A DNA stretch of 54,206 bases. Source: Pricia antarctica. Its GTDB lineage: Bacteria > Bacteroidota > Bacteroidia > Flavobacteriales > Flavobacteriaceae. Positions 1 to 54,206 of this stretch are shown piece after piece. Every line of letters starts with the position of its first letter. Position 1 is the stretch's first letter. The translations under genes were made by a program, and so were the position numbers. Under the pieces are notes generated by a model. That model did no database searches and was not told the DNA's origin. It worked only from the letters and a program-made list of their open reading frames with translations. The DNA lies in the NCBI GenBank assembly GCA_011050085.1, contig DRGL01000017.1:1-54206 (forward strand), read 5' to 3'.

Positions 1-1123
1 GTGTAACATAACCTTGACCGCCATGGTGCGGGGTTACTTTTACGGTAACGCCTTCGGGGGCGATACCTTCAAAATGTGTTTTAAAAAGTTCCGTTATTTC
101 TTTCCAATCTTGATGGGGCACCAAACGCATTGATATTTTGGCATAGGCTTTACTCGGGATTACCGTTTTAGCACCTTCTCCGGTATAACCGCCCCAGATA
201 CCGTTAACATCTAAAGTCGGGCGGATTGAATTCCGTTCGTTTGTAGTATATCCCATTTCGCCATACACCGATGCAATATCCAAAGCTTTTTTATAGCCTT
301 CTAAACTAAAAGGTGCCTTGGCCATTTCGGTACGCTCGGCTTGGCTCAGCTCATCAACCTCATCATAAAATCCAGGAATGCTAATGTGATTGTTTTCGTC
401 ATGAAGCGAAGCGATCATTTTAGTCAGGATATTAATTGGATTCGCGACGGCGCCGCCATAGAGTCCGGAATGTAGGTCGCGGTTTGGTCCGGTAACCTCA
501 ACTTCGACGTAGCTGAGTCCACGTAGTCCCGTAGTAATCGATGGTACATCGTTGGCAATCATGCCCGTGTCGGAAATCAGGATAATATCGTTGGCTAGTT
601 TTTCGCGATTATTTGCTACGAAAAGGGCAAGGTTGCTACTACCTACTTCCTCTTCGCCTTCGATCATAAACTTCACGTTGCAAGGAAGTTGATCGGTGTT
701 AACCATAAGCTCAAAGGCCTTCACATGCATATACATTTGACCTTTATCATCGCAGGCCCCTCTTGCAAAAATGGCGCCCTCAGGATGCAGTTCCGTTTGT
801 CGGATTACCGGTTTAAAGGGTTCGGAATTCCAAAGATTCATTGGGTCTGGAGGTTGAACATCATAGTGGCCATATACCAAAACGGTCGGTAATTTGGGGT
901 CAATTATTTTTTCACCGAACACTATAGGGTAGCCATCAGTTTCGTAAATTTCAACGGTATCGCAACCTGCTTCTTCTAAAGCTGTTCTCACGGCATCTGC
1001 AGTATCCAGCACATCTTGCGAAAAAGCGGAATCGGCACTAACTGAGGGAATTTTGAGCAGTTCAATAAGTTCGTCGAGAAAGCGTTGCTTATTTTCGGAG
1101 ATATACTTTTTAATATTCTGCAT
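1..1123 (-). CDS. M20 family dipeptidase, C-terminus cut off by the window edge
   Basis: Translating the minus strand from the ATG at 1123 gives an open frame running off the left edge (374 codons visible). It starts MQNIKKYISENKQRFLDEL and contains VYGHYDVQPP (metal-binding H-x-D), ARGACDDKGQ (bridging Asp) and IEGEEEVGS (catalytic Glu pair followed by a metal ligand). These are the hallmark motifs of M20/M28-clan di-zinc dipeptidases related to carnosinase. The lid domain follows, with LHSGLYGG. No signal peptide is visible, so it is probably a cytosolic peptide-degrading enzyme. It is host chromosomal, transcribed away from the tRNA, and unrelated to the prophage. Family assignment is strong; exact substrate is unknown. 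Confidence 0.9.
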   Translation of the reverse strand, partial: MQNIKKYISENKQRFLDELIELLKIPSVSADSAFSQDVLDTADAVRTALEEAGCDTVEIYETDGYPIVFGEKIIDPKLPTVLVYGHYDVQPPDPMNLWNSEPFKPVIRQTELHPEGAIFARGACDDKGQMYMHVKAFELMVNTDQLPCNVKFMIEGEEEVGSSNLALFVANNREKLANDIILISDTGMIANDVPSITTGLRGLSYVEVEVTGPNRDLHSGLYGGAVANPINILTKMIASLHDENNHISIPGFYDEVDELSQAERTEMAKAPFSLEGYKKALDIASVYGEMGYTTNERNSIRPTLDVNGIWGGYTGEGAKTVIPSKAYAKISMRLVPHQDWKEITELFKTHFEGIAPEGVTVKVTPHHGGQGYVT

Positions 1124-1225
1124 TAAATGATTTTGTGTTTCTAGAGTTCTTTTTGGTAGAATTTTAAAAATACAAAAAAAAGCACTTTTTAATACTTCAA
1201 AATGTAGAGATTTCATTTTTTGCTC

Positions 1226-1233
1226 TATATTTG
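1226..1233 (+). promoter_or_regulatory. -7 box of the tRNA-Leu promoter
   Basis: TATATTTG matches the Bacteroidota TAnnTTTG -7 element exactly. It lies 25 nt upstream of the tRNA 5' end, a sensible spacing for a short leader. No clear -33 TTTG is seen at 19-21 nt upstream. Confidence 0.6.
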
Positions 1234-1258
1234 CAGTCCGAAATTAAAATATTGAATT

Positions 1259-1340
1259 GCAGGCGTGGTGGAATTGGTAGACACGCTAGATTTAGGATCT
1301 AGTGCCGCAAGGTGTGAGAGTTCGAGTCTCTCCGCCTGTA
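1259..1340 (+). tRNA. tRNA-Leu (anticodon UAG), prophage attachment gene
   Basis: The 82-nt gene folds as a class II tRNA. The acceptor stem GCAGGCG pairs with CGCCTGT (one G-U pair) and the discriminator is A. The anticodon stem CTAGA/TCTAG encloses loop TTTAGGA with anticodon TAG. There is a long variable arm, and the T-arm contains GTTCGAGTC. CCA is not encoded. The last 24 nt belong to the 25-bp repeat found again at 43694, so the 3' end of the present gene is phage-derived and the integration restores the tRNA. Confidence 0.97.
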
Positions 1341-1341
1341 C
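1317..1341 (+). other. attL core (25-bp direct repeat)
   Basis: AGAGTTCGAGTCTCTCCGCC plus five further bases (TGTAC) covers the T-arm and 3' acceptor strand of tRNA-Leu. It recurs without mismatch at 43694-43718. Bases on both sides differ between the two copies, which defines the core. Confidence 0.95.
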
Positions 1342-1347
1342 TTAATG

Positions 1348-1380
1348 AAATCCCGTAACCATTGCGGCTACGGGATTTTA
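1348..1380 (+). terminator. Phage-borne terminator behind the tRNA
   Basis: A 10-bp stem (AAATCCCGTA / TACGGGATTT) with an 11-nt loop ends in a short T run. It lies inside attL on the phage side. It therefore replaces the host tRNA terminator, which integration moved to 43727-43756. Confidence 0.8.
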
Positions 1381-1455
1381 ATTTAAAACCGTGTCATAAA
1401 CACTCCTTTTGATAATTGATTTTTGCACCCGATTTGCTTCGGATGTAAAAAAAAA

Positions 1456-2616
1456 ATGTCAAAACCTCAAAATTTCCTAAGTACCCTATTTATCGACTAT
1501 ATACCCGCCGAGCTCCGAGAGAACCGGACTTGGGAAATTGTCTACTACGTCAAAAATCCGTTTACCGAAGAACTTGAGCGTAAACGCAACCGGGTACGTC
1601 CATTGAAAAACATCACAGAACGGCGTAAAATGGCCAAAAGAATGATTGCGGCCATCAATTCCCGTTTGGAAAAAGGATGGAATCCCTTTTTTCAGAACAA
1701 AGGCACGAAGGAACTTGCCAAGCTTGCCGATGCCGCCCGAATCTTTATATCTAGATCAAAACAGGAACATGATGATGGCAATTTCAGCTACGATACGTTC
1801 AAGACCTATCGTTCACAGATCAACCTTCTAATAGAATACTTGAACATTGTCTTACGGGACCCTGAAATCATGTGCTATAAATTCGACTCCGAATTTGTAG
1901 GTAATTATCTGGATTATGTGAGGTACGAAAAGGGAACTTCAGCACGAACGCGGGACAATTACCTCGGATTTCTGGGAACCTTCTCCAATTTTCTAATATT
2001 GAAAAAATACATCACCGCCAATCCGACCGAACTTTTTGGTAAAATCAACAAAAAGACCAAAAAACGGATTTTGATAGCTCCGAAATTACTTGACTCTATT
2101 TTTGATTATTGGAAGAAGAAGAACGCAGCATATATGACGCTGAGCATGGCCTGCTATTATTGCCTGGTACGTAGAACTGAAATTACAAAGTTAAAAGTGG
2201 GCAACGTGTCGTTGATCAACTCAACTATCTGGATCGATGCTACGGATTCCAAGAACCGTAAATCGAACCACGTTACTATTCCCGATGCATTGCTTCCCGT
2301 TTTGGCCTATCATATCCGGACAGCCAATAATACCGATTATCTATTTTCAACGGATAATTTTAAACCCGGCAAGAACAGACTACACCCGGATAGGATAACA
2401 AAGAACTGGTCCAGTATGCGGCAGGCGATGAAACTGGAGAGTAACATCCACTGGTATTCGCTTAAGGATACGGGAATAACCGACTTGCTCAGGGCGGGGG
2501 TTCCCTTGATTGCGGTTAGGGACCAGGCTAGGCATCACAGCAGTATTCAAACTGACCTTTATACACCGAGGGAGATGCGGCAGGCGAATCAGCATATCAA
2601 ATCCGCAAACATTTAA
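1456..2616 (+). CDS. int: Tyrosine recombinase / phage integrase
   Basis: Catalyses integration and excision at tRNA-Leu. The start at ATG 1456 (MSKPQNFLSTLF) is preferred; an in-frame ATG at 1423 would add 11 residues of an unlikely leader. It has an N-terminal arm-binding region, a SAM-like core-binding domain at about residues 90-190, then the catalytic domain. YCLVRRTEIT gives the first Arg, and the C-terminus RHHSSIQTDLYTPRE holds the nucleophilic Tyr. Box II, normally HxLRH, reads WYSLKDTG here, so His is Tyr and Arg is Lys. I recall similar variants in Bacteroidota phage integrases. It is the only phage gene on the plus strand at this end and ends 4 nt inside the convergent tail gene. 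Confidence 0.93.
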   Translation: MSKPQNFLSTLFIDYIPAELRENRTWEIVYYVKNPFTEELERKRNRVRPLKNITERRKMAKRMIAAINSRLEKGWNPFFQNKGTKELAKLADAARIFISRSKQEHDDGNFSYDTFKTYRSQINLLIEYLNIVLRDPEIMCYKFDSEFVGNYLDYVRYEKGTSARTRDNYLGFLGTFSNFLILKKYITANPTELFGKINKKTKKRILIAPKLLDSIFDYWKKKNAAYMTLSMACYYCLVRRTEITKLKVGNVSLINSTIWIDATDSKNRKSNHVTIPDALLPVLAYHIRTANNTDYLFSTDNFKPGKNRLHPDRITKNWSSMRQAMKLESNIHWYSLKDTGITDLLRAGVPLIAVRDQARHHSSIQTDLYTPREMRQANQHIKSANI

Positions 2617-4391
2617 AAGCTTTCTGCCTCCTGGTCCACTTGCCAGTATTCTTCGCTGACCCTTCTTTTACGTACGGACTTTATCATCTGCTTTTTGTTG
2701 TATTTGAAAATTCCGTTCTTCAAATCGAATTTCTGGGCGACGTGGGCCAAGAACGTATCCTTATATTGCTCGGCGTTCGCCCTAAAGGATAGAAAATAGC
2801 GGTGAAAATTCGTGTAAATATTCGAAAGGTTCAGCGATTTCGCACCGATCGCCTTTTTCAAGAACGGATACCCTGTAACGAGGCCATCGTACATGCCCAC
2901 CAAAATCTTGTCCGGTTCTTCTTCCGGATAAACTCCGGATATAAAATTACCGGAAGCGCCTATCTTAATGGGAAGGAAATCAAATTCTAAATTCTCGATT
3001 TCATTCTGGTTGTAGCCCGCATCCGAATAGACCAGACCGTCTTTATTGACGTATATTGGGTCATCCTCCTCATAGAATATTTTAAAAAGGTTCCGTTTAT
3101 TAAGGGTGCGGCGTTTGCCCGGGTCTTCAAGATTGCTGTGGTCATCGAATATGCGGGTGCGTATCGTATTGTTCAGATAATCGAGATAAACTGCGTTCTC
3201 ATAAAAGGTAACATCCAAAGAAAGCCATTTTTTCAGGGCGTTGAAATATTCCCTAAAGGTCATGTTAGGCACAAAATCGGCCAAACTGTATTCATTGGGG
3301 TAGGTATTGACATCGCCGCCATCTTTGGTAAACTCAAAACTGTTCATTGTGGCGATACTGTTCGCCTGCTCCGATAGCTTAAGGGTGGCCACGACGTCTT
3401 GATAGGTTTCCGATTCGGGTACCAGTATGAAAACGGTCTTGTCAACGGCCAGCGGACTGTTCTCTATGAATATCGAAAAAAGCTCTTCATTGCCCCGTGT
3501 AACCTTCAGATCAAAATATTCGGCCAGGCCCTTCGGGAAGTTGAGCTTTATCTTGAGCCTGAAAAATCCATCGTTGCGAACATCGAATGTCTTTTGGAAC
3601 ACGTTGACATTTTTACCGTTTACGGTCTCCACATCGGTGGCGAAGTAGAACTGGTGAAAGTCGCGGTCGATGGTGTTCGAATAATTCTCGAAGAAGTTCT
3701 TGGGGATGATGACCGCGGACTTGAAAAGGTCATCGTCTACGAACTCTCCCCGTATTTCTTTGCCTTCCATAGCGAAACCGACCCTTAATATTTCGAGTAT
3801 ATAGGGCGCGGGAGACACCACGTTCCTATTATCGGGTACGGTTTCTCCATCTTCCAAATAGGCAGAATTAATGATTACACCGCCCCGGATATAATTGTTT
3901 ACGAAACCTTCGAAGTTCTGGTATTTATCGCGCTGTGCAATTTGCGGGCGGATATACATGGGGAAGCTGTGGCCGACCTCCGGAAACTTCTTGCCGATGA
4001 CATCGTTGAAATGCGCCTTGAAATTTTCATTGGCGCTTATTACGGGAAAGGTCAATTCCGAAAGTTTCTTATCGAAAACGGACAACACTTCGGCACCATA
4101 GAAGAATTGAAGCTCCGCCTTCAGGTCATACACCTCGTTGATGATCATGTAGGCATCATAGAAAATATCGTCAACGAAAATATATCCGTCGATGCGGATT
4201 TTATAGCCCCGGATGTTCTCCAAATTTACCAATCCGAAATTGGATGCTATCTCCTCATCGATATCCATTTGAATGGGGAAGGTGAAACTCTTCTGGGTCT
4301 CGGCATAGAAAATATCGGATGTCTCGTTAAATGTAAGGCCGTAACTGGTCAGGTCAATCTGCCAATCATCGAAGGCCTGAAAAATAATCAT
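2613..4391 (-). CDS. Phage tail tip / baseplate-like structural protein (592 aa)
   Basis: A large soluble protein with no signal peptide. It starts MIIFQAFDDWQIDLTSYGL and is rich in beta-prone, aromatic sequence. It follows the tape measure and BACON-protein genes and overlaps the latter by ATGA (4 nt), so it is the last gene of the late transcript. Position after the tape measure, plus size, suggests a tail-tip hub or distal-tail protein. I recognise no enzymatic motif. The ORF ends 4 nt inside the convergent integrase gene. Confidence 0.7.
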   Translation of the reverse strand: MIIFQAFDDWQIDLTSYGLTFNETSDIFYAETQKSFTFPIQMDIDEEIASNFGLVNLENIRGYKIRIDGYIFVDDIFYDAYMIINEVYDLKAELQFFYGAEVLSVFDKKLSELTFPVISANENFKAHFNDVIGKKFPEVGHSFPMYIRPQIAQRDKYQNFEGFVNNYIRGGVIINSAYLEDGETVPDNRNVVSPAPYILEILRVGFAMEGKEIRGEFVDDDLFKSAVIIPKNFFENYSNTIDRDFHQFYFATDVETVNGKNVNVFQKTFDVRNDGFFRLKIKLNFPKGLAEYFDLKVTRGNEELFSIFIENSPLAVDKTVFILVPESETYQDVVATLKLSEQANSIATMNSFEFTKDGGDVNTYPNEYSLADFVPNMTFREYFNALKKWLSLDVTFYENAVYLDYLNNTIRTRIFDDHSNLEDPGKRRTLNKRNLFKIFYEEDDPIYVNKDGLVYSDAGYNQNEIENLEFDFLPIKIGASGNFISGVYPEEEPDKILVGMYDGLVTGYPFLKKAIGAKSLNLSNIYTNFHRYFLSFRANAEQYKDTFLAHVAQKFDLKNGIFKYNKKQMIKSVRKRRVSEEYWQVDQEAESF

Positions 4392-6286
4392 ACGATTGCC
4401 CTTTTAAATTGTAGCCGGTAGGCATTGATGTGTTTTCGTGTTTCGTAGACTTCGAACGTCTTTGTCATTAAGATAACTTCTATGCGTTCGCCCCGTACGT
4501 ACAAAAAGAACCGTTTTGCGTTGAGCAGCTTGGCGAGCCAATCGAGTTCTGCCTGCGATGAGATGAAACCGGTATGCAGTTCATATTCCCCATCGCGGTC
4601 GGCCTCGATGATTCGGCTCACTTTTTTACCGTCTACGGATTTCGTACTGATGGTCTGGGATACTTTGGACGTGTCGTTCAGGAATCCCCTGGTCTCGAAA
4701 AGTTCGTAAGCGCCCCATTCGTTCTGAAAGGCGATGGTACACAGTTCGGTGTAATCGTTGTTGATGACCACCTTCATGGCCTGATTGCCGAACACGATAT
4801 CGAGTTCGTCTCCGCTCTCAAGGTCATAATCGGATAGTGCAATGGTGGCGGTATATAGATATAGTCCGTTAGGCAATGCCCCGTTGATGGTCGTGGTAAC
4901 GGCACCGGTAATCTTGATATCATCCGGAGCTTCGAAGGCAACGGTCGTAATCTGTACATATGCCTTGGAAGAAACGAATATCTGATAGGGTACGTACGAA
5001 GCCCGGCCCGCGACTTTCGGGGTGGTACCTTTTAGGAAATTCACGTTCGCATACGTACCGAAATTAACGGTAACGCCCGTAAACCTATCCTCTTCAAAGG
5101 CATCGATATCCAAAACTATAGGGCGAGCGGGGTTTGTGATGCCACTGGCCAGCACTTCGGGCGGTTCTGCGGATTTAATAAGATAGTTGGCCTCAAGCCC
5201 AACGACCGCTTTTGCCACTCCCTTAAAATAGGGTTGCGATAAAGGGAAGTTCTTGGTCTCGTTTTCTGAGGATGCCTCGATCTGGAGCAATAAAAATGAA
5301 TTGTCCTTTATATTGGATGCAATAATCTGGTTACGGTCATTGGCATAATATAGGCCTCCGTTCTGGAGTCCCTGAAGGGCGAATTCGATTACCCGTAACA
5401 AGACATATGCCTTTTTGATGATACCGTTGGCGGTGACAGTCACCGTAGCCTGATGGATTCCGGTAGGCAGGCCCGGAGAATTTACGGACAGAAGAATCTC
5501 ATTGACTCCCGATGTGCCACTGAGAGCGCCCAACTGTAGCCAATTTTCAGAGACAGCAGCATCCCAATTACTGCCCGTGTCGATGATCAGGCGTTTTTGG
5601 CTCGGATTGGCAACGCCCACTTGTGACAGGAATTCAAGGTTCTGCGGATTGACGTACAGATACTCCTGTGTTGTGACTGCCCCGCTGACGGTAAGCGATA
5701 CCGTAATCTTTTCGGTAAAACTGCCATCTTTCACCGTAACGGTTGCCGAATAGTTTCCACTGGCCAAGGTTACCGGGTCGACACCGATCTTGATCGCGGC
5801 ATTTTGCGAACCGTTGACCGTAGATACCGTGACCCACGATTCCGATTTGGTGATGGCCCAGCTGTTCTCAGATACGATGTTGACCGTTTTCTGTGCCGGT
5901 ACCGCCTCTGCGGTATTAAAAACGAAGCTTAGAACCGATGGGGTGAGCACGAGCCTTTTAGTGGCCTGTATATTGATGGTCACCGCGTATGCGGGCGGTA
6001 ACCGGTCAACGAATTCGTTGCCCTGGTTGAAGCCGACCGCTTCGAAGAACAAAGTGGCCGAATAGCTGCCCGCCTTTAGGGTGTCGGCGGCATCGGTCAC
6101 CTCGAGATAAAAACGGGCATCTGTACCGTTGACGCTCGGGTTGAGCAGCTTGAGCCATGACGGCATGCCCTTTACCCGTATCAAACTGGTACCGGGGGGC
6201 ACGTTGTTCGTCACCAATTGTGCAGGGGCAATGGCCTGAAACTGTTTATAGTTGATATTTAAAGGTGGCGATGGCGTGAAGGGCAT
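4388..6286 (-). CDS. BACON-domain phage tail protein (632 aa)
   Basis: An N-terminal region (about residues 1-110) is followed by two BACON/Ig-like repeats with conserved Trp: NSWAITKSESWVTVSTVNGS near residue 140 and NWDAAVSENWLQLGALSGTS near residue 240. BACON domains in gut and marine Bacteroidota and their phages are associated with glycan or mucin binding. The C-terminal third (YELFETRGFLND ... VILMTKTFEVYETR) looks like a tail attachment part. It sits between the tape measure (2-nt gap) and the tail-tip gene (ATGA overlap). It is probably a distal tail or receptor-adhesion subunit; that role is inferred. Confidence 0.8.
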   Translation of the reverse strand: MPFTPSPPLNINYKQFQAIAPAQLVTNNVPPGTSLIRVKGMPSWLKLLNPSVNGTDARFYLEVTDAADTLKAGSYSATLFFEAVGFNQGNEFVDRLPPAYAVTINIQATKRLVLTPSVLSFVFNTAEAVPAQKTVNIVSENSWAITKSESWVTVSTVNGSQNAAIKIGVDPVTLASGNYSATVTVKDGSFTEKITVSLTVSGAVTTQEYLYVNPQNLEFLSQVGVANPSQKRLIIDTGSNWDAAVSENWLQLGALSGTSGVNEILLSVNSPGLPTGIHQATVTVTANGIIKKAYVLLRVIEFALQGLQNGGLYYANDRNQIIASNIKDNSFLLLQIEASSENETKNFPLSQPYFKGVAKAVVGLEANYLIKSAEPPEVLASGITNPARPIVLDIDAFEEDRFTGVTVNFGTYANVNFLKGTTPKVAGRASYVPYQIFVSSKAYVQITTVAFEAPDDIKITGAVTTTINGALPNGLYLYTATIALSDYDLESGDELDIVFGNQAMKVVINNDYTELCTIAFQNEWGAYELFETRGFLNDTSKVSQTISTKSVDGKKVSRIIEADRDGEYELHTGFISSQAELDWLAKLLNAKRFFLYVRGERIEVILMTKTFEVYETRKHINAYRLQFKRAIV

Positions 6287-6288
6287 AG

Positions 6289-9141
6289 TTAGTTTCCTTT
6301 AGATTCGTTGATGGTATCATCTAGCTTTTGGGCCAGTTCGCGGCGGTCGATTTCAGATTGTAAAGTGTAATTGATAAATATGCCGCCATCAAGTTGACGT
6401 TTAAGTTTATCAAGCAACTCGTACATTTTTGATAGTAGACCGGAATCGGTTGAATCGGGCATAATATCCGAACCTGACGCATCACCTCCCTCGGCAAAGG
6501 ATGAATCGTTGCCGGTACGTTTTGCCTCTAGGTACTGGAGTATTCTAGGAACGCCAGGCATTCTACGCACATATTTCGGAACAACATATTCATCTTCTTC
6601 AACTACCCCACGGATAAAACCGCCTGAATTACTACCGAGGCCGATGTTACCCACTCCGGTATCGCCCCCACGTGCGTATGATGGTGGAACGACTTTATTG
6701 GCTTCGTTCTTCGCTTTTTTAACGGATGAAATAATACCGATCGCCTGAGCGGCAAATAAGAGAAGTAATGGTATCGCTGCGGGAAATCCTGCGGAAGCTG
6801 TTTTGGCGGTACCTTGGGCAATGGACAAAGAAGCATCGGCAGCTGCCATCGAAGCCTTGGTCTTCAACTTACTTAGCTCGATAAGTGTTTCTTTGGCGGC
6901 AATTATCTGTTTGGCCACCAATAAGGCCTTACCAACTTTTGTCTCTGAACCTGCAAGTTCAATAACACCGCTAATAATTTGGTCCCGCAGCTGAGCCCTT
7001 AGACGAAGGCGTTCTTCTTTGGCCTCTTCTTCTTGCTCAGTCAGTTTATCTAGATGCTCTTTTTCCGCCTTCTCCTTTTCACTTCTAAATTTGTCATCAA
7101 TGGCCGCGAGTTCGACATATTTGGCATCCGCCAAATCGGATAAAAGGGTAGCTTCACCCTCTGCCTGCTCCTTCAGCTTCTCGTATTTGAGCTCAAGCTC
7201 CAGTTCTTCTTTTAACTGAGCGGCCTCCGCTTCATCGAGTCCCTCGATTTGCTTGAGTATTTTCTGCTCCTCATCGAAGGTCTTCAGAAATTCCGCTAGT
7301 TTTTTCCTTGATTCCAGTATCCGACGGTCTTCGGCAGTGAGGCCGTCTTCATCTTCTTTTTTATCCTTCTTTTTTTCTGGATCTTCATTTCCGGTACCAG
7401 TGCCCTCGTTGACCTTAACGGGCACCCACTTTCCACCCTTAAAAATATATTTTATGCCATTTTCAAACTTGGTATCGCCCTCTTGCGGACCATTATCCAC
7501 TGGTGTGTTCACCGTTTCGGGCAGTTTGAAGGTCTTTCGCTCAAGTTTATTGTTGCCCGCAAATGCGTTCTTGATTTCTTCTACATCTGACTTGGCGGCA
7601 TTCTTTATATCCTTTAGCGCATCTACACCGGAAACAACGGCTTTGCGCATGCCCTGGGCAATCTTGTCGGTATCCAAAGTGAAGACGCCTTCAATAACGT
7701 CGCCCAGACCGCTGAAGGCATTTTTGGCATTATCTATAAGAATACCGATTATCTTAAAAGGTACTGTCGCGATATCACCTAGACCGGCAAGAATTGCAGA
7801 AAACGTACCGCTCTCATTGTTCAGGTCGACAAAGTAATTGTACACGTCGACACTTACTTTTAAGAGGTTTATCAAAACTTCCGTCACGAACAATTTTCCC
7901 TTATCTACCAAAAGGCCGAAACCCTGGTCACCAGTGGAGAAAATAGAAGAGAGTACCGAATCAAGTTCTTTATTCAGGTTGATCTGCTGTTGAAGAATGG
8001 CCTCGCTTTCAGAAAGTTCACGTTGGTTCTCTACTATAGCCTGATTGTAGGCATCGAATATCTTTAGTGCACCGCCCGCATCTTCACCAGCGCCCTTAAA
8101 TAGATCGGCAGTCAGCTGTGCGTTCTGTTGTACGTTGATGTTCGCCTTGTCGGCCTCTATGGCAATGGCCTCTAGAGCTTCCTTCGAGGTAATCTCGCCC
8201 GTTTTGACCTTTTCCAGTATTTCATCGGTGAAGGGGGCCCCGAAAGCATTCACCAATGCATCACGGGTCGTTTTGGTCTGCTCTTTTATGGCAAGATCGA
8301 ACTCCTTAAGCGCGTCGGGCAGTTTATCGGAATATATGCCGAGATCGTAACCGGTCGATATTATACGAGCGAATTCCTCCGCTGAAAATCCGGCCTGTTT
8401 AAAGAAAGTCGGGTATTCATTAAGGCTTTGGAAAAACTCACTGTTATTTTTTTGGCCTCGTACCAACTGGTTTTCCAAAACATCGAAGGCCTCTTCGAAC
8501 GTTATGCCAAACTGTTGGGCCAGACTGTTTGCGGTGAGTAGGGTCTCCTTAAAATCGAGGTCGAACGTATCGGCAAGGGCCTCGCCACGAATGCGCGCCT
8601 GATTGGCGGCTTCCCCGGTCTGGCCCGTAATCTGTTGTGTAAGGCGCAAGGCCTCGACAATCTGGGAATTGTAGTCGAACCATGCCTTTGCCGCCACACC
8701 GATGCCGACCAATGCCGTAATGGCGATACCTATAGGAGTGGCTATAAATGCCAATGCCGCTTTGGTAGCGCCCTTTATACCGTTCTTGACACCGTTGAAA
8801 CCTTCTTTTACCTGAAGGATATCGCCGTTCTTGTACCCCTGGATCATTTGGGAAAAGCTGCCGGTAAAATCGGACAGGGCCTTTTCGGAATCGGACACCC
8901 CCGCAGCGGTCAACTTGACATCTTCACGGAATGTTTTTTGAGCCTTTCGCGCTTGATCGTACTCAAGTTCGAGCTTGGCAACTTCTTCGTTATATTTCTT
9001 GAATTTGTCAGTACCCTCAATTTCGCGGTTGGCGAGGGTTCGGAATTTGGCAAGGTTCTTACGGAGATTGGTAATGGTGGCGTCGACCTCTTCGCCGTTC
9101 ACGAAAATCTTTAACCGCCTGGTAATCGCTTTATCGGCCAT
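6289..9141 (-). CDS. Tail tape measure protein (950 aa)
   Basis: Sets tail length and is injected with the DNA. The N-terminus is coiled-coil rich, followed by a hydrophobic segment near residues 130-155 (AFIATPIGIAITALVGIG). A central alpha-helical region follows, then a highly charged coiled coil at about 590-740 (EEEAKEERLRLRAQLRDQ). A second hydrophobic patch (FPAAIPLLLLFAAQAIGI) precedes a Gly/Ser-rich tail (YARGGDTGVGNIGLGS). Size, architecture and position are classic for a siphophage tape measure. Its start lies 45 nt downstream of a copy of the late promoter element at 9187-9196, so it probably heads its own transcript with the two tail genes after it. Confidence 0.92.
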   Translation of the reverse strand: MADKAITRRLKIFVNGEEVDATITNLRKNLAKFRTLANREIEGTDKFKKYNEEVAKLELEYDQARKAQKTFREDVKLTAAGVSDSEKALSDFTGSFSQMIQGYKNGDILQVKEGFNGVKNGIKGATKAALAFIATPIGIAITALVGIGVAAKAWFDYNSQIVEALRLTQQITGQTGEAANQARIRGEALADTFDLDFKETLLTANSLAQQFGITFEEAFDVLENQLVRGQKNNSEFFQSLNEYPTFFKQAGFSAEEFARIISTGYDLGIYSDKLPDALKEFDLAIKEQTKTTRDALVNAFGAPFTDEILEKVKTGEITSKEALEAIAIEADKANINVQQNAQLTADLFKGAGEDAGGALKIFDAYNQAIVENQRELSESEAILQQQINLNKELDSVLSSIFSTGDQGFGLLVDKGKLFVTEVLINLLKVSVDVYNYFVDLNNESGTFSAILAGLGDIATVPFKIIGILIDNAKNAFSGLGDVIEGVFTLDTDKIAQGMRKAVVSGVDALKDIKNAAKSDVEEIKNAFAGNNKLERKTFKLPETVNTPVDNGPQEGDTKFENGIKYIFKGGKWVPVKVNEGTGTGNEDPEKKKDKKEDEDGLTAEDRRILESRKKLAEFLKTFDEEQKILKQIEGLDEAEAAQLKEELELELKYEKLKEQAEGEATLLSDLADAKYVELAAIDDKFRSEKEKAEKEHLDKLTEQEEEAKEERLRLRAQLRDQIISGVIELAGSETKVGKALLVAKQIIAAKETLIELSKLKTKASMAAADASLSIAQGTAKTASAGFPAAIPLLLLFAAQAIGIISSVKKAKNEANKVVPPSYARGGDTGVGNIGLGSNSGGFIRGVVEEDEYVVPKYVRRMPGVPRILQYLEAKRTGNDSSFAEGGDASGSDIMPDSTDSGLLSKMYELLDKLKRQLDGGIFINYTLQSEIDRRELAQKLDDTINESKGN

Positions 9142-9186
9142 GTCGCCCTTTGAATTTTACGCAAAGTGGGCGAATTCGACCACTTT

Positions 9187-9196
9187 AAAAAGGACA
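9187..9196 (-). promoter_or_regulatory. Late promoter element, copy 1 (tape measure unit)
   Basis: Read on the minus strand this is TGTCCTTTTT. It begins 8 nt after the stop of the upstream gene and 45 nt before the tape-measure ATG. About 18 nt downstream is CCACTTTG, a degenerate -7 box. An AAAGTGG/CCACTTT inverted repeat lies in the spacer. Confidence 0.6.
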
Positions 9197-9204
9197 CTTC
9201 AATT

Positions 9205-9621
9205 TTATTTGACCCGCTCATCGGAGAGCAACTTTACCATATTGCTCAATCTTGTGGTGATACGTTCGCCCCTTATATCGGCTATCTCATCGGCCAGTTG
9301 CTCCAGGGCTCTTGATGATTTATCAAAAAGAAGGTCGAAATGGCTCAGGGGCTTCAAGGTCATGCGTACCCCGTTAGATTTAATGCCCTCGAAACCATAG
9401 TGCTGTATGAAGGTGGCGGTACTAGCATTTATGGTAATGGCATCGAGCTCGCCAGCTTTCATGGTGGCCGTAGCCCCCGCAATGCGTAAAAGTGTACCCG
9501 AGCGTTTTACGGTACTTGTGGCCAATATGGCCTTGAAGTTCCGACGTATGGTTCGAGCGGCCTTTTGACCGGCCTTTTTTTCTTCGCCAAGTATGTCGCG
9601 GTCGAGAATGGAGTCTATCAT
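9205..9621 (-). CDS. Unrecognised phage protein upstream of tape measure (138 aa)
   Basis: A basic, helical protein starting MIDSILDRDILGEEKKAGQ, without membrane segments or known motifs. It lies between a 59-aa gene (4-nt overlap) and the tape measure. That position would fit a tail-assembly or tail-completion protein, but I see no family signature. The next gene starts after a late promoter element, so this is the last gene of the fibre/small-membrane-gene transcript. Confidence 0.7.
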   Translation of the reverse strand: MIDSILDRDILGEEKKAGQKAARTIRRNFKAILATSTVKRSGTLLRIAGATATMKAGELDAITINASTATFIQHYGFEGIKSNGVRMTLKPLSHFDLLFDKSSRALEQLADEIADIRGERITTRLSNMVKLLSDERVK

Positions 9622-9797
9622 GATACGAGATAATTGATGTTCTCGATACGGGCATCGATAACTGCAATTTTATCGGGGTCGGTAGTCTCCCACCGAATTT
9701 CCATAAGGCGTACTACCGAATCGCAGTTCAATATTTCTTGCGTAAATTCCTGTGGGAGGCTTTCAATAATGCCATGTAAGCTTTGCATGTTCTTCAT
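9618..9797 (-). CDS. Small unrecognised phage protein (59 aa)
   Basis: The open frame extends to an ATG at 9851, but the ATG at 9797 (MKNMQSLHGIIESLPQEF) gives an exact ATGA overlap with the stop of the gene before it. That is the coupling used throughout this operon, so 9797 is chosen. The product is acidic and helical, with DPDKIAVIDARIENINYL at the C-terminus. It overlaps the next gene by 4 nt. No family recognised. Confidence 0.6.
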   Translation of the reverse strand: MKNMQSLHGIIESLPQEFTQEILNCDSVVRLMEIRWETTDPDKIAVIDARIENINYLVS

Positions 9798-10108
9798 TCT
9801 AGATCCAGGCGTTTTTTTTGGCGGCGGGTCAGGTTCTTGATCGGTATGCAAATACTGTCCTTTCCTGCAACTTTGGGAACGTAGTCGGTTTTCTCTAGAA
9901 CCGCTGCGGGAAATGTCTCATTGGTAACGCTGCCCACTTTTTTGAACTTGTTCTCGATGGTTTGGGTGATGGTGTTCTCAATTTTTGTGGTCTCCCTTTG
10001 CATCACGTCACGGAACATCTTGGGCATTACAAAATAATTGTTTAGCGCCATGATGATGCCGATAGCGAAGATGTAGATCAGGTTTTCAAGTACGTTTTTC
10101 AGGTTCAT
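9794..10108 (-). CDS. Small membrane protein with N-terminal anchor (104 aa)
   Basis: MNLKNVLENLIYIFAIGIIM carries one transmembrane segment at about residues 8-27. A helical stretch (TTKIENTITQTIENKFKK) and a very basic C-terminus (NLTRRQKKRLDLE) follow. It is in the cluster of small membrane genes between 9.8 and 12.2 kb. A bitopic protein there could be a spanin- or holin-associated lysis component, but sequence alone does not show it. Confidence 0.65.
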   Translation of the reverse strand: MNLKNVLENLIYIFAIGIIMALNNYFVMPKMFRDVMQRETTKIENTITQTIENKFKKVGSVTNETFPAAVLEKTDYVPKVAGKDSICIPIKNLTRRQKKRLDLE

Positions 10109-10109
10109 A

Positions 10110-10523
10110 TTACTTGTCGTTATCGTTTATATACAGATCGAACTTATCCGGGGCGATGGCCAGCATATTGTCAAGGGTTCGACGGCTCCAGATTACGTCA
10201 AGGTTTCCATCGTTATCGATATCCTTAAAGCTGGTGCCTGGTAATTGGCACCCACGCGTATCCCTAAAATAATTGCCCTGATGAACCAGTACCAATTTGC
10301 GGCCATTACTGTCGGAAATATGAAAGTGCCATTTATATTTCTCGCTCCATCGTTTTACGACGCTGTATTTACCTGGCAGAATTCGGCTGATGTTCCGTTT
10401 GTTCTGCCGGTCGGGCAGTTCCAGTATAATACAATGAAAAACCTGCTCATACCCTTCATAGAAATACCAGTGCGCGTGCGTCTGTATCTCGTTGCTGTTT
10501 ATTCTATTGAGGGATGCAATCAC
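10110..10523 (-). CDS. DUF5675-like phage protein (137 aa)
   Basis: The sequence ELPDRQNKRNISRILPGKY followed by WSEKYKWHFHI, NYFRDTRGCQLPGTSF and SRRTLDNMLAIAPDKFDLY closely resembles the DUF5675 family found in Bacteroidota prophages and phages. These small soluble proteins have conserved His/Arg/Gly positions and often lie near lysis genes. No catalytic mechanism is established as far as I know. Here it sits among small membrane proteins, which makes a lysis-related role possible. It is the nearest thing to an endolysin candidate in the prophage, since I see no lysozyme, amidase or NlpC/P60 motif. Confidence 0.75.
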   Translation of the reverse strand: MIASLNRINSNEIQTHAHWYFYEGYEQVFHCIILELPDRQNKRNISRILPGKYSVVKRWSEKYKWHFHISDSNGRKLVLVHQGNYFRDTRGCQLPGTSFKDIDNDGNLDVIWSRRTLDNMLAIAPDKFDLYINDNDK

Positions 10524-10541
10524 AGTTATTAATGATATGTG

Positions 10542-10622
10542 TTAATTCCAGTCTTTAAAATCGGCAGCGTGAACCCATAGGGCCAAAAGCAAAACCACTA
10601 TGGAGAACACGAGTGCCAGCAT
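10542..10622 (-). CDS. 26-aa single-span membrane miniprotein
   Basis: The protein MLALVFSIVVLLLALWVHAA ends DFKDWN. It is almost entirely one transmembrane helix with a short polar tail. The ATG at 10622 follows the stop of the upstream 127-aa gene by 2 nt, and the next gene starts about 20 nt downstream. Tight packing and clean hydrophobicity support a real gene. A holin-regulator or pinholin-like role is only a guess. Confidence 0.6.
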   Translation of the reverse strand: MLALVFSIVVLLLALWVHAADFKDWN

Positions 10623-10624
10623 TG

Positions 10625-11008
10625 TTAATCCTTTTTAAGGTCGTTCAAAAGGTTCGCAACGGCGATGGCCACGGCGAATGCATTTTTAGCGATGTTTTCG
10701 AGTACATCGGGTTCCTTATCGGATGCCAGTTCTTTCGATTTTGCTTCGATCGCCGATTTTAATTCAGCAGTTTCGGCCTCGGTCAAGTCTTGGGCCTCTT
10801 TTAAAGCTTCAGGGCTTGCCATGAACGATAGATAGACATCTTGCAATCGCATTGCATGAACGGCGTCGGAAAAGTTAATTTTCTTGTCGGCCAAGATATC
10901 ACCAACGATATCAAAGGTCTCCAAGGTTCCGAAGGCTACTCTTTTCAAATTTTCGATACCCAATTCTGGAGTTTCGACGTCAAATGGTTCAACTGTTTCA
11001 AAGTGCAT
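10625..11008 (-). CDS. Unrecognised acidic phage protein (127 aa)
   Basis: Starts MHFETVEPFDVETPELGIEN. It is acidic and mostly helical, with ending ENIAKNAFAVAIAVANLLND, which is amphipathic or weakly hydrophobic. No signal peptide. It is followed after 2 nt by the 26-aa membrane miniprotein. The 69-nt gap in front contains a GCCC/GGGC hairpin but no late-promoter element. Function unknown; possibly part of the lysis cluster. Confidence 0.65.
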   Translation of the reverse strand: MHFETVEPFDVETPELGIENLKRVAFGTLETFDIVGDILADKKINFSDAVHAMRLQDVYLSFMASPEALKEAQDLTEAETAELKSAIEAKSKELASDKEPDVLENIAKNAFAVAIAVANLLNDLKKD

Positions 11009-11077
11009 AACTATTGGTTTTAGTGCCCTTTTGGGCGGTTAATGATTAATGGCCCCTCATATCAGGGTGTAATTTTA

Positions 11078-11752
11078 TTATTGTTCTAGGCTATCGCTTA
11101 CTATATCTATCGTAGTTGTTGTCTTGTTCTGGTTCCGGTTTATTATCGTCAAAAGACTGTCCATCGGTATGGTGAAGCTTCTTACAACGGTATCGTTCTT
11201 ACTTTTGGCCGGCCATGTTTTTACGTATAGCAGCACTTCAGACGAATCTTTATATATGAAGGGCTCCAAACTCCTTATCGTTTTCCATTGGGCTATTACC
11301 GTACTGTCACGGCTGTAATATATTTGGGCCGTTTTTCTTGGTTGCATCTCAAAATCCGTTCTGCCCCTGTACTCCCTGTTACTAGTATCGAACAAAAGTT
11401 CCGCTGATGTATTCAAATCAATCATTACGAATTCATGTCCTGACTTTACTTTTTCCCAAAATGCCAACTGTATTTCATCGGTGAAATCATGGTTGTTTGA
11501 AACCCTTTCTTCCAAAAAGCCGATTATCCTTTTATCTACGGACCTTTCCAAGTTTAATACCTCTATCATTGAAAGGGCCTTGTCTTTTTTATAGTTGGCG
11601 ATACGGTTATCGATACTTAATATTATTAAGGGTACTAGGGCGAAAAGCCCATACTCCCTACATTTTTTTATAAACTCGGTTCGGAGAAGCCACCTTTTGT
11701 GAACCTTACCTATTACCCTTAAACGTCTCCACATTTTCCTCTCCCTCATCAA
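11078..11752 (-). CDS. Membrane-anchored unrecognised phage protein (224 aa)
   Basis: A very basic N-terminus (MMRERKMWRRLRVIGKVHKR) precedes one transmembrane helix (YGLFALVPLIILSI, about residues 34-47). A roughly 170-aa domain follows, probably periplasmic by the positive-inside rule. The ATG at 11752 lies inside the preceding 40-codon frame; ATG 11734 (MWRRLR) is an alternative. No family recognised. Confidence 0.6.
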   Translation of the reverse strand: MMRERKMWRRLRVIGKVHKRWLLRTEFIKKCREYGLFALVPLIILSIDNRIANYKKDKALSMIEVLNLERSVDKRIIGFLEERVSNNHDFTDEIQLAFWEKVKSGHEFVMIDLNTSAELLFDTSNREYRGRTDFEMQPRKTAQIYYSRDSTVIAQWKTIRSLEPFIYKDSSEVLLYVKTWPAKSKNDTVVRSFTIPMDSLLTIINRNQNKTTTTIDIVSDSLEQ

Positions 11753-11828
11753 TCTTTTTTTTGTGGTCGTGGTCGTTCAACAACACTCCGAAAGCAAAAA
11801 TTATAAATGCCACTATTGTACTTATCAT
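11706..11828 (-). CDS. 40-aa putative membrane miniprotein overlapping the next gene
   Basis: The frame from ATG 11828 encodes MISTIVAFIIFAFGVLLNDH and then a charged tail with HKKKIDEGEEN. One transmembrane helix is followed by a cytoplasmic-type tail. Its last 47 nt overlap the 224-aa gene in another frame. It begins 30 nt after the upstream 99-aa gene. The hydrophobic N-terminus and placement support it; the overlap lowers confidence. Confidence 0.45.
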   Translation of the reverse strand: MISTIVAFIIFAFGVLLNDHDHKKKIDEGEENVETFKGNR

Positions 11829-11858
11829 TATCTTTAATTTTATTCCTTTCGGAACATT

Positions 11859-12158
11859 TCAATCTTTGATTATAGGTTCGTTCGGATCGTAACCTGTCTC
11901 TTTCTCGAACTTCGCATCGAAGGCCTTTTTTTCCTTTGTCTCAAGCCCCAATTTTTTACGGAAATACTCGACCAGGGTATAGGGCACGGTCATCAGTACG
12001 ACGGACAGAATCAGCGCCCCGATGGCATAGTAATTATCGACGATGGCATCGTTCCAAAAATCCTTTGTCACTTTGGTACAGCCGATCACCCCGAAGATGA
12101 AGAGCACGTATTCGGCGACGCCGTATTTTTTTAAGAATGTTTCCCGTAGATTACCCAT
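11859..12158 (-). CDS. Two-span membrane protein, holin candidate (99 aa)
   Basis: Two predicted transmembrane helices (EYVLFIFGVIGCT at about 17-29 and AIGALILSVVLMTVPYTLVE at about 44-63) are joined by a short loop. A charged C-terminal tail follows (KKLGLETKEKKAFDAKFEKE). Size and topology fit class II/III holins, and it lies within a cluster of small membrane proteins near the DUF5675-like gene. No sequence family is recognised, so holin is an inference from topology and context. Confidence 0.6.
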   Translation of the reverse strand: MGNLRETFLKKYGVAEYVLFIFGVIGCTKVTKDFWNDAIVDNYYAIGALILSVVLMTVPYTLVEYFRKKLGLETKEKKAFDAKFEKETGYDPNEPIIKD

Positions 12159-12163
12159 TGCTT

Positions 12164-12493
12164 TTATTTTTCGGTTCGTATTACTTTCGATGGCATACTA
12201 TCCAGTTTTATATCCTTCATTCCCGCGACCTTGGCGCGAATCATAAAGGCGATGGCGTCTTTTTTTCTAGGATAGGTTCTTCGTTTATCGGATGTAATAA
12301 TTTGTGTGCAGGCCAAACTGTTGAAGCTTTGCCTAGTGCGACCGAATTCATCCTCTTGCGGGGGGCAATCCCCGACCACTTCTTCTTCGAGCGTCCAAAA
12401 AACCTCGTACTGATATTCGTAGCCGAAACCAGATTGGGCTGATGCGATGGCCGGCAGAAATATTATTGCTAAGAGAATTATTAGTCTTTTCAT
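12164..12493 (-). CDS. Small secreted protein (109 aa)
   Basis: A textbook Sec signal peptide (MKRLIILLAIIFLPAIASAQ, cleavage after ASA) leads a roughly 88-aa mature protein. It has two Cys (GDCPPQEDEF, SLACTQII) that could form a disulfide. It sits 1 nt after the PL1-like gene and 5 nt before the holin candidate. It is the third consecutive gene in this transcript with a signal peptide. No family recognised. Confidence 0.7.
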   Translation of the reverse strand: MKRLIILLAIIFLPAIASAQSGFGYEYQYEVFWTLEEEVVGDCPPQEDEFGRTRQSFNSLACTQIITSDKRRTYPRKKDAIAFMIRAKVAGMKDIKLDSMPSKVIRTEK

Positions 12494-12494
12494 C

Positions 12495-14132
12495 TTAACC
12501 TTCCAAATAAAATAATTCTATAAACATCTGTATATCGGACGGACTCAATAAACCGTTAAAAGGGTCTATCGGGTCGGTAGGTTCTTCAATTAAAACCTGA
12601 CCAAACCGCCCGCCCTCTATATCCATCATGACCTGAAAATTTGTTCTAGTGCTGTTAGTGTAGTTCACGCCTTCGATTGTCCAAACAGTATTTATCGCGT
12701 CGGGGTCGGAAACACCGTATTGAGTTTCCAGAGCATCCAACATGCCGTCATTGTCGGCATCTACGTTATTTCCGTTCATCGGTCCTATAATCGGAAAACC
12801 ACCGGCCTCGGCGACCGAATTTTTGTACGTATAATAACCGGTCGCGCCGACCCAATTCGAGCCGCTGTAATATGGAAAGTCACTAAATAATTTATATGAT
12901 GTTTCGGGCCCGTTAATAGCTTCCTCTATTATCCTAGAGTCGGCAGAATCCCTAAAGAGATAAGCGCCTAAAGTCGATAGGCTCTCTTCACTGTCAAGGT
13001 CTACCGCATCGGGTAAGCTTGCATATTCCGATGACATTGGTGTATTAAAAGGTGTTCCAACTACAGTACCTACAGGACTCTGATCGCCGGAAGATTTACC
13101 GTTGCTTATCGCATCCGTTTCGGGCTGACTATCGTTTGTCCTGTTCCAGCCTATTATGCCTTGCAGATAAATATTGGTGTCGTCATATCCTGATTTTACT
13201 TCGGGCCTGATTGTTCTCGTGTCGCCGCCCGCTTTTAAATGCGTTTTTACTATATTGATATTTGTATTCTTTGCCGGGCTTGCTAAACTCCCTAATTCGC
13301 CTATTGCCAAAGTGCCGGGGTAGTATATTCTACAATTGACTATCTCATAATCTCCATGGCTTGAAATCTGCGGGTTTCTTGCGTCATTGTTCTGAAACAA
13401 CGTATTGTAATATGTCCATTTTTCTGCTGAATTGGCTGTGGCATACCCTGTATTAGAATCCAGATTGCCATTAGTGCTTCCTTTAGAATGCCCGCCCTGG
13501 TAGTTTCCGTCTTCGGGATCTCTTGAATTTTCATGAGTAGCAAAATAAAAACATTCGTACACCATTGAATTCTGAATGGTCAGATTTGTAGAAGTGGCGC
13601 CCGACCAGTTTTCATCAGTTGCCCAGCTTATTGAGCAGTTCGCTATCATGATATTATCGCCGGTTGTATTAAGTGCATCCCCTGAATTTTCCGTTATCCT
13701 GCCTTGGCCCCTTCTCAAACGAGTAAATTCGTATACAGTATGATCGCCCGAACTGAACACCATTTGCCCGCCATAATTATTGTTGACAAAATCGCCTTCT
13801 ATGGTTATACCTTGCCCTCCGTCGCGAAACGCGGTCTGGCCGTAAATATGGATATTTCTACCGCTTATCCTTAATTGAGACTGTAGACTTATTTGCCCTG
13901 ACACTTTGAGTATTACGTCAAGATTGCTCTGACCGCTGCCTACTAAAGAACGTAAACTACCTGGACCGCTATCGGCCGTAGTTGTGACAAATACCCTTGT
14001 GCGTGTAGGTTGCCCTACACCGGCCGATTGCCCGTAGCCCTTGGCCCCGTAAAAGGTTGTACCTAAGTCTAGGGTCTGGGATTGGCCTAAAAACACATTG
14101 ATCAAAAAAAATATTACAACCGATTTTTTCAT
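12495..14132 (-). CDS. Secreted pectate-lyase-like (PL1-type) protein (545 aa)
   Basis: A signal peptide (MKKSVVIFFLINVFLGQSQT) is followed by a right-handed beta-helix protein with PL1 pectate-lyase features. These include FYGAKGYGQSAGVG near the mature N-terminus, VTTTADSGPGSLRSLVGSG, then the coils TTGDNIMIANCSISWATDEN and LTIQNSMVYE. Such proteins cleave or bind polygalacturonate-like or other acidic polysaccharides; activity is unproven here. The C-terminus (SPSDIQMFIELFYLEG) has no T9SS sorting domain. It overlaps the fibre-like gene by 4 nt, so the two are made together. It may be a depolymerase linked to receptor recognition, or an enzyme exported at lysis or from the lysogen. Confidence 0.8.
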   Translation of the reverse strand: MKKSVVIFFLINVFLGQSQTLDLGTTFYGAKGYGQSAGVGQPTRTRVFVTTTADSGPGSLRSLVGSGQSNLDVILKVSGQISLQSQLRISGRNIHIYGQTAFRDGGQGITIEGDFVNNNYGGQMVFSSGDHTVYEFTRLRRGQGRITENSGDALNTTGDNIMIANCSISWATDENWSGATSTNLTIQNSMVYECFYFATHENSRDPEDGNYQGGHSKGSTNGNLDSNTGYATANSAEKWTYYNTLFQNNDARNPQISSHGDYEIVNCRIYYPGTLAIGELGSLASPAKNTNINIVKTHLKAGGDTRTIRPEVKSGYDDTNIYLQGIIGWNRTNDSQPETDAISNGKSSGDQSPVGTVVGTPFNTPMSSEYASLPDAVDLDSEESLSTLGAYLFRDSADSRIIEEAINGPETSYKLFSDFPYYSGSNWVGATGYYTYKNSVAEAGGFPIIGPMNGNNVDADNDGMLDALETQYGVSDPDAINTVWTIEGVNYTNSTRTNFQVMMDIEGGRFGQVLIEEPTDPIDPFNGLLSPSDIQMFIELFYLEG

Positions 14133-16723
14133 TCTGCCAATTTTATGGATAGTCCTTCAAAATATCCTGTTTGAGATGTAACGTTGTTAATATAATACCT
14201 CATTAATTGAGTAGCATCTCCGTTAGTCGTAAAATTCTTTGTATACCTGGTCAATGTTGTTGTCGGACTTGTGGCAGATGGTGTCCATCCGCTTAAAGGA
14301 TTTCCATCGGTGAAACCTGACCAGGCGCTCATTGACATACTTGAACCCCCTAATGCTGTCGCCCACGACATTGACACCGTATAGGTTGTATTCGGCTCTA
14401 GAGCTAAATTTATTTCTAGCCTGTCGGAGGCGCCATCCGGTAAATTAACCTGTACGGCATAAGTGCTTCCATCGGTATAGATCGCATTGGTCGAGCTTTG
14501 AATAGTAGCATCGCCGCCACCATTTAATCCTGTACCTGAATCAGCTTCATAGGGTGCCGTTGCCAGCCAGTTCGCCGTTGTGTATAGTTCCGGATTGCCT
14601 ACTGGGGCATCTTCCACCAAATACGTTCCCGAAAGACTGAAAACCGACGGCGCCCTTTTGACCAGGGCCATATCCTTGTTCTGTACGGTATATATGTTTT
14701 TATCGGAAACATCGGTGCCGCCATCAAAAATCTGTACGCCCGAACCGGGCGAAGTCTTTAATCTCCCGGCGCCGGTGTGGTATTGCATAATACTTTCGCC
14801 TATATTACCTATGTCGTTGAGCGTTCCGGTGTAGTCGGTCGAACTTGCGTTGTATACCCTTGTTTTTTGCCCGATTTCAGGGCCACTCGTTTTTCTTATG
14901 TCCTCTACACTATATGTAAAATTTGCGGTTTTGTTCGAGGCGAACACTTTACCAATATTATCTATTCTATTAGCTTGATCTGTACTTAAGCTGGTAGTCG
15001 CTGAGGCGATGGCGGCGTCCATTTGCCCCTTGTTTACCCCGTCCGTAGATATAGTGCCGACACCGACTTCAGTTAATTTGTTATCGTTCAAATCCAATGG
15101 CAAGAAAGACTGTATGCTACTGGACCCGATCGCCATTCTATTGGAAATGTTACCCCCCGAATTATTTGTCCTGAAATAAAAGCTTCCAAGTTCGCCGCGC
15201 TGATCGATATACGTTATTCCGTCACGGTAGAAATTCATGCCGTTGTCGCCGTACTGTGCCGAAAACGTGCCGCTGTAGACGGTTACCGGGTTGGAAAATG
15301 TCCAGTCGCCCGTTGGTTCGTAGTTTGCAGCTTCATCAAATGATGCCCCGCCAGTAGCCTCATCCCTTACTTCTTGAATCGCCTCCTGTACATTAGTGGC
15401 CGCAATCGAGCCGTTTGGGATAAAAGGTACTTCGGCCGCTGTTTGGTCGTCGGTGCCTGTACCGTCACTGCCCGAAGGTATGGCCTGACTCGATAAATAC
15501 CCACTATTGTCCACCGTGACCATTTCAAGAGCTGGGCCCCCTACGCCTAAATCCCTTAACCTTATCAGACCGCCCATTTCTGTATGGCCGTCGTTATATA
15601 GGTCAAGACCTATTTCAGGCGAATTTGTATTCCTTATACTAAAAAGGTTTTCTTTTCGACTAATACTGCCTCCAATGGCTGTTTCCCCAGGTTGGTCATA
15701 TTCAACGGCCCTCATGACAAAATCGGCCGACCCGATGCTGTCGCGTATTTCTAGGACTTTAGCTACGACTAAATTTTTATTAAAGGTAGGGAAGGCGTCA
15801 TTAACCCGTAAATAACTATTTATGGACATGCTTGTACCATTGAAAATAGGGCTTGTTTCTACGGTTTGAGTACCAAAACCTTTTCTTATAAAATAATTTG
15901 TATTGCCGTAAGAAACATCTATCAAATCAGTCGTAGCTAAAGGAGTACCTGACATATTTATTTTATTTATAGTTGCATAGGTGCCGCTTCCCGGCGCGGT
16001 TTCCCCAGCAAATACAAAATCATCGTTAGCAAAATTGCTTTTAAGTTCCCATCCTCTTGTGCTAGAGCCTACAGGATTTAACTTAATACTAGATAAGCCT
16101 TTTATGCCTTCATCTTCAGCATCGTTTCCATTGGCCAGCACTTCGGCCAGGTTTTGTTCGCCAGCGTACTGCGGCACGTTCAAAGTATTTCCGGTCAATG
16201 TCGCGGGTCCGTCGGTTCCTGTGGTCGTCAACGTTATATTGTCTTGTTTTCCGGTGATGTCCTGGGGCGCGAACGGTGACAGGTCGACACCTGTACCATT
16301 GTCGTTTTCAAGTTGGTTGCCGTTTAAAAACAGGTTCGTATTGCCCGATGGCTTATTAATAAGGTCGTTGTAATCGCCACTGAAATCATCCAATTTATTA
16401 AGGTCGATGTTCGGAGGGACACCCGTTAATCCTGCCCAAGGGGCGGTCAGTTGTGATTGATTAATACTGACAGTGCCACCCGAGTTGGTCAACGGACCGG
16501 TGAAACTTAGCGCGGTACCACCCCCGAGACCGGCGGTAAAATCGGAATAGGCGATACCCATAACGATTCCGTCAACTTTTGAAATCAAAACGGTGTCTTG
16601 CGATGCTATGGACGTAGCGGCCTGCTTTTTCGGGAACTTCGGATGGCCTTCTTTGGTCACCTGAACCTGAGCGGAAACCAAGGCGGTGAACATAAAAAGG
16701 ATTATGATAAAATAATTTTTCAT
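14129..16723 (-). CDS. Tail-fibre-like protein with a Sec signal peptide (864 aa)
   Basis: The N-terminus MKNYFIIILFMFTALVSAQV is a clear signal peptide. The mature part looks like a phage fibre. It has low-complexity Gly/Thr/Ser beta-rich segments, FSGDYNDLINKPSG (a common fibre collar motif), repeated IPNGSIAATNVQEAIQEV-type segments, and a shaft. The C-terminal 130 aa (LEPNTTYTVSMSWATALG ... GYFEGLSIKL) resemble a jelly-roll carbohydrate-binding module. Virion fibres normally lack signal peptides, so this is unusual. The gene is coupled by ATGA to a 58-aa gene upstream and to the PL1-like gene downstream. Confidence 0.75.
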   Translation of the reverse strand: MKNYFIIILFMFTALVSAQVQVTKEGHPKFPKKQAATSIASQDTVLISKVDGIVMGIAYSDFTAGLGGGTALSFTGPLTNSGGTVSINQSQLTAPWAGLTGVPPNIDLNKLDDFSGDYNDLINKPSGNTNLFLNGNQLENDNGTGVDLSPFAPQDITGKQDNITLTTTGTDGPATLTGNTLNVPQYAGEQNLAEVLANGNDAEDEGIKGLSSIKLNPVGSSTRGWELKSNFANDDFVFAGETAPGSGTYATINKINMSGTPLATTDLIDVSYGNTNYFIRKGFGTQTVETSPIFNGTSMSINSYLRVNDAFPTFNKNLVVAKVLEIRDSIGSADFVMRAVEYDQPGETAIGGSISRKENLFSIRNTNSPEIGLDLYNDGHTEMGGLIRLRDLGVGGPALEMVTVDNSGYLSSQAIPSGSDGTGTDDQTAAEVPFIPNGSIAATNVQEAIQEVRDEATGGASFDEAANYEPTGDWTFSNPVTVYSGTFSAQYGDNGMNFYRDGITYIDQRGELGSFYFRTNNSGGNISNRMAIGSSSIQSFLPLDLNDNKLTEVGVGTISTDGVNKGQMDAAIASATTSLSTDQANRIDNIGKVFASNKTANFTYSVEDIRKTSGPEIGQKTRVYNASSTDYTGTLNDIGNIGESIMQYHTGAGRLKTSPGSGVQIFDGGTDVSDKNIYTVQNKDMALVKRAPSVFSLSGTYLVEDAPVGNPELYTTANWLATAPYEADSGTGLNGGGDATIQSSTNAIYTDGSTYAVQVNLPDGASDRLEINLALEPNTTYTVSMSWATALGGSSMSMSAWSGFTDGNPLSGWTPSATSPTTTLTRYTKNFTTNGDATQLMRYYINNVTSQTGYFEGLSIKLAE

Positions 16724-16896
16724 TTTTTCTTCGGGTTGATGCTTATGTTGCCGTTAACTATCTTGATTTCGTAATCACCCATTTCGATACTTTCCGTCTT
16801 AATTTTAAACTTGTCCCTTAACCTAAAACAGTAAAGTAGAACGATGGCTGCCCAAAGAACGATTACCATAATTTTTAAAAACAGTAGTTCGTTCAT
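16720..16896 (-). CDS. 58-aa single-span membrane protein
   Basis: Starts MNELLFLKIMVIVLWAAIVL. One transmembrane helix (about residues 5-24) is followed by a charged tail (RLRDKFKIKTESIEMGDYEI). It is coupled at both ends by ATGA overlaps, with the 163-aa gene before it and the signal-peptide fibre gene after it. That is strong evidence for translation. It may help membrane handling of the exported fibre; that is speculation. Confidence 0.7.
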   Translation of the reverse strand: MNELLFLKIMVIVLWAAIVLLYCFRLRDKFKIKTESIEMGDYEIKIVNGNISINPKKK

Positions 16897-17384
16897 AGGG
16901 CCCTAATTATCGAGTTAGGCGAATAGCTTTCGAGTTTTGTACGGTCGGGACCTTCATAGGTACCTGAAACTATCAGATAGGGGTCTCCGTTGACATCGGT
17001 GACCTTGACATTGAGCACTTCGGTGGCCAGACCAATTTTGCCGGTCGTGGTGGTGGCGGTGGTCTCCTGAATTTCCCATAGGCTGTCGGTGGTATCCCAA
17101 AGGGCGATACGTGCGGATTGGCCTTGGCCTTGGTCGATGATGGCGTAGGCACCTGCAATCGCATTGGGATAGGATGCCTGTAACAATGCCAAACTGGTAA
17201 ATACCCCATAGAACTGATTAGGGGTGTCACCTCCGGTCAATGCATCTAGCTTATCGGCATAATCTTCAAGAAGTTCGCATATTTCGGCAAAGTCTTCGGC
17301 GGTGGCCTCTTGTAAACGGTTGCCCACCGGTCGAACGTTGACCTTGTTCTTGAGTAAATTAGTGGGGCGCTTTGCCAATGCCAT
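16893..17384 (-). CDS. Phage protein upstream of the fibre gene (163 aa)
   Basis: Starts MALAKRPTNLLKNKVNVRPV. It is a soluble protein with a helical N-terminal part (FAEICELLEDYADKLDAL) and a beta-rich C-terminal part (YAIIDQGQGQSARIALWDTT). The latter resembles the carbohydrate- or fibre-linked beta-sandwich segments seen beside tail fibres. It begins 41 nt after a late promoter element, so it heads the fibre, PL1-like and small-membrane-gene transcript. The motif RPVGNRLQEA is similar to RPIGNQTQEV in the 96-aa protein at 34702-34992. Function unknown; probably neck or fibre-attachment. Confidence 0.65.
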   Translation of the reverse strand: MALAKRPTNLLKNKVNVRPVGNRLQEATAEDFAEICELLEDYADKLDALTGGDTPNQFYGVFTSLALLQASYPNAIAGAYAIIDQGQGQSARIALWDTTDSLWEIQETTATTTTGKIGLATEVLNVKVTDVNGDPYLIVSGTYEGPDRTKLESYSPNSIIRAL

Positions 17385-17425
17385 GCTACAAGCTTTTTGT
17401 AAAAATTGGGATTATCGGGACGTAG

Positions 17426-17435
17426 AAAAAGGACA
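17426..17435 (-). promoter_or_regulatory. Late promoter element, copy 2 (fibre and small-membrane-gene unit)
   Basis: TGTCCTTTTT on the minus strand. It begins 2 nt after the stop of the upstream 324-aa gene and 41 nt before the next ATG. CAATTTTT lies at 18 nt spacing as a weak -7 candidate. Confidence 0.55.
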
Positions 17436-17437
17436 CC

Positions 17438-18412
17438 TTAAAATGAAACGACGCTCTTGGTATTCATAGGCATTACGAAGACCGCAGCATCCTTTTTGAT
17501 ATAATCGGGGAATGCGACAGGGTTGGCCTCCATCAAGGCGATCGCTTTTTTATAATACTGCTCAGCGGCCACCAGGCGTTCATCTTTTACACGGTGCAGC
17601 TGTGACTCGCCCAATGGCTTCACTTTGTATCCCGGAAACTCCTCAATCTTTTCATAGATGCCGTTCGATGTGAGTTCGAAAGTGCCACTGTGCACCGCTT
17701 TGTACACGGTGTAATTGACCTGAGCGGCCTGTAACCACTGCAATGCCATGTACTGGATGTATTCTGGGGCATCGGTCTCGGTACCTTCCGCAGGTTTCAC
17801 CGTATTGTTCAGCAGTTCGATGGTGGCCAAGTTTAGCTTTGCGGTAAAGAACTGGTGGTGCACCTCTAGCATGTAGGGTCGAAGTGCCAAGAACGTCTTT
17901 CGGCTGTTCGATATATTGAACCATCGATTGAAGGTATCGGTGCGGTCTACGAAAAGTTCACGGAATATGGTATAGCCTTCGGATGCTTTCCAAGCCGCGA
18001 AAGTTTCGCCTTCGGTCTGTTCCATAATTTTCAGGGCCTCATCCAAAGCCGTGAATCCGGCATCGATGAAGCTGCGTCGTAGGTCTCGAATCTGCCACCA
18101 CTCCGCCGCCTTCGAATATTCGCTTTCGGAAACCGCGATGCCCGAATCGGATATCTGAACGTTGGCCATGGGCAGATATAGAAACCATGCGAGGTTGGCG
18201 GAAGCTTCCTCCAGAAGATTGTAAACTTCCAAAGCAACGGGGTCTTCAGGTTCAGCTTGGGAGTAACTGTCGTACATGGTACGACCAATCAGGCTCTTGA
18301 TGTATTTACGCTCCGCCTGCTTGACATAGGGCTCGACGCTTGACCAATCAAGGTTGCGGTTTACGGCAACGTGCTTCTTTACTTCGGCGATGGCATCGAT
18401 TATTGTCGGCAT
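17438..18412 (-). CDS. Conserved Bacteroidota-phage head-tail protein (324 aa; DUF6712-like)
   Basis: The frame is open from 18499, but ATG 18412 (MPTIIDAIAEVKKHVAVNRN) overlaps the portal stop by 1 nt (TAATG) and is chosen. It contains VEPYVKQAERKYIKSLIG and a helical core, with paired Trp/Tyr segments (SANLAWFLYLPMANVQIS). It matches what I recall as the DUF6712 family, found next to portal genes in Bacteroidota phages. Immediate coupling to the portal gene suggests a head-completion or neck adaptor role. Family recall is moderate; function is inferred from position. Confidence 0.7.
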   Translation of the reverse strand: MPTIIDAIAEVKKHVAVNRNLDWSSVEPYVKQAERKYIKSLIGRTMYDSYSQAEPEDPVALEVYNLLEEASANLAWFLYLPMANVQISDSGIAVSESEYSKAAEWWQIRDLRRSFIDAGFTALDEALKIMEQTEGETFAAWKASEGYTIFRELFVDRTDTFNRWFNISNSRKTFLALRPYMLEVHHQFFTAKLNLATIELLNNTVKPAEGTETDAPEYIQYMALQWLQAAQVNYTVYKAVHSGTFELTSNGIYEKIEEFPGYKVKPLGESQLHRVKDERLVAAEQYYKKAIALMEANPVAFPDYIKKDAAVFVMPMNTKSVVSF

Positions 18413-19749
18413 TACATAGTAGTTTGGGTTCCTGTTGGGTTCTTGTCCAAAGTGGTAAGTTCGGTATTGGCGAAATCGCCCTCCAAATCCGGGTCCCATC
18501 CGTTATAGTCACGGATAAGGTTCCACGGTTCGAGCGTGATCTCGCGTTTCGTCTTGAACATACTGGTGAGAATACTAAAAGCCTCGCGCTTATCGCTTCC
18601 GCTCCCGGTGTTCATCTTGCCGCCGGGAATACCTGCGCCGAGTAACGAGGGATCAACGCCCATGGAGAACATAATCTCGGAGTTTGCGGCCGATGCTTCC
18701 GGCAGGTACGAGCCATCCTTCAAAACATCATCGATGGCGGTGACCTCGATACCCTTTACCCATTCGCCGTTCATATCCTTATAAACTACCGATTGAATGG
18801 ATTTTCCCGCATTCTTGTTTCCGGATAAGTGGTCATCGATGGCCTCGGTCAGCTGGTCGCGCACGAGCTTCTTCTTTTCGGCGGAGTAATCTTCCCATTC
18901 GTTCTTGTACATCCTCAGAAAATATTCTTCGGATATATAGACCATGTACTTTAGGTTCAACTGGTTCTCGAAGAGATGCTTTTTGTATTCGGGGATGGAG
19001 TTGGCAACGTCGAGCCATCCGTTATGGTAGACCGCATGCCAATCGACGGATGGATAATAGGTTTCATCCATCAAGGGATAGAAGATGGGCATGATAAATT
19101 TGTAAATGCCTTTTTCCTTACAGTATTCCTTCACCTGGTCCGCATGCCAATAGCTGTCGATTACGGGAATCTTGTCTACATAATCGCCATCGACATCGGT
19201 ATTGTAGGTCCAGTTATGGCAGAAGTATACATTATCGATGATACCGGTTCTCTCGTTGATTTCCTGAAAGCGGATTTTCGCGGTCGGCTGGCGGCGGACG
19301 CTATGTATTTTCTTTTGGTCGTTGGTAAGTATAAATTCCGGATAGGCGATATAGAACGTCTCCAGGTCGGCAATGGACTCTACCCAGAAGCGGTTCATCT
19401 TATTGAACTTGTGGAAGGTGTTGATCTCGGCGTTATCCTTTAGGGAAATAATGCGCTTGTCACGCTTGCCTTCGTCATTCGCTTCATCTTTATACAGATG
19501 GAAACCCTGTCCGTAATGGGTCGATTTCAATACACGGAGTCCCGCACCACCGGCACCGTTCAACTTGAGCGCCTTCAGGAATTTCTGTGGATATTGGTTG
19601 TCATCGCCCCACTTGGCCACTTTATTGGTATTACCGACCTGCTTTTCGGTCTTTACGACGGTGTGGTCTTTCTTGCTTCCGCCGAAAGCGAAGGCGGCAC
19701 CGCTACCAAGGCCAAAGGCCACATCGCCATGACGTATGAATTTACCCAT
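18412..19749 (-). CDS. Phage portal protein (445 aa)
   Basis: Forms the dodecameric DNA channel at one capsid vertex. Evidence: WGDDNQYPQKFLKALKLNGA near the N-terminus, a mixed alpha/beta core, and portal-like NSEIMFSMGVDPSLLGAGIP followed by MNTGSGSDKREAFSILTSMF. The latter is the conserved segment of Bacteroidota-phage portals, reminiscent of NFS-type portals. No membrane segments. It overlaps the preceding 117-aa gene by 1 nt (19749) and the following head-tail gene by 1 nt. Confidence 0.82.
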   Translation of the reverse strand: MGKFIRHGDVAFGLGSGAAFAFGGSKKDHTVVKTEKQVGNTNKVAKWGDDNQYPQKFLKALKLNGAGGAGLRVLKSTHYGQGFHLYKDEANDEGKRDKRIISLKDNAEINTFHKFNKMNRFWVESIADLETFYIAYPEFILTNDQKKIHSVRRQPTAKIRFQEINERTGIIDNVYFCHNWTYNTDVDGDYVDKIPVIDSYWHADQVKEYCKEKGIYKFIMPIFYPLMDETYYPSVDWHAVYHNGWLDVANSIPEYKKHLFENQLNLKYMVYISEEYFLRMYKNEWEDYSAEKKKLVRDQLTEAIDDHLSGNKNAGKSIQSVVYKDMNGEWVKGIEVTAIDDVLKDGSYLPEASAANSEIMFSMGVDPSLLGAGIPGGKMNTGSGSDKREAFSILTSMFKTKREITLEPWNLIRDYNGWDPDLEGDFANTELTTLDKNPTGTQTTM

Positions 19750-20102
19750 TAGTAGATTACTTTTTGTCCGTTAAGCTCGATAATGAACCGGATGTTGATT
19801 CTTTTGATATCGCCCTGTGGCAGAACCTTGATGTTACGGGTCTTGTTCTCGTAGTGGTTCGGGTTCTTGCGCATGATGGGCCGCGGTTTGTTGACGGTCT
19901 GCAACGATCTTATGCTGTCAACATGGGGGTTTTCTTCTGCCATGACCATCTTGGCCTTTTCGTACTGCCTGATGCTGCCACCCGTTTTGCTGTTGCGCTG
20001 AAAGGTGCGCACCTTAATGGAAAAGGGTACGGCCCTGCCGTCTGGACCGAGGGTCTTCATGAGGTCGAGGGCATCTCGAAGGTATATGGTTTCTTCTGGC
20101 AT
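19749..20102 (-). CDS. Conserved small phage protein before portal (117 aa)
   Basis: Starts MPEETIYLRDALDLMKTLGP. It is strongly basic, with RPIMRKNPNHYENKTRNIKV in the middle and beta-rich ends. It shares its first/last base with the portal gene. It begins 30 nt after a late promoter element that follows a strong terminator, so it heads the portal transcript. No family recognised; a head-tail joining or portal-accessory role is likely from position. Confidence 0.65.
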   Translation of the reverse strand: MPEETIYLRDALDLMKTLGPDGRAVPFSIKVRTFQRNSKTGGSIRQYEKAKMVMAEENPHVDSIRSLQTVNKPRPIMRKNPNHYENKTRNIKVLPQGDIKRINIRFIIELNGQKVIY

Positions 20103-20132
20103 GGGGGCAATTTGGGGAAAGGGAGGGAGTGA

Positions 20133-20142
20133 AAAAAGGACA
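20133..20142 (-). promoter_or_regulatory. Late promoter element, copy 3 (portal unit)
   Basis: TGTCCTTTTT, extended by one T, on the minus strand. It starts 28 nt downstream of the bidirectional terminator and 30 nt before the ATG. CAAATTGC lies at about 19 nt spacing. Confidence 0.6.
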
Positions 20143-20169
20143 GGCTAGGCGTGGGATGATAGGAAATAA

Positions 20170-20195
20170 AAAACCCCTCGAATTCGAGGGGTTTT
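20170..20195. terminator. Bidirectional intrinsic terminator
   Basis: An 11-bp perfect stem (AAAACCCCTCG / CGAGGGGTTTT) with an AATT loop and A/T runs on both sides. It ends the unit containing the 126-aa secreted protein and separates it from the portal unit. Confidence 0.9.
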
Positions 20196-20221
20196 AAAAT
20201 GGTAAACATTGCAACCGAGAA

Positions 20222-20602
20222 TTATTTTTTGTAATTGAATCTTGGCGGCTCTATAAATTTTGACCTTGGCATTAAATAAACCTTTGACTGTGGCTCTAGC
20301 ATTGTCTCCGAAATCTTGAACTGCAAAACCTTTTCTAATTCAGTGGCCGTTTCATTATGGTTATCACCAACACCTACGATAACAACCTTCACTCCAAATT
20401 CTTCAGCAGCTGCCAAAACAGAGCTTAGAGCAGTAGCATTCGAATCTGGGGCAATTACAATCACATCAGCATGGGACATTTCAGTACTTAATTCTAATGG
20501 CAAATCATCAAAGGGATGTTCGTAGTTTTTTTCCATAGCAGTTACGGTGCTCAGACCAATCAGAAAGAGACTGGCCAATAAAATTTTACTTAGGTTTTTC
20601 AT
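20222..20602 (-). CDS. Secreted unrecognised protein in its own transcript (126 aa)
   Basis: A signal peptide (MKNLSKILLASLFLIGLSTV, cleavage near VTA-ME) leads to a 100-aa mature domain. That domain is Rossmann-like: HADVIVIAPDSNATALSSVL and FGVKVVIVGVGDNHNETATE. This resembles NYN/PIN-like or DUF88-like strands, although a signal peptide would be odd for those nucleases. It is monocistronic: a late element is at 20663 and a terminator at 20170. It lies between structural genes, so it is a cargo or moron gene expressed late. Function unknown; the NYN resemblance is weak. Confidence 0.7.
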   Translation of the reverse strand: MKNLSKILLASLFLIGLSTVTAMEKNYEHPFDDLPLELSTEMSHADVIVIAPDSNATALSSVLAAAEEFGVKVVIVGVGDNHNETATELEKVLQFKISETMLEPQSKVYLMPRSKFIEPPRFNYKK

Positions 20603-20662
20603 AATACTCTTTTAAGGGTTAATTAATTGAATGACTCTAAATTATTTGAATTAGCAATTTCA

Positions 20663-20672
20663 AAAAAGGACA
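20663..20672 (-). promoter_or_regulatory. Late promoter element, copy 4 (secreted-protein unit)
   Basis: TGTCCTTTTT, extended by one T, on the minus strand. It starts directly after the upstream stop codon and 60 nt before the ATG. TAATTTAG lies at 18 nt spacing and matches the -7 consensus except one base. Confidence 0.6.
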
Positions 20673-20673
20673 C

Positions 20674-21177
20674 TTACTTGACACATATCTCCGGACCATC
20701 CAACCAATCATCGACATTGACCTTCAGTGGTTCGTTACCCATGATACTACCAACGAAACGATATCCGTACAAATGCTCGTTAAAAACTGGGCCTACCTTG
20801 GCATAGCTAACTGTCTCAACCTGAAACTTATTATATAAAAAATGTACCGGCAAGGTTGCATCATGTTTCATCCGGGCAATAACACTGAGTCCAATAGTCT
20901 CGGAATCCGCTAATCTTTGATTCTGTTCGTCATAGTCCCCATGGCGTGGCTTCGTGTAAATCGTAAAAGCAAATGTTCTATCGTTGACGGTCTGCTGTCT
21001 GCTACTTCCGGATAGATCTCCTTCATGAGACTCCAAAACCAAACAGGGTATCTCTGCAGTTCCCCTGAAGGCACCTTGAATTTCGGTCAGGTCCATTCGA
21101 AAGTAACCGGCTATCTTTTTGTGTTTAGTGGCCAGATATTGAAAGTAGTCCGTAATTACCTTGTGGTCGATCTGCAT
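20674..21177 (-). CDS. Unrecognised phage structural-type protein (167 aa)
   Basis: Starts MQIDHKVITDYFQYLATKHK. It is a mixed alpha/beta soluble protein with TFAFTIYTKPRHGDYDEQNQ and C-terminal SIMGNEPLKVNVDDWLDGPE. The layout (helical N-terminus, beta strands, size) resembles tail-terminator or tail-completion proteins, but I do not recognise the family. It shares one base with the upstream 265-aa gene and is followed at once by a late promoter element. Confidence 0.65.
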   Translation of the reverse strand: MQIDHKVITDYFQYLATKHKKIAGYFRMDLTEIQGAFRGTAEIPCLVLESHEGDLSGSSRQQTVNDRTFAFTIYTKPRHGDYDEQNQRLADSETIGLSVIARMKHDATLPVHFLYNKFQVETVSYAKVGPVFNEHLYGYRFVGSIMGNEPLKVNVDDWLDGPEICVK

Positions 21178-21974
21178 TATTTCTTCTGTTTTCTAAAGTT
21201 CTTGATGTCGTTGTTGATGATATTCAGGAAATCATAGGCTAAAACATTGTTGGTCTGCATCAATTTTGACGGATCGCCGTCGATTTTCTGCAGAACGATC
21301 TCACCAAATGATACATATTTCCCGGGCTTAGGCTTTTGCATACCTTCGATTTCGGTCGGTTTCGAAAATATCAACGGAAAAGTTTCGGCTATATGGTTCC
21401 GGCACCCTTCATAAGTGGCACCAATGGCAAGCTTCGTCTTTAATGGGAGGGCTTGAAAGATATCCGCTCGGGCATCAACAGCTTGTTTCACGAATTCTTT
21501 CCTAATATCCATGTCGTTCTGCTCATCCGCAACGGGTCGGTACAGTGTGGCGCAAAGAACCGTCAACCATATAGGTTGCTTGGTCTGTTTCCATTTATAG
21601 AAAACGGCATCGGCAAAACTGAACTCCCCGATAGTTATATTTCTGATACGTTGCCCAGGTGAATGGAAAAGCAACCCGTCTACTTTTACTGAAGGTATGA
21701 ACTTGGTACGGTCGGCAGTATCATATAAGAACTTGACCAACGGAGCGAACGCCTTGGGCTGCATTTCTTTGAGCGCGACTCTAATTGACTGCCATTTATT
21801 GCCACGCAGGAGCTCCTTTGATAGCTGAAGGAATAGCCGGGCCGATGTTTCTCCTTCGGTCTGGGGCGAATCTTTAACGATCTGCTGGTATAAATGAAAC
21901 TGGAAGGCAATATTCTGAAGCTGATCGGTAGATAAATCGTTCCACTTCTGCGGAATAGATAAGTTGATTTGCAT
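21177..21974 (-). CDS. Unrecognised phage protein (265 aa)
   Basis: Starts MQINLSIPQKWNDLSTDQLQ. It is mainly helical, contains FADAVFYKWKQTKQPIWL, and ends with a basic tail (NIINNDIKNFRKQKK). It is soluble, with no signal peptide. It heads a two-gene late unit that starts after a terminator and a late promoter element. The helical composition and its place near head-tail genes fit a tail assembly chaperone or neck protein, but this is only positional. Confidence 0.65.
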   Translation of the reverse strand: MQINLSIPQKWNDLSTDQLQNIAFQFHLYQQIVKDSPQTEGETSARLFLQLSKELLRGNKWQSIRVALKEMQPKAFAPLVKFLYDTADRTKFIPSVKVDGLLFHSPGQRIRNITIGEFSFADAVFYKWKQTKQPIWLTVLCATLYRPVADEQNDMDIRKEFVKQAVDARADIFQALPLKTKLAIGATYEGCRNHIAETFPLIFSKPTEIEGMQKPKPGKYVSFGEIVLQKIDGDPSKLMQTNNVLAYDFLNIINNDIKNFRKQKK

Positions 21975-22018
21975 TGCCCGGTAATTAGATAGGCAATATC
22001 TTGAAGTAACAGCGGGTT

Positions 22019-22028
22019 AAAAAGGACA
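22019..22028 (-). promoter_or_regulatory. Late promoter element, copy 5
   Basis: TGTCCTTTTT on the minus strand. It overlaps the end of the terminator at 22026-22054 by 3 nt and lies 44 nt before the ATG of the 265-aa gene. GATATTG lies at about 19 nt spacing. Confidence 0.6.
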
Positions 22029-22054
22029 GCCCCGCGATGTGGCGGGGCTGTTTA
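22026..22054 (-). terminator. Intrinsic terminator after the KilA-N operon
   Basis: A 9-bp stem (CAGCCCCGC / GCGGGGCTG) with a 6-nt loop. On the minus strand it is followed by TCCTTTTT, which doubles as part of the late promoter element. It ends the cargo transcript that begins near 22986. Confidence 0.8.
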
Positions 22055-22080
22055 TTTATTCATTTTCTAAATAGGGGCGA

Positions 22081-22626
22081 TTAGAAAAGCTTCAACTGAT
22101 TTTTAATAGCACGTTCTTTCATTCGAGATGCCTTATCAATATTCTTGCAAACCTTCAAATATTCTTTAAAATCTTCAGGTGTCGGATCAATGGATAACTT
22201 TAGTTCTAATCGATCCCGTTCCTTCTTCTGCGATTCTTGCCAAACGTGAGCGTCCCAATGTTCTTTGTAATTGCCAAATACCACTTCGTCAATTCTGAGA
22301 AGAATCCAAACCTTAAAATCTTTGTTTAACCAAGAGGCAAAGTCAATGGCTAGGAGCCGATGAAAATATATACCCATATGACCTCTATCATCAACGATTT
22401 TTAAATCTGAATGAACTGGAATTCCAGTTCGTTCAAGGGCTGAAATTGTGTCTTTAGTTTCTTTGTTAACTAGAAAATTACTAGTTCTCTTACCAAAGAC
22501 TTTTGCCATTTCGGTAGCGTTCACCATTACGTTTTTATCTCCTGGATGAACCAAAAAATGAATTTCAGTTTCTTGATACAAAAAATCAACTATATTCTCT
22601 ACTGAATTGCTGGCCTCTTTTCTCAT
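22081..22626 (-). CDS. KilA-N domain protein (181 aa)
   Basis: KilA-N is a DNA-binding module of phage and large-virus regulators. Seen here: VMVNATEMAKVFGKRTSNFL (residues about 34-53, the typical N-A-T start), then the ERTGIPVHSDLKIVDDRG turn and IYFHRLLAIDFASWLNKDFK. The C-terminal 60 aa are charged and helical (SQKKERDRLELKLSIDPTPE), possibly a dimerisation arm. It is translationally coupled (ATGA) to the 74-aa gene. It lies in an AT-richer two-gene island between terminase and portal blocks with its own promoter and terminator. This suggests a lysogen-expressed cargo regulator or a phage antirepressor. Confidence 0.88.
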   Translation of the reverse strand: MRKEASNSVENIVDFLYQETEIHFLVHPGDKNVMVNATEMAKVFGKRTSNFLVNKETKDTISALERTGIPVHSDLKIVDDRGHMGIYFHRLLAIDFASWLNKDFKVWILLRIDEVVFGNYKEHWDAHVWQESQKKERDRLELKLSIDPTPEDFKEYLKVCKNIDKASRMKERAIKNQLKLF

Positions 22627-22847
22627 GATCCAATTGTTTTAGAGTTAATAGATTGTAAGGCTAGAAGAAAATCCCTTACGTTTTGATAGGTAGCATCTAC
22701 CATAATGCGTGTGCGCTGTTCATCGGCGAAGTCTGACCGGATGAATGCACTGTGCATCAAACTTAACTCTTTACAATAATCGGAAATGTCTTGCCTCGAT
22801 AAGAGGTCTTTGACCGCAGCTGCGGTTTCTTCGGTGTTTGTCTGCAT
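22623..22847 (-). CDS. Small protein coupled to KilA-N gene (74 aa)
   Basis: Starts MQTNTEETAAAVKDLLSRQD. It is acidic and helical, with no known motif. It overlaps the KilA-N gene by ATGA. Codons 1-6 form one arm of a perfect 17-bp inverted repeat whose other arm is in the leader, so folding of the mRNA would pair the start codon region. It is possibly a partner or antitoxin-like modulator of the KilA-N protein; that is speculative. Confidence 0.6.
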   Translation of the reverse strand: MQTNTEETAAAVKDLLSRQDISDYCKELSLMHSAFIRSDFADEQRTRIMVDATYQNVRDFLLALQSINSKTIGS

Positions 22848-22937
22848 AACAAATAGTTTTAAAAATACCTACAAGAGCTGCAGACAAACACCGAAATCGG
22901 AGTAGTAAGCGGGCTTCCCCCGTCTCTCTCTTGTAGG
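22830..22937 (-). promoter_or_regulatory. Interleaved inverted repeats in the KilA-N leader
   Basis: Repeat B is a perfect 17-bp inverted repeat (arms 22830-22846 and 22879-22895, core GTGTTTGTCTGC), with its left arm over the first codons of the 74-aa gene. Repeat A is a 10-bp inverted repeat (CCTACAAGAG at 22868-22877 and its complement at 22928-22937). The arms alternate (B, A, B, A), so the two stems form either a pseudoknot or mutually exclusive structures. Confidence 0.7.
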
Positions 22938-22992
22938 CTTTATTAATAAAATGGATTTTTGAAATCATGGATTTCAGTCTTTGTCTGCGGGA

Positions 22993-23000
22993 CAAATATA
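22993..23000 (-). promoter_or_regulatory. -7 box of the KilA-N operon
   Basis: On the minus strand this reads TATATTTG, an exact TAnnTTTG match, within the 14-mer TTTTATTATATTTG. The same 14-mer precedes the HIRAN gene. It predicts a leader of about 140 nt containing the inverted repeats. Confidence 0.6.
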
Positions 23001-23006
23001 ATAAAA

Positions 23007-23603
23007 TTATTGAAACTCTTCAGTAATCTCCAATTCAATCAAGATAACTGGTATAGGATAGTCGCCTTGGGTCAGCGTTCTTTTATAATAAGCGTATACT
23101 TTTCGGCCTTGGTCCATTTCTTTACCCAGCCAACGAGTATATTTTCGAGGTAAGTATCCCAATTGGTTTTCTCCTTTACTATCAAAGACTGGTATTGCGT
23201 TAGGGTCGAACTCGTTTTCAGGCTCGCGTTTTAAAACTATCGTATCAAATTCTTCAATGTTTCTGATATGGTGAAACCTATGAAGACCGTCTTCGTTCTG
23301 GAAATTACTGCCCGCAACCATAGTGTCTAACATCCGGTAATTGCTAAACCCTCCTAAAGAAAAAGGCTTAATCGGTTTTTCGGTCTTTGCGTTATCCTTA
23401 GCAGAAATAATTTTTCTCTTAACTTCCTTTTTAAAAAGATATCGACCTAAAAAATATGTAATCAGTGCTGCATAGACAAAAGATAATATTGTTGAAATAC
23501 CACGGTCTTCTATCCAAAATGAAATAGGTATTCCGAAGAGAGCAAATAAGACAAAGAAGCAAACTGATAGTATAAACAAATTTAGAATAGTCCTCATGTC
23601 CAA
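23007..23603 (-). CDS. Membrane-anchored HIRAN-domain protein (198 aa)
   Basis: Two transmembrane helices (ILNLFILSVCFFVLFALFGI at about 6-25 and ILSFVYAALITYFLGRYLF at about 38-56) anchor a C-terminal HIRAN domain (about 92-198). HIRAN signature: MVAGSNFQNEDGLHRF, DTIVLKREPENEFDPNAIPV and NQLGYLPRKYTRWLGKEMDQ. HIRAN normally binds 3' ends of single-stranded DNA and is usually fused to helicases or nucleases; an inner-membrane form with the domain facing the cytoplasm is unusual. ATG 23597 is an equally good start. It has its own promoter and lies next to the KilA-N genes, so it is probably prophage cargo. Confidence 0.8.
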   Translation of the reverse strand: MDMRTILNLFILSVCFFVLFALFGIPISFWIEDRGISTILSFVYAALITYFLGRYLFKKEVKRKIISAKDNAKTEKPIKPFSLGGFSNYRMLDTMVAGSNFQNEDGLHRFHHIRNIEEFDTIVLKREPENEFDPNAIPVFDSKGENQLGYLPRKYTRWLGKEMDQGRKVYAYYKRTLTQGDYPIPVILIELEITEEFQ

Positions 23604-23795
23604 AGTTTTGGTTGGATGCCAAATATAATAAAAACTGATTTCTCATTTTCCAAGGGTTAAATTTTTGAATCTCAAAAACCTAGCCTTTAGAAACTTATGA
23701 AAGTTTTTCATTTTGCGCTCATTTACAACGCCGTGGCCTATCGGAAAATGACCGTTGCCATTGCAAATATCAAGGTAATATGAAAACGGGTATGG
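23604..23795. other. Non-coding spacer between terminase and HIRAN gene
   Basis: 192 nt with the HIRAN promoter and an AAACTT/AAGTTT hairpin near 23695. No convincing terminator for the terminase transcript is seen. A 28-codon plus-strand frame at 23697 (MKVFHFALIYNAVAYRKMTV) is present but lacks support. Confidence 0.4.
23620..23627 (-). promoter_or_regulatory. -7 box of the HIRAN gene
   Basis: Minus-strand TATATTTG in the 14-mer TTTTATTATATTTG, identical to that at 22993. The predicted start of transcription is about 10 nt before the ATG, a nearly leaderless mRNA. Confidence 0.55.
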
Positions 23796-25325
23796 CTACG
23801 AGCCGATGTTGGAGTTGGGCAGGTCTTCGGTCGACTTGCCTCCTAGAATAAACTTCTCCCAGAACAATGAGAACAATGGGTAGTCAAACGTATCGGAGAA
23901 GTGTGTGGCATGCTCCTGCTCTACGAGCTCACGGCGTTCACTACGTTTGTCCTTCTGAATGCCCTTGGGACCATCGATAGCCTCGGCATGCTCCATGGAG
24001 ATAATGAGGTCTTTGCAATTACCCTCGTTTATGCGTATGGCGGGTAATTGTCCACGTCCATCACGCTTTAGCATCACATTGATAAGCCTGAACTTATCGA
24101 TATGGTCAGGGTTCTTGCCCACGTCCATCATGTGCACCTTCCACCCTGCATTGCGCAATAGGGTCGCAGCCTGCTCAGAGAAAGTGAGCTTACTGTTTGC
24201 TACCCGGTTGTTACCATTACGGTCACCATAGAATTTGATGATCTTAGTTGGATAGCTATCATAATAGGGTATAAACTTTTCTGTGAACAAATCATCGAGT
24301 ATCGCAGGGCTCTTCACGAAGAAACAGTTGAGCACCTTGTAAACATCACCCTGCAGCTGTGATACAGTAAGACTGTTGATGCTGGCGTTATAGTCAACGC
24401 TTATAAGCAACGGCATGGATGGATTAAAGTCCCTATCCTGCTTACAGTTGAAATAGCGTCCGTCCAATTGGGTGAGATTGCCCACATTGTGCAAACCCTC
24501 TAGGTAATCGTTGTCATGATCGGTGTAATAGTGGATATCGGGATTGAGTTGCGGATAGAAACCACCCACTACTTCTTTGGGCTGTATGTTGAGCATTTCG
24601 GCATTGTACAGCAGATCACTTGAATAGGATTGCTTCATATAGTCGAAATAGTCGGGTCTAAGGTTCTCCATGTTACACCTGGCATCCGCTTTCAAAAAAA
24701 GTGTCTTGGCTGGATCCTGTTTGCACATTTCCTCATATTTCAAGACCCAATTGCCTTTTTTGGTAACTGGCATCGAAGTCGCATAGGTTTCAGAGAACAG
24801 ATAAGGATTGTCCTTCCAAATAATTTCCTTTGGGATGGCCCTATTGGTATTTTTTACCGAAATAGCCAATTTATCCTCATCCTGAAGGGCGGTCTCATCC
24901 GAAATAAAGCCTGAGGAGTTGATACCTCGCCCGCTATTGGCATTGTCCAGGCTTACCAACTGAAAAATGGTGCCATTGCTCCAGTGAATCATGTTCTCCC
25001 ATCGGTCAGGTGTCTCATGCGGCAATTTGAAGCCCATTTTCTTCCCTGCCCTTGTGCCTACAACATAGTCTACCCCTTCATAAAATCCGAGCATATCGAG
25101 ACCTGCCTTTGTAGCCTTTAGAGTATTCGATAAAATTTGGGCGTACGTATTTCCAACTAGGATAAATGTTGCCCTGGGCATGTGCTTTACCGCCATGGCC
25201 ATGAACCAGGCTAAAAGAGTGGATTTTCCGGTTCCACGACCGAAAACGAACATCTTGACCTTCTGTTGGGCCATGATGCCCACCAATTGGGCGGGATTGA
25301 AGTTTATATTTTTATCGTTCTCCAT
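23796..25325 (-). CDS. terL: Terminase large subunit (509 aa)
   Basis: Packages phage DNA. The ATPase part has Walker A FGRGTGKST (about residues 28-36) and Walker B with catalytic Glu in SGFISDETA (about 135-143). The nuclease part has the RNase H-like acidic sites LLISVDYNAS and IKFYGDRNGNN and a downstream Asp in HFSDTFDYP. Its start overlaps the preceding small-terminase candidate by 14 nt, which suggests coupled translation. It is the last gene of the unit headed at 26624. Long family match and all catalytic motifs make this secure. Confidence 0.95.
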   Translation of the reverse strand: MENDKNINFNPAQLVGIMAQQKVKMFVFGRGTGKSTLLAWFMAMAVKHMPRATFILVGNTYAQILSNTLKATKAGLDMLGFYEGVDYVVGTRAGKKMGFKLPHETPDRWENMIHWSNGTIFQLVSLDNANSGRGINSSGFISDETALQDEDKLAISVKNTNRAIPKEIIWKDNPYLFSETYATSMPVTKKGNWVLKYEEMCKQDPAKTLFLKADARCNMENLRPDYFDYMKQSYSSDLLYNAEMLNIQPKEVVGGFYPQLNPDIHYYTDHDNDYLEGLHNVGNLTQLDGRYFNCKQDRDFNPSMPLLISVDYNASINSLTVSQLQGDVYKVLNCFFVKSPAILDDLFTEKFIPYYDSYPTKIIKFYGDRNGNNRVANSKLTFSEQAATLLRNAGWKVHMMDVGKNPDHIDKFRLINVMLKRDGRGQLPAIRINEGNCKDLIISMEHAEAIDGPKGIQKDKRSERRELVEQEHATHFSDTFDYPLFSLFWEKFILGGKSTEDLPNSNIGS

Positions 25326-25875
25326 CGACGGGCTCGTGAGGGATATCTTCGACCTGTAGATTGTTCATATCGATCGGACCTTTTGACAATGCTTTTACAA
25401 CGGCAGCTTCGAACCTTTTGGATACTTTAATCTGATAATTCTGGGATTTTATCTTTTCAGGGTCAAAACTGAATTCCTCCGCTCCGAAATCGAGAAGTTT
25501 ATCGATTTGTTCCTCCGCCTTGAGCACCAGTTCCCATTCCTTCGCTTTGGTGAGCTTCTTGATCAACCTTCTTTTACGTTCGATCTGAATGAAACGCCAG
25601 GCGTCCTTATTGAATTTTTTGACGCTCCCAAAAAGCATTTCGGCCATGGCGATGATGCGATAGGCGGTTCCCTGCGAAATTTCATAGAGCTTCATCAGTT
25701 TCTTTACCGTTTTGGTGATGCTATGGTCATTGATGAGCATTGTAAAGGCGGCCTCGCACCGCTTCTTCTGCAATTCCTCATTTTCGGATAGCGTTATGGC
25801 ACGTTCATCGAAATAGGAGGCCATGATATTCTCCAGGGTGCTATCCTTCCGGATTTGGCGCATCATGTCGCTCAT
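25312..25875 (-). CDS. Putative terminase small subunit (187 aa)
   Basis: Helical and basic, with a helix-turn-helix-like stretch at about residues 45-80 (SITKTVKKLMKLYEISQGTA). A charged coiled coil follows (ERKRRLIKKLTKAKEWELVL), then a C-terminal tail. Directly upstream of and overlapping the large subunit gene, it has the expected size and architecture of a DNA-recognition small subunit. The assignment rests on position and HTH-like sequence, not on a recognised family. Confidence 0.7.
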   Translation of the reverse strand: MSDMMRQIRKDSTLENIMASYFDERAITLSENEELQKKRCEAAFTMLINDHSITKTVKKLMKLYEISQGTAYRIIAMAEMLFGSVKKFNKDAWRFIQIERKRRLIKKLTKAKEWELVLKAEEQIDKLLDFGAEEFSFDPEKIKSQNYQIKVSKRFEAAVVKALSKGPIDMNNLQVEDIPHEPVDGER

Positions 25876-26624
25876 ATCAACTTCTTGATTTTTTCCAAAT
25901 TGACCTTATGTTGGTGCAGGGTGTTCTCGCTCTTACGTATCGATGATTCTATGAGCAGCCGGTCGTGTTTGTTTGTTTCGGTTTCCAAATCGGAGTAACG
26001 TTGATCGACCCGTTTCGATATCTTGGTGATGTTCGCCTCCAAGTTTCGCTTTTTACGCCATAGCGATTTGGGATCCAGTTTGCTGAAATCATCCTCCGGA
26101 ACAGTGAGAAGGGTTCGATGTTTCTTCCAATGGTGGAGCTCCTCCCAAATGGTATCGCGCTCCTCATCGAGCTGAAAAATATTGATCATAATCGGAAGAG
26201 CTTTATCCGATGCATTGTCGGGAAGGTCGTTTAGAGCGAACTTCAGCTCAATCATATCATAGAAAATCTTCTGTGCCCTCAAAAAACGGGGCCGTAATTC
26301 AGCGGGAAGGTCGCCCAGGCGTATTCCTGTAAATTCCTGCTTTTGGCTTTCGGTGGCCAATTGCGTACGGACGTGCTCTGTGTTGATTTCCTTTTGATCG
26401 GGATGGGCTTCTTTCACGACGATTACCGGTTCGGATTTCTTTACCGGCTTCGGCATCGAACCGTATTTTCGCAGTTCGGAAACCAATGTGCTCATGTTCC
26501 GATTGTTCTTGCCCCGGTTCAGGTTCTTAAGTATACGGGTCTTCTTTACCGGCAATGAGGCATATATGGCCACACCCTGATAATAATCCTTAGAACCGCT
26601 GAACCACGCTTTGATAGCATCCAT
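25872..26624 (-). CDS. Helical phage protein heading the terminase unit (250 aa)
   Basis: The frame opens at 26648, but ATG 26624 (MDAIKAWFSGSKDYYQGVAI) is preferred: it gives 30 nt to the late element and a plausible N-terminus. The N-terminus is similar in style to a short tagged or leader helix. The remainder is charged, with long coiled coil at about 180-250 (NLEANITKISKRVDQRYSDL). It overlaps the small terminase by ATGA. No family recognised; possibly a packaging accessory or scaffold-like protein. Confidence 0.6.
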   Translation of the reverse strand: MDAIKAWFSGSKDYYQGVAIYASLPVKKTRILKNLNRGKNNRNMSTLVSELRKYGSMPKPVKKSEPVIVVKEAHPDQKEINTEHVRTQLATESQKQEFTGIRLGDLPAELRPRFLRAQKIFYDMIELKFALNDLPDNASDKALPIMINIFQLDEERDTIWEELHHWKKHRTLLTVPEDDFSKLDPKSLWRKKRNLEANITKISKRVDQRYSDLETETNKHDRLLIESSIRKSENTLHQHKVNLEKIKKLI

Positions 26625-26654
26625 GAAACAAAGGTGAACCAATGGCAACAGTCA

Positions 26655-26664
26655 AAAAAGGACA
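26655..26664 (-). promoter_or_regulatory. Late promoter element, copy 6 (terminase unit)
   Basis: TGTCCTTTTT, extended by one T, on the minus strand. It starts 4 nt after the preceding terminator and 30 nt before ATG 26624. CACCTTTG lies at about 18-19 nt spacing and fits nAnnTTTG. Confidence 0.65.
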
Positions 26665-26668
26665 TCAG

Positions 26669-26694
26669 AAAGCCCCCGGAATGCGGGGGCTTTT
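26669..26694. terminator. Intrinsic terminator after the capsid unit
   Basis: A 10-bp stem (AAAGCCCCCG / CGGGGGCTTT) with a 5-nt loop and A/T tails on both sides. It closes the protease-capsid transcript; the late promoter of the terminase unit follows 4 nt later. Confidence 0.9.
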
Positions 26695-26722
26695 AGAGAA
26701 CACTTGAAATAAAAATAAACAA

Positions 26723-27025
26723 CTACATGAAGGCGGCTAGGCGGGTCTCGGCTAAATTCTTTAATGTTCTTGAGTCGTTAAGCTTCATGAGCATTTCGAT
26801 TTCTTCTGGCGATTTTGCCTTTAGAATAAGATTGCTGATGCGCTTGACGCTCATTTTTTGTTTTTTCAGGAAGGCCAACGTATTCTTTTGGTCCGTAGGC
26901 TCTATCCATGGGAAGGCCGGGTTTTCGTACAGTTCCAGATAACGCTCATCCGATACCTCGTTACGTGTATCGAGATGGCCAAAATTCGGAACGGTATATC
27001 TACCTGGTCTTACCTTGAAAATCAT
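26723..27025 (-). CDS. Unrecognised phage protein after the tail/head structural gene (100 aa)
   Basis: Starts MIFKVRPGRYTVPNFGHLDT. The N-terminal third is extended and has NEVSDERYLELYENPAFPWI; the C-terminal part is basic-acidic helical (RISNLILKAKSPEEIEMLMK). The PGRY...ERYLELYEN...P pattern resembles short proteins that follow major capsid or tail proteins in Bacteroidota phages. One nt separates it from the upstream gene. Last gene of its unit. Function unknown. Confidence 0.65.
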   Translation of the reverse strand: MIFKVRPGRYTVPNFGHLDTRNEVSDERYLELYENPAFPWIEPTDQKNTLAFLKKQKMSVKRISNLILKAKSPEEIEMLMKLNDSRTLKNLAETRLAAFM

Positions 27026-27026
27026 A

Positions 27027-27596
27027 CTATACTGGTGGTGTAAATTCCGTTATGACTCCGGTATAGGTCGGTGCAGGATATGCCTGTACATCGGTGAACT
27101 TGACCGGCGTACCTTGAACGTCTCCCGGCTTGATACCTGAGTTACCACTGGCTTCCGATAGGTAGGCAGGTGAGATCTTACTTCCGATCTGCTTCACTTC
27201 CCCATTGATCTGGGTAACCAAGAAAATCATAGGTACGTTCTGGTACTTTCGGATGAATCCGCTCACCTTGGCTCCGGTGCCAGGCAATGTGCCACCGAAA
27301 CTATTGGAGTTGGTCTTAGAACCTTTTTCGCCCTGGTTGGCAGTCTCTACGACCCCAGTTTCAGGTAAGATGGTAATCTTGAAGAAGCCTTTGTCAGCAG
27401 GGAAGGTATGCGGACCTGCAATGCTCCCTGCCTCTTCTAAAGTGGTAGCAACGTTCAGTGCCAACGGAGCGATAATACTGTCGAAATCCTGGACTTTTGC
27501 GGCGAAGATTTCAACGGGGGATACACCTGCGGGATTCTCTTGGTCCGCACAGAAATCCATGTTTTCGATTACGATAGTATCTATACAATCTGCCAT
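27027..27596 (-). CDS. Probable phage structural protein (189 aa)
   Basis: Starts MADCIDTIVIENMDFCADQE. It is beta-rich, with GFFKITILPETGVVETANQG, NVPMIFLVTQINGEVKQIGS and Gly/Pro turns, and has no signal peptide. The strong beta content, size near 20 kDa and place soon after the major capsid gene fit a tail-tube or capsid-decoration protein. I cannot decide between them from sequence. It is followed after 1 nt by the 100-aa gene. Confidence 0.65.
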   Translation of the reverse strand: MADCIDTIVIENMDFCADQENPAGVSPVEIFAAKVQDFDSIIAPLALNVATTLEEAGSIAGPHTFPADKGFFKITILPETGVVETANQGEKGSKTNSNSFGGTLPGTGAKVSGFIRKYQNVPMIFLVTQINGEVKQIGSKISPAYLSEASGNSGIKPGDVQGTPVKFTDVQAYPAPTYTGVITEFTPPV

Positions 27597-27599
27597 AGC

Positions 27600-28163
27600 T
27601 TAATAAATTTGTTCGATGAAATTACTATTGCCATACACGAGTTCGAGCATGGTCTCTTCGTCCTTGATGATATCGGAAACCTTTCGGCTCCTGCCATCGA
27701 TATTGAGCGATTCAGGGGCGGTCTTGGTAAACCGGAACTTAAGGCCACGGTCGTCTTCAAAAACCTCTCGGCCGTCTTTCCCTTTCTGTTTACCGGCCTC
27801 CTGCTTCGATTTGCTCGAGTTCTTTGCGGTCTCTCGCTTCTTGGCTTCTTTTGCCAACTGCTTACGATGGGCGTTCCTCTTGACTTTTGCCTCTTTTTGG
27901 GCGTTCAAGAAACGTTCGTTCGCGGCATTTACCTCTATATCCCTATCGGAAGAAGGCGTTTCCACTCCGAAATCGGGATTGTCCGCATCCGGATTATCTC
28001 CGGATGCGGATTTTCCCTTCGTGTCAGGGGGTGGTGTATTCGATGTATCGGCAGCTTTTCGGGCTTCCGCGACAGCGCTTCGAAGGTCGTTGTATTCAAG
28101 ACCTTCAACGCTGATGTTCAATTTTTTGGCCTCTTCTAGCAAGGCTTCTTTAGTCTTTGGCAT
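27600..28163 (-). CDS. Charged SAP-like phage protein (187 aa)
   Basis: The N-terminus MPKTKEALLEEAKKLNISVE-GLEYNDLRSAVAEA looks like a SAP/HeH-like helix-extension-helix of about 35 residues, a motif common in phage head-tail connector or packaging proteins. A low-complexity acidic-basic linker (KKRETAKNSSKSKQEAGKQK) follows, then a C-terminal domain with EVFEDDRGLKFRFTKTAPES. The linker is disordered. It sits between the major capsid gene and the structural gene. A connector or DNA-proximal head protein is plausible. Confidence 0.65.
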   Translation of the reverse strand: MPKTKEALLEEAKKLNISVEGLEYNDLRSAVAEARKAADTSNTPPPDTKGKSASGDNPDADNPDFGVETPSSDRDIEVNAANERFLNAQKEAKVKRNAHRKQLAKEAKKRETAKNSSKSKQEAGKQKGKDGREVFEDDRGLKFRFTKTAPESLNIDGRSRKVSDIIKDEETMLELVYGNSNFIEQIY

Positions 28164-28179
28164 GGCCTGTTTTTAAAGA

Positions 28180-29178
28180 TTATGGTACAACTACGCCATC
28201 GAAGCCGTAGTACTTACTGGTCAGGGCTGTATCACCAAGACCGTATTCGGCATCGGTAAAGTTCGCGATGAAGACCATCTCGTTGATCAAGAAATCATAG
28301 CCTTTCCAGAACTCCATAAAGACCTTGATCTTGTAGTCCTGAATTTGAATGGACTTCACGACCGGTGGCGAATCGAACTTATCGATAAGCTTCGCAAGGT
28401 TCCCCTCTGGGGTGGCGACGATCAGGTCGGTCTCCAGACCTGGCAACCATACGATCTCACGTTTGCCCAATCGGGTCTTCATCGTATCGCTCTGAAACTT
28501 GTTCTGGCCGAACTGCTCTTCATACTGTAAGATGTAACGCTCGGCATTGTTCTCGCTCATGAAAATCTTTTTGATCTTCTTCTTCATCTTCGTTGGAAGC
28601 TTGCGTTCGAAAGCGGTCACCTGGTCGACGATGTTCGTATCGGTCAGGGCGGTCATCGGTATTTTGAACGCCGGGTGAGCGGCATCCGCCAATGCGTCCA
28701 GACAGATTTGTGCGAATCCGTTTAGGGAATTGCCGTATTGGCCATCCGCATTGTTGGCATCGTACACACCGTTGATCGATAGGTCCTCAAGGTCGTCGAT
28801 GACCCTTGGCCCCAATTCCTCTTGCATGATGTACTGCGAGATGGGCATCAAGAACATTTGCTTGGTCTCATCGTAGTACTCCGCGAAGTAACTGCCCAAA
28901 ATATCGGAAGGAATGATGGGTAGGTTGACCTTCTGGTGGTAGTTTTTTAGGATTTTGGATTTGATCTCCAATTCGCCCAACTCCTGCCAAACGGCCTTGA
29001 AACCTTGAACTACATGGCCCAATAGGGTATGCGCCGAAGGATAATGGCCCTTCACCTTGGTGATGGTCTTACAATGCTTGTCCAAGGTGATATCCGAATG
29101 GTATATCAGCGCGGGGACTAACTGGGGATTGTGCTTTAGGTGTTGGCCTAATTCTTTGGCTACGTCTTCTATTTCCAT
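28180..29178 (-). CDS. Major capsid protein (332 aa, HK97-like fold expected)
   Basis: Starts MEIEDVAKELGQHLKHNPQL. It is directly downstream of the S49 protease/scaffold gene, has the expected length, and shows typical capsid features: VNLPIIPSDILGSYFAEYYD, FIANFTDAEYGLGDTAL and an extended C-terminus. The run NADGQYGNSLNGFAQICLDA fits capsid P-domain or loop segments in Bacteroidota-phage major capsids. Together with protease, connector and terminase neighbours this is the best capsid candidate, and no other gene in the late region competes for it. Confidence 0.85.
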   Translation of the reverse strand: MEIEDVAKELGQHLKHNPQLVPALIYHSDITLDKHCKTITKVKGHYPSAHTLLGHVVQGFKAVWQELGELEIKSKILKNYHQKVNLPIIPSDILGSYFAEYYDETKQMFLMPISQYIMQEELGPRVIDDLEDLSINGVYDANNADGQYGNSLNGFAQICLDALADAAHPAFKIPMTALTDTNIVDQVTAFERKLPTKMKKKIKKIFMSENNAERYILQYEEQFGQNKFQSDTMKTRLGKREIVWLPGLETDLIVATPEGNLAKLIDKFDSPPVVKSIQIQDYKIKVFMEFWKGYDFLINEMVFIANFTDAEYGLGDTALTSKYYGFDGVVVP

Positions 29179-29184
29179 GGTAAT

Positions 29185-30462
29185 TTATTTGATAGTTTGA
29201 TAAATTGAACAGTCTAGGTCGACGTAATCGGGCATACCGGTCTTGTCGTCTTCCGCTTTTTTGCCGGAAGTATGGGTAGCCCCGGGCTTGGCGCCCAAAG
29301 CGGTAATCTTTGTCTGATAGGCCTCAATGGCACCTGCAACGTCGGTAACGGCCTGGTCCCCGGATAGCTCCAGTTCTTCGTTCGCCTTGTCGACCAAAGC
29401 TTGGTTCGCGATGACTGATGCATCGGCGGCGGTCTTCAAATCGGTCTGTGCCTGTACGGCGGCGGCGGCATCCGATTCGAGGGTCGCAATTCTTGTCTCG
29501 ACGGCCTCGGCCTCGGTTTCCGTTAGCAATACACCGTTGGCAGCTTCGCCCTCGGCAAATGTTTTACCGATTACGGTCTCTATCTTTGGATAATTCTTAC
29601 TCATCTGAGTTGATTTTGGATTTTGTTTTTCGGATAGTTCAAAGACTCTCTGTATAGCGGTATCCAATGTTCCCAGCGCATCTACCAGTCCCATTTCCAA
29701 GGCTTTTTCTCCGGAATAGGTAGCACCTTTGAACACTTCGCTATTGATATTCGGCCGAGCGGCCTGCATATCTGAAATAAAATTATCGACCAATGGGTCG
29801 AGCTCTTCTTTTATATATGAACCATAAAATTCTTCGCCCTTCATGGCGTCACGGTACGATTTGTTCTTCTCGGTACTTTTGGTGGCATACATCGTATGGA
29901 CCTTCACGCCCTGCTTTTCGTAAAAACCGTCAAGGTCGAACAGCTGCGAATAGGCCCCGATGCTTCCGATGGCCTCCGCACGTTTGTTGGCGATGATTTC
30001 GGATGAAGCGCTACCGATGTAATATGCAGCCGAACACATCAGTCCGTCCGTATAGGCGACGACCGGTTTAGGGTAGTCCATTAGGTAATCGTAAAATTCA
30101 GGGGTTCCGTAGGCCTGGCCTCCTCCGCTATCGATATCGAGTACGACACCTGCGATAGAATCATCACCCTTAAGGCGGTCAAGCTGACGCATCATGCTCT
30201 TGGTACCCTGAGGCCCACAAAATTGGTCATGCTTGACTATGGGGTTTTTAATGTTCAAAACGGCTACCCTGGTATCCGTAGAACCGGGGGAAGCTTGAAC
30301 ATCGGCAAGTCGTACTAAAGAAGGTTTCTTTTTGACATCATCTTTCTCACCGAGCGTATTACCGGTCAGAATTCCCATGACCAAAGGCATGTGGCCTTGG
30401 GCATAATTCTGCTCAATGTACCACGGGCGATTGAATAAGCTATGAAGATTTGATACTGACAT
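29185..30462 (-). CDS. S49-family prohead protease fused to scaffold (425 aa)
   Basis: Residues about 60-260 form a SppA/ClpP-type S49 protease. The catalytic Ser is in LMCSAAYYIGS (S144), with the Lys about 51 residues later (TKSTEKNKS, K195), as in SppA. The oxyanion region is VVLDIDSGGGQAYG. Residues about 285-425 are Ala/Glu/Thr-rich helix (AVETRIATLESDAAAAVQAQ), the composition of a scaffold. An in-frame ATG at 29604 (MSKNYPKIETVIGKTF, residue 287) marks the start of that part and could give a separate scaffold as in lambda C/Nu3. It matures the capsid. It starts 51 nt after late element 7. Confidence 0.93.
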   Translation of the reverse strand: MSVSNLHSLFNRPWYIEQNYAQGHMPLVMGILTGNTLGEKDDVKKKPSLVRLADVQASPGSTDTRVAVLNIKNPIVKHDQFCGPQGTKSMMRQLDRLKGDDSIAGVVLDIDSGGGQAYGTPEFYDYLMDYPKPVVAYTDGLMCSAAYYIGSASSEIIANKRAEAIGSIGAYSQLFDLDGFYEKQGVKVHTMYATKSTEKNKSYRDAMKGEEFYGSYIKEELDPLVDNFISDMQAARPNINSEVFKGATYSGEKALEMGLVDALGTLDTAIQRVFELSEKQNPKSTQMSKNYPKIETVIGKTFAEGEAANGVLLTETEAEAVETRIATLESDAAAAVQAQTDLKTAADASVIANQALVDKANEELELSGDQAVTDVAGAIEAYQTKITALGAKPGATHTSGKKAEDDKTGMPDYVDLDCSIYQTIK

Positions 30463-30513
30463 GTGAACCTAAGTGATTATCATGCCACAATACTATACAT
30501 ATAATGAACCCGC

Positions 30514-30523
30514 AAAAAGGACA
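30514..30523 (-). promoter_or_regulatory. Late promoter element, copy 7 (protease-capsid unit)
   Basis: TGTCCTTTTT on the minus strand. It begins 1 nt after the stop of the upstream gene and 51 nt before the protease ATG. TAGTATTG lies at 18 nt spacing. Confidence 0.6.
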
Positions 30524-30524
30524 C

Positions 30525-31061
30525 TTAAAGCTGGTCGGCCAGTTCGAAGGCAAGGCCACGCTCGTATATATCCAGTTCCACGCTCTCGTACAGCTGTGCC
30601 GAACCGTAGGTATTTCCGGAAATCGATATGCTATAGCCTTTGATATCGGTCGGCAGCGGGCTATTGAGCTCATCGTACGTGAAGAGCAGGGGCTGTATGT
30701 TGAACCCATAGAGGTGCGTACTCCCGCGTTTACTGAGCAGTACCACGACTTCTTCATTGTTGAAATCGTCGAGCAGGTTTTTCAGGTTGGCGTCCTGCGG
30801 GGTCAAGGTGAAACCGATATCGTTCGACCATAACCTGCCCTGGGCGGATATCTGGCTGCGGTGCGATACCCTAACATTATTGTATAGTAGTTCCGCGGTG
30901 AAGGCCTTCGATTCGTCCGGAAGGGCCGATATAATGCCCTCGATTTTGTTAGATGGGCTCAAATGGCTGAAGTAAGGCAGTTGGGAGGCGGCTATTACAG
31001 CTATCCTGTAGAAGGTATCGATATGGTGTTCGTGGCCAATGTTGCAAAGGTTCTGTATCAT
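30525..31061 (-). CDS. Unrecognised protein upstream of capsid protease (178 aa)
   Basis: Starts MIQNLCNIGHEHHIDTFYRI. It is a soluble mixed protein with LPYFSHLSPSNKIEGIISAL and a beta-rich C-terminus (FTYDELNSPLPTDIKGYSIS ... LDIYERGLAFELADQL). The same frame stays open for about 29 codons upstream (to a TAG near 31148) but has no ATG, GTG or TTG. The ATG is therefore taken, although the upstream extension looks protein-like (PPIFWYINKF). No family recognised. Confidence 0.6.
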   Translation of the reverse strand: MIQNLCNIGHEHHIDTFYRIAVIAASQLPYFSHLSPSNKIEGIISALPDESKAFTAELLYNNVRVSHRSQISAQGRLWSNDIGFTLTPQDANLKNLLDDFNNEEVVVLLSKRGSTHLYGFNIQPLLFTYDELNSPLPTDIKGYSISISGNTYGSAQLYESVELDIYERGLAFELADQL

Positions 31062-31165
31062 GTTAGGGGTATATTTATGGGGTACGCTGCGATAAAATTT
31101 GTTTATGTACCAAAAAATCGGCGGTACGCCCGTTGTGGTGGTGGCGCTCTAGATCATTTTTATTA

Positions 31166-31624
31166 TTATCCCACCTTCGTGGCGTAGGGCAGTTCTTTTT
31201 TTGAATAATTGCGCCCGAACTGCTTCAAAAGTGTCTCCTGTTTAATGTCATCTTCGGTGATGCCCAGCTTCTTCAAAAAGTCCCGCATGCTCGTTCGGTA
31301 CTTGATGCCGTATATGTTCCGGTTCAGTATCATGAACTGGTAGAGCTCTTCCCTGAAGAGCCAGTCGACATCAACATTAAATTGGTAAATTTTTTCTTTG
31401 GAATAAATGACCTTGAAACGGTTGTGGTAATAGCTGGTCAGAATGATCTCGTAAAAGTGGTCCGTTACGAAAGCGGATGCCTTGCTATGGACGGGGTCGG
31501 AAATTACCGCCCTGATGATCGGTGCGATGGATGCATTGTTGGTATACGTGAAATCCGGCCCGTACCGGAATCGAAGATATTTAAGAACATGGGGCTGAAC
31601 GGGAAATTGAAGCGAGCATTTCAT
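31166..31624 (-). CDS. First gene of the late region, unrecognised (152 aa)
   Basis: Starts MKCSLQFPVQPHVLKYLRFR. It is helical with aromatic residues (YEIILTSYYHNRFKVIYSKE), and has FRTSMRDFLK-like and KLGITEDDIKQETLLKQFGR C-terminal helices. The architecture looks DNA-binding or adaptor-like, but I cannot name a family. It lies immediately downstream of a good host-type promoter (31638-31670) next to the origin region, so it may be transcribed earlier than the late units. It could be a regulator or replication accessory. Confidence 0.7.
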   Translation of the reverse strand: MKCSLQFPVQPHVLKYLRFRYGPDFTYTNNASIAPIIRAVISDPVHSKASAFVTDHFYEIILTSYYHNRFKVIYSKEKIYQFNVDVDWLFREELYQFMILNRNIYGIKYRTSMRDFLKKLGITEDDIKQETLLKQFGRNYSKKELPYATKVG

Positions 31625-31637
31625 TGGTGTTTGTTTT

Positions 31638-31670
31638 CAAATTTAAGGTAAAAACACTTTATAAAGCAAA
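31638..31670 (-). promoter_or_regulatory. Host-type promoter reading left from the origin
   Basis: On the minus strand TTTG (31667-31670), 21 nt of spacer, then TAAATTTG (31638-31645). Both match the Bacteroidota -33/-7 consensus. The predicted transcript starts about 7 nt before ATG 31624. It is the best conventional promoter in the prophage and differs from the late-element promoters. Confidence 0.7.
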
Positions 31671-31691
31671 AAAATAAAGTTTTTAAGCCCC

Positions 31692-32090
31692 GTTGGAACC
31701 AACGGGTAATTTTGCGGATTCTGATTCCAACATTCCAACAAAGAGGTTAAGTATTTGATTATTAGTTATATAGATAATATTGGACTGTTGGAACGTGTTG
31801 GAATCGCCCCTGAATTTGTTGGAATCGGTTTTACCCGTTCCAACAGGTTCCAACACTTTTAAAGAAAAAACAGAATGAAAATAAGAATGTAACTATTTAA
31901 TATATAGATAGTTATATAATATATAAAGTAGTTTGTTGGAATGTTGGAATCGTTGAACCCAAAACACGACCACTTTTCATCCTAAAAGTTTTTTTAAAAT
32001 AGGGGCGCGGGGATTTTTCAGTTTGAAACTGAGATTTTTGGAGTAATAACTAATTCTTTAGTTGATATAATCGGGCATATATATTCCAAC
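31692..32090. other. Putative phage replication origin with iterons
   Basis: This gene-free stretch holds 11 exact copies of GTTGGAA or its complement. Direct orientation: 31692, 31787, 31797, 31818, 31935, 31943. Complement: 31725, 31733, 31838, 31848, 32084. Several are paired at 8- or 10-nt spacing. They surround a very AT-rich segment (about 31861-31930) with TTAATATATAG and TTATATAATATATAAAG, a likely unwinding element. An initiator (perhaps an early phage protein) would bind the heptamers. A palindrome CCCGTTGGAACCAACGGG is at 31689. Confidence 0.75.
31997..32007. repeat. AAATAGGGGCG repeat (4 copies in the prophage)
   Basis: AAATAGGGGCG recurs at 22069, 31997, 36530 and 40837, always on the plus strand. 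The copies at 31997 and 40837 share a 15-mer, AAAATAGGGGCGCGG. Two copies are intergenic (22069, 31997) and two lie in genes. Possible role: recognition site for packaging, recombination or replication; unproven. Confidence 0.5.
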
Positions 32091-32228
32091 GGTACATCGT
32101 AGGCCCTGAGAATGCCGTATTTGAAAATTTAATGGGGGAGCGGGGGAATATGAAGATTATAGGGAGGTCGAAATTGGTCGCCTGTGGCACCAAATTCTCC
32201 AAGAACAATGCAGTTGCCTATCGGCAAC

Positions 32229-32256
32229 AAAAAAACCCTGGCGTGGGGCCAGGGCT
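32229..32256 (-). terminator. Terminator at the end of the early region
   Basis: An inverted repeat CCCTGG/CCAGGG with an 8-10 nt loop (GCCCCACGC on the minus strand). It is followed on the minus strand by a run of T (the plus strand has AAAAAAA). It closes the early leftward transcript before the origin region. Confidence 0.8.
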
Positions 32257-32278
32257 TGAAATCTCTTTTAGATATCGA

Positions 32279-32506
32279 TTAGAGAATTTTTACTGTTTGG
32301 TATGCCAGTAATGCCAGGTTCAGAATTCCTATCACAATATTTACCCACATACCTACAACATTGTTATTTTCAAGCCTTCGCTTTCTTGATTCAGCTTTTT
32401 GAAGGGTTTGCATTCTTTTGTTATAGGAATTGCCCATCTGTTCTAAGATGGACTTGTTAGTCGTAGGATCGTGTATGAACCGTGGATCATCGGGATTAAT
32501 TTCCAT
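32279..32506 (-). CDS. Small C-terminally anchored membrane protein (75 aa)
   Basis: MEINPDDPRFIHDPTTNKSI leads a soluble coiled-coil stretch (NKRMQTLQKAESRKRRLENN), then one transmembrane helix (VVGMWVNIVIGILNLALLAY). Tail-anchored topology. It lies between the surface-lipoprotein gene and the early terminator. No family recognised. A membrane exclusion or receptor-masking role is possible for this pair of membrane genes but not shown. Confidence 0.6.
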   Translation of the reverse strand: MEINPDDPRFIHDPTTNKSILEQMGNSYNKRMQTLQKAESRKRRLENNNVVGMWVNIVIGILNLALLAYQTVKIL

Positions 32507-32542
32507 GATATAATATTCTCAAATCGAATTAGGTCTAGCACA

Positions 32543-33562
32543 TCACTCAGTTTCCTGAGGATTGCACTTATCGAAAATCAGTGCTCCGTGTATGGCTGGG
32601 TCGTATGGATTTTCCCGGGTGAATGAAAACTGCTGCACCGCATTTACAGAGACATCTTCGTTCACGCCGTAAACAACCATGAAATTATAATCAGTGGGAA
32701 CTGTAAACGGATACCTTATGTAACTACCGGAAAAAGTGTATCTCTCTATAACACGACGCCCGTCGACCACTATATAGATAATATCCAAACATCCTTTCTG
32801 GTAGTATCCCGATATGCCTGCGCTAGGATTATCGTCATCAATATATATAGGATCTTCAAGATTGTCTTCCTGCCCAGTAGCGTAAACTACCAGTGTCTGT
32901 AATTCCTTGGTTCCAATTCCAGGTCCAAAACCTCCATCGACCGGTAATGTCGATGGAATATAGCATAACGCAGTGCCTGAGATTACAACGGGATTCTGTC
33001 CGATTTCCATTTCAGAAGGAAGAATACCTGAATTCAATTGTTCCAAGGTCGGTGAGGCACTAGGGTTACTAGCCTCGACATAATCCGTGAAATCAGGTTC
33101 GTTTTCGTTAGGTAGAGCATATAAAGGTTCACCATCAGCCGACATTAAGGTCGTTCCGGTGAGGGTATACCTACCTATTGGTAAAGAATCTTGTTGTGAG
33201 ACCCACAGCCCGTCTGAAAGTGTCACAGGACTTTCCCTTTGCAAAAGGTTTCCTTCGGCATCGGTGATTTCAAAAAGTACGGTAGCCGGTTCCTTGTCCT
33301 TACAGGTGGGTACCTTTGAGGTTTGCGAAGGCGTTTGACCTTGGTACGAAAAAGAACCCATAGGAACAATTTCTTCTTCGATAACTGTACCGGGTGCCCC
33401 AACGGTATCCGTGACGGTCGGTTCCGGGGTCTCCGGGGTTTCGGGTGTTTCCGAAGTAGGTTTTTCGGGAACAATGGATTCCCTGAAGTCGTTCTCAACC
33501 GATTCGCTGGTGCAGGATGCGACCAACGCCGCGATACTTAAAAAAGTAAGTAGCTTTTTCAT
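32543..33562 (-). CDS. Large surface lipoprotein (339 aa)
   Basis: The signal peptide with lipobox LVASC (MKKLLTFLSIAALVASC) predicts lipidation at Cys17. The mature part begins with a Pro/Glu/Thr-rich spacer with repeated TPE units (SETPETPETPEPTV). A beta-rich domain of about 270 aa follows (SLPIGRYTLTGTTLMSADGE, DIIYIVVDGRRVIERYTFSG). It is likely displayed on the outer membrane or cell surface. In a prophage this suggests lysogenic conversion or superinfection exclusion. Its leader region contains three copies of the (A)TAAACG half-site found in the repressor operator. Confidence 0.8.
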   Translation of the reverse strand: MKKLLTFLSIAALVASCTSESVENDFRESIVPEKPTSETPETPETPEPTVTDTVGAPGTVIEEEIVPMGSFSYQGQTPSQTSKVPTCKDKEPATVLFEITDAEGNLLQRESPVTLSDGLWVSQQDSLPIGRYTLTGTTLMSADGEPLYALPNENEPDFTDYVEASNPSASPTLEQLNSGILPSEMEIGQNPVVISGTALCYIPSTLPVDGGFGPGIGTKELQTLVVYATGQEDNLEDPIYIDDDNPSAGISGYYQKGCLDIIYIVVDGRRVIERYTFSGSYIRYPFTVPTDYNFMVVYGVNEDVSVNAVQQFSFTRENPYDPAIHGALIFDKCNPQETE

Positions 33563-33612
33563 TGTTCTATGGTTTAAAGTGTTACTGGTCGTACGAAAAT
33601 ACGCTGAATTCT

Positions 33613-33639
33613 TATAAACGAACTATAAACGGATAAACG
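33613..33639 (-). promoter_or_regulatory. Three ATAAACG half-sites upstream of the surface lipoprotein
   Basis: TATAAACG (33613-33620), TATAAACGG (33624-33632) and ATAAACG (33633-33639) are repeated at 11- and 9-nt spacing. TATAAACGG is identical to 42141-42149 in the repressor operator. They lie 50-80 nt upstream of the lipoprotein ATG, a natural place for an operator. Confidence 0.6.
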
Positions 33640-33670
33640 ACGGGTATTATCGATTAACGGTAAAATGCGA

Positions 33671-33913
33671 TTATTCTTCCTTGGGCTCGAATTGTTCGGG
33701 AAGTCTCTTGTTTGAAGGTAATCTGTTCATTGCGAATTCAGCGCCCTCTAAGGTAGTCTTGGCGTTATCAATGATATTTTTCGCTACGCCATTAATTGCT
33801 TTGCTGCGCTCTATTTCCTTTGCCAATTCTTCAGGAGTGATATCTTCTTCACTTAGCCTTTCAAGTTGTGCGAATAGATGATTGTTCAGATCAACTAATT
33901 TGTTCTTTGCCAT
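33671..33913 (-). CDS. Small helical phage protein (80 aa)
   Basis: ATG 33913 (MAKNKLVDLNNHLFAQLERL) is chosen over the in-frame ATG 33919, which would add only Met-Lys. The product is acidic, with EEDITPEELAKEIERSKAIN and RLPEQFEPKEE. It resembles small phage proteins described as single-strand-binding or DUF-type regulators, but no family is certain. It overlaps the HNH-like gene by about 23 nt. Confidence 0.6.
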   Translation of the reverse strand: MAKNKLVDLNNHLFAQLERLSEEDITPEELAKEIERSKAINGVAKNIIDNAKTTLEGAEFAMNRLPSNKRLPEQFEPKEE

Positions 33914-34697
33914 TTTCAAGTTTATTTAAAGTGTTAGAAATTCTACTTATTAAAGCCATTGATGGAATAATTTCCTCCGGAAACGACCATCTTGAATTAC
34001 GGAGCATATTCTCCTCTCGGGATATCATTTCCCAATTATCGGGAGAGAAGTTAAGTTTGTTATCGGACCTGCACACCAATATGAAACCTTCTTGAACTTC
34101 ACCGTTTGCCTTTTCCCACTCAACAACATGTTTGTGCCGGTATACTCCCAAGCTTGTGCGTATCTCAATATACCCGTCTTTTGAAACACGTTCGTGGCCA
34201 TTGTAGGTCGTATTATGGGGTTTACTACCTTTTTTAAATCGGGTTGCCTTTGTTCGATCGATTGCTTCCTGTCTCATAAAATCGGTTTGCTTTCGGCCTT
34301 TGTTCAACAGCTCATCACCCTTTTGAAAACGACCAATCTGTTTTCTTTTTTCTATTAATTTTTCTGGTATCACAAGACCAAGCTGGGCCATTCTTGAATT
34401 AACACCAGTACCACTCCGCCCAAGTTTGGCAGCTATCGATTTTACCGGTAGATTCAAATAATTGTCCCGGATGAATTTTGTCTCAGCATCCGTAAATGTG
34501 GTACGGCCCTTCATCCCGTTACTACGGAACTTTTCTTTTATATTTTTTGGAACTTCAAGACCGTTTTTCTTAAGGTATCGATACATTACACCTTTTGAAC
34601 AACCGCAGAATTTTGCCATTTCCGAACCGCTTATGACGAGATAATTCTTTTTGATGTATCGCTGCTGCACCTTTGTGAAAATGAAAGTCTTTGGCAT
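33891..34697 (-). CDS. HNH-endonuclease-like protein with HTH (268 aa)
   Basis: ATG 34697 (MPKTFIFTKVQQRYIKKNYL) starts 5 nt after the upstream gene; the longer frame to 34748 is less likely. The N-terminal half has two helix-turn-helix-like repeats (SEMAKFCGCSKGVMYRYLKK and VKSIAAKLGRSGTGVNSRMA). The C-terminal half resembles an HNH-3 domain: YRHKHVVEWEKANGEVQEGF followed by LNFSPDNWEMISREENMLRN. The His of the usual v-H-x-D-x-N block is replaced (LVCRSDNKLN), so nuclease activity is uncertain. Possible free-standing homing-endonuclease relative or a DNA-binding regulator. Confidence 0.75.
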   Translation of the reverse strand: MPKTFIFTKVQQRYIKKNYLVISGSEMAKFCGCSKGVMYRYLKKNGLEVPKNIKEKFRSNGMKGRTTFTDAETKFIRDNYLNLPVKSIAAKLGRSGTGVNSRMAQLGLVIPEKLIEKRKQIGRFQKGDELLNKGRKQTDFMRQEAIDRTKATRFKKGSKPHNTTYNGHERVSKDGYIEIRTSLGVYRHKHVVEWEKANGEVQEGFILVCRSDNKLNFSPDNWEMISREENMLRNSRWSFPEEIIPSMALISRISNTLNKLENGKEQIS

Positions 34698-34701
34698 GGT
34701 T

Positions 34702-34992
34702 TCAATCTTTAAAAGGGTTCCTGGCAATGAACACCATCTTATTATCAAGAAACTCCTTCATCTGCTCTGGGCAGGTGGCATCTGTGATGATATAGGGCGT
34801 GGGTTCCATTTCGTTCTTGGCGAAGCTGTAGAGCCAATATATCATGCCCATACGGCGAACGTATACGGGTTTGCCGTCTTTCCATGAGGCAACCTCCCTG
34901 AAATCTTCGGGCAGGGCCTGTACTAGTTTGACGTTGACCTCTTGGGTCTGGTTGCCTATCGGGCGGGGGCGGTGTGCTGTAGCTGTACTCAT
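34702..34992 (-). CDS. Unrecognised phage protein (96 aa)
   Basis: Starts MSTATAHRPRPIGNQTQEVN; ATG 34992 is preferred because it overlaps the stop of the membrane miniprotein by ATGA. It contains YVRRMGMIYWLYSFAKNEME and a helical end (PEQMKEFLDNKMVFIARNPF). No family recognised. It shares RPIGNQTQE with RPVGNRLQE in the 163-aa gene at 16893, a weak hint of common ancestry. Confidence 0.55.
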   Translation of the reverse strand: MSTATAHRPRPIGNQTQEVNVKLVQALPEDFREVASWKDGKPVYVRRMGMIYWLYSFAKNEMEPTPYIITDATCPEQMKEFLDNKMVFIARNPFKD

Positions 34993-35096
34993 GATGTCGC
35001 TATTTTTATGGAGATTAGTATGAAGGCTATGAAATAGACCAAAGACCAGACGAACGCTATAATGTTCATTTTTTCGCAATGGTTCTTCTTGGCCAT
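34989..35096 (-). CDS. 35-aa single-span membrane miniprotein
   Basis: A Lys-rich start (MAKKNHCEKM) precedes one transmembrane helix (NIIAFVWSLVYFIAFILISI). ATG 35096 gives 35 aa; an internal ATG at 35069 would give 26 aa. The stop overlaps the next ATG by ATGA, so it is probably translated. Function unknown. Confidence 0.6.
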   Translation of the reverse strand: MAKKNHCEKMNIIAFVWSLVYFIAFILISIKIATS

Positions 35097-35099
35097 GGG

Positions 35100-35267
35100 C
35101 TAATATTTAAGGTTCAAAACCCTGATATTGTCTAACTTCTGCTTTACCTTAAAGGCTTCCGGATTGTTTTCGACTACCTCCAGCATCGACCGTGCCGCAA
35201 CATATTCAACTATTTCGATATCTTCACCGAACGGGTCATCGATTGACCAAACTTTAAATAATTTCAT
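35100..35267 (-). CDS. 55-aa acidic phage protein
   Basis: Starts MKLFKVWSIDDPFGEDIEIV. It is helical with acidic residues (YVAARSMLEVVENNPEAFKV) and a C-terminal NIRVLNLKY. It overlaps the end of the upstream 67-aa gene by 14 nt and precedes the membrane miniprotein by 3 nt. The compact packing supports it. No family recognised. Confidence 0.6.
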   Translation of the reverse strand: MKLFKVWSIDDPFGEDIEIVEYVAARSMLEVVENNPEAFKVKQKLDNIRVLNLKY

Positions 35268-35457
35268 AGGGATCGTTTTGTATGTCTATTCCCGTCAACT
35301 CATTTGCTTTTTTGATGATTTCCGAAGCTTCATAAGTTTCAAAAATTGTTTCGTACCATGAGAATATCAACCATTTTCGTCTTTTCCGTAAAAGGAATAT
35401 TCTGCCCTTGGTGAGTACCTTGTATTTTGCGGGTTTTGATAGGTCGGGTTTGTTCAT
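35254..35457 (-). CDS. 67-aa unrecognised phage protein
   Basis: Starts MNKPDLSKPAKYKVLTKGRI. It is basic in the first half (FLLRKRRKWLIFSWYETIFE) and acidic-helical in the second (EIIKKANELTGIDIQNDPYE). The Trp-rich basic strand pattern suggests a small DNA- or protein-binding module. It shares its first base with the stop region of the Dam gene (ATGA-type overlap at 35457). Function unknown. Confidence 0.6.
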   Translation of the reverse strand: MNKPDLSKPAKYKVLTKGRIFLLRKRRKWLIFSWYETIFETYEASEIIKKANELTGIDIQNDPYEII

Positions 35458-36320
35458 TAGGCCATTGATTTATTGGTAAATAGATTTAGTACATAAGAAG
35501 CCGTTTTTTCGATAGGGTAATTTATCCACACCACCTCTTGAACATCGCTGGATCTTATATTGTTTTTTTTAACAGGGAATTTAATTTTGGTGAAATCTGA
35601 GTACAATTCGTTCATTAATGAACAATCATATCCTGATACCATCGCTTTGCCCTCTATATTATGAAGTTGAAACGCTAATCTTTTGTGGTCTTCATCGGTA
35701 AATTCAAATTTGTAATCGTTAAAAGAGGCACGACTTCTTTTCGAATAAGGCGGGTCGCAATAAAAAAATGCATCCTTGAAATCAAAACGTTCTATGCATT
35801 CCGAATAGTCGCAGTTTACAATCTGAAAATTGTTTCGAATTTCCTTTGCGACATCCATCAATTTCGGAACAGCATTACGTAGTTTGCTTACAACCTCACC
35901 GCCATCAGCATTAACATGTGTCTTAGTCAAATGCATAGATTTAGATTCTTTTTGTGCTCCCAGACCGAAAAAGCTCATTCTTAGGCGAACGTAATACCTT
36001 CTTGCCCTTTCCATTTTATCTTCCGATATTTCCCAACATCTAGAATATTCCAATTCGGAGCAAGGTGTCAATTCTAAAAGACGAACCAATTCTTCTGGAT
36101 CCGTTCGCAAGACTTCGAAGAAATTGGTGATATCCTCATTAATTTCATTGGCAGTTCGAACAATTTTTCCCTTATAATTGAGAGAAACAGACATTGAACC
36201 AGCAAATACATCGACCAAGTGATTAAAGTCTTTTGGAAACATTCTATATAGATGATCAAGCCAAGTGAACTTTCCACCGAAGTAGTTAAATGCTATCAAT
36301 TTGTTGCTATTATGGCTCAT
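35457..36320 (-). CDS. DNA N6-adenine methyltransferase, D12 (Dam) class (287 aa)
   Basis: ATG 36320 (MSHNSNKLIAFNYFGGKFTW) starts 1 nt after the primase stop; the longer frame to 36422 is rejected. Motif I NYFGGKFTWLDHL binds AdoMet and motif IV CDPPYSKRSR is the adenine-methylation catalytic motif. Also DVFAGSMSVSL and the C-terminal SGYDCSLMNELYSDF. Family assignment is secure. The recognised DNA site is unknown. Phage Dam-type enzymes usually protect phage DNA from host restriction or mark it for replication. It has no cognate endonuclease here, so it is an orphan. Confidence 0.92.
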   Translation of the reverse strand: MSHNSNKLIAFNYFGGKFTWLDHLYRMFPKDFNHLVDVFAGSMSVSLNYKGKIVRTANEINEDITNFFEVLRTDPEELVRLLELTPCSELEYSRCWEISEDKMERARRYYVRLRMSFFGLGAQKESKSMHLTKTHVNADGGEVVSKLRNAVPKLMDVAKEIRNNFQIVNCDYSECIERFDFKDAFFYCDPPYSKRSRASFNDYKFEFTDEDHKRLAFQLHNIEGKAMVSGYDCSLMNELYSDFTKIKFPVKKNNIRSSDVQEVVWINYPIEKTASYVLNLFTNKSMA

Positions 36321-36321
36321 A

Positions 36322-39300
36322 TCAAAATGGTACATCATCATCCTCAGACACCGCTGGCGCTGCCGCCTTCTCCGGTTCCGGGTTATTGTTCTTGGTGAAT
36401 AGGCTTGCATCCGGACTCTCATCCTTGATCAGGGTTATCAGGCCGAGCTCCACCATCTGCGAATAGTTGAAGGCGTAGCAGCTTTGACTGCCCGCGGTTC
36501 CGAACCGGGTGCCTTTGACCAGGCCCAGAAAATAGGGGCGGCTCTTGAAATATTGGCGTATTGTGGTCTGCCCGATGACATCGACGCCCTCGCGCTTGGT
36601 GACCTCTTTATTGTAGAACTGGTAAACACTTTTTAACCGCAGGTAGAGAACGGCTTCCCGTGCCTCGTTGACCCATGGCACGTACTTCTTGTTATCGCCC
36701 AATACCTTGATCTCGATCGGGGATTCTATCTTGAAATCGGTATCGTTGATCTGCCCTTGCTCGAACAGGAACTGTATGATGCTCCAGAATTCGGTGAGAC
36801 CGTTACTGTCGGCTATCTGCTCGCTGTTATCGACAATGGTCTTGCAGAGCAGCGGCAGCATTTCGGCATCCGAAAACGGAAAATCTATCTTTTCCTTCAG
36901 AATGCGATAGGTAGTGTACAGCATGGCCACATTGGTGAACACCCGCTCTTGATACTCTTTGTCGGTGAGTGCTTCCTTTAAGGTCCGCACGGTTTCCGCA
37001 TGGTACGTGGGCAGGTTGTTCTCGAAATAGGTCCGATGCTGTACGATATCTACCACTAAGCTGCTAATGCCTTCATTGGTCCAGTTGAGCAGTTTGCTGA
37101 ATTCGGTCTTTTCGGCGGGGCTGAAATTTCGGTTCTGGAACAATAGCGATACCATTCTACTGGCCAGTGCGTTCTCCATTCGGGTGGGCATGAACTGTCC
37201 GCATATATATAGGGCCGAATTCACCTTATCGTATTGGGTACGCTTATCGCCGGTGTTCATTCCCTTTTCGCGGCCGATACCGTTCCATGCGCCCATGAGC
37301 ATCCCGAAGGCCTTATCGTCGATATGCTTGTCCTGGTACTCATCCAAGAACTGAATGGTATTGACGTTACGGCTCAGGCGGCGCGACAATCCTACGGGGG
37401 TCGCCTGGGTAAGGTCCAAAGGCGGCAACCGGTAGTAAAAGAAATTCTGTACGATCTTACCAAATGCGGACTTACCACTATCCTTCTCCCCAAAACCTCC
37501 CAATAGCGGAAAACTGTCATAATTGGTCAGGAACAAATCCCGGAAAACACTGCCGAAAACGAACAGGGTGCCGATGATGCCTTTTTCTTCGAAGACGGTG
37601 GTCATCTGTGACATCCAATCCGATAGTTGCACAGGGGACTGTTTGAACACAAAGAATCGATCGTTCTCATATTTGTCATCGCCATCTTGGTTATCGGCAT
37701 GCATGACACTGAAAGCGGGGCTGTAATAGTAATCTACGTTCTGGTTGTATTCGCGCTTTTCGGTATCGATGCCCTCAAGGTGCATGATGCCGTATTTGTT
37801 TACTCTACGGAACTTGCCCTGCCAGTATACACCATCTGCAAAAGCGAAAAATCCCTTTTTGTTCCATCCCATGGTAAGCAGTTCAAGAGCCGGTTCGAAC
37901 TCACGGTTGAAGCGGATGACGAACCTATCGAAATGCTCTGACCGCATGCCGTTATGGGTGTAAAATGAAAATCCGTTATAATGGAAAAGGTACCGCCTGA
38001 AGTCGTTGAAGCTGGCCAGCATATCACTGTCGAAATCTATCATAATCTTTTGACCGGCCGTGTTGATCAGTTCACAAAGACGTTTGTTCTCCTTATCGCC
38101 CAGAATATGGAAGAGGGGCAACAGTTTAAAATCCGTGCCCTGAAAGAAGCCGCCACGGGCATGCTCGAAATGGAAGGTATTGCCGACGGTCACAAAGCCA
38201 TGCTCCATATACTCATCCATTTCGGCACCTTCGGGCAATCGGATGTTCACCGGCCGGTAGCTTCCGGTCTTTTCCTTTGAGGCCTCTGTCTCCGCGATTT
38301 CCATCTTTCCGATTTCAGCCTTGATGGCACCGACCGTCACGCCCATCAGCTTCGATATCTGCTTGATGTAGACGGTACGCTTTACCTCGTGTTTGATCTG
38401 AAAAAGGCTCTGGCAGATATTACTGAAGGCCACGGCTTTTTTGTTGGGGTCGATTTTCTGTACCTCCTTCAAATATTCCTTCTCATCGCGGCGCAGCTTC
38501 AGTATTTCTTCCCGTAGGGACGTGTTCTGCTGTTTGGCATCCTTCAAGGCGGTACCGCTGAGCTTCTCCAGTTCCTCATCGGATTTCATTTCCGTCTGTA
38601 CCGCCTTGATGTTCGCAAGGGTCATTTCCTTTATGGTGGCGATGTCGCTGTCGTACTGGTCGCGCACTAGGTCGTAATTTTCAACCTTCCAATAGAGCGC
38701 ATCCTTCTTATTGTCGTTTATCCAATCCTGCATCGGGCCGTCAAGGGAACGGGCGAACGAATCGGGATCCTCCCCTTCCGGAAGCACACAGAGAGATACC
38801 TGAAGGCCATGGCCAAGGCAGATATCGATATCGCGGACGGTGGCACGTTGTCCTGCGGGGTCACCATCGCGCAATAGAATGAGCTCTTGGGCATATTTCT
38901 TCAAGAGGGATGCATGTTCGTCAGTCAGGGCCGTACCGCAAGAGGCCACCGTATTCTCGCATCCGTTCTCGTGCATGCCGGTCACATCGGTATAGCCCTC
39001 GGTAAGAATGGCAACACCGGTGCGGGCGATCTCCTTTTTGGCCTGAAACAGCCCGTACAGCACACGGCTTTTATTGTATATGGCACTCTCCTTACTGTTC
39101 AGGTATTTGGCATAGGTGGCATCCTTCTCATCGTTCGACCGGCGACCCCCGAAACCGACCACTGCACCTTTATGGTTGTGGATGGGGAAAATCAAACGGT
39201 TTTTGAACACATCGTAGGAGTGGCTGTTCTTCGTATTGCTGATGCCCAAATCTTTCGCCATGCCTAGAAGTCCCAATTCTGTGGCCCATTTTGTTACCTC

Positions 39301-39789
39301 GTTCATCTCCGGGGCGTAACCTATCTGAAAGGCTATCTGGATCTCTTCGGAAAACTGCCGGGCCGCCAACATGGTTTTGGCCCAATGTGCAGGTTCGAGC
39401 TTTTTCAGGGTAGCCATGTACTTTCGGGAAACCTTATTGAGCAGGTTGTACATCTCGGTACGTTCGTCAAGCTTGCGCTGCTGTTCGGGCGTAACTTCCT
39501 CCTTGTCCAGATATATATTGTGGATGGATGCGATGGCCTCGACCGCCTCTACGAATTCGACACCTGTCTTTAGCATCACGAAAGTAATGCCGTCACCCCC
39601 ATGACCGGTACTGAAACATTTGAACATCTGCTTTACGGGAGATACCTTGAAGGATGGTGTATTCTCCTCCGCGAACGGGGAGCAACATTCGTAGTTCGCG
39701 CCCTTCTTCTTCAGGTCTTCAAAATTGCCTATCGTCTTGACGATATCGGCGTCTCTAACTCGGTCGATGGATGTTTGGGTGTAGCGCAT
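36322..39789 (-). CDS. Primase-ATPase (DnaG-type primase fused to SF3-like ATPase; 1155 aa)
   Basis: Residues about 35-70 are a zinc-finger region related to CHC2 (SPFAEENTPSFKVSPVKQ then KCFSTGHGGDG). TOPRIM primase core: GVAILTEGYTDVTG (Glu264) and LILLRDGDPAGQRA (Asp308, Asp310). The C-terminal half has an AAA+/helicase-like ATPase with Walker A GGFGEKDSGKS (about 764-774) and Walker B FLDEY (about 820). It would make primers and probably unwind DNA for phage replication, near the iteron origin. The zinc ligands are degenerate: the usual PFH and GCG His and Cys are Ala and Thr, leaving C35/C36, C58 and possibly H63. Confidence 0.9.
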   Translation of the reverse strand: MRYTQTSIDRVRDADIVKTIGNFEDLKKKGANYECCSPFAEENTPSFKVSPVKQMFKCFSTGHGGDGITFVMLKTGVEFVEAVEAIASIHNIYLDKEEVTPEQQRKLDERTEMYNLLNKVSRKYMATLKKLEPAHWAKTMLAARQFSEEIQIAFQIGYAPEMNEVTKWATELGLLGMAKDLGISNTKNSHSYDVFKNRLIFPIHNHKGAVVGFGGRRSNDEKDATYAKYLNSKESAIYNKSRVLYGLFQAKKEIARTGVAILTEGYTDVTGMHENGCENTVASCGTALTDEHASLLKKYAQELILLRDGDPAGQRATVRDIDICLGHGLQVSLCVLPEGEDPDSFARSLDGPMQDWINDNKKDALYWKVENYDLVRDQYDSDIATIKEMTLANIKAVQTEMKSDEELEKLSGTALKDAKQQNTSLREEILKLRRDEKEYLKEVQKIDPNKKAVAFSNICQSLFQIKHEVKRTVYIKQISKLMGVTVGAIKAEIGKMEIAETEASKEKTGSYRPVNIRLPEGAEMDEYMEHGFVTVGNTFHFEHARGGFFQGTDFKLLPLFHILGDKENKRLCELINTAGQKIMIDFDSDMLASFNDFRRYLFHYNGFSFYTHNGMRSEHFDRFVIRFNREFEPALELLTMGWNKKGFFAFADGVYWQGKFRRVNKYGIMHLEGIDTEKREYNQNVDYYYSPAFSVMHADNQDGDDKYENDRFFVFKQSPVQLSDWMSQMTTVFEEKGIIGTLFVFGSVFRDLFLTNYDSFPLLGGFGEKDSGKSAFGKIVQNFFYYRLPPLDLTQATPVGLSRRLSRNVNTIQFLDEYQDKHIDDKAFGMLMGAWNGIGREKGMNTGDKRTQYDKVNSALYICGQFMPTRMENALASRMVSLLFQNRNFSPAEKTEFSKLLNWTNEGISSLVVDIVQHRTYFENNLPTYHAETVRTLKEALTDKEYQERVFTNVAMLYTTYRILKEKIDFPFSDAEMLPLLCKTIVDNSEQIADSNGLTEFWSIIQFLFEQGQINDTDFKIESPIEIKVLGDNKKYVPWVNEAREAVLYLRLKSVYQFYNKEVTKREGVDVIGQTTIRQYFKSRPYFLGLVKGTRFGTAGSQSCYAFNYSQMVELGLITLIKDESPDASLFTKNNNPEPEKAAAPAVSEDDDVPF

Positions 39790-40118
39790 TAATCGGTTTG
39801 TTCTGTAAGTTCAAATAATGATAATTGGTTAGGGTCGTATATCGGAAATTCTGGTTCTCCGTCGATAGCCCAATCCCATAATTTATGTTTGGTACAAATA
39901 GGATTTTCATCTTTATCGTAAATCCATTCCTCTGGATATTCTGGGTCGCTGACAGAGTAAGCCATTGAATTTCCTAGAATTTCGCACTGTCTTTCGCCAA
40001 GTGGGTCCGGGTCACAGAACTTACAGCGCATGCAGAACTTTTCGGTAAACCAAATGCCCTCGTCGCCATTGCTTGGTTGGTATTTGATTTTATTCTTTGT
40101 TTCTGTAGTTCTTTCCAT
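39789..40118 (-). CDS. Cys-rich phage protein of a recurrent Bacteroidota type (109 aa)
   Basis: Starts MERTTETKNKIKYQPSNGDE. It contains YQPSNGDEGIWFTEKFCMRC, then KFCDPD, RQCEIL and PICTKHKLWDWAIDG. The four or five Cys (CxxC, then C, C, with H) suggest a zinc-binding fold, and the DPEYPEEWIYDKD block is conserved in similar proteins I recall from phage replication modules. Family name uncertain. It shares its last base with the primase start and precedes it, so the two are co-translated. Confidence 0.65.
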   Translation of the reverse strand: MERTTETKNKIKYQPSNGDEGIWFTEKFCMRCKFCDPDPLGERQCEILGNSMAYSVSDPEYPEEWIYDKDENPICTKHKLWDWAIDGEPEFPIYDPNQLSLFELTEQTD

Positions 40119-40124
40119 GGTATT

Positions 40125-40370
40125 TCAAAAATTTATTGAGAAAAAGTAGAATTCGTTTTTCTTGGCGGTGGCTTTAATTTCATCGTGAAGCTCTTGGTCA
40201 AAGACCTGAGTCGTGATTGCGATGTTTTCAAAGTCATATCCGGTATCTACCATTCTGACCACTGATAAGTTGATCAAGCCCATATTGATTTCGACCGAAT
40301 CACGAAGCTGCTGCACCAAGGCAGTCTTACCTGTCCCTTGTTTACCTGTTATGTAAAAAATTGCTTTCAT
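40125..40370 (-). CDS. Minimal P-loop protein (81 aa)
   Basis: FYITGKQGTGKTALVQQLRD is a textbook Walker A motif at residues about 5-24. The rest (INLSVVRMVDTGYDFENIAI) is short and ends FYFFSINF. No Walker B or helicase motif is visible, so it is either a minimal NTPase domain or the N-terminal half of a larger gene that has been truncated. The stop TAA-type end is followed by a 6-nt gap to the Cys-rich gene. It could bind ATP and assist the primase. No upstream coding neighbour within 170 nt. Confidence 0.7.
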   Translation of the reverse strand: MKAIFYITGKQGTGKTALVQQLRDSVEINMGLINLSVVRMVDTGYDFENIAITTQVFDQELHDEIKATAKKNEFYFFSINF

Positions 40371-40406
40371 CGTTTATTTATTAAGTGTCGTTGTTGTTAA
40401 GAAAAA

Positions 40407-40520
40407 GCGGCGGGCCAAACCTTAAACCATAGAAATCCCGCCGCTAAAGAGTCGGTTACCAGTCGACTGTATCGGTAAAGCGGCGGGGTTGAATTCTCTA
40501 ACCTTAAATTGCCCCGCCGC
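40407..40520 (-). ncRNA. Tandem structured element (three hairpins), candidate ncRNA
   Basis: Two similar hairpins flank a third: GCGGCGGG/CCCGCCGC (40407-40414, 40437-40444) and GCGGCGGGG/CCCCGCCGC (40480-40488, 40512-40520), with AGTCG/CGACT in between (40450-40468). Both large loops contain the 9-mer AACCTTAAA (40418, 40500). On the minus strand the last hairpin ends in TTTTT, so it may also act as a terminator or attenuator before the P-loop gene. Confidence 0.55.
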
Positions 40521-40544
40521 CTTTATAGACGCTCCTCCGATCGT

Positions 40545-40709
40545 CTATGTACTTGAATCTATCTTGTAATTATGGCGGTACCTGTTCGCCAATCGCTCGT
40601 TTCGCAGCTGCTTTAGATATCTGCTTTCGTGATAGTTGCTGTTCATCAGGTGAACGATCAAGACCGTGCCGATGGCAATGGCCGACCAAAGAATATATAG
40701 GGCTATCAT
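40545..40709 (-). CDS. 54-aa single-span membrane protein
   Basis: Starts MIALYILWSAIAIGTVLIVH. One transmembrane helix (residues 3-20) is followed by a basic cytoplasmic tail (RYLKQLRNERLANRYRHNYK). ATG 40709 overlaps the stop of the 156-aa gene by ATGA. It is the last gene before the structured element. No family recognised. Confidence 0.7.
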   Translation of the reverse strand: MIALYILWSAIAIGTVLIVHLMNSNYHESRYLKQLRNERLANRYRHNYKIDSST

Positions 40710-41176
40710 GAGTTCTGGGTTTTTGGTTCCTGCGCCGTATCATATTGTATCTGTAAGTGACGGCGAAGCTCCGGGCATTCGAGCAGCAGGGCTTTTTCCT
40801 TTTCCAAAATTTCGCCCTGCTTGGCATAGAACTCAAAAATAGGGGCGCGGTCTTTTGCTTGAATGAGAATGCTGTTCGACAGTGCTTTTTCCTGAAGCCT
40901 TACCCTGGTAATCTTATTGCAGATATTCTGGTAGTGGATTGCCTTTTGGTCCATAATATGCTGATAGGCGGCCATAACTAGAATGCGTTCGGCCATGTCT
41001 TCACAGTTGCGGATGCAGTTGCCCAGGGCCTTGGTATAAGAGATGTTGTGGCTGTTGACCTGCGTCTGTATCTTTAATTTCGGTTGAACGATATCGACGC
41101 CCCATAATTTAGGGTTGTGGTACTGTACCAGTTCAAGGCTTTCTTTGGGGTCGAATGAAAAGGGTATGGTTTTCAT
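40706..41176 (-). CDS. Unrecognised helical phage protein (156 aa)
   Basis: Starts MKTIPFSFDPKESLELVQYH. It is helical with acidic/basic segments (NCIRNCEDMAERILVMAAYQ) and several Cys. A coiled-coil C-terminus (EFYAKQGEILEKEKALLLEC). No known motif. It lies between the GerE-like gene (3-nt gap) and the 54-aa membrane gene (ATGA overlap). It is in the early block, so it may take part in replication or host takeover. It carries one copy of the AAATAGGGGCG repeat. Confidence 0.65.
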   Translation of the reverse strand: MKTIPFSFDPKESLELVQYHNPKLWGVDIVQPKLKIQTQVNSHNISYTKALGNCIRNCEDMAERILVMAAYQHIMDQKAIHYQNICNKITRVRLQEKALSNSILIQAKDRAPIFEFYAKQGEILEKEKALLLECPELRRHLQIQYDTAQEPKTQNS

Positions 41177-41179
41177 GGT

Positions 41180-41779
41180 CTAGATTCTTTCGTTGAACAA
41201 TTTGATGATGAATGCCGATTTGTTATCGACTTCGGCCTTCTTATAAAGATTCCGCTTGTGATGGTCGAAGGTGGCCAAGGCGATACCGAGGTTATGCGCC
41301 ATTAGCTTATCGGTGTAGTTTTCGAGCATCATATCACAGATGAGCAGTTCGCGATTGTTCAATGGCGAACCGTTGAGGGTGATATCTTTCGTCAACCATT
41401 TCAGGCTTATACAGTCCAGATGGTCCCGGAAATTCTCTGCAGGCTGTAGCACCCCGTCGATGACATCCGGAGAAAAATCCGCATCGCCGTATACGTAGTA
41501 GGTGTAAAGTTCGATTTGCCGGTCGTAATCATGGGTCATTTCCCCGATATCGAGAACGGCCCTATAATCGCTGTGAAACTGGTCCGCCAATAATTGGAAG
41601 ATATTGTCTGGCAACGTGGCGAACGAATGCTGGTTGCCGTACTGGAACCAGATACACTGCTTGGTCGATGGAATGCCGATAAATTCGATATCGCTATCGT
41701 CTGGCAAAGTGCCCGCAACCCGTAGATTTTTGTTTCTTGGCGGCGGGGATTTTCGTAAATTTGGCACGGTGTTAATCAT
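41180..41779 (-). CDS. LuxR/GerE-like helix-turn-helix protein (199 aa)
   Basis: The C-terminal 60 residues match a GerE-type tetra-helical HTH: LNNRELLICDMMLENYTDKL, then MAHNLGIALATFDHHKRNLY and KKAEVDNKSAFIIKLF. The N-terminal part (residues 1-130) is a different, unrecognised domain without a receiver Asp pattern that I can see. GerE domains bind DNA and activate transcription in concert with RNA polymerase. As an early gene next to the switch, it is a good candidate for the activator of the late promoter elements; that is inference. Confidence 0.75.
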   Translation of the reverse strand: MINTVPNLRKSPPPRNKNLRVAGTLPDDSDIEFIGIPSTKQCIWFQYGNQHSFATLPDNIFQLLADQFHSDYRAVLDIGEMTHDYDRQIELYTYYVYGDADFSPDVIDGVLQPAENFRDHLDCISLKWLTKDITLNGSPLNNRELLICDMMLENYTDKLMAHNLGIALATFDHHKRNLYKKAEVDNKSAFIIKLFNERI

Positions 41780-41807
41780 GTGTAAAGTTTTAGTGATTAA
41801 TACTTAT

Positions 41808-42089
41808 TTAAGCCGGGGTAGCAGCCCCGGTTTTTGTTTGCTCTAGGATGGCTTCCCTTCGCTTTTTTTCTTCCAGATTTTCTTTAAGTTTCGTCTCCAC
41901 TGCGGCATAGATGGCACGTTCAATAGTGGGGTGCTCATAACCGTTAAATACATTTCGGATATAACCGTCGGAGTAAGCATCCCCAAAACGGTTGACTGAC
42001 CCCGCCTTATTCAGTTCTATCGCTACGGAAGGCGAATACTCATTACCGAGTATTTTCTTGATTTTCTTACGTTCCTGTTTAGTTATCAT
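41808..42089 (-). CDS. Early DNA-binding candidate opposite the repressor (93 aa)
   Basis: Starts MITKQERKKIKKILGNEYSP. A HTH-like run (SVAIELNKAGSVNRFGDAYS followed by DGYIRNVFNGYEHPTIERAI) resembles the small Cro-like proteins of Bacteroidota prophages. The C-terminal tail is Lys/Glu-rich and disordered. It is transcribed divergently from the repressor through the operator region, the classic place of Cro. Cro function is inferred. Confidence 0.7.
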   Translation of the reverse strand: MITKQERKKIKKILGNEYSPSVAIELNKAGSVNRFGDAYSDGYIRNVFNGYEHPTIERAIYAAVETKLKENLEEKKRREAILEQTKTGAATPA

Positions 42090-42130
42090 AGAAAGCTAGT
42101 ATTGTGGGCTTCGGGGCTAATTGTTATATT

Positions 42131-42175
42131 CGTTACGTATTATAAACGGCAAAGTAAAGCGTTTAGTACGTAACG
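42131..42175. promoter_or_regulatory. Repressor operator with inverted repeats
   Basis: A perfect 9-bp inverted repeat CGTTACGTA ... TACGTAACG (42131-42139, 42167-42175), with an inner TAAACG/CGTTTA pair (42143-42148, 42160-42165). It lies between divergent genes (42089 and 42200). Half-site reads CGTTACGTA then 1-3 nt then TAAACG. This would control both repressor and early transcription. TACTTTG, an early-promoter-like -7 element, lies between the arms on the minus strand. Confidence 0.75.
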
Positions 42176-42199
42176 TGCAACTTATACACAGTATTTTTT

Positions 42200-42601
42200 A
42201 TGACGGTTAATGAAAAATTGATACAGTTTGTTGAGTATCTGGGAACTAGCCAACGAAAATTCACGAAGGCTTGTGACCTGTCAGAGGGCGCTTTACGTGG
42301 AAAAAATAGCATTGGCGCGGATAAATTAGGACGGATAAAGCGTATTCACCCCGAGTTGAACCTAGAATGGGTGATTTCAGACGATGATGAAGGAGAAATG
42401 ACCCTACCAGCGGAGAGAATAAACCCCGAGCTGAAGGAATCTGGCGTAAAATATCAGATACAAGGTTCAATAGATAAGATCGTTGAACGAAAAATAGCCA
42501 ACCGATTCGATGAATTGAAGGGCACATTGGCAGAGCTTGTGGCCAATGAGATCGAGAAGGAATTGGAGCGGGCCAAAAAGATGAAGCCCAATAAGACTTA
42601 A
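42200..42601 (+). CDS. CI-like phage repressor without peptidase domain (133 aa)
   Basis: Starts MTVNEKLIQFVEYLGTSQRK. Residues about 1-60 form an XRE-type helix-turn-helix (KFTKACDLSEGALRGKNSIG followed by GRIKRIHPELNLEWVISDDD), characteristic of Bacteroidota prophage repressors (HTH, then ELNLEWV and a GEM end). The C-terminal 70 residues are helical (VERKIANRFDELKGTLAELV). No S24/LexA peptidase with Ser-Lys is present, so RecA-triggered self-cleavage is not expected. One of two plus-strand prophage genes. It should bind the adjacent operator. Confidence 0.85.
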   Translation: MTVNEKLIQFVEYLGTSQRKFTKACDLSEGALRGKNSIGADKLGRIKRIHPELNLEWVISDDDEGEMTLPAERINPELKESGVKYQIQGSIDKIVERKIANRFDELKGTLAELVANEIEKELERAKKMKPNKT

Positions 42602-42795
42602 ATCGGTTTACGCCTCAGCAGGGCGTTCAGCTCGTTGGATTCTTCGAGTGTCATCCGCGGTTCTTCAAGATGCACGTTGAGCTCCGCCTTTAACACATGC
42701 AGTTCTTTTACATATTGGTCATAGGGCATCGATTCTCTTTTTCGCTTCAGGGCATTGAAAGCCTGAAGGATTTTCAGGGGGGATCGTTTCGGCAT
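42598..42795 (-). CDS. Small basic protein convergent to repressor (65 aa)
   Basis: Starts MPKRSPLKILQAFNALKRKR. It is basic N-terminally and helical, with DQYVKELHVLKAELNVHLEE. It overlaps the repressor stop by 4 nt in convergent orientation and follows the membrane gene by 3 nt. Part of the lysogen-expressed right-end module. No family recognised. Confidence 0.55.
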   Translation of the reverse strand: MPKRSPLKILQAFNALKRKRESMPYDQYVKELHVLKAELNVHLEEPRMTLEESNELNALLRRKPI

Positions 42796-42798
42796 ATA

Positions 42799-43293
42799 TC
42801 AACGTTCTTTTTGAATTTCTTGGTCTATTTCATCCCGAAGGTCAAGTACTTGGGTATAGAACCTTAATCTATTGGAGAGGATAATCAAAATGATAAGTAT
42901 CGGCAACACGACCGGCAGCGAATACCAAAAATCGAATTCATCTATATAGCTGACACTAGTGTTGATTACGCCCATTATTTGAAAAATGCACATCGATAGG
43001 GGTACCAGAATGGCCCAGCGCCACCAATATCGGCAGGTCAGGAACCAGATGGCAAAGGCCCCGGTAAATACGAGTTTGGTAAAAAGGTAATATGCGTAGT
43101 AGTTCAGATTTCCATGGGCACCTGCAGAAATCTTGATTCCCATGAATTCGGCTTCCGTCATCTCAACGGGTACCAGGCGATAGGCGTAAAATAAAAAAGG
43201 GATGGCCAGCAGATATAGACCTGCGACCACCCCTATGATGAGCTTCGATTTCCTATCCGTTAGGTGGCGGGGGAGTACCTTTATCGATTGCAT
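42799..43293 (-). CDS. Four-span membrane protein (164 aa)
   Basis: ATG 43293 (MQSIKVLPRHLTDRKSKLII) is chosen; the frame to 43341 overlaps the lipoprotein even more. Four transmembrane helices: IIGVVAGLYLLAIPFLFY, YLFTKLVFTGAFAIWFL, WAILVPLSMCIFQIMGVI and SLPVVLPILIILIILSN. A charged tail (DLRDEIDQEIQKER) follows. No family recognised. With the lipoprotein gene upstream it forms a small membrane cassette at the right end, typical of superinfection-exclusion or other lysogenic conversion genes. Start overlaps the lipoprotein gene by 41 nt in another frame. Confidence 0.65.
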   Translation of the reverse strand: MQSIKVLPRHLTDRKSKLIIGVVAGLYLLAIPFLFYAYRLVPVEMTEAEFMGIKISAGAHGNLNYYAYYLFTKLVFTGAFAIWFLTCRYWWRWAILVPLSMCIFQIMGVINTSVSYIDEFDFWYSLPVVLPILIILIILSNRLRFYTQVLDLRDEIDQEIQKER

Positions 43294-43387
43294 ATAAACT
43301 GTCTTGATCAGTTGTAGTTTCACTCGTACATGAAACGACAAACATTAACGTTACGATTGCCAAAATGGCGAAAATTGCTTTTTTCAT
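43253..43387 (-). CDS. 44-aa lipoprotein
   Basis: Starts MKKAIFAILAIVTLMFVVSC. The lipobox FVVSC predicts a lipidated Cys20, followed by a 24-residue mature tail (TSETTTDQDSLYAIDKGTPP) rich in Thr and Pro. The start is ATG 43387. It is the outermost gene before attR and probably expressed in the lysogen. Small phage lipoproteins are known to block superinfection; whether this one does is inferred. Confidence 0.65.
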   Translation of the reverse strand: MKKAIFAILAIVTLMFVVSCTSETTTDQDSLYAIDKGTPPPPNG

Positions 43388-43693
43388 ACTATAGTTTTAA
43401 GATTATGGCATGAATTTAAGCATATCCGAATCGGAATCCGGAACGCATAGCATTAATTATCAAGTTTTTGCGATAAACGGCAGTAAAGAAGAACATTTAA
43501 GCTTTGGGACTAAAAAGAAACAAAAGAATACCCAAATACAAACCAATAAAAACCTCACATTTTCTGGGGTTTTTATTGGTATAGAAGTATTGCGGAGCGT
43601 GTCATATCCGCGTCATAGAGTTAGTAATTGAAGTCAAATCATATTTGCAACTATTTATTTATCAAAGGATTTCGTTTTCAGGTTTTTAAAAAT

Positions 43694-43718
43694 AGAGTTC
43701 GAGTCTCTCCGCCTGTAC
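43694..43718 (+). other. attR core (25-bp direct repeat)
   Basis: Identical to 1317-1341. The sequence to the right (ACAACTTAAG then the terminator) is the original host tRNA downstream region. The 5' part of the tRNA is absent here, as expected of attR. Confidence 0.95.
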
Positions 43719-43726
43719 AACTTAAG

Positions 43727-43756
43727 AAAGCCGACTTTTAGAAGTCGGCTTTTTTT
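43727..43756 (+). terminator. Original host tRNA-Leu terminator, displaced by integration
   Basis: An 11-bp stem (AAAGCCGACTT / AAGTCGGCTTT) with a TTAG loop and a T run (43749-43756). It is located 9 nt after the attR core, where the host tRNA terminator should be. Confidence 0.9.
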
Positions 43757-44380
43757 ATTCTGGTATATAAAGGTGTCTTTTGAAAACAAATTAATATGTA
43801 CCATACGTTGATATAAACCTTTATAAATTTCTTAATCCCTTCTTTCCGAATCCAATCTAATGCTTTTAAAAATTGGTTCAATTATTTAGATTCCACCTTC
43901 CCTTACTGTTTCAATTACTTGACTGTACATTTTTATGGAAGCTTCAGGGCAAATTGCATTTTCATGCGTTACGTAAAGTTTCCTTTCAATATCTTCCCGT
44001 CATCAGGTTCAGGTTTAAACTAGAAAATGGTCGATATTATTTTTGCATGCTCATAGGTATAATTCCAAGCAACACTAGTAGTATAAGTTGGACTTATTGA
44101 TTCACCATTTTTATTATATGGTAATGTTAATTTGAGAGATGAGGTTGGCATTATGGTTATACTTTAGCGGACAAGGTCGCCGAAGATTTTAAAACAAATG
44201 ACGGTATACTAAGAATTGGTGATGGCGCATATTAAAAATCGCAGGTTAATAATTGGGATTAATTTTTTTTACGAATAGGCGAATTGATTTTGAGGGACGG
44301 ACATGTCGCAAAAAGACGTACGACCGATCTTAATGTACTTTGCATAATTCATCGAAGATTTTTAAGGGATGAAAGCTCTT
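43757..44380. other. Host intergenic region without recognised genes
   Basis: About 620 AT-rich nt. Short open frames (e.g. 43873-44100 on the plus strand) lack coding character. No tRNA or repeat was seen. Confidence 0.5.
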
Positions 44381-45376
44381 TTATTTGCACTGAGCCAACC
44401 GCCTGACCGTGGCCCATTGTTTCAACATGGTACGTGCATCTTGTGCAGGATAGCCTAATACTGTTTTTCCCGCCTCTACATCACACATTACGCCTGAGCC
44501 TGCACCGACGATAGCTCCAGAATGTATGGTGGTATGGTCTTTAATAGATGCGCTTCCGCCAATAATGACACCATCGCCCAAAGTGACAGATCCTGCGAGG
44601 CCGCTATGGCCTGCCATTATACAGGAACGGCCCATTACGCTATTATGGGCCACCTGAACCAAGTTGTCTATTTTACAGCCATCACCTACTATCGTTGAGC
44701 TGAACTTTGCCCGGTCTACACATGAATTGGCGCCGATTTCTACATGGTGTCCGATAATTACGTTTCCTATCTGCGGAATTTTTACTAGTCCCTTCCCTTC
44801 GTCGGACGGTCTATAGCCAAAGCCATCGGCCCCAATACTTACATTGGAATGAAAAATACAATGACTGCCAATGATGCAGCGTTCACGGATTACAGTTCCT
44901 GACCAAATTACGGTATTTGTGCCTATGATAGTCTCATCGAATACACAGACATTGGGGTATAAAACTACCCCGTTTCCCAAAACAACATCTTTACCTACAT
45001 AACAGTTTGCACCGATTTTACACCCTTTTCCAATTTTAGCGGTTTTGTGTACCACGGCTGTAGTATGGATATCTTCATCGAAAATTGGGTTAGGGGGGTT
45101 GAAAAGCTCCAGTATTTTGACCATCGCCAAATCGACATTTTTCACCTTGATAAAAGCCCTGTTGTTACCCGGTTTCAAAATTGAATTGCTAGCTACAAGG
45201 CAGACAGAGGCTTTCGAATCTTCCCAGAATTTCTCATATTTGGTGCTGACTATAAAAGTAATATGATAGCTGTCCGCTTTTTGAATTTCTTCGGGTCCTT
45301 TAATTTTCCGATCACTAAATCCTATTAATTCACCTTTTACAATAGTATTGATTTCTGTAACCGAGTACGACGTCAT
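44381..45376 (-). CDS. lpxD: LpxD-like UDP-3-O-acylglucosamine N-acyltransferase (331 aa)
   Basis: ATG 45376 ([20 protein letters not shown]) is chosen because LpxD begins with such a domain; the longer frame to 45436 is unlikely. An N-terminal uridine-binding domain (to about residue 110) is followed by a left-handed beta-helix of hexapeptide repeats ([40 protein letters not shown]). The catalytic His is in [15 protein letters not shown]. LpxD adds the second acyl chain in lipid A synthesis at the cytoplasmic membrane. This looks like an isolated copy, not in an lpx operon, so it may be a paralogue with another substrate. Confidence 0.85.
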
Positions 45377-45721
45377 TTGTGGGGGGGTATGGGTTGTTTG
45401 AAAAATCGTTGTTATTGCTTGGTCTTTAAACCGCAATACCCATAGCTACCGGTAGTAATTATTACCAAGCCGATTACAAAAGCCAACGTTCTTTACGATG
45501 TACAAGTTAGTACTTTATCAATTAGCCTGAAAATCAATTTTTTAGATGGGCTTTTTTCAAGCTCTTATTTTAAAAATTGAGGTAGACGCTGATGGTGATT
45601 TTCTTTCGAATGGACAATTCTAATGATTTTAAAATATGAATTTGCTTACAGCTGAAATTTTCAATTCTCGAATTCCTTATGATATGAGTAGTTATGAAAG
45701 AACGCTATTTTTGATAATTGA

Positions 45722-46240
45722 TTAAAGGGCTTTGGTATACGTAAACGTAATTTTTGCGGGTATGCTACTTCCTCTGACATCGGTCACATTAAAATCTTCG
45801 GAAAACGAAAAGGCGGATGCATCGCCGTTAAAATCAATACCGACAAACTGTTGGTTGCAGGCACCTACTAAGCTTAATACTTCCGCATTGAGCTGCCAAG
45901 TACCGTCGGAGCTGGACTTATTTGCGCAGTTTGATACATTGGTTCCCTGATTAAATGTGTAGTTTCTGTCGGCATCAAACTGGTAGACACCATCTTTTTG
46001 GCAATCGGTATATTGTATATAGATATTTTGAGAGGGGTTGGTCTCATTGTCATCGGTCAAGTCAACTGCCTTATCCGAAGTAATAGCGGTGAGCTTCCAC
46101 TCGCCAGTTAGTTTTTGTTCGTTCGCAGCCAATGCACCCGTAAAATCTTCTGGGCAATCTATACTATTGTCCGAATTACATCCCAATACTAAACTTCCTA
46201 ATCCAGCGATGGCAATGATCAAATACTTCTTTCCTTTCAT
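45722..46240 (-). CDS. DUF5004/lipocalin-like lipoprotein (172 aa)
   Basis: ATG 46240 (MKGKKYLIIAIAGLGSLVLG) precedes a lipobox ending in LVLGC. The mature domain contains TGEWKLTAITSDKAVDLTDD, KDGVYQFDADRNYTFNQG and a C-terminal beta strand (IPAKITFTYTKAL). This is the lipocalin-like arrangement of many Bacteroidota small lipoproteins, with Cys pairs (DCPEDF, YTDCQ, SNCANK, GACNQQ). Function unknown, probably outer-membrane or periplasmic lipid or ligand binding. Host gene. Confidence 0.75.
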   Translation of the reverse strand: MKGKKYLIIAIAGLGSLVLGCNSDNSIDCPEDFTGALAANEQKLTGEWKLTAITSDKAVDLTDDNETNPSQNIYIQYTDCQKDGVYQFDADRNYTFNQGTNVSNCANKSSSDGTWQLNAEVLSLVGACNQQFVGIDFNGDASAFSFSEDFNVTDVRGSSIPAKITFTYTKAL

Positions 46241-46339
46241 AATACTATAGTTAGTGTTCGCCACTAAGATGCTAAAATTGGAAAGGGGTTGCTTTTAAAA
46301 ATCCAAATATTTTGTTAAAATAGATAAAGATTTTACTCT

Positions 46340-47122
46340 TTACAATACCTGCCACTTCGGGGAGAAATAGGTCGCACGCCCTCCCAATTTAATTTTTTGT
46401 ATTTCCGCACCGGTATGATAGCATTTGGCGCCCTCTTTTCGAAAATGCATCAAAAAATCCTCTGGAAAATCGCTGTAGTGTGCTTCGTGTTCAATAGCCG
46501 TTTCTATCACTTTTTTCATACTGTCAAAAACAGTGGACATATCTTTTTCGGTCATATCCTGAACTTTTTTTTGTGGATGCATTTTGGCTTGATACAAAAT
46601 CTCGTCGGCCATCCAGTTTCCTACCCCGGCAGCAACACTTTGATCTAATAATACTTTTTTGATGTCGGTTTTTCGATTGCTCAATGACGCTATGAAATCT
46701 TCTAGTTTGAGGTCACGGGCATCATCGCTTAAGTTATGTTCAGTTTTATATTCTTCAATGGAATCGATGAGATTCCACCAGCCAAACTTTCTTTTGTTCT
46801 CGAATGCAAAATGAAATCCATTCTCAAAGGTCAATACGATGTGTCCGTATTTGGGTCGTTCATCCACTTCCTTATAATAATTGGGGCGGCCGGTCATACC
46901 AAAATGCATGACCAGTATTTTATCGCCCGAAGTTTCAACGAAAAGGTATTTCCCGATTCGATATGTGCCGGTCAGTTTGGTACCTAATAGATATTTTTCA
47001 AATTCTTTTTTCGGTTCCTTAAGTAGCTTGGTGTCCCTACAATCAAAAGAGGTAATAGTCTTATGCAGGCAGGTGCTATCGATATATACTTTATAGCCCT
47101 GTACTTCCGGTAATTCTGGCAT
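46340..47122 (-). CDS. Fpg/Nei-family DNA glycosylase with atypical C-terminus (260 aa)
   Basis: The N-terminus MPELPEVQGYKVYID has the invariant Pro-Glu needed for the beta-lyase. TGTYRIGKYLFVETSG carries the conserved Lys, and MHFGMTGRP the Met triad part. The helix-two-turn-helix is in IKKVLLDQSVAAGVGNWMAD. The C-terminus lacks the C4 zinc finger (CxxC...CxxC). It reads GAKCYHTGAEIQKIKLGGRA, with a single Cys and the conserved Arg, that is a zincless finger as in some Nei-like enzymes. It excises oxidised bases in the cytoplasm. Family secure; substrate preference unknown. Confidence 0.88.
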   Translation of the reverse strand: MPELPEVQGYKVYIDSTCLHKTITSFDCRDTKLLKEPKKEFEKYLLGTKLTGTYRIGKYLFVETSGDKILVMHFGMTGRPNYYKEVDERPKYGHIVLTFENGFHFAFENKRKFGWWNLIDSIEEYKTEHNLSDDARDLKLEDFIASLSNRKTDIKKVLLDQSVAAGVGNWMADEILYQAKMHPQKKVQDMTEKDMSTVFDSMKKVIETAIEHEAHYSDFPEDFLMHFRKEGAKCYHTGAEIQKIKLGGRATYFSPKWQVL

Positions 47123-47344
47123 ATCTTTTTTTTGTTTAAAATAAGGACATAACTTGAATCAGACCGTACCCAAAGCATTTTTATTTGGATTGAAGGATTT
47201 TCCGAGTTGAATTTTAATATGGTTATTTGTAGGTAAGGCTAACCGTGGAGGATTGTTTATTATGTGCTTATAAGTTATCTGGCAACTGGATAGTAAATCA
47301 AAAGTTACAAGGATTTTTTAGAATCATGTTGAAATAGAAAATTA

Positions 47345-48835
47345 TTAATAGCCCTCGTTGATGACCCGTTCTTTTTTTCCTATATGATAATTATAAAAAT
47401 CCCAGACTTCGTTGGCCACATTTCGGCCTAATTCTAGTCCAGCGACGTTATCTGCTTGAATATGATATCCTCCTAAAACCCTGGAAATACCTGCCATTTC
47501 CGCGGCTTCTGTAAAAGTTGGAAATTCTAATGTTATGGTATCTCCCATGTTGTCGGGCTCGGTCATTGCTCCAGCAACTAATTCAGTAGATAATCCAAAA
47601 TTATCGCTACCCGTCCATAATTTTAGTGCTTCGGCGCATCCACCGCTTATTGTACTATGACCTGAAACATAGCTGGGAAACGGGGGACACAAAAAAGTTT
47701 CCGGCGAATAGGGCCGCCATTGATTTCCTTCCATTTCGACCATGCCTACACCTTCACCGCCCCAAGCCGTAATTTTTTGGTGATCGTAATATTTATGAAC
47801 TAGAGCGTAAGGTCTTGCAAAGTCGTAGAACATCTTCGAGTCCCAAGATGCAATAAACGAATCCATGGCTACTACTTGATTATAGAAATACATTTTTACA
47901 TCTTGGTCAAGGGTATGGTTATCTCTTCTCGAGACGTCTTGGGCGAATTTCAACCAATGTCCGGCCTGTTGAACGGATTGAGGCCCGTCACGCATAAACT
48001 CGACCAAGGCTTTTTGATAATCGGTAAGATTCGCTTGTATATTAATTACTTCGCGTAACTCGTCTTTTAACTGTTCAGAACCTATTGCTGGGGGTGGACC
48101 CGGTCTAAATTGATCTGCCGATTTTAAAGCGACTGGCTTAACCTTATTCCAATAGGGGGTTAAGCATCCTGGAGCGAATTTGCCACCTTTGCCGTCTGAA
48201 AAATATTTCGGTTGCCACCGGTTCGGATCGACGTTCTCGTCCGCAGAATTGACAGGTCGATATGCTACATAATCGGTATAGGGTTCGCCATTTGCTCCCT
48301 TTTCCTCTCCATATTGATTTGCCCCGTCTCCCTTTCGTGATTCGATTGTGGCTTTAGCCGCCAAATTTCCGATACCCTCGGGCGTATTTGGGTCTAAACT
48401 CCTATTTTCAGGATCTAAACCTAATTCTCTCATAAAATCCTCGAACATCTTTTTGTCCGAATAATAATATTGGCACATGGTCCGGAAAGCCGCATAACTA
48501 ATAGCTATTTCTTTGTTACGTAACGAAGGTTCTTTCACCGGTCTTCTTTCAACTGAATCAAGATAAACAGGAATTGCTTTGTCATCATAGCGTGACCAAG
48601 CATCAAATACCGAAACGAAAATTAGACCTAGATAGCGAGAAGTTATTGTCGGTCTTGGCTTAAACTTTTCTGTATCGTTAGCTGTTGCTTTCAAAGCCAT
48701 TTGACCCCACTTATAAGCCACATTTTCAACACCTCTCGGCTCAGTAGTTTCCGTCGAACGCTGCAGCTTGTTCGGATTACTCTTGCAACCAAACAAAATG
48801 AGTATCATCAACGTTGTTAATAATACGTTTTTCAT
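47345..48835 (-). CDS. Vanadium-haloperoxidase/PAP2-like lipoprotein (496 aa)
   Basis: A lipoprotein signal peptide (LILILFGCKSN) leads a vanadium-dependent haloperoxidase or acid phosphatase domain. Vanadate or phosphate-binding motifs: KMFYDFARPYAL, then FPSYVSGHSTISGG, then SRVLGGYHIQADN with the catalytic His. Length matches bacterial VHPOs. It could halogenate organics or detoxify H2O2 at the cell surface, as known for marine Flavobacteriia, or act as a phosphatase. No tight operon partner. Confidence 0.85.
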   Translation of the reverse strand: MKNVLLTTLMILILFGCKSNPNKLQRSTETTEPRGVENVAYKWGQMALKATANDTEKFKPRPTITSRYLGLIFVSVFDAWSRYDDKAIPVYLDSVERRPVKEPSLRNKEIAISYAAFRTMCQYYYSDKKMFEDFMRELGLDPENRSLDPNTPEGIGNLAAKATIESRKGDGANQYGEEKGANGEPYTDYVAYRPVNSADENVDPNRWQPKYFSDGKGGKFAPGCLTPYWNKVKPVALKSADQFRPGPPPAIGSEQLKDELREVINIQANLTDYQKALVEFMRDGPQSVQQAGHWLKFAQDVSRRDNHTLDQDVKMYFYNQVVAMDSFIASWDSKMFYDFARPYALVHKYYDHQKITAWGGEGVGMVEMEGNQWRPYSPETFLCPPFPSYVSGHSTISGGCAEALKLWTGSDNFGLSTELVAGAMTEPDNMGDTITLEFPTFTEAAEMAGISRVLGGYHIQADNVAGLELGRNVANEVWDFYNYHIGKKERVINEGY

Positions 48836-49622
48836 TAAAAGGGTTTAGTTTGAATTTTGAAAGTTAAAAAATTTTGGTGGTAGCTCAATATTTCTTTTAT
48901 AAATGGAAAGAAATGCGTTTAACAAATTTAATTATAGCTTCGTATAAGGGCCTAGGTTGTACCTAAATGAAGTGAATCGCTACTAAAACGAAGTATGTTT
49001 TTCAATCCTTGTCAAATAGGATGGAAATACTTTCTTGGGAGCGATTACTAGAATTGAACTATATGCTTTTCATCAATTGTATTGCTAGTTCTAGCAATTC
49101 GAGTATCAAGGCTTGCTTCCTTTTTATAGAAACTATATATTTTTTCTTTGATATTCGCACATGAGTCTTGTGGAACACCTTTGGCTATAGGTTTGGTTTT
49201 TTAATGCAGGCTGCCAACGTCAGCCTGTTTTAAAAATCAGCGATTTCCATGTATTTAAGCTACGCAATAAGAGTACAGAAGGGTTCCCATAATCTCTCAT
49301 AGCCATATCCTCGTTCGATTTTCACTTTGCCCTTACTGGTGTTTGTAGCGAAAATCTATATCTATTTTTAATCACACCGCAATTCGAAGGGTACTGGTAC
49401 AGGTGTAGCCGATACAGGTTGTTTCCAAATCCTCATGGCCTAATTGAAATCCGCGACATGGCTAAAGTTTGCAAATTGTGACCCAGACCTAAATACGGAT
49501 ATACCCCAAGATGATTACCCTATCTCGAGAAAGACGGGTACAATCTTGTTTACTTCGCTTCGTTTGGATATCTGCTGTTTATATCAGCATTCAACTTCAA
49601 GCTTGGAAGTAATTTTCGAGTA
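48836..49622. other. Host intergenic region with a plus-strand terminator
   Basis: About 790 AT-rich nt. A strong hairpin CAGGCTG/CAGCCTG (49207-49227) followed by TTTT reads as a plus-strand terminator, although no plus-strand gene ends here. Probably remnant or unannotated small-RNA context. The plus-strand frame at 49444-49737 overlaps the 3' end of the hydrolase and looks non-coding. Confidence 0.45.
49207..49231 (+). terminator. Orphan intrinsic terminator
   Basis: A 7-bp stem with a 7-nt loop and a T4 run; there is no coding gene on its 5' side. Confidence 0.6.
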
Positions 49623-50585
49623 TCACTTTTTTGTTTTGGCTTCGGCCGTAAGAAAGTCATTAACATCCAACCAATGTGTAAAAGCATCGAACCAACGATT
49701 ACTGGTTCGATCGGGATTTCCCAAACCAAAACCGTGACCGCCATTCTGGTACAGATGAAATTCAACGGGTATACCTGCTTTATACCAAGAATCAATCACG
49801 CCAAACTGCCCCCGGAAGAGAAAATCATCGGTAGCAATGACATTGAACATGGGTGGCGCATCTTTGGGTACATCTACCGGACCCATACCGCCGTAGATAG
49901 GTCCGATGAAAGCTAGTTTCATGGTTTTGGAGTTGAGCGTTGAGTGCATGGTAAGACCAGCTCCAGCTGAAAAGCCAATCATGCCTATTCTGTTTGTATC
50001 GACTCCCCACTCATCAGCGCGTTCCAGAATCATCGCATAAGCGGCTTCGGCATCCTCGAGTTGGTTAGAAAGATCCATCTGAGGTGGAGACGAAGGTGCT
50101 TTCGTTTGTGTACTATCCGATGTCGGGGGCTGTGGTGTTCGTGGCCTATTCATCCAATCCGTAAATTCGTCGATTGAATCTGGCGTTGGCATAAGTCGGT
50201 ATTTCAGTACGAAGGCAGCAATACCCTGCTTTGCAAGCGCCTCGGCTACTTCCCAGCCTTCGTTACCTAGCGAAAGCCATCTGTAGCCCCCGCCCGGAGC
50301 CACAATTACGGCGGTACCGTTTGCCTTTCCGGCTTCCGGTAAGAATGGGGTCAAGGTTGCCTTGGTAATGTTTCGGGCCATTGGATCGCCCCACTGGCGA
50401 AACCAGGTCTCCGAGGCAGGTTGGTCATCGACACCACCTGTTTCGAGTGGAATTGCATTTGGTTCTGCCGGGGCGTCAAGTGGATAAATCGTTCCATCTT
50501 GGGCTAGTATTGATGTAGCACCAAAAAGCAGGAAAAGTATACTTAGTGTAAAGATATTTTTGAAATACTTAATTGGTTTGGACAT
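49623..50585 (-). CDS. Secreted alpha/beta hydrolase (BD-FAE / acetylxylan-esterase-like, 320 aa)
   Basis: A Sec signal peptide (IFTLSILFLLFGATSILAQD) leads a serine hydrolase. The oxyanion loop is VIVAPGGGYRWLSLGNEG, the nucleophile elbow GMIGFSAGAGLTM, the Asp near NVIATDDFLF and the His in QNGGHGFGLGNP. A Pro/Thr/Ser-rich insertion lies at about residues 145-170 (RPRTPQPPTSDSTQTKAPSS). The pattern matches esterases acting on acetylated or feruloylated plant and algal glycans. Located in the periplasm or outside. Host gene. Confidence 0.85.
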   Translation of the reverse strand: MSKPIKYFKNIFTLSILFLLFGATSILAQDGTIYPLDAPAEPNAIPLETGGVDDQPASETWFRQWGDPMARNITKATLTPFLPEAGKANGTAVIVAPGGGYRWLSLGNEGWEVAEALAKQGIAAFVLKYRLMPTPDSIDEFTDWMNRPRTPQPPTSDSTQTKAPSSPPQMDLSNQLEDAEAAYAMILERADEWGVDTNRIGMIGFSAGAGLTMHSTLNSKTMKLAFIGPIYGGMGPVDVPKDAPPMFNVIATDDFLFRGQFGVIDSWYKAGIPVEFHLYQNGGHGFGLGNPDRTSNRWFDAFTHWLDVNDFLTAEAKTKK

Positions 50586-50980
50586 AATTACTGGTTTTTT
50601 ATACGTTGATACTTATTCTTTAATATTCCTCGATGCCTATTATGAAATTTTAGTTCCATAAGATTTTGGACATTATAAATCAAATTTTCAGGATAGACTA
50701 AGATGAATCGCTTTGTGAAATGTGACCTAATTTCGGTACAGTTTAAATGTAGTAAATATGTGTGAATTATACACTATAAAATATCCGAGCGATTAATTTT
50801 AGGTTTTACTACTTCACTTATCCTTTATCGGCTGCAAGTTTAGCCTATTTTCAAAGCTTCAAAAGTCCATATGATAGGTTTCCTTTATATGTTTCGACAA
50901 GAAAAAAGTCCATAAATGGGCGTATACTTCAACACGTAAATTTTAAAAACTTGTGCGGTGTTTGCGATACTAAACCATAA
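50586..50980. other. Intergenic, no gene recognised
   Basis: 395 AT-rich nt between two minus-strand genes. No exact -7 consensus, RNA gene or repeat was recognised. Confidence 0.4.
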
Positions 50981-52726
50981 TTATTTATAGGGTAACTCTT
51001 TAAACCATTCCCAAGGCATATGTTTATCTGCGATAGTGGATTCCAATACATCCTTAAAGATAATTCCTGTATTTTCTGAATTGCTCATAACCAAAACGCC
51101 CTTCTCCAATTCTGGGAATACTATGGAGTAATGGTGGAAGCCACTACCGCGTCCTTCTTTGAAGAATCCTGTACCATAGGCTGTGTCAAGGTAGCCCCAA
51201 CCCAGGCCATAACTCAATCCAATATCTTTATAGTCCCCATCAGCTGCATTTTTATCCTCGATAAGCTGTGCTAAAGGGCAAACTTTAAATTGTGGACTAA
51301 AAATCTCATCATAGGATTCTTCACTAATAATTTGGTGATTTAAAACTGCGGTTAGAAAGATGATATAGTCAGCAAACGTGGTTTCCAGTGTACTTGCCGA
51401 TCTGGGCTCGTTGTCTTTGTCTTTCTCAAAAATACCCCAATTGGTTGCATAACTCTGCGCGAAATCTTTTTCAAACCTTGACTTCCATTCATAGGAAGTA
51501 TTTTTCATACCTAAGGGCCTAAAGACAATTTCCTGTGCAAGTTGCTCCAAGCCTTTTCCCGTTATTTTTTCTAAAACAACCTGTAGGTATACAAAGCCTT
51601 CACCGCTATAGTTGTATTCCTTACCAGGTTCACTGATCGTTTGCAACTTAGTATCCTGTGACCTCCAATTTTGAAATCCGGAAGTATGACTCAAGCACAT
51701 TCTAGCCGTTATTTTATGGTAGCGATTATCCGTTTTAAGGTCCGAATAGTCATCGTGCCATCGCGTTAGTGGGGTATATGAATACATTTTCTTGGGCAGA
51801 TACGATTCTAGGGGCGTATCCAAATCAATAATGCCATCCTCCACCAATTTCATGACGATGACACTAAAAACAGCTTTGCTTAAAGAAGCTCCGTATATAT
51901 TTGTAGAAGCTGTCAAGACCAACTTTTTAGAACTATCCTTGTACCCGAATATATGTTGGTAAACAGGTTCCCGTTTACTGAAAATAGCAAGGGCCAATCC
52001 CTGCACATGGGCATCGGCTGCCCATTGGTCAATTTTTTGGGTCAGCGAATCTTTCGAAATTTTACTGCCGTCAACTCGTTCGATTTTCTGGGCATTCAGT
52101 CTTACACAGCTGCCCAGCGAGAGAATAGCGGCAAGAAGTATAATCTTAGATACTGAACCTTCTGCTCTGAATTTTAAAAAGGGGATGGATAACGGATAGT
52201 AACATTTGTCAGATTTGAGAACATATACAATATTGAATATAATAATCCCTATGCACACCGGAACAGTGCAAATAAATATTATAAATCCCCATTTCTCAAT
52301 GGTCAATAAACTTACAAATGATAAAGCAGTGAGTAGCAATGCGGTGATTTGAAAGTTGATTATTTTGATACCATGTGTATCATAGATGGGGTTATCCTCA
52401 CGTTTGTGTATCCAGATAAAAAGAGGAAGTAGCACATTACACAGGGGTATAAACATGCCTAATAGTGGAGTGGCGTGTAACAGCAACAGCCATTTTTTCT
52501 TTATGGTTTCTTCTTTGGGATTATCTAAGGGAAGTAAATCGTTTACTTCAACCTCAAGTGCAGCCGCGAGTAACTTTATGGTATTCAAATGTGGATTAAC
52601 TTCAGCTTTTTCGATACGCTGTATGGTACGTACAGTAACATTTGTTCTTAAGGATAGTTCTTCTTGGGAGTACCCTTTATTTTGTCTATGATATTTTACG
52701 CTCTCGGCAATGGAATGATTGTTCAT
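50981..52726 (-). CDS. HTH-membrane-beta-lactamase fusion protein (581 aa)
   Basis: The N-terminus is an XRE helix-turn-helix (about residues 8-62, NKGYSQEELSLRTNVTVRTI). Three or four transmembrane helices follow (about 78-172) resembling DUF4870: WLLLLHATPLLGMFIPLCN, FQITALLLTALSFVSLLTI, FIIFICTVPVCIGIIIFN. After a signal-anchor-like segment (IILLAAILSLGSCVRLNAQ, about 195-213) comes a serine beta-lactamase/DD-peptidase-type domain. It has SxxK in GASLSKAVFS, a YxN-like site in KEYNYSGEGF and a possible third box near EGRGSGFHHYS. This predicts an inner-membrane protein with a cytoplasmic DNA-binding part and a periplasmic hydrolase or sensor. It could instead be the fusion of an HTH-DUF4870 gene with a beta-lactamase-like gene. 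A TACATTTG promoter box precedes it. Confidence 0.8.
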   Translation of the reverse strand: MNNHSIAESVKYHRQNKGYSQEELSLRTNVTVRTIQRIEKAEVNPHLNTIKLLAAALEVEVNDLLPLDNPKEETIKKKWLLLLHATPLLGMFIPLCNVLLPLFIWIHKREDNPIYDTHGIKIINFQITALLLTALSFVSLLTIEKWGFIIFICTVPVCIGIIIFNIVYVLKSDKCYYPLSIPFLKFRAEGSVSKIILLAAILSLGSCVRLNAQKIERVDGSKISKDSLTQKIDQWAADAHVQGLALAIFSKREPVYQHIFGYKDSSKKLVLTASTNIYGASLSKAVFSVIVMKLVEDGIIDLDTPLESYLPKKMYSYTPLTRWHDDYSDLKTDNRYHKITARMCLSHTSGFQNWRSQDTKLQTISEPGKEYNYSGEGFVYLQVVLEKITGKGLEQLAQEIVFRPLGMKNTSYEWKSRFEKDFAQSYATNWGIFEKDKDNEPRSASTLETTFADYIIFLTAVLNHQIISEESYDEIFSPQFKVCPLAQLIEDKNAADGDYKDIGLSYGLGWGYLDTAYGTGFFKEGRGSGFHHYSIVFPELEKGVLVMSNSENTGIIFKDVLESTIADKHMPWEWFKELPYK

Positions 52727-52749
52727 AATTCTAGATTTTTAGTATGAAA

Positions 52750-52757
52750 CAAATGTA
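52750..52757 (-). promoter_or_regulatory. -7 box of the HTH-beta-lactamase fusion gene
   Basis: Minus-strand TACATTTG matches TAnnTTTG exactly, with transcription expected about 17 nt before the ATG at 52726. Confidence 0.6.
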
Positions 52758-53058
52758 TTCCACACCGCTTGCCTTTTACCCGACATATAGATGTCATGTT
52801 AGTGTCATTTGTATCAAAATCAGCTATTTAAAGCGTTTTTTTAATCATCCCACCCTTTTATAAGTCTATAGGCTTTACCCTATTTCACCACAAAATATTC
52901 TTGATACGATTGCTATTGATGGCATAAATTGTTTGAACTAAACCAAAGACAAACAATAATTTATCCTCTTATAAAAATGGACATTTTTAACTAAATCAAA
53001 GACCATTTAAAAATTCCATCACTTTTATTTTCGCATCTTTTTTTGCCTTAAAATCGCC
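52758..53058. other. Intergenic, no gene recognised
   Basis: About 300 AT-rich nt. Two similar segments (ACTAAACCAAAGAC near 52936 and ACTAAATCAAAGAC near 52990) form an imperfect direct repeat about 54 nt apart. Confidence 0.4.
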
Positions 53059-53967
53059 TTAATTGGTTCCTCCAAAATCATATGTATAATTCTTTCCCTT
53101 AATTTTGATTTTCCCAGTTCTAACATCCGAAATCTGTTCGGGGTTGGTTGAGATCGAATGTCCGGCATCTTTATATTTGATATTTGAAAAGTGAGGTTTA
53201 AAGTTATTTTCTGCTAGCCTTTGCTCTATCATATTAGCCATTTTCGCTGAAGGCCATACCTCATCGTCAATACCGGAAAAAAGTAAAATCGGACCTCTTA
53301 TTTGCTCAACTTTGATAAGGGCTTTATTGACAAAATCTATTTTAGACAAGCCCTTTTCCCAGTAGGCTAACATCTCAATTTTGTCAGCGTTGTTTGGAGT
53401 GATTTTTTCCATGGGCACATACGGAATATCAGTTCCTTTGTATGTCCAACTTGCTTTTAACGTATCCGAATTATAGGGTAAAACGGAATTTGACCAAGAA
53501 ACGGAACTTGGTGCATAGGCGATGACACCACTTACGATTTCAGGAAATTTGGAAGCAATCAGCAATGCAAGTTCAGCATTTCTAGATGCGCCCATCACAA
53601 TTATTTTGTCAGGGTCAACCTCTGCTAGCTGACCTAACCATTGTAAAGCGTTTTTAAAGTAGACCAAGTCAATTTTCTCGGGAAGTTTTGGTAGATTTTC
53701 TTCATAAACATAGGGTAGTGATAAACCGACCATTTTGTTTTTCGCAAATTCATTTGCCCAATAGTCTCCCCACGGTCCACCTCCAATAAGCACAATTGCA
53801 GTTTTGTTGTTTACATCATCCTTAACGAAAAGGTCCGCCTGGAACCCATTTTCAGTGATAGCCTTTGGTCTTACGCCATCGAATAACCAAGCATCTGCTA
53901 CAAAATAGCCAATCAATAAAAAGGCTATAACGGCCATGGAAATTCTGATTTTTCGCTTGTTTGTCAT
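53059..53967 (-). CDS. Alpha/beta hydrolase of the BAAT C-terminal type (302 aa)
   Basis: An N-terminal anchor (ISMAVIAFLLIGYFVADAWL) precedes the hydrolase. The oxyanion strand is AIVLIGGGPWGDYWANEF and the nucleophile elbow is VMGASRNAELALL, where Gly-x-Ser-x-Gly is Gly-Ala-Ser-Arg-Asn. The acid is in FSGIDDEVWPSAK and the catalytic His in YKDAGHSIST. It resembles the C-terminal domain of acyl-CoA amino acid acyltransferase/thioesterase (BAAT). It is probably an exported or membrane-bound thioesterase or esterase; substrate unknown. Host gene, monocistronic by spacing. Confidence 0.8.
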   Translation of the reverse strand: MTNKRKIRISMAVIAFLLIGYFVADAWLFDGVRPKAITENGFQADLFVKDDVNNKTAIVLIGGGPWGDYWANEFAKNKMVGLSLPYVYEENLPKLPEKIDLVYFKNALQWLGQLAEVDPDKIIVMGASRNAELALLIASKFPEIVSGVIAYAPSSVSWSNSVLPYNSDTLKASWTYKGTDIPYVPMEKITPNNADKIEMLAYWEKGLSKIDFVNKALIKVEQIRGPILLFSGIDDEVWPSAKMANMIEQRLAENNFKPHFSNIKYKDAGHSISTNPEQISDVRTGKIKIKGKNYTYDFGGTN

Positions 53968-54206
53968 TTTCTCGAGATGTTGTTAGGGGTAGTGAGTCTT
54001 CCAACTGAATTATATCAACCTAAAAATAGGAAATTCCTGATGTAGTGGATAGAAAGAAGAAAATTGCATTTTCGGAACGGACCTGTCATAATAGATTAGA
54101 ACAATTATATAGTGAATTAAGCTAAATTCTTTAACTATTCAAAGCGGTAGCCGGTCGGTCAAAAAATGTCTTCGGGATTCCATTATTGGTTTCTATTGCC
54201 TTATCA
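53968..54206. other. Right edge, no gene recognised
   Basis: 240 nt AT-rich; any gene beginning here would run off the window. Confidence 0.3.

Follow-up and report, generated by a model that had tools for sequence, protein, structure and literature searches.

GTCCT elements at fixed spacing to a host-type -7 box, likely the upstream halves of late promoters in a Pricia antarctica phage region and its relatives

Results

Genes and elements at the locus

The window, that is, the whole 54,206-base stretch of DNA that was analysed, contains exactly seven copies of the 10-mer TGTCCTTTTT, all on the minus strand, as are the -7-like boxes that follow them. Element 1 (30514-30523) stands ahead of a unit consisting of the head protease gene (29185-30462), a gene in the capsid position (28180-29178) and later genes, and its -7-like box, TAGTATTG (30488-30495), lies 18 nt past the 10-mer. 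Element 2 (26655-26664), with the box CACCTTTG (26629-26636) and an ATG 4 nt later, precedes a 258-aa ORF (likely ATG at 26624), the gene at 25312-25875 and the terminase gene (23796-25325). Element 3 (22019-22028) abuts a GC-rich hairpin and, with its box AGATATTG (21994-22001), is followed by a 265-aa gene (21177-21974) and a 167-aa gene (20674-21177). Element 4 (20663-20672) has a degenerate box, TAATTTAG (20637-20644), and precedes the gene for a 126-aa protein (20222-20602), which from the appearance of its N-terminus in the sequence alone is likely to be secreted. Element 5 (20133-20142), whose box CCAAATTG (20108-20115) is followed by an ATG 5 nt later, precedes a 117-aa gene (19749-20102), the portal gene (18412-19749) and a 353-aa gene (17438-18499). 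Element 6 (17426-17435), also with a degenerate box, CAATTTTT (17401-17408), heads a unit made up of a 163-aa gene (16893-17384), the gene for an 864-aa protein, that for a pectate-lyase-like protein (12495-14132) and subsequent small genes. Element 7 (9187-9196), with the box CCACTTTG (9162-9169), is found ahead of the tape measure gene (6289-9141) and the genes down to 2613. Two putative regulatory genes lie on the same strand: one for a 152-aa protein (31166-31624), upstream of the first of the presumed late promoters with one 178-aa gene between, and one, where the early region begins, for a LuxR/GerE-type protein (41180-41779), which was judged to be an early regulator.

The copy number of the 10-mer is far from chance, with an expectation of 0.32 copies in the window and no instance of seven copies in 100 dinucleotide shuffles. 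Allowing up to one mismatch added seven dispersed matches (four on the plus and three on the minus strand), for a total of 14 against 7.5 expected; 14 was reached in 1 of 100 shuffles, and these extra matches are approximately what chance would give. Outside the window, the 5.48-Mb genome holds 36 copies, which is the background level, and the whole-genome total of 43 compares with 53 for the pattern read backward. The 3' end of the 10-mer is a T-run.

In all seven cases the distance from the 3' end of the 10-mer to the start codon is 30-60 nt. A stop codon lies 1-8 nt upstream of four copies, where no hairpin is evident, and the copies at 20133, 22019 and 26655 are 52-79 nt from the preceding stop codon and adjoin GC-rich, terminator-like inverted repeats (hairpins were judged by eye). 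The 8-bp -7-like box begins after a spacer of 17 or 18 nt and ends in TTG in five of the seven copies, the exceptions being the degenerate boxes at 17426 and 20663. A first-pass annotation had listed the seven minus-strand copies at these coordinates, placed each 30-60 nt before a start codon and within 10 nt of a stop codon or beside a terminator, and all of this held; its spacer of 18-19 nt to the -7-like box held only in part.

Conservation in related phages

In seven related phages the motif, or a variant of it in one of them, was found ahead of orthologous late units on the same strand and at the same spacing. Element 5 is present in all eight phages compared, 27-30 nt before the start (seven exact copies and one with a single mismatch, in G123). 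Element 2 is exact in six of the eight, the window included, and not so in G285 and G123; element 3 is exact in four (the window, G299, G030 and G100) and has one mismatch in Leef_1, and no copy precedes the 265-aa gene in G285, G273 and G123. Among the six phages having the 163-aa gene, element 6 is exact in all except G100. Ahead of the protease gene, element 1 is exact in G299, G030 and Leef_1 and has one mismatch in G123, and in G285, G273 and G100, whose protease is divergent, exact copies lie approximately 210-245 nt ahead of the first codon that aligns; the comparison of ortholog positions did not report these last. An exact copy of element 7 within 350 nt upstream of the tape measure gene is limited to three of the eight (the window, G299 and G100), while its counterpart precedes the gene before the tape measure gene in G030 and Leef_1, and copies are also found ahead of tail genes in G285 and G273. 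The 126-aa gene behind element 4 had no match in six relatives. A separate cluster of the 10-mer on contig 9 of G299 was dismissed, as it sits in repeats with near-identical flanks.

The orientation of the element follows that of the downstream gene. In all three phages arranged in this way, G285, G273 and G100, the terminase pair points the other way and brings a copy of its own, likewise inverted, which stands back to back with that of the portal unit. The 265-aa unit of G030 and G100 is placed elsewhere in the gene order than that of the window and has retained its copy.

Core and spacing

Across a wider set of phages the element reduces to GTCCT-N26/27-TTG, in which TTG is the end of a -7 box of the host type, TAnnTTTG. 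TTG followed GTCCT 84 times at offset 27 and 29 times at offset 26 in 32 held-out segments, where the other offsets averaged 10.3; this peak was restricted to the late-gene strand, and the GTCCT/offset-27 pair ranked first among 62,464 pairs of 5-mer and offset. When all 34 segments were counted, discovery segments included, GTCCT ranked first of 1,024 5-mers at the 26/27 spacing (122 vs 20.8), and 20 further loci gave 41 GTCCT-TTG pairs vs 5.5 (p 3e-19). The logo of 89 N27 sites, which were selected for TTG and not for the TA positions of TAnnTTTG, showed 1.11 bits for A and 0.38 bits for T at those positions. In the N27 class the core lies 22 nt from the start of the 8-bp -7 box. What is essential in the element is the core GTCCT, not the 10-mer in full. 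In 40 of the 122 sites the box is followed by an ATG 5-6 nt later, as it is, approximately, in two of the seven elements of the window.

The four control phages (11b, B124-14, FCL-2 and phi10:1) showed no offset peak, and GTCCT is scarce in them. The spacing test is weak for any single phage: GTCCT ranked first among the 5-mers in 14 of 34 segments, and most of these results are not significant when taken alone; the other strand held at least three chance pairs in 7 of 34. No convincing site was found in G682b, G682c and G680, three of the 30 phages with enough downstream sequence. A k-mer search without spacing found nothing in these three or in MT835542, in which the spacing test gave five pairs. 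In G096 the late strand had five pairs vs six on the other strand, and the upstream k-mers showed GTCCTTTT four times. Terminase matches were found in 30 phage records, of which seven were sampled; many of the rest are near-duplicates. A 7.8-kb contig, L009, carries a terminase identical to that of the window.

In four phages, GTCAC, GTAAC or GTCTT replaces GTCCT at the same spacing. G012 and G117, from the window's own family, carry GTCAC and GTAAC, and variant cores are also present in laban6-1 and 6H, while the Bacteroides phage BT-TP2 carries TGTCCTTTT, like phages of Flavobacteriaceae. Other phages are of a GTCCTA type that lacks the T-run. The regulators of the four variant-core phages, homologues of the 152-aa protein described below, form one clade (support 99/91); this clade may mirror general phage descent instead of regulator specificity.

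The candidate regulator

Homologues of the 152-aa protein were found in all 34 segments; the one in Leef_1 is the product of Leef1_39. Fourteen of the segments had been found through the regulator and 19 through terminase, and 11 of the 12 family genomes had supplied rows to profile A3, so the co-occurrence of regulator and element is partly by construction. A homologue is nonetheless present in all 19 segments reached through terminase, and the genomes with terminase relatives were identical to those with the regulator (12 of 299). The homologues are 10-30% identical to the protein of the window, with iterated HMM E-values from 9e-7 to about 2e-52 (profile members included), and models of two members at 16% identity have their main helices and strands in the same order, which supports common ancestry. 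None of the four control phages had a regulator above the inclusion threshold, and a weak match in G255 was lost with a wider profile.

The AlphaFold2 model of the 152-aa protein has a pLDDT of 89.7. A fold search of the PDB gave no match at E <= 0.001, a PDB sequence search gave nothing useful, and no Pfam or NCBIfam family was assigned. PHROG phrog_21888, for which no function is recorded, was matched by 5 of 25 homologues and not by the protein of the window. Several BFVD matches to the model are entries named "late promoter transcription accessory protein" or "late-transcription coactivator", at non-significant E-values of 0.48-3.6. We consider the 152-aa product the likely best candidate for the protein that recognises the element, an inference from co-occurrence and from the clade-linked core variants, without DNA-binding data. 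The 178-aa gene (30525-31061) was rejected for this role: it had no match in 13 of 13 segments, a match exists in G450, and a possible counterpart in G629, assigned by position only, stands behind a promoter element.

Discussion

The element, its spacing, strand, gene context and conservation, and its co-occurrence with a regulator family have been shown here, and it is likely (probability about 0.78) that the seven copies are the upstream halves of phage late promoters worked by a phage protein, most probably the 152-aa product. In the absence of transcript data, promoter activity, timing, the binding protein, activation and the transcript start are all inferred. The lower half of these promoters would be the TAnnTTTG-like -7 box of the host, which the Bacteroidota primary sigma factor reads, and the 10-mer with its GTCCT core would occupy about -39 to -30, covering the position of the weak host -33 TTTG and the bases just upstream of it. 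A phage protein on the element, most likely the 152-aa product, would contact RNA polymerase or sigma and thereby open these promoters at a late stage of infection, so that seven late units are transcribed in one direction. Its gene lies ahead of the first late promoter, where the early region ends, and the regulator would thus be made by early transcription and would then turn on the late units. At the roughly one third of promoters in which an ATG lies 5-6 nt past the box, the mRNA is predicted to start about 1-3 nt before the ATG, which suggests near-leaderless late mRNAs at those promoters, an inference from sequence alone. A bolder and only tentative reading is that the temperate phages of Bacteroidota share one late-transcription system, in which a small protein of unrecognised fold alters promoter choice of the host polymerase with its unusual primary sigma factor, perhaps replacing sigma region 4, and in which many late mRNAs begin almost at the AUG, coupling late transcription to leaderless translation.

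The interpretation given in the first-pass annotation is supported in most points. Its view that the 10-mer covers the -33 position and extends upstream of it holds in the placement proposed here, and its suggestion of a phage activator or an appropriated polymerase is supported, with the protein at 31166-31624 now an inferred, specific candidate. The seven late units that it predicted are supported as promoter-headed units, without transcript ends. The search of related prophages and the shuffle counts that it had proposed were strongly positive, with the same genes, strand and spacing. Two corrections are needed: only GTCCT within the 10-mer forms the core, and some phages have other cores at the same spacing.

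A repeated phage-specific element before late operons, a general feature of late promoters that depend on a phage factor, is present here, while binding of the factor and the need for it are inferred. At the middle promoters of T4, an example of sigma appropriation, the host -35 element gives way to a MotA box centred at -30, and the host -10 element is retained (PMC2988021). The arrangement described here is similar in that a phage element lies over the -33 region and the host -7 box is retained. However, the MotA box, (a/t)(a/t)(a/t)TGCTTtA, lies 12 +/- 1 bp from the -10 element, whereas GTCCT lies 22 nt from the start of the -7 box (N27 class); the host sigma factor and the gene class also differ, the genes here being late and structural, and MotA, which works together with AsiA in T4, was not found among the Pfam, PDB sequence or PDB fold matches of the candidate. 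Small proteins of temperate phages such as Mu C, P2 Ogr and those of the ArpU type switch on several late operons; in contrast to them, the candidate has no family match, and the element is short and non-palindromic. Any link to the family of the T4 late co-activator gp33 is limited to the non-significant BFVD matches. In antitermination of the lambda Q type there is one late promoter, with the element at or after the start site, whereas several elements are found here, and each of them, followed by a -7-like box, heads a unit of its own, with start sites inferred. Promoters of the host sigma-ABfr (TTTG at -33 and TAnnTTTG at -7) have the -7 box in common with those proposed here but not GTCCT at a spacing of 26 or 27, having only a -33 TTTG at variable spacing. 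The short leaders predicted here also contrast with Bacteroides thetaiotaomicron, in which only about 3.7% of 5' UTRs are shorter than 10 nt (PMC7366714).

Among the alternatives, the one that survives best, which we nevertheless consider unlikely, is that the promoters are real and are recognised by the LuxR-type protein (41180-41779), a host regulator or an alternative sigma factor. In its favor, 18 of the 34 segments contain a LuxR-type protein, those of the window's seven close relatives among them (the Leef_1 one is only a fragment, as rotation of the record cut the gene), and the element sits where region 4 of sigma would bind. Against it, no LuxR was found in BT-TP2 (a complete-genome record, 45 kb) or MT835542 (40.8 kb), and yet both have the promoters and a homologue of the 152-aa protein; in the other 14 segments without a LuxR match, the early region is missing or partial in the data. 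A host factor is opposed by the background level of the 10-mer in the host and by a core that tracks the phage and not the host family, as the sequence in BT-TP2 and the variants in G012 and G117 show. It is very unlikely that the elements are terminators, translation signals, or packaging or recombination sites. Three of the seven copies do stand behind hairpins, and a T-run closes the 10-mer, but the other four show no evident hairpin and start 1-8 nt past a stop codon, GTCCTA-type phages lack the T-run, the variable distance to the start codon (30-60 nt) argues against a translation signal, and both the fixed spacing to a TAnnTTTG-like box and the orientation with the downstream gene, inverted genes too, speak against any such reading. 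Equally improbable are ordinary host promoters with a well-conserved -33 and no phage-specific factor: the host-type -7 box and a T-run that overlaps the position of the -33 TTTG speak for this reading, but the spacing between -33 and -7 is variable in the host (PMC7366714), whereas GTCCT is fixed at two adjacent spacings, and its core is swapped for GTCAC, GTAAC or GTCTT in one phage clade.

In a partial search of the open-access literature, no description of late-gene activation in phages of Bacteroidota was found, and none of the papers holding the 10-mer that this search covered was, by its title, on phages of this phylum. The occurrence of the GTCCT element ahead of late genes in many Bacteroidota phages suggests a shared and so far undescribed late-gene switch, probably operated by a small phage protein without known function. 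GTCCT-N26/27-TTG predicts late promoters and start sites in marine, gut and oral phages (among them Leef_1 of Polaribacter sp. AHE13PA, Ingeline_1 of Cellulophaga sp. HaHaR_3_176, and BT-TP2), and a regulator family without a function gains a testable one. The pairs of regulator and core form a natural series for the study of specificity at the odd sigma factor of Bacteroidota, and the promoters may be of use as inducible promoters for Bacteroidota hosts.

Results

The window holds a prophage, in which a tyrosine integrase gene (1423-2616, plus strand) adjoins a tRNA-Leu. PHROG matches identified a head protease, a terminase, a portal (weakly) and a tape measure on the minus strand. Further upstream they indicated a methyltransferase, a primase-like protein and a transcription regulator, which Pfam assigns to the LuxR/GerE type. 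The first-pass annotation had claimed that seven minus-strand copies of a 10-mer, TGTCCTTTTT, between 9187 and 30523 define seven late transcription units, each copy lying 30-60 nt before a start codon, close to a preceding stop codon or terminator, and 18-19 nt from a -7-like box. Most of this held: an exact count returned seven copies, all on the minus strand (0.32 expected; seven attained in none of 100 shuffles), a start codon was found 30-60 nt 3' of every copy, four copies begin 1-8 nt past a stop codon while the other three adjoin GC-rich inverted repeats, and the copies part the late genes into seven units. The box held in part, as an 8-bp box is present, ending in TTG in 5 of 7 cases, with a measured spacing of 17-18 nt. 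The rest of the 5.48-Mb genome contains 36 copies, and the genome total of 43 is lower than that of the reversed pattern (53). In another genome, G299 (contig 9, 131500-139000; L171), five copies of the 10-mer occur within repeats with nearly identical flanks; no TTG was seen by eye at promoter spacing, and these copies probably belong to a chromosomal repeat that has nothing to do with the phage promoters.

A pectate-lyase-like protein encoded among the late genes (12495-14132, minus strand; phrog_27797) could be a virion enzyme against polysaccharide. The 126-aa gene (20222-20602, minus strand), whose product looks secreted, judging by its N-terminus, has its own late promoter and no match in six relatives, and it may be an inserted extra gene.

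The terminase led to relatives in six prophages, G299 (L011), G030 (Galbibacter marinus), G285, G273, G100 and G123, and in the phage isolate Leef_1, where the 10-mer was found 5' of the same orthologous units. With the window counted, the element precedes the 117-aa/portal unit in all eight phages, 27-30 nt 5' of the start, with one mismatch in G123, which carries TGTCCTATTTTA five times. Exact copies precede the 258-aa/terminase unit in 6 of 8 phages. The 163-aa gene was found in six phages, and five of them have an exact copy before it. The 265-aa unit and the protease are each preceded by an exact copy in 4 of 8, and a copy with a single mismatch occurs in Leef_1 for the former and in G123 for the latter. 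For the protease, the upstream comparison missed the element in the other three phages, but exact copies lie approximately 210-245 nt 5' of the codon at which the alignment with their divergent protease begins. In three of the relatives (G285, G273 and G100), the terminase and the small gene paired with it run in the opposite direction, and so does the copy 5' of them, which stands back to back with that of the portal unit. The 265-aa unit occupies a different place in G030 and G100 from that in the window and has retained its copy there; no copy precedes it in G285 and G273. Thus, the element moves and flips with its gene, as a promoter would.

In motif-free k-mer counts, words resembling TGTCCTTTT ranked highest or nearly so in G259, G143 and G266, and less clearly in G096, phages whose terminases are merely 23-30% identical. 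Words containing GTCCTA came up in phages that belong to other host families, namely G629, G360, G682 and, weakly, G303. The arrangement GTCCT-N26/27-TTG was proposed from core distances in the window and G629 and then tested on the other 32 of 34 phage segments (the window, 19 reached via the terminase and 14 via the candidate regulator described below). GTCCT and TTG were paired 84 times at offset 27 and 29 times at offset 26, with a mean of 10.3 at other offsets, and the peak was confined to the late-gene strand (21 and 22 on the opposite strand, without a peak). GTCCT at offset 27 ranked first among 62,464 5-mer/offset combinations, four of the next five being shifted versions of it, and over all 34 segments it ranked first of 1,024 5-mers at N26/27 (122 versus 20.8). 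It was first again (41 versus 5.5) in 20 later loci reached via the regulator of the Bacteroides phage BT-TP2, namely 18 IMG/VR contigs, some near-duplicates, and two Porphyromonas gingivalis phages. Because the phages share ancestry, the sites are not independent, and the p-values make the evidence look stronger than it is, which is not true of the peak's shape. Per phage the test was weak: GTCCT led the 5-mers in 14 of 34 segments (a tie in one), in most cases not significantly on its own, some phages had only three pairs, the late strand of G096 was no better than its opposite strand, and a convincing site was absent in 3 of 30 phages with enough sequence (two pairs in G682b, none in G682c and G680). 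No offset peak was found in four control phages that lack the regulator (11b, B124-14, FCL-2 and phi10:1), but these contain few GTCCT.

The consensus of 89 N27-spaced sites is TGTCCTTTt-N19-TAnn(T/A)TTG, in which the T and A of the box, not used for site selection, agree with the Bacteroidota -7 box, TAnnTTTG, centred on -7 (PMC7366714). With the box so centred, the 10-mer would lie at about -39 to -30. An ATG in any frame occurs 5-6 nt past the G of the box at 40 of 122 sites (about 4.7 expected; 2 of 7 in the window), from which we infer, without RNA data, that transcripts would begin no more than about 3 nt from the AUG. In B. thetaiotaomicron, approximately 3.7% of 5' UTRs are shorter than 10 nt (PMC7366714). 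Of 37 Bacteroidetes/Chlorobi genomes in a published survey, 1 had leaderless genes, although the authors warn of underestimates there (PMC3160421).

Directly 5' of the late region, separated from the first late promoter by one 178-aa gene, lies a gene for a 152-aa protein (31166-31624, minus strand), the candidate regulator. Profile searches found a homologue in all 34 segments. Among 299 genomes of the host family, carriers of a terminase relative and of the regulator were the same 12 (11 of which, all except G117, had contributed rows to the profile), and the other 287 had no match; in a sample of the class, 13 of 395 genomes had the regulator. It matched no Pfam or NCBIfam family, and 5 of 25 homologues matched phrog_21888, of unknown function. 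AlphaFold2 models of two members at 16% identity (mean pLDDT 89.7 and 82.4) have their main elements in the same order, ending in a long helix and then shorter C-terminal helices. No solved structure matched at E <= 0.001; among viral models, the Leef_1 homologue was the sole match at this threshold, and T4 gp33-type proteins were not significant (E 0.48 and above). The exact 10-mer occurs shortly 5' of the regulator gene in G100 (L040:1928-1937), where autoregulation is conceivable, and shortly 3' of it in BT-TP2 (L104:6028-6037) and several IMG/VR contigs (e.g., L160:8364-8373). Four regulator-bearing contigs (G613:C49, L074; G577:C56, L077; G426:C36, L084; G627:C17, L141) end about 0.2-2 kb past the regulator, perhaps through assembly breaks at the start of the late region.

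Discussion

The 152-aa protein is likely the reader of the late promoters, although binding and activation are inferred and there are no binding data. Four phages have other cores at the same spacing (GTCAC in laban6-1 and G012, GTAAC in G117, GTCTT in 6H), and their regulators form one clade (support 99/91), which fits a regulator with changed specificity, but general descent of the phages could produce an identical pattern. That the reader is instead the LuxR-type protein, which was detected in 18 of 34 segments, is countered by our failure to find it in BT-TP2 and MT835542, both of which have the promoters and the regulator. The core tracks the phage and not the host, as BT-TP2, from Bacteroides, uses TGTCCTTTT while G012 and G117, from the window's own host family, do not. 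Mea-Yong924-1 (MZ447863.1; L105), a phage labelled as infecting the cyanobacterium Microcystis, has the regulator and promoters with an extended word, ACACGCTGTCCTTTT, that also occurs in a phage from another genome in the same class as the window (G398; L133), and its true host may therefore be a Bacteroidota companion.

No description of this promoter system was found in the open-access literature searched, subscription literature being outside our scope, and "promoter" and "regulator" were not found in the main text of the paper describing the phages Leef and Ingeline. Phage factors steering the host polymerase to a class of promoters are of a known kind. The nearest known system in layout is T4 MotA (PMC2988021, PMC6755090). 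The present system has a different sequence, spacing, sigma and gene class and, to the extent examined, a different protein. It is very likely (about 0.93, in the absence of RNA data) that these elements form a genuine class of late promoters with a wide distribution among Bacteroidota phages, including those of Flavobacteriaceae, Bacteroides and Porphyromonas and of further families in the class to which the window belongs.
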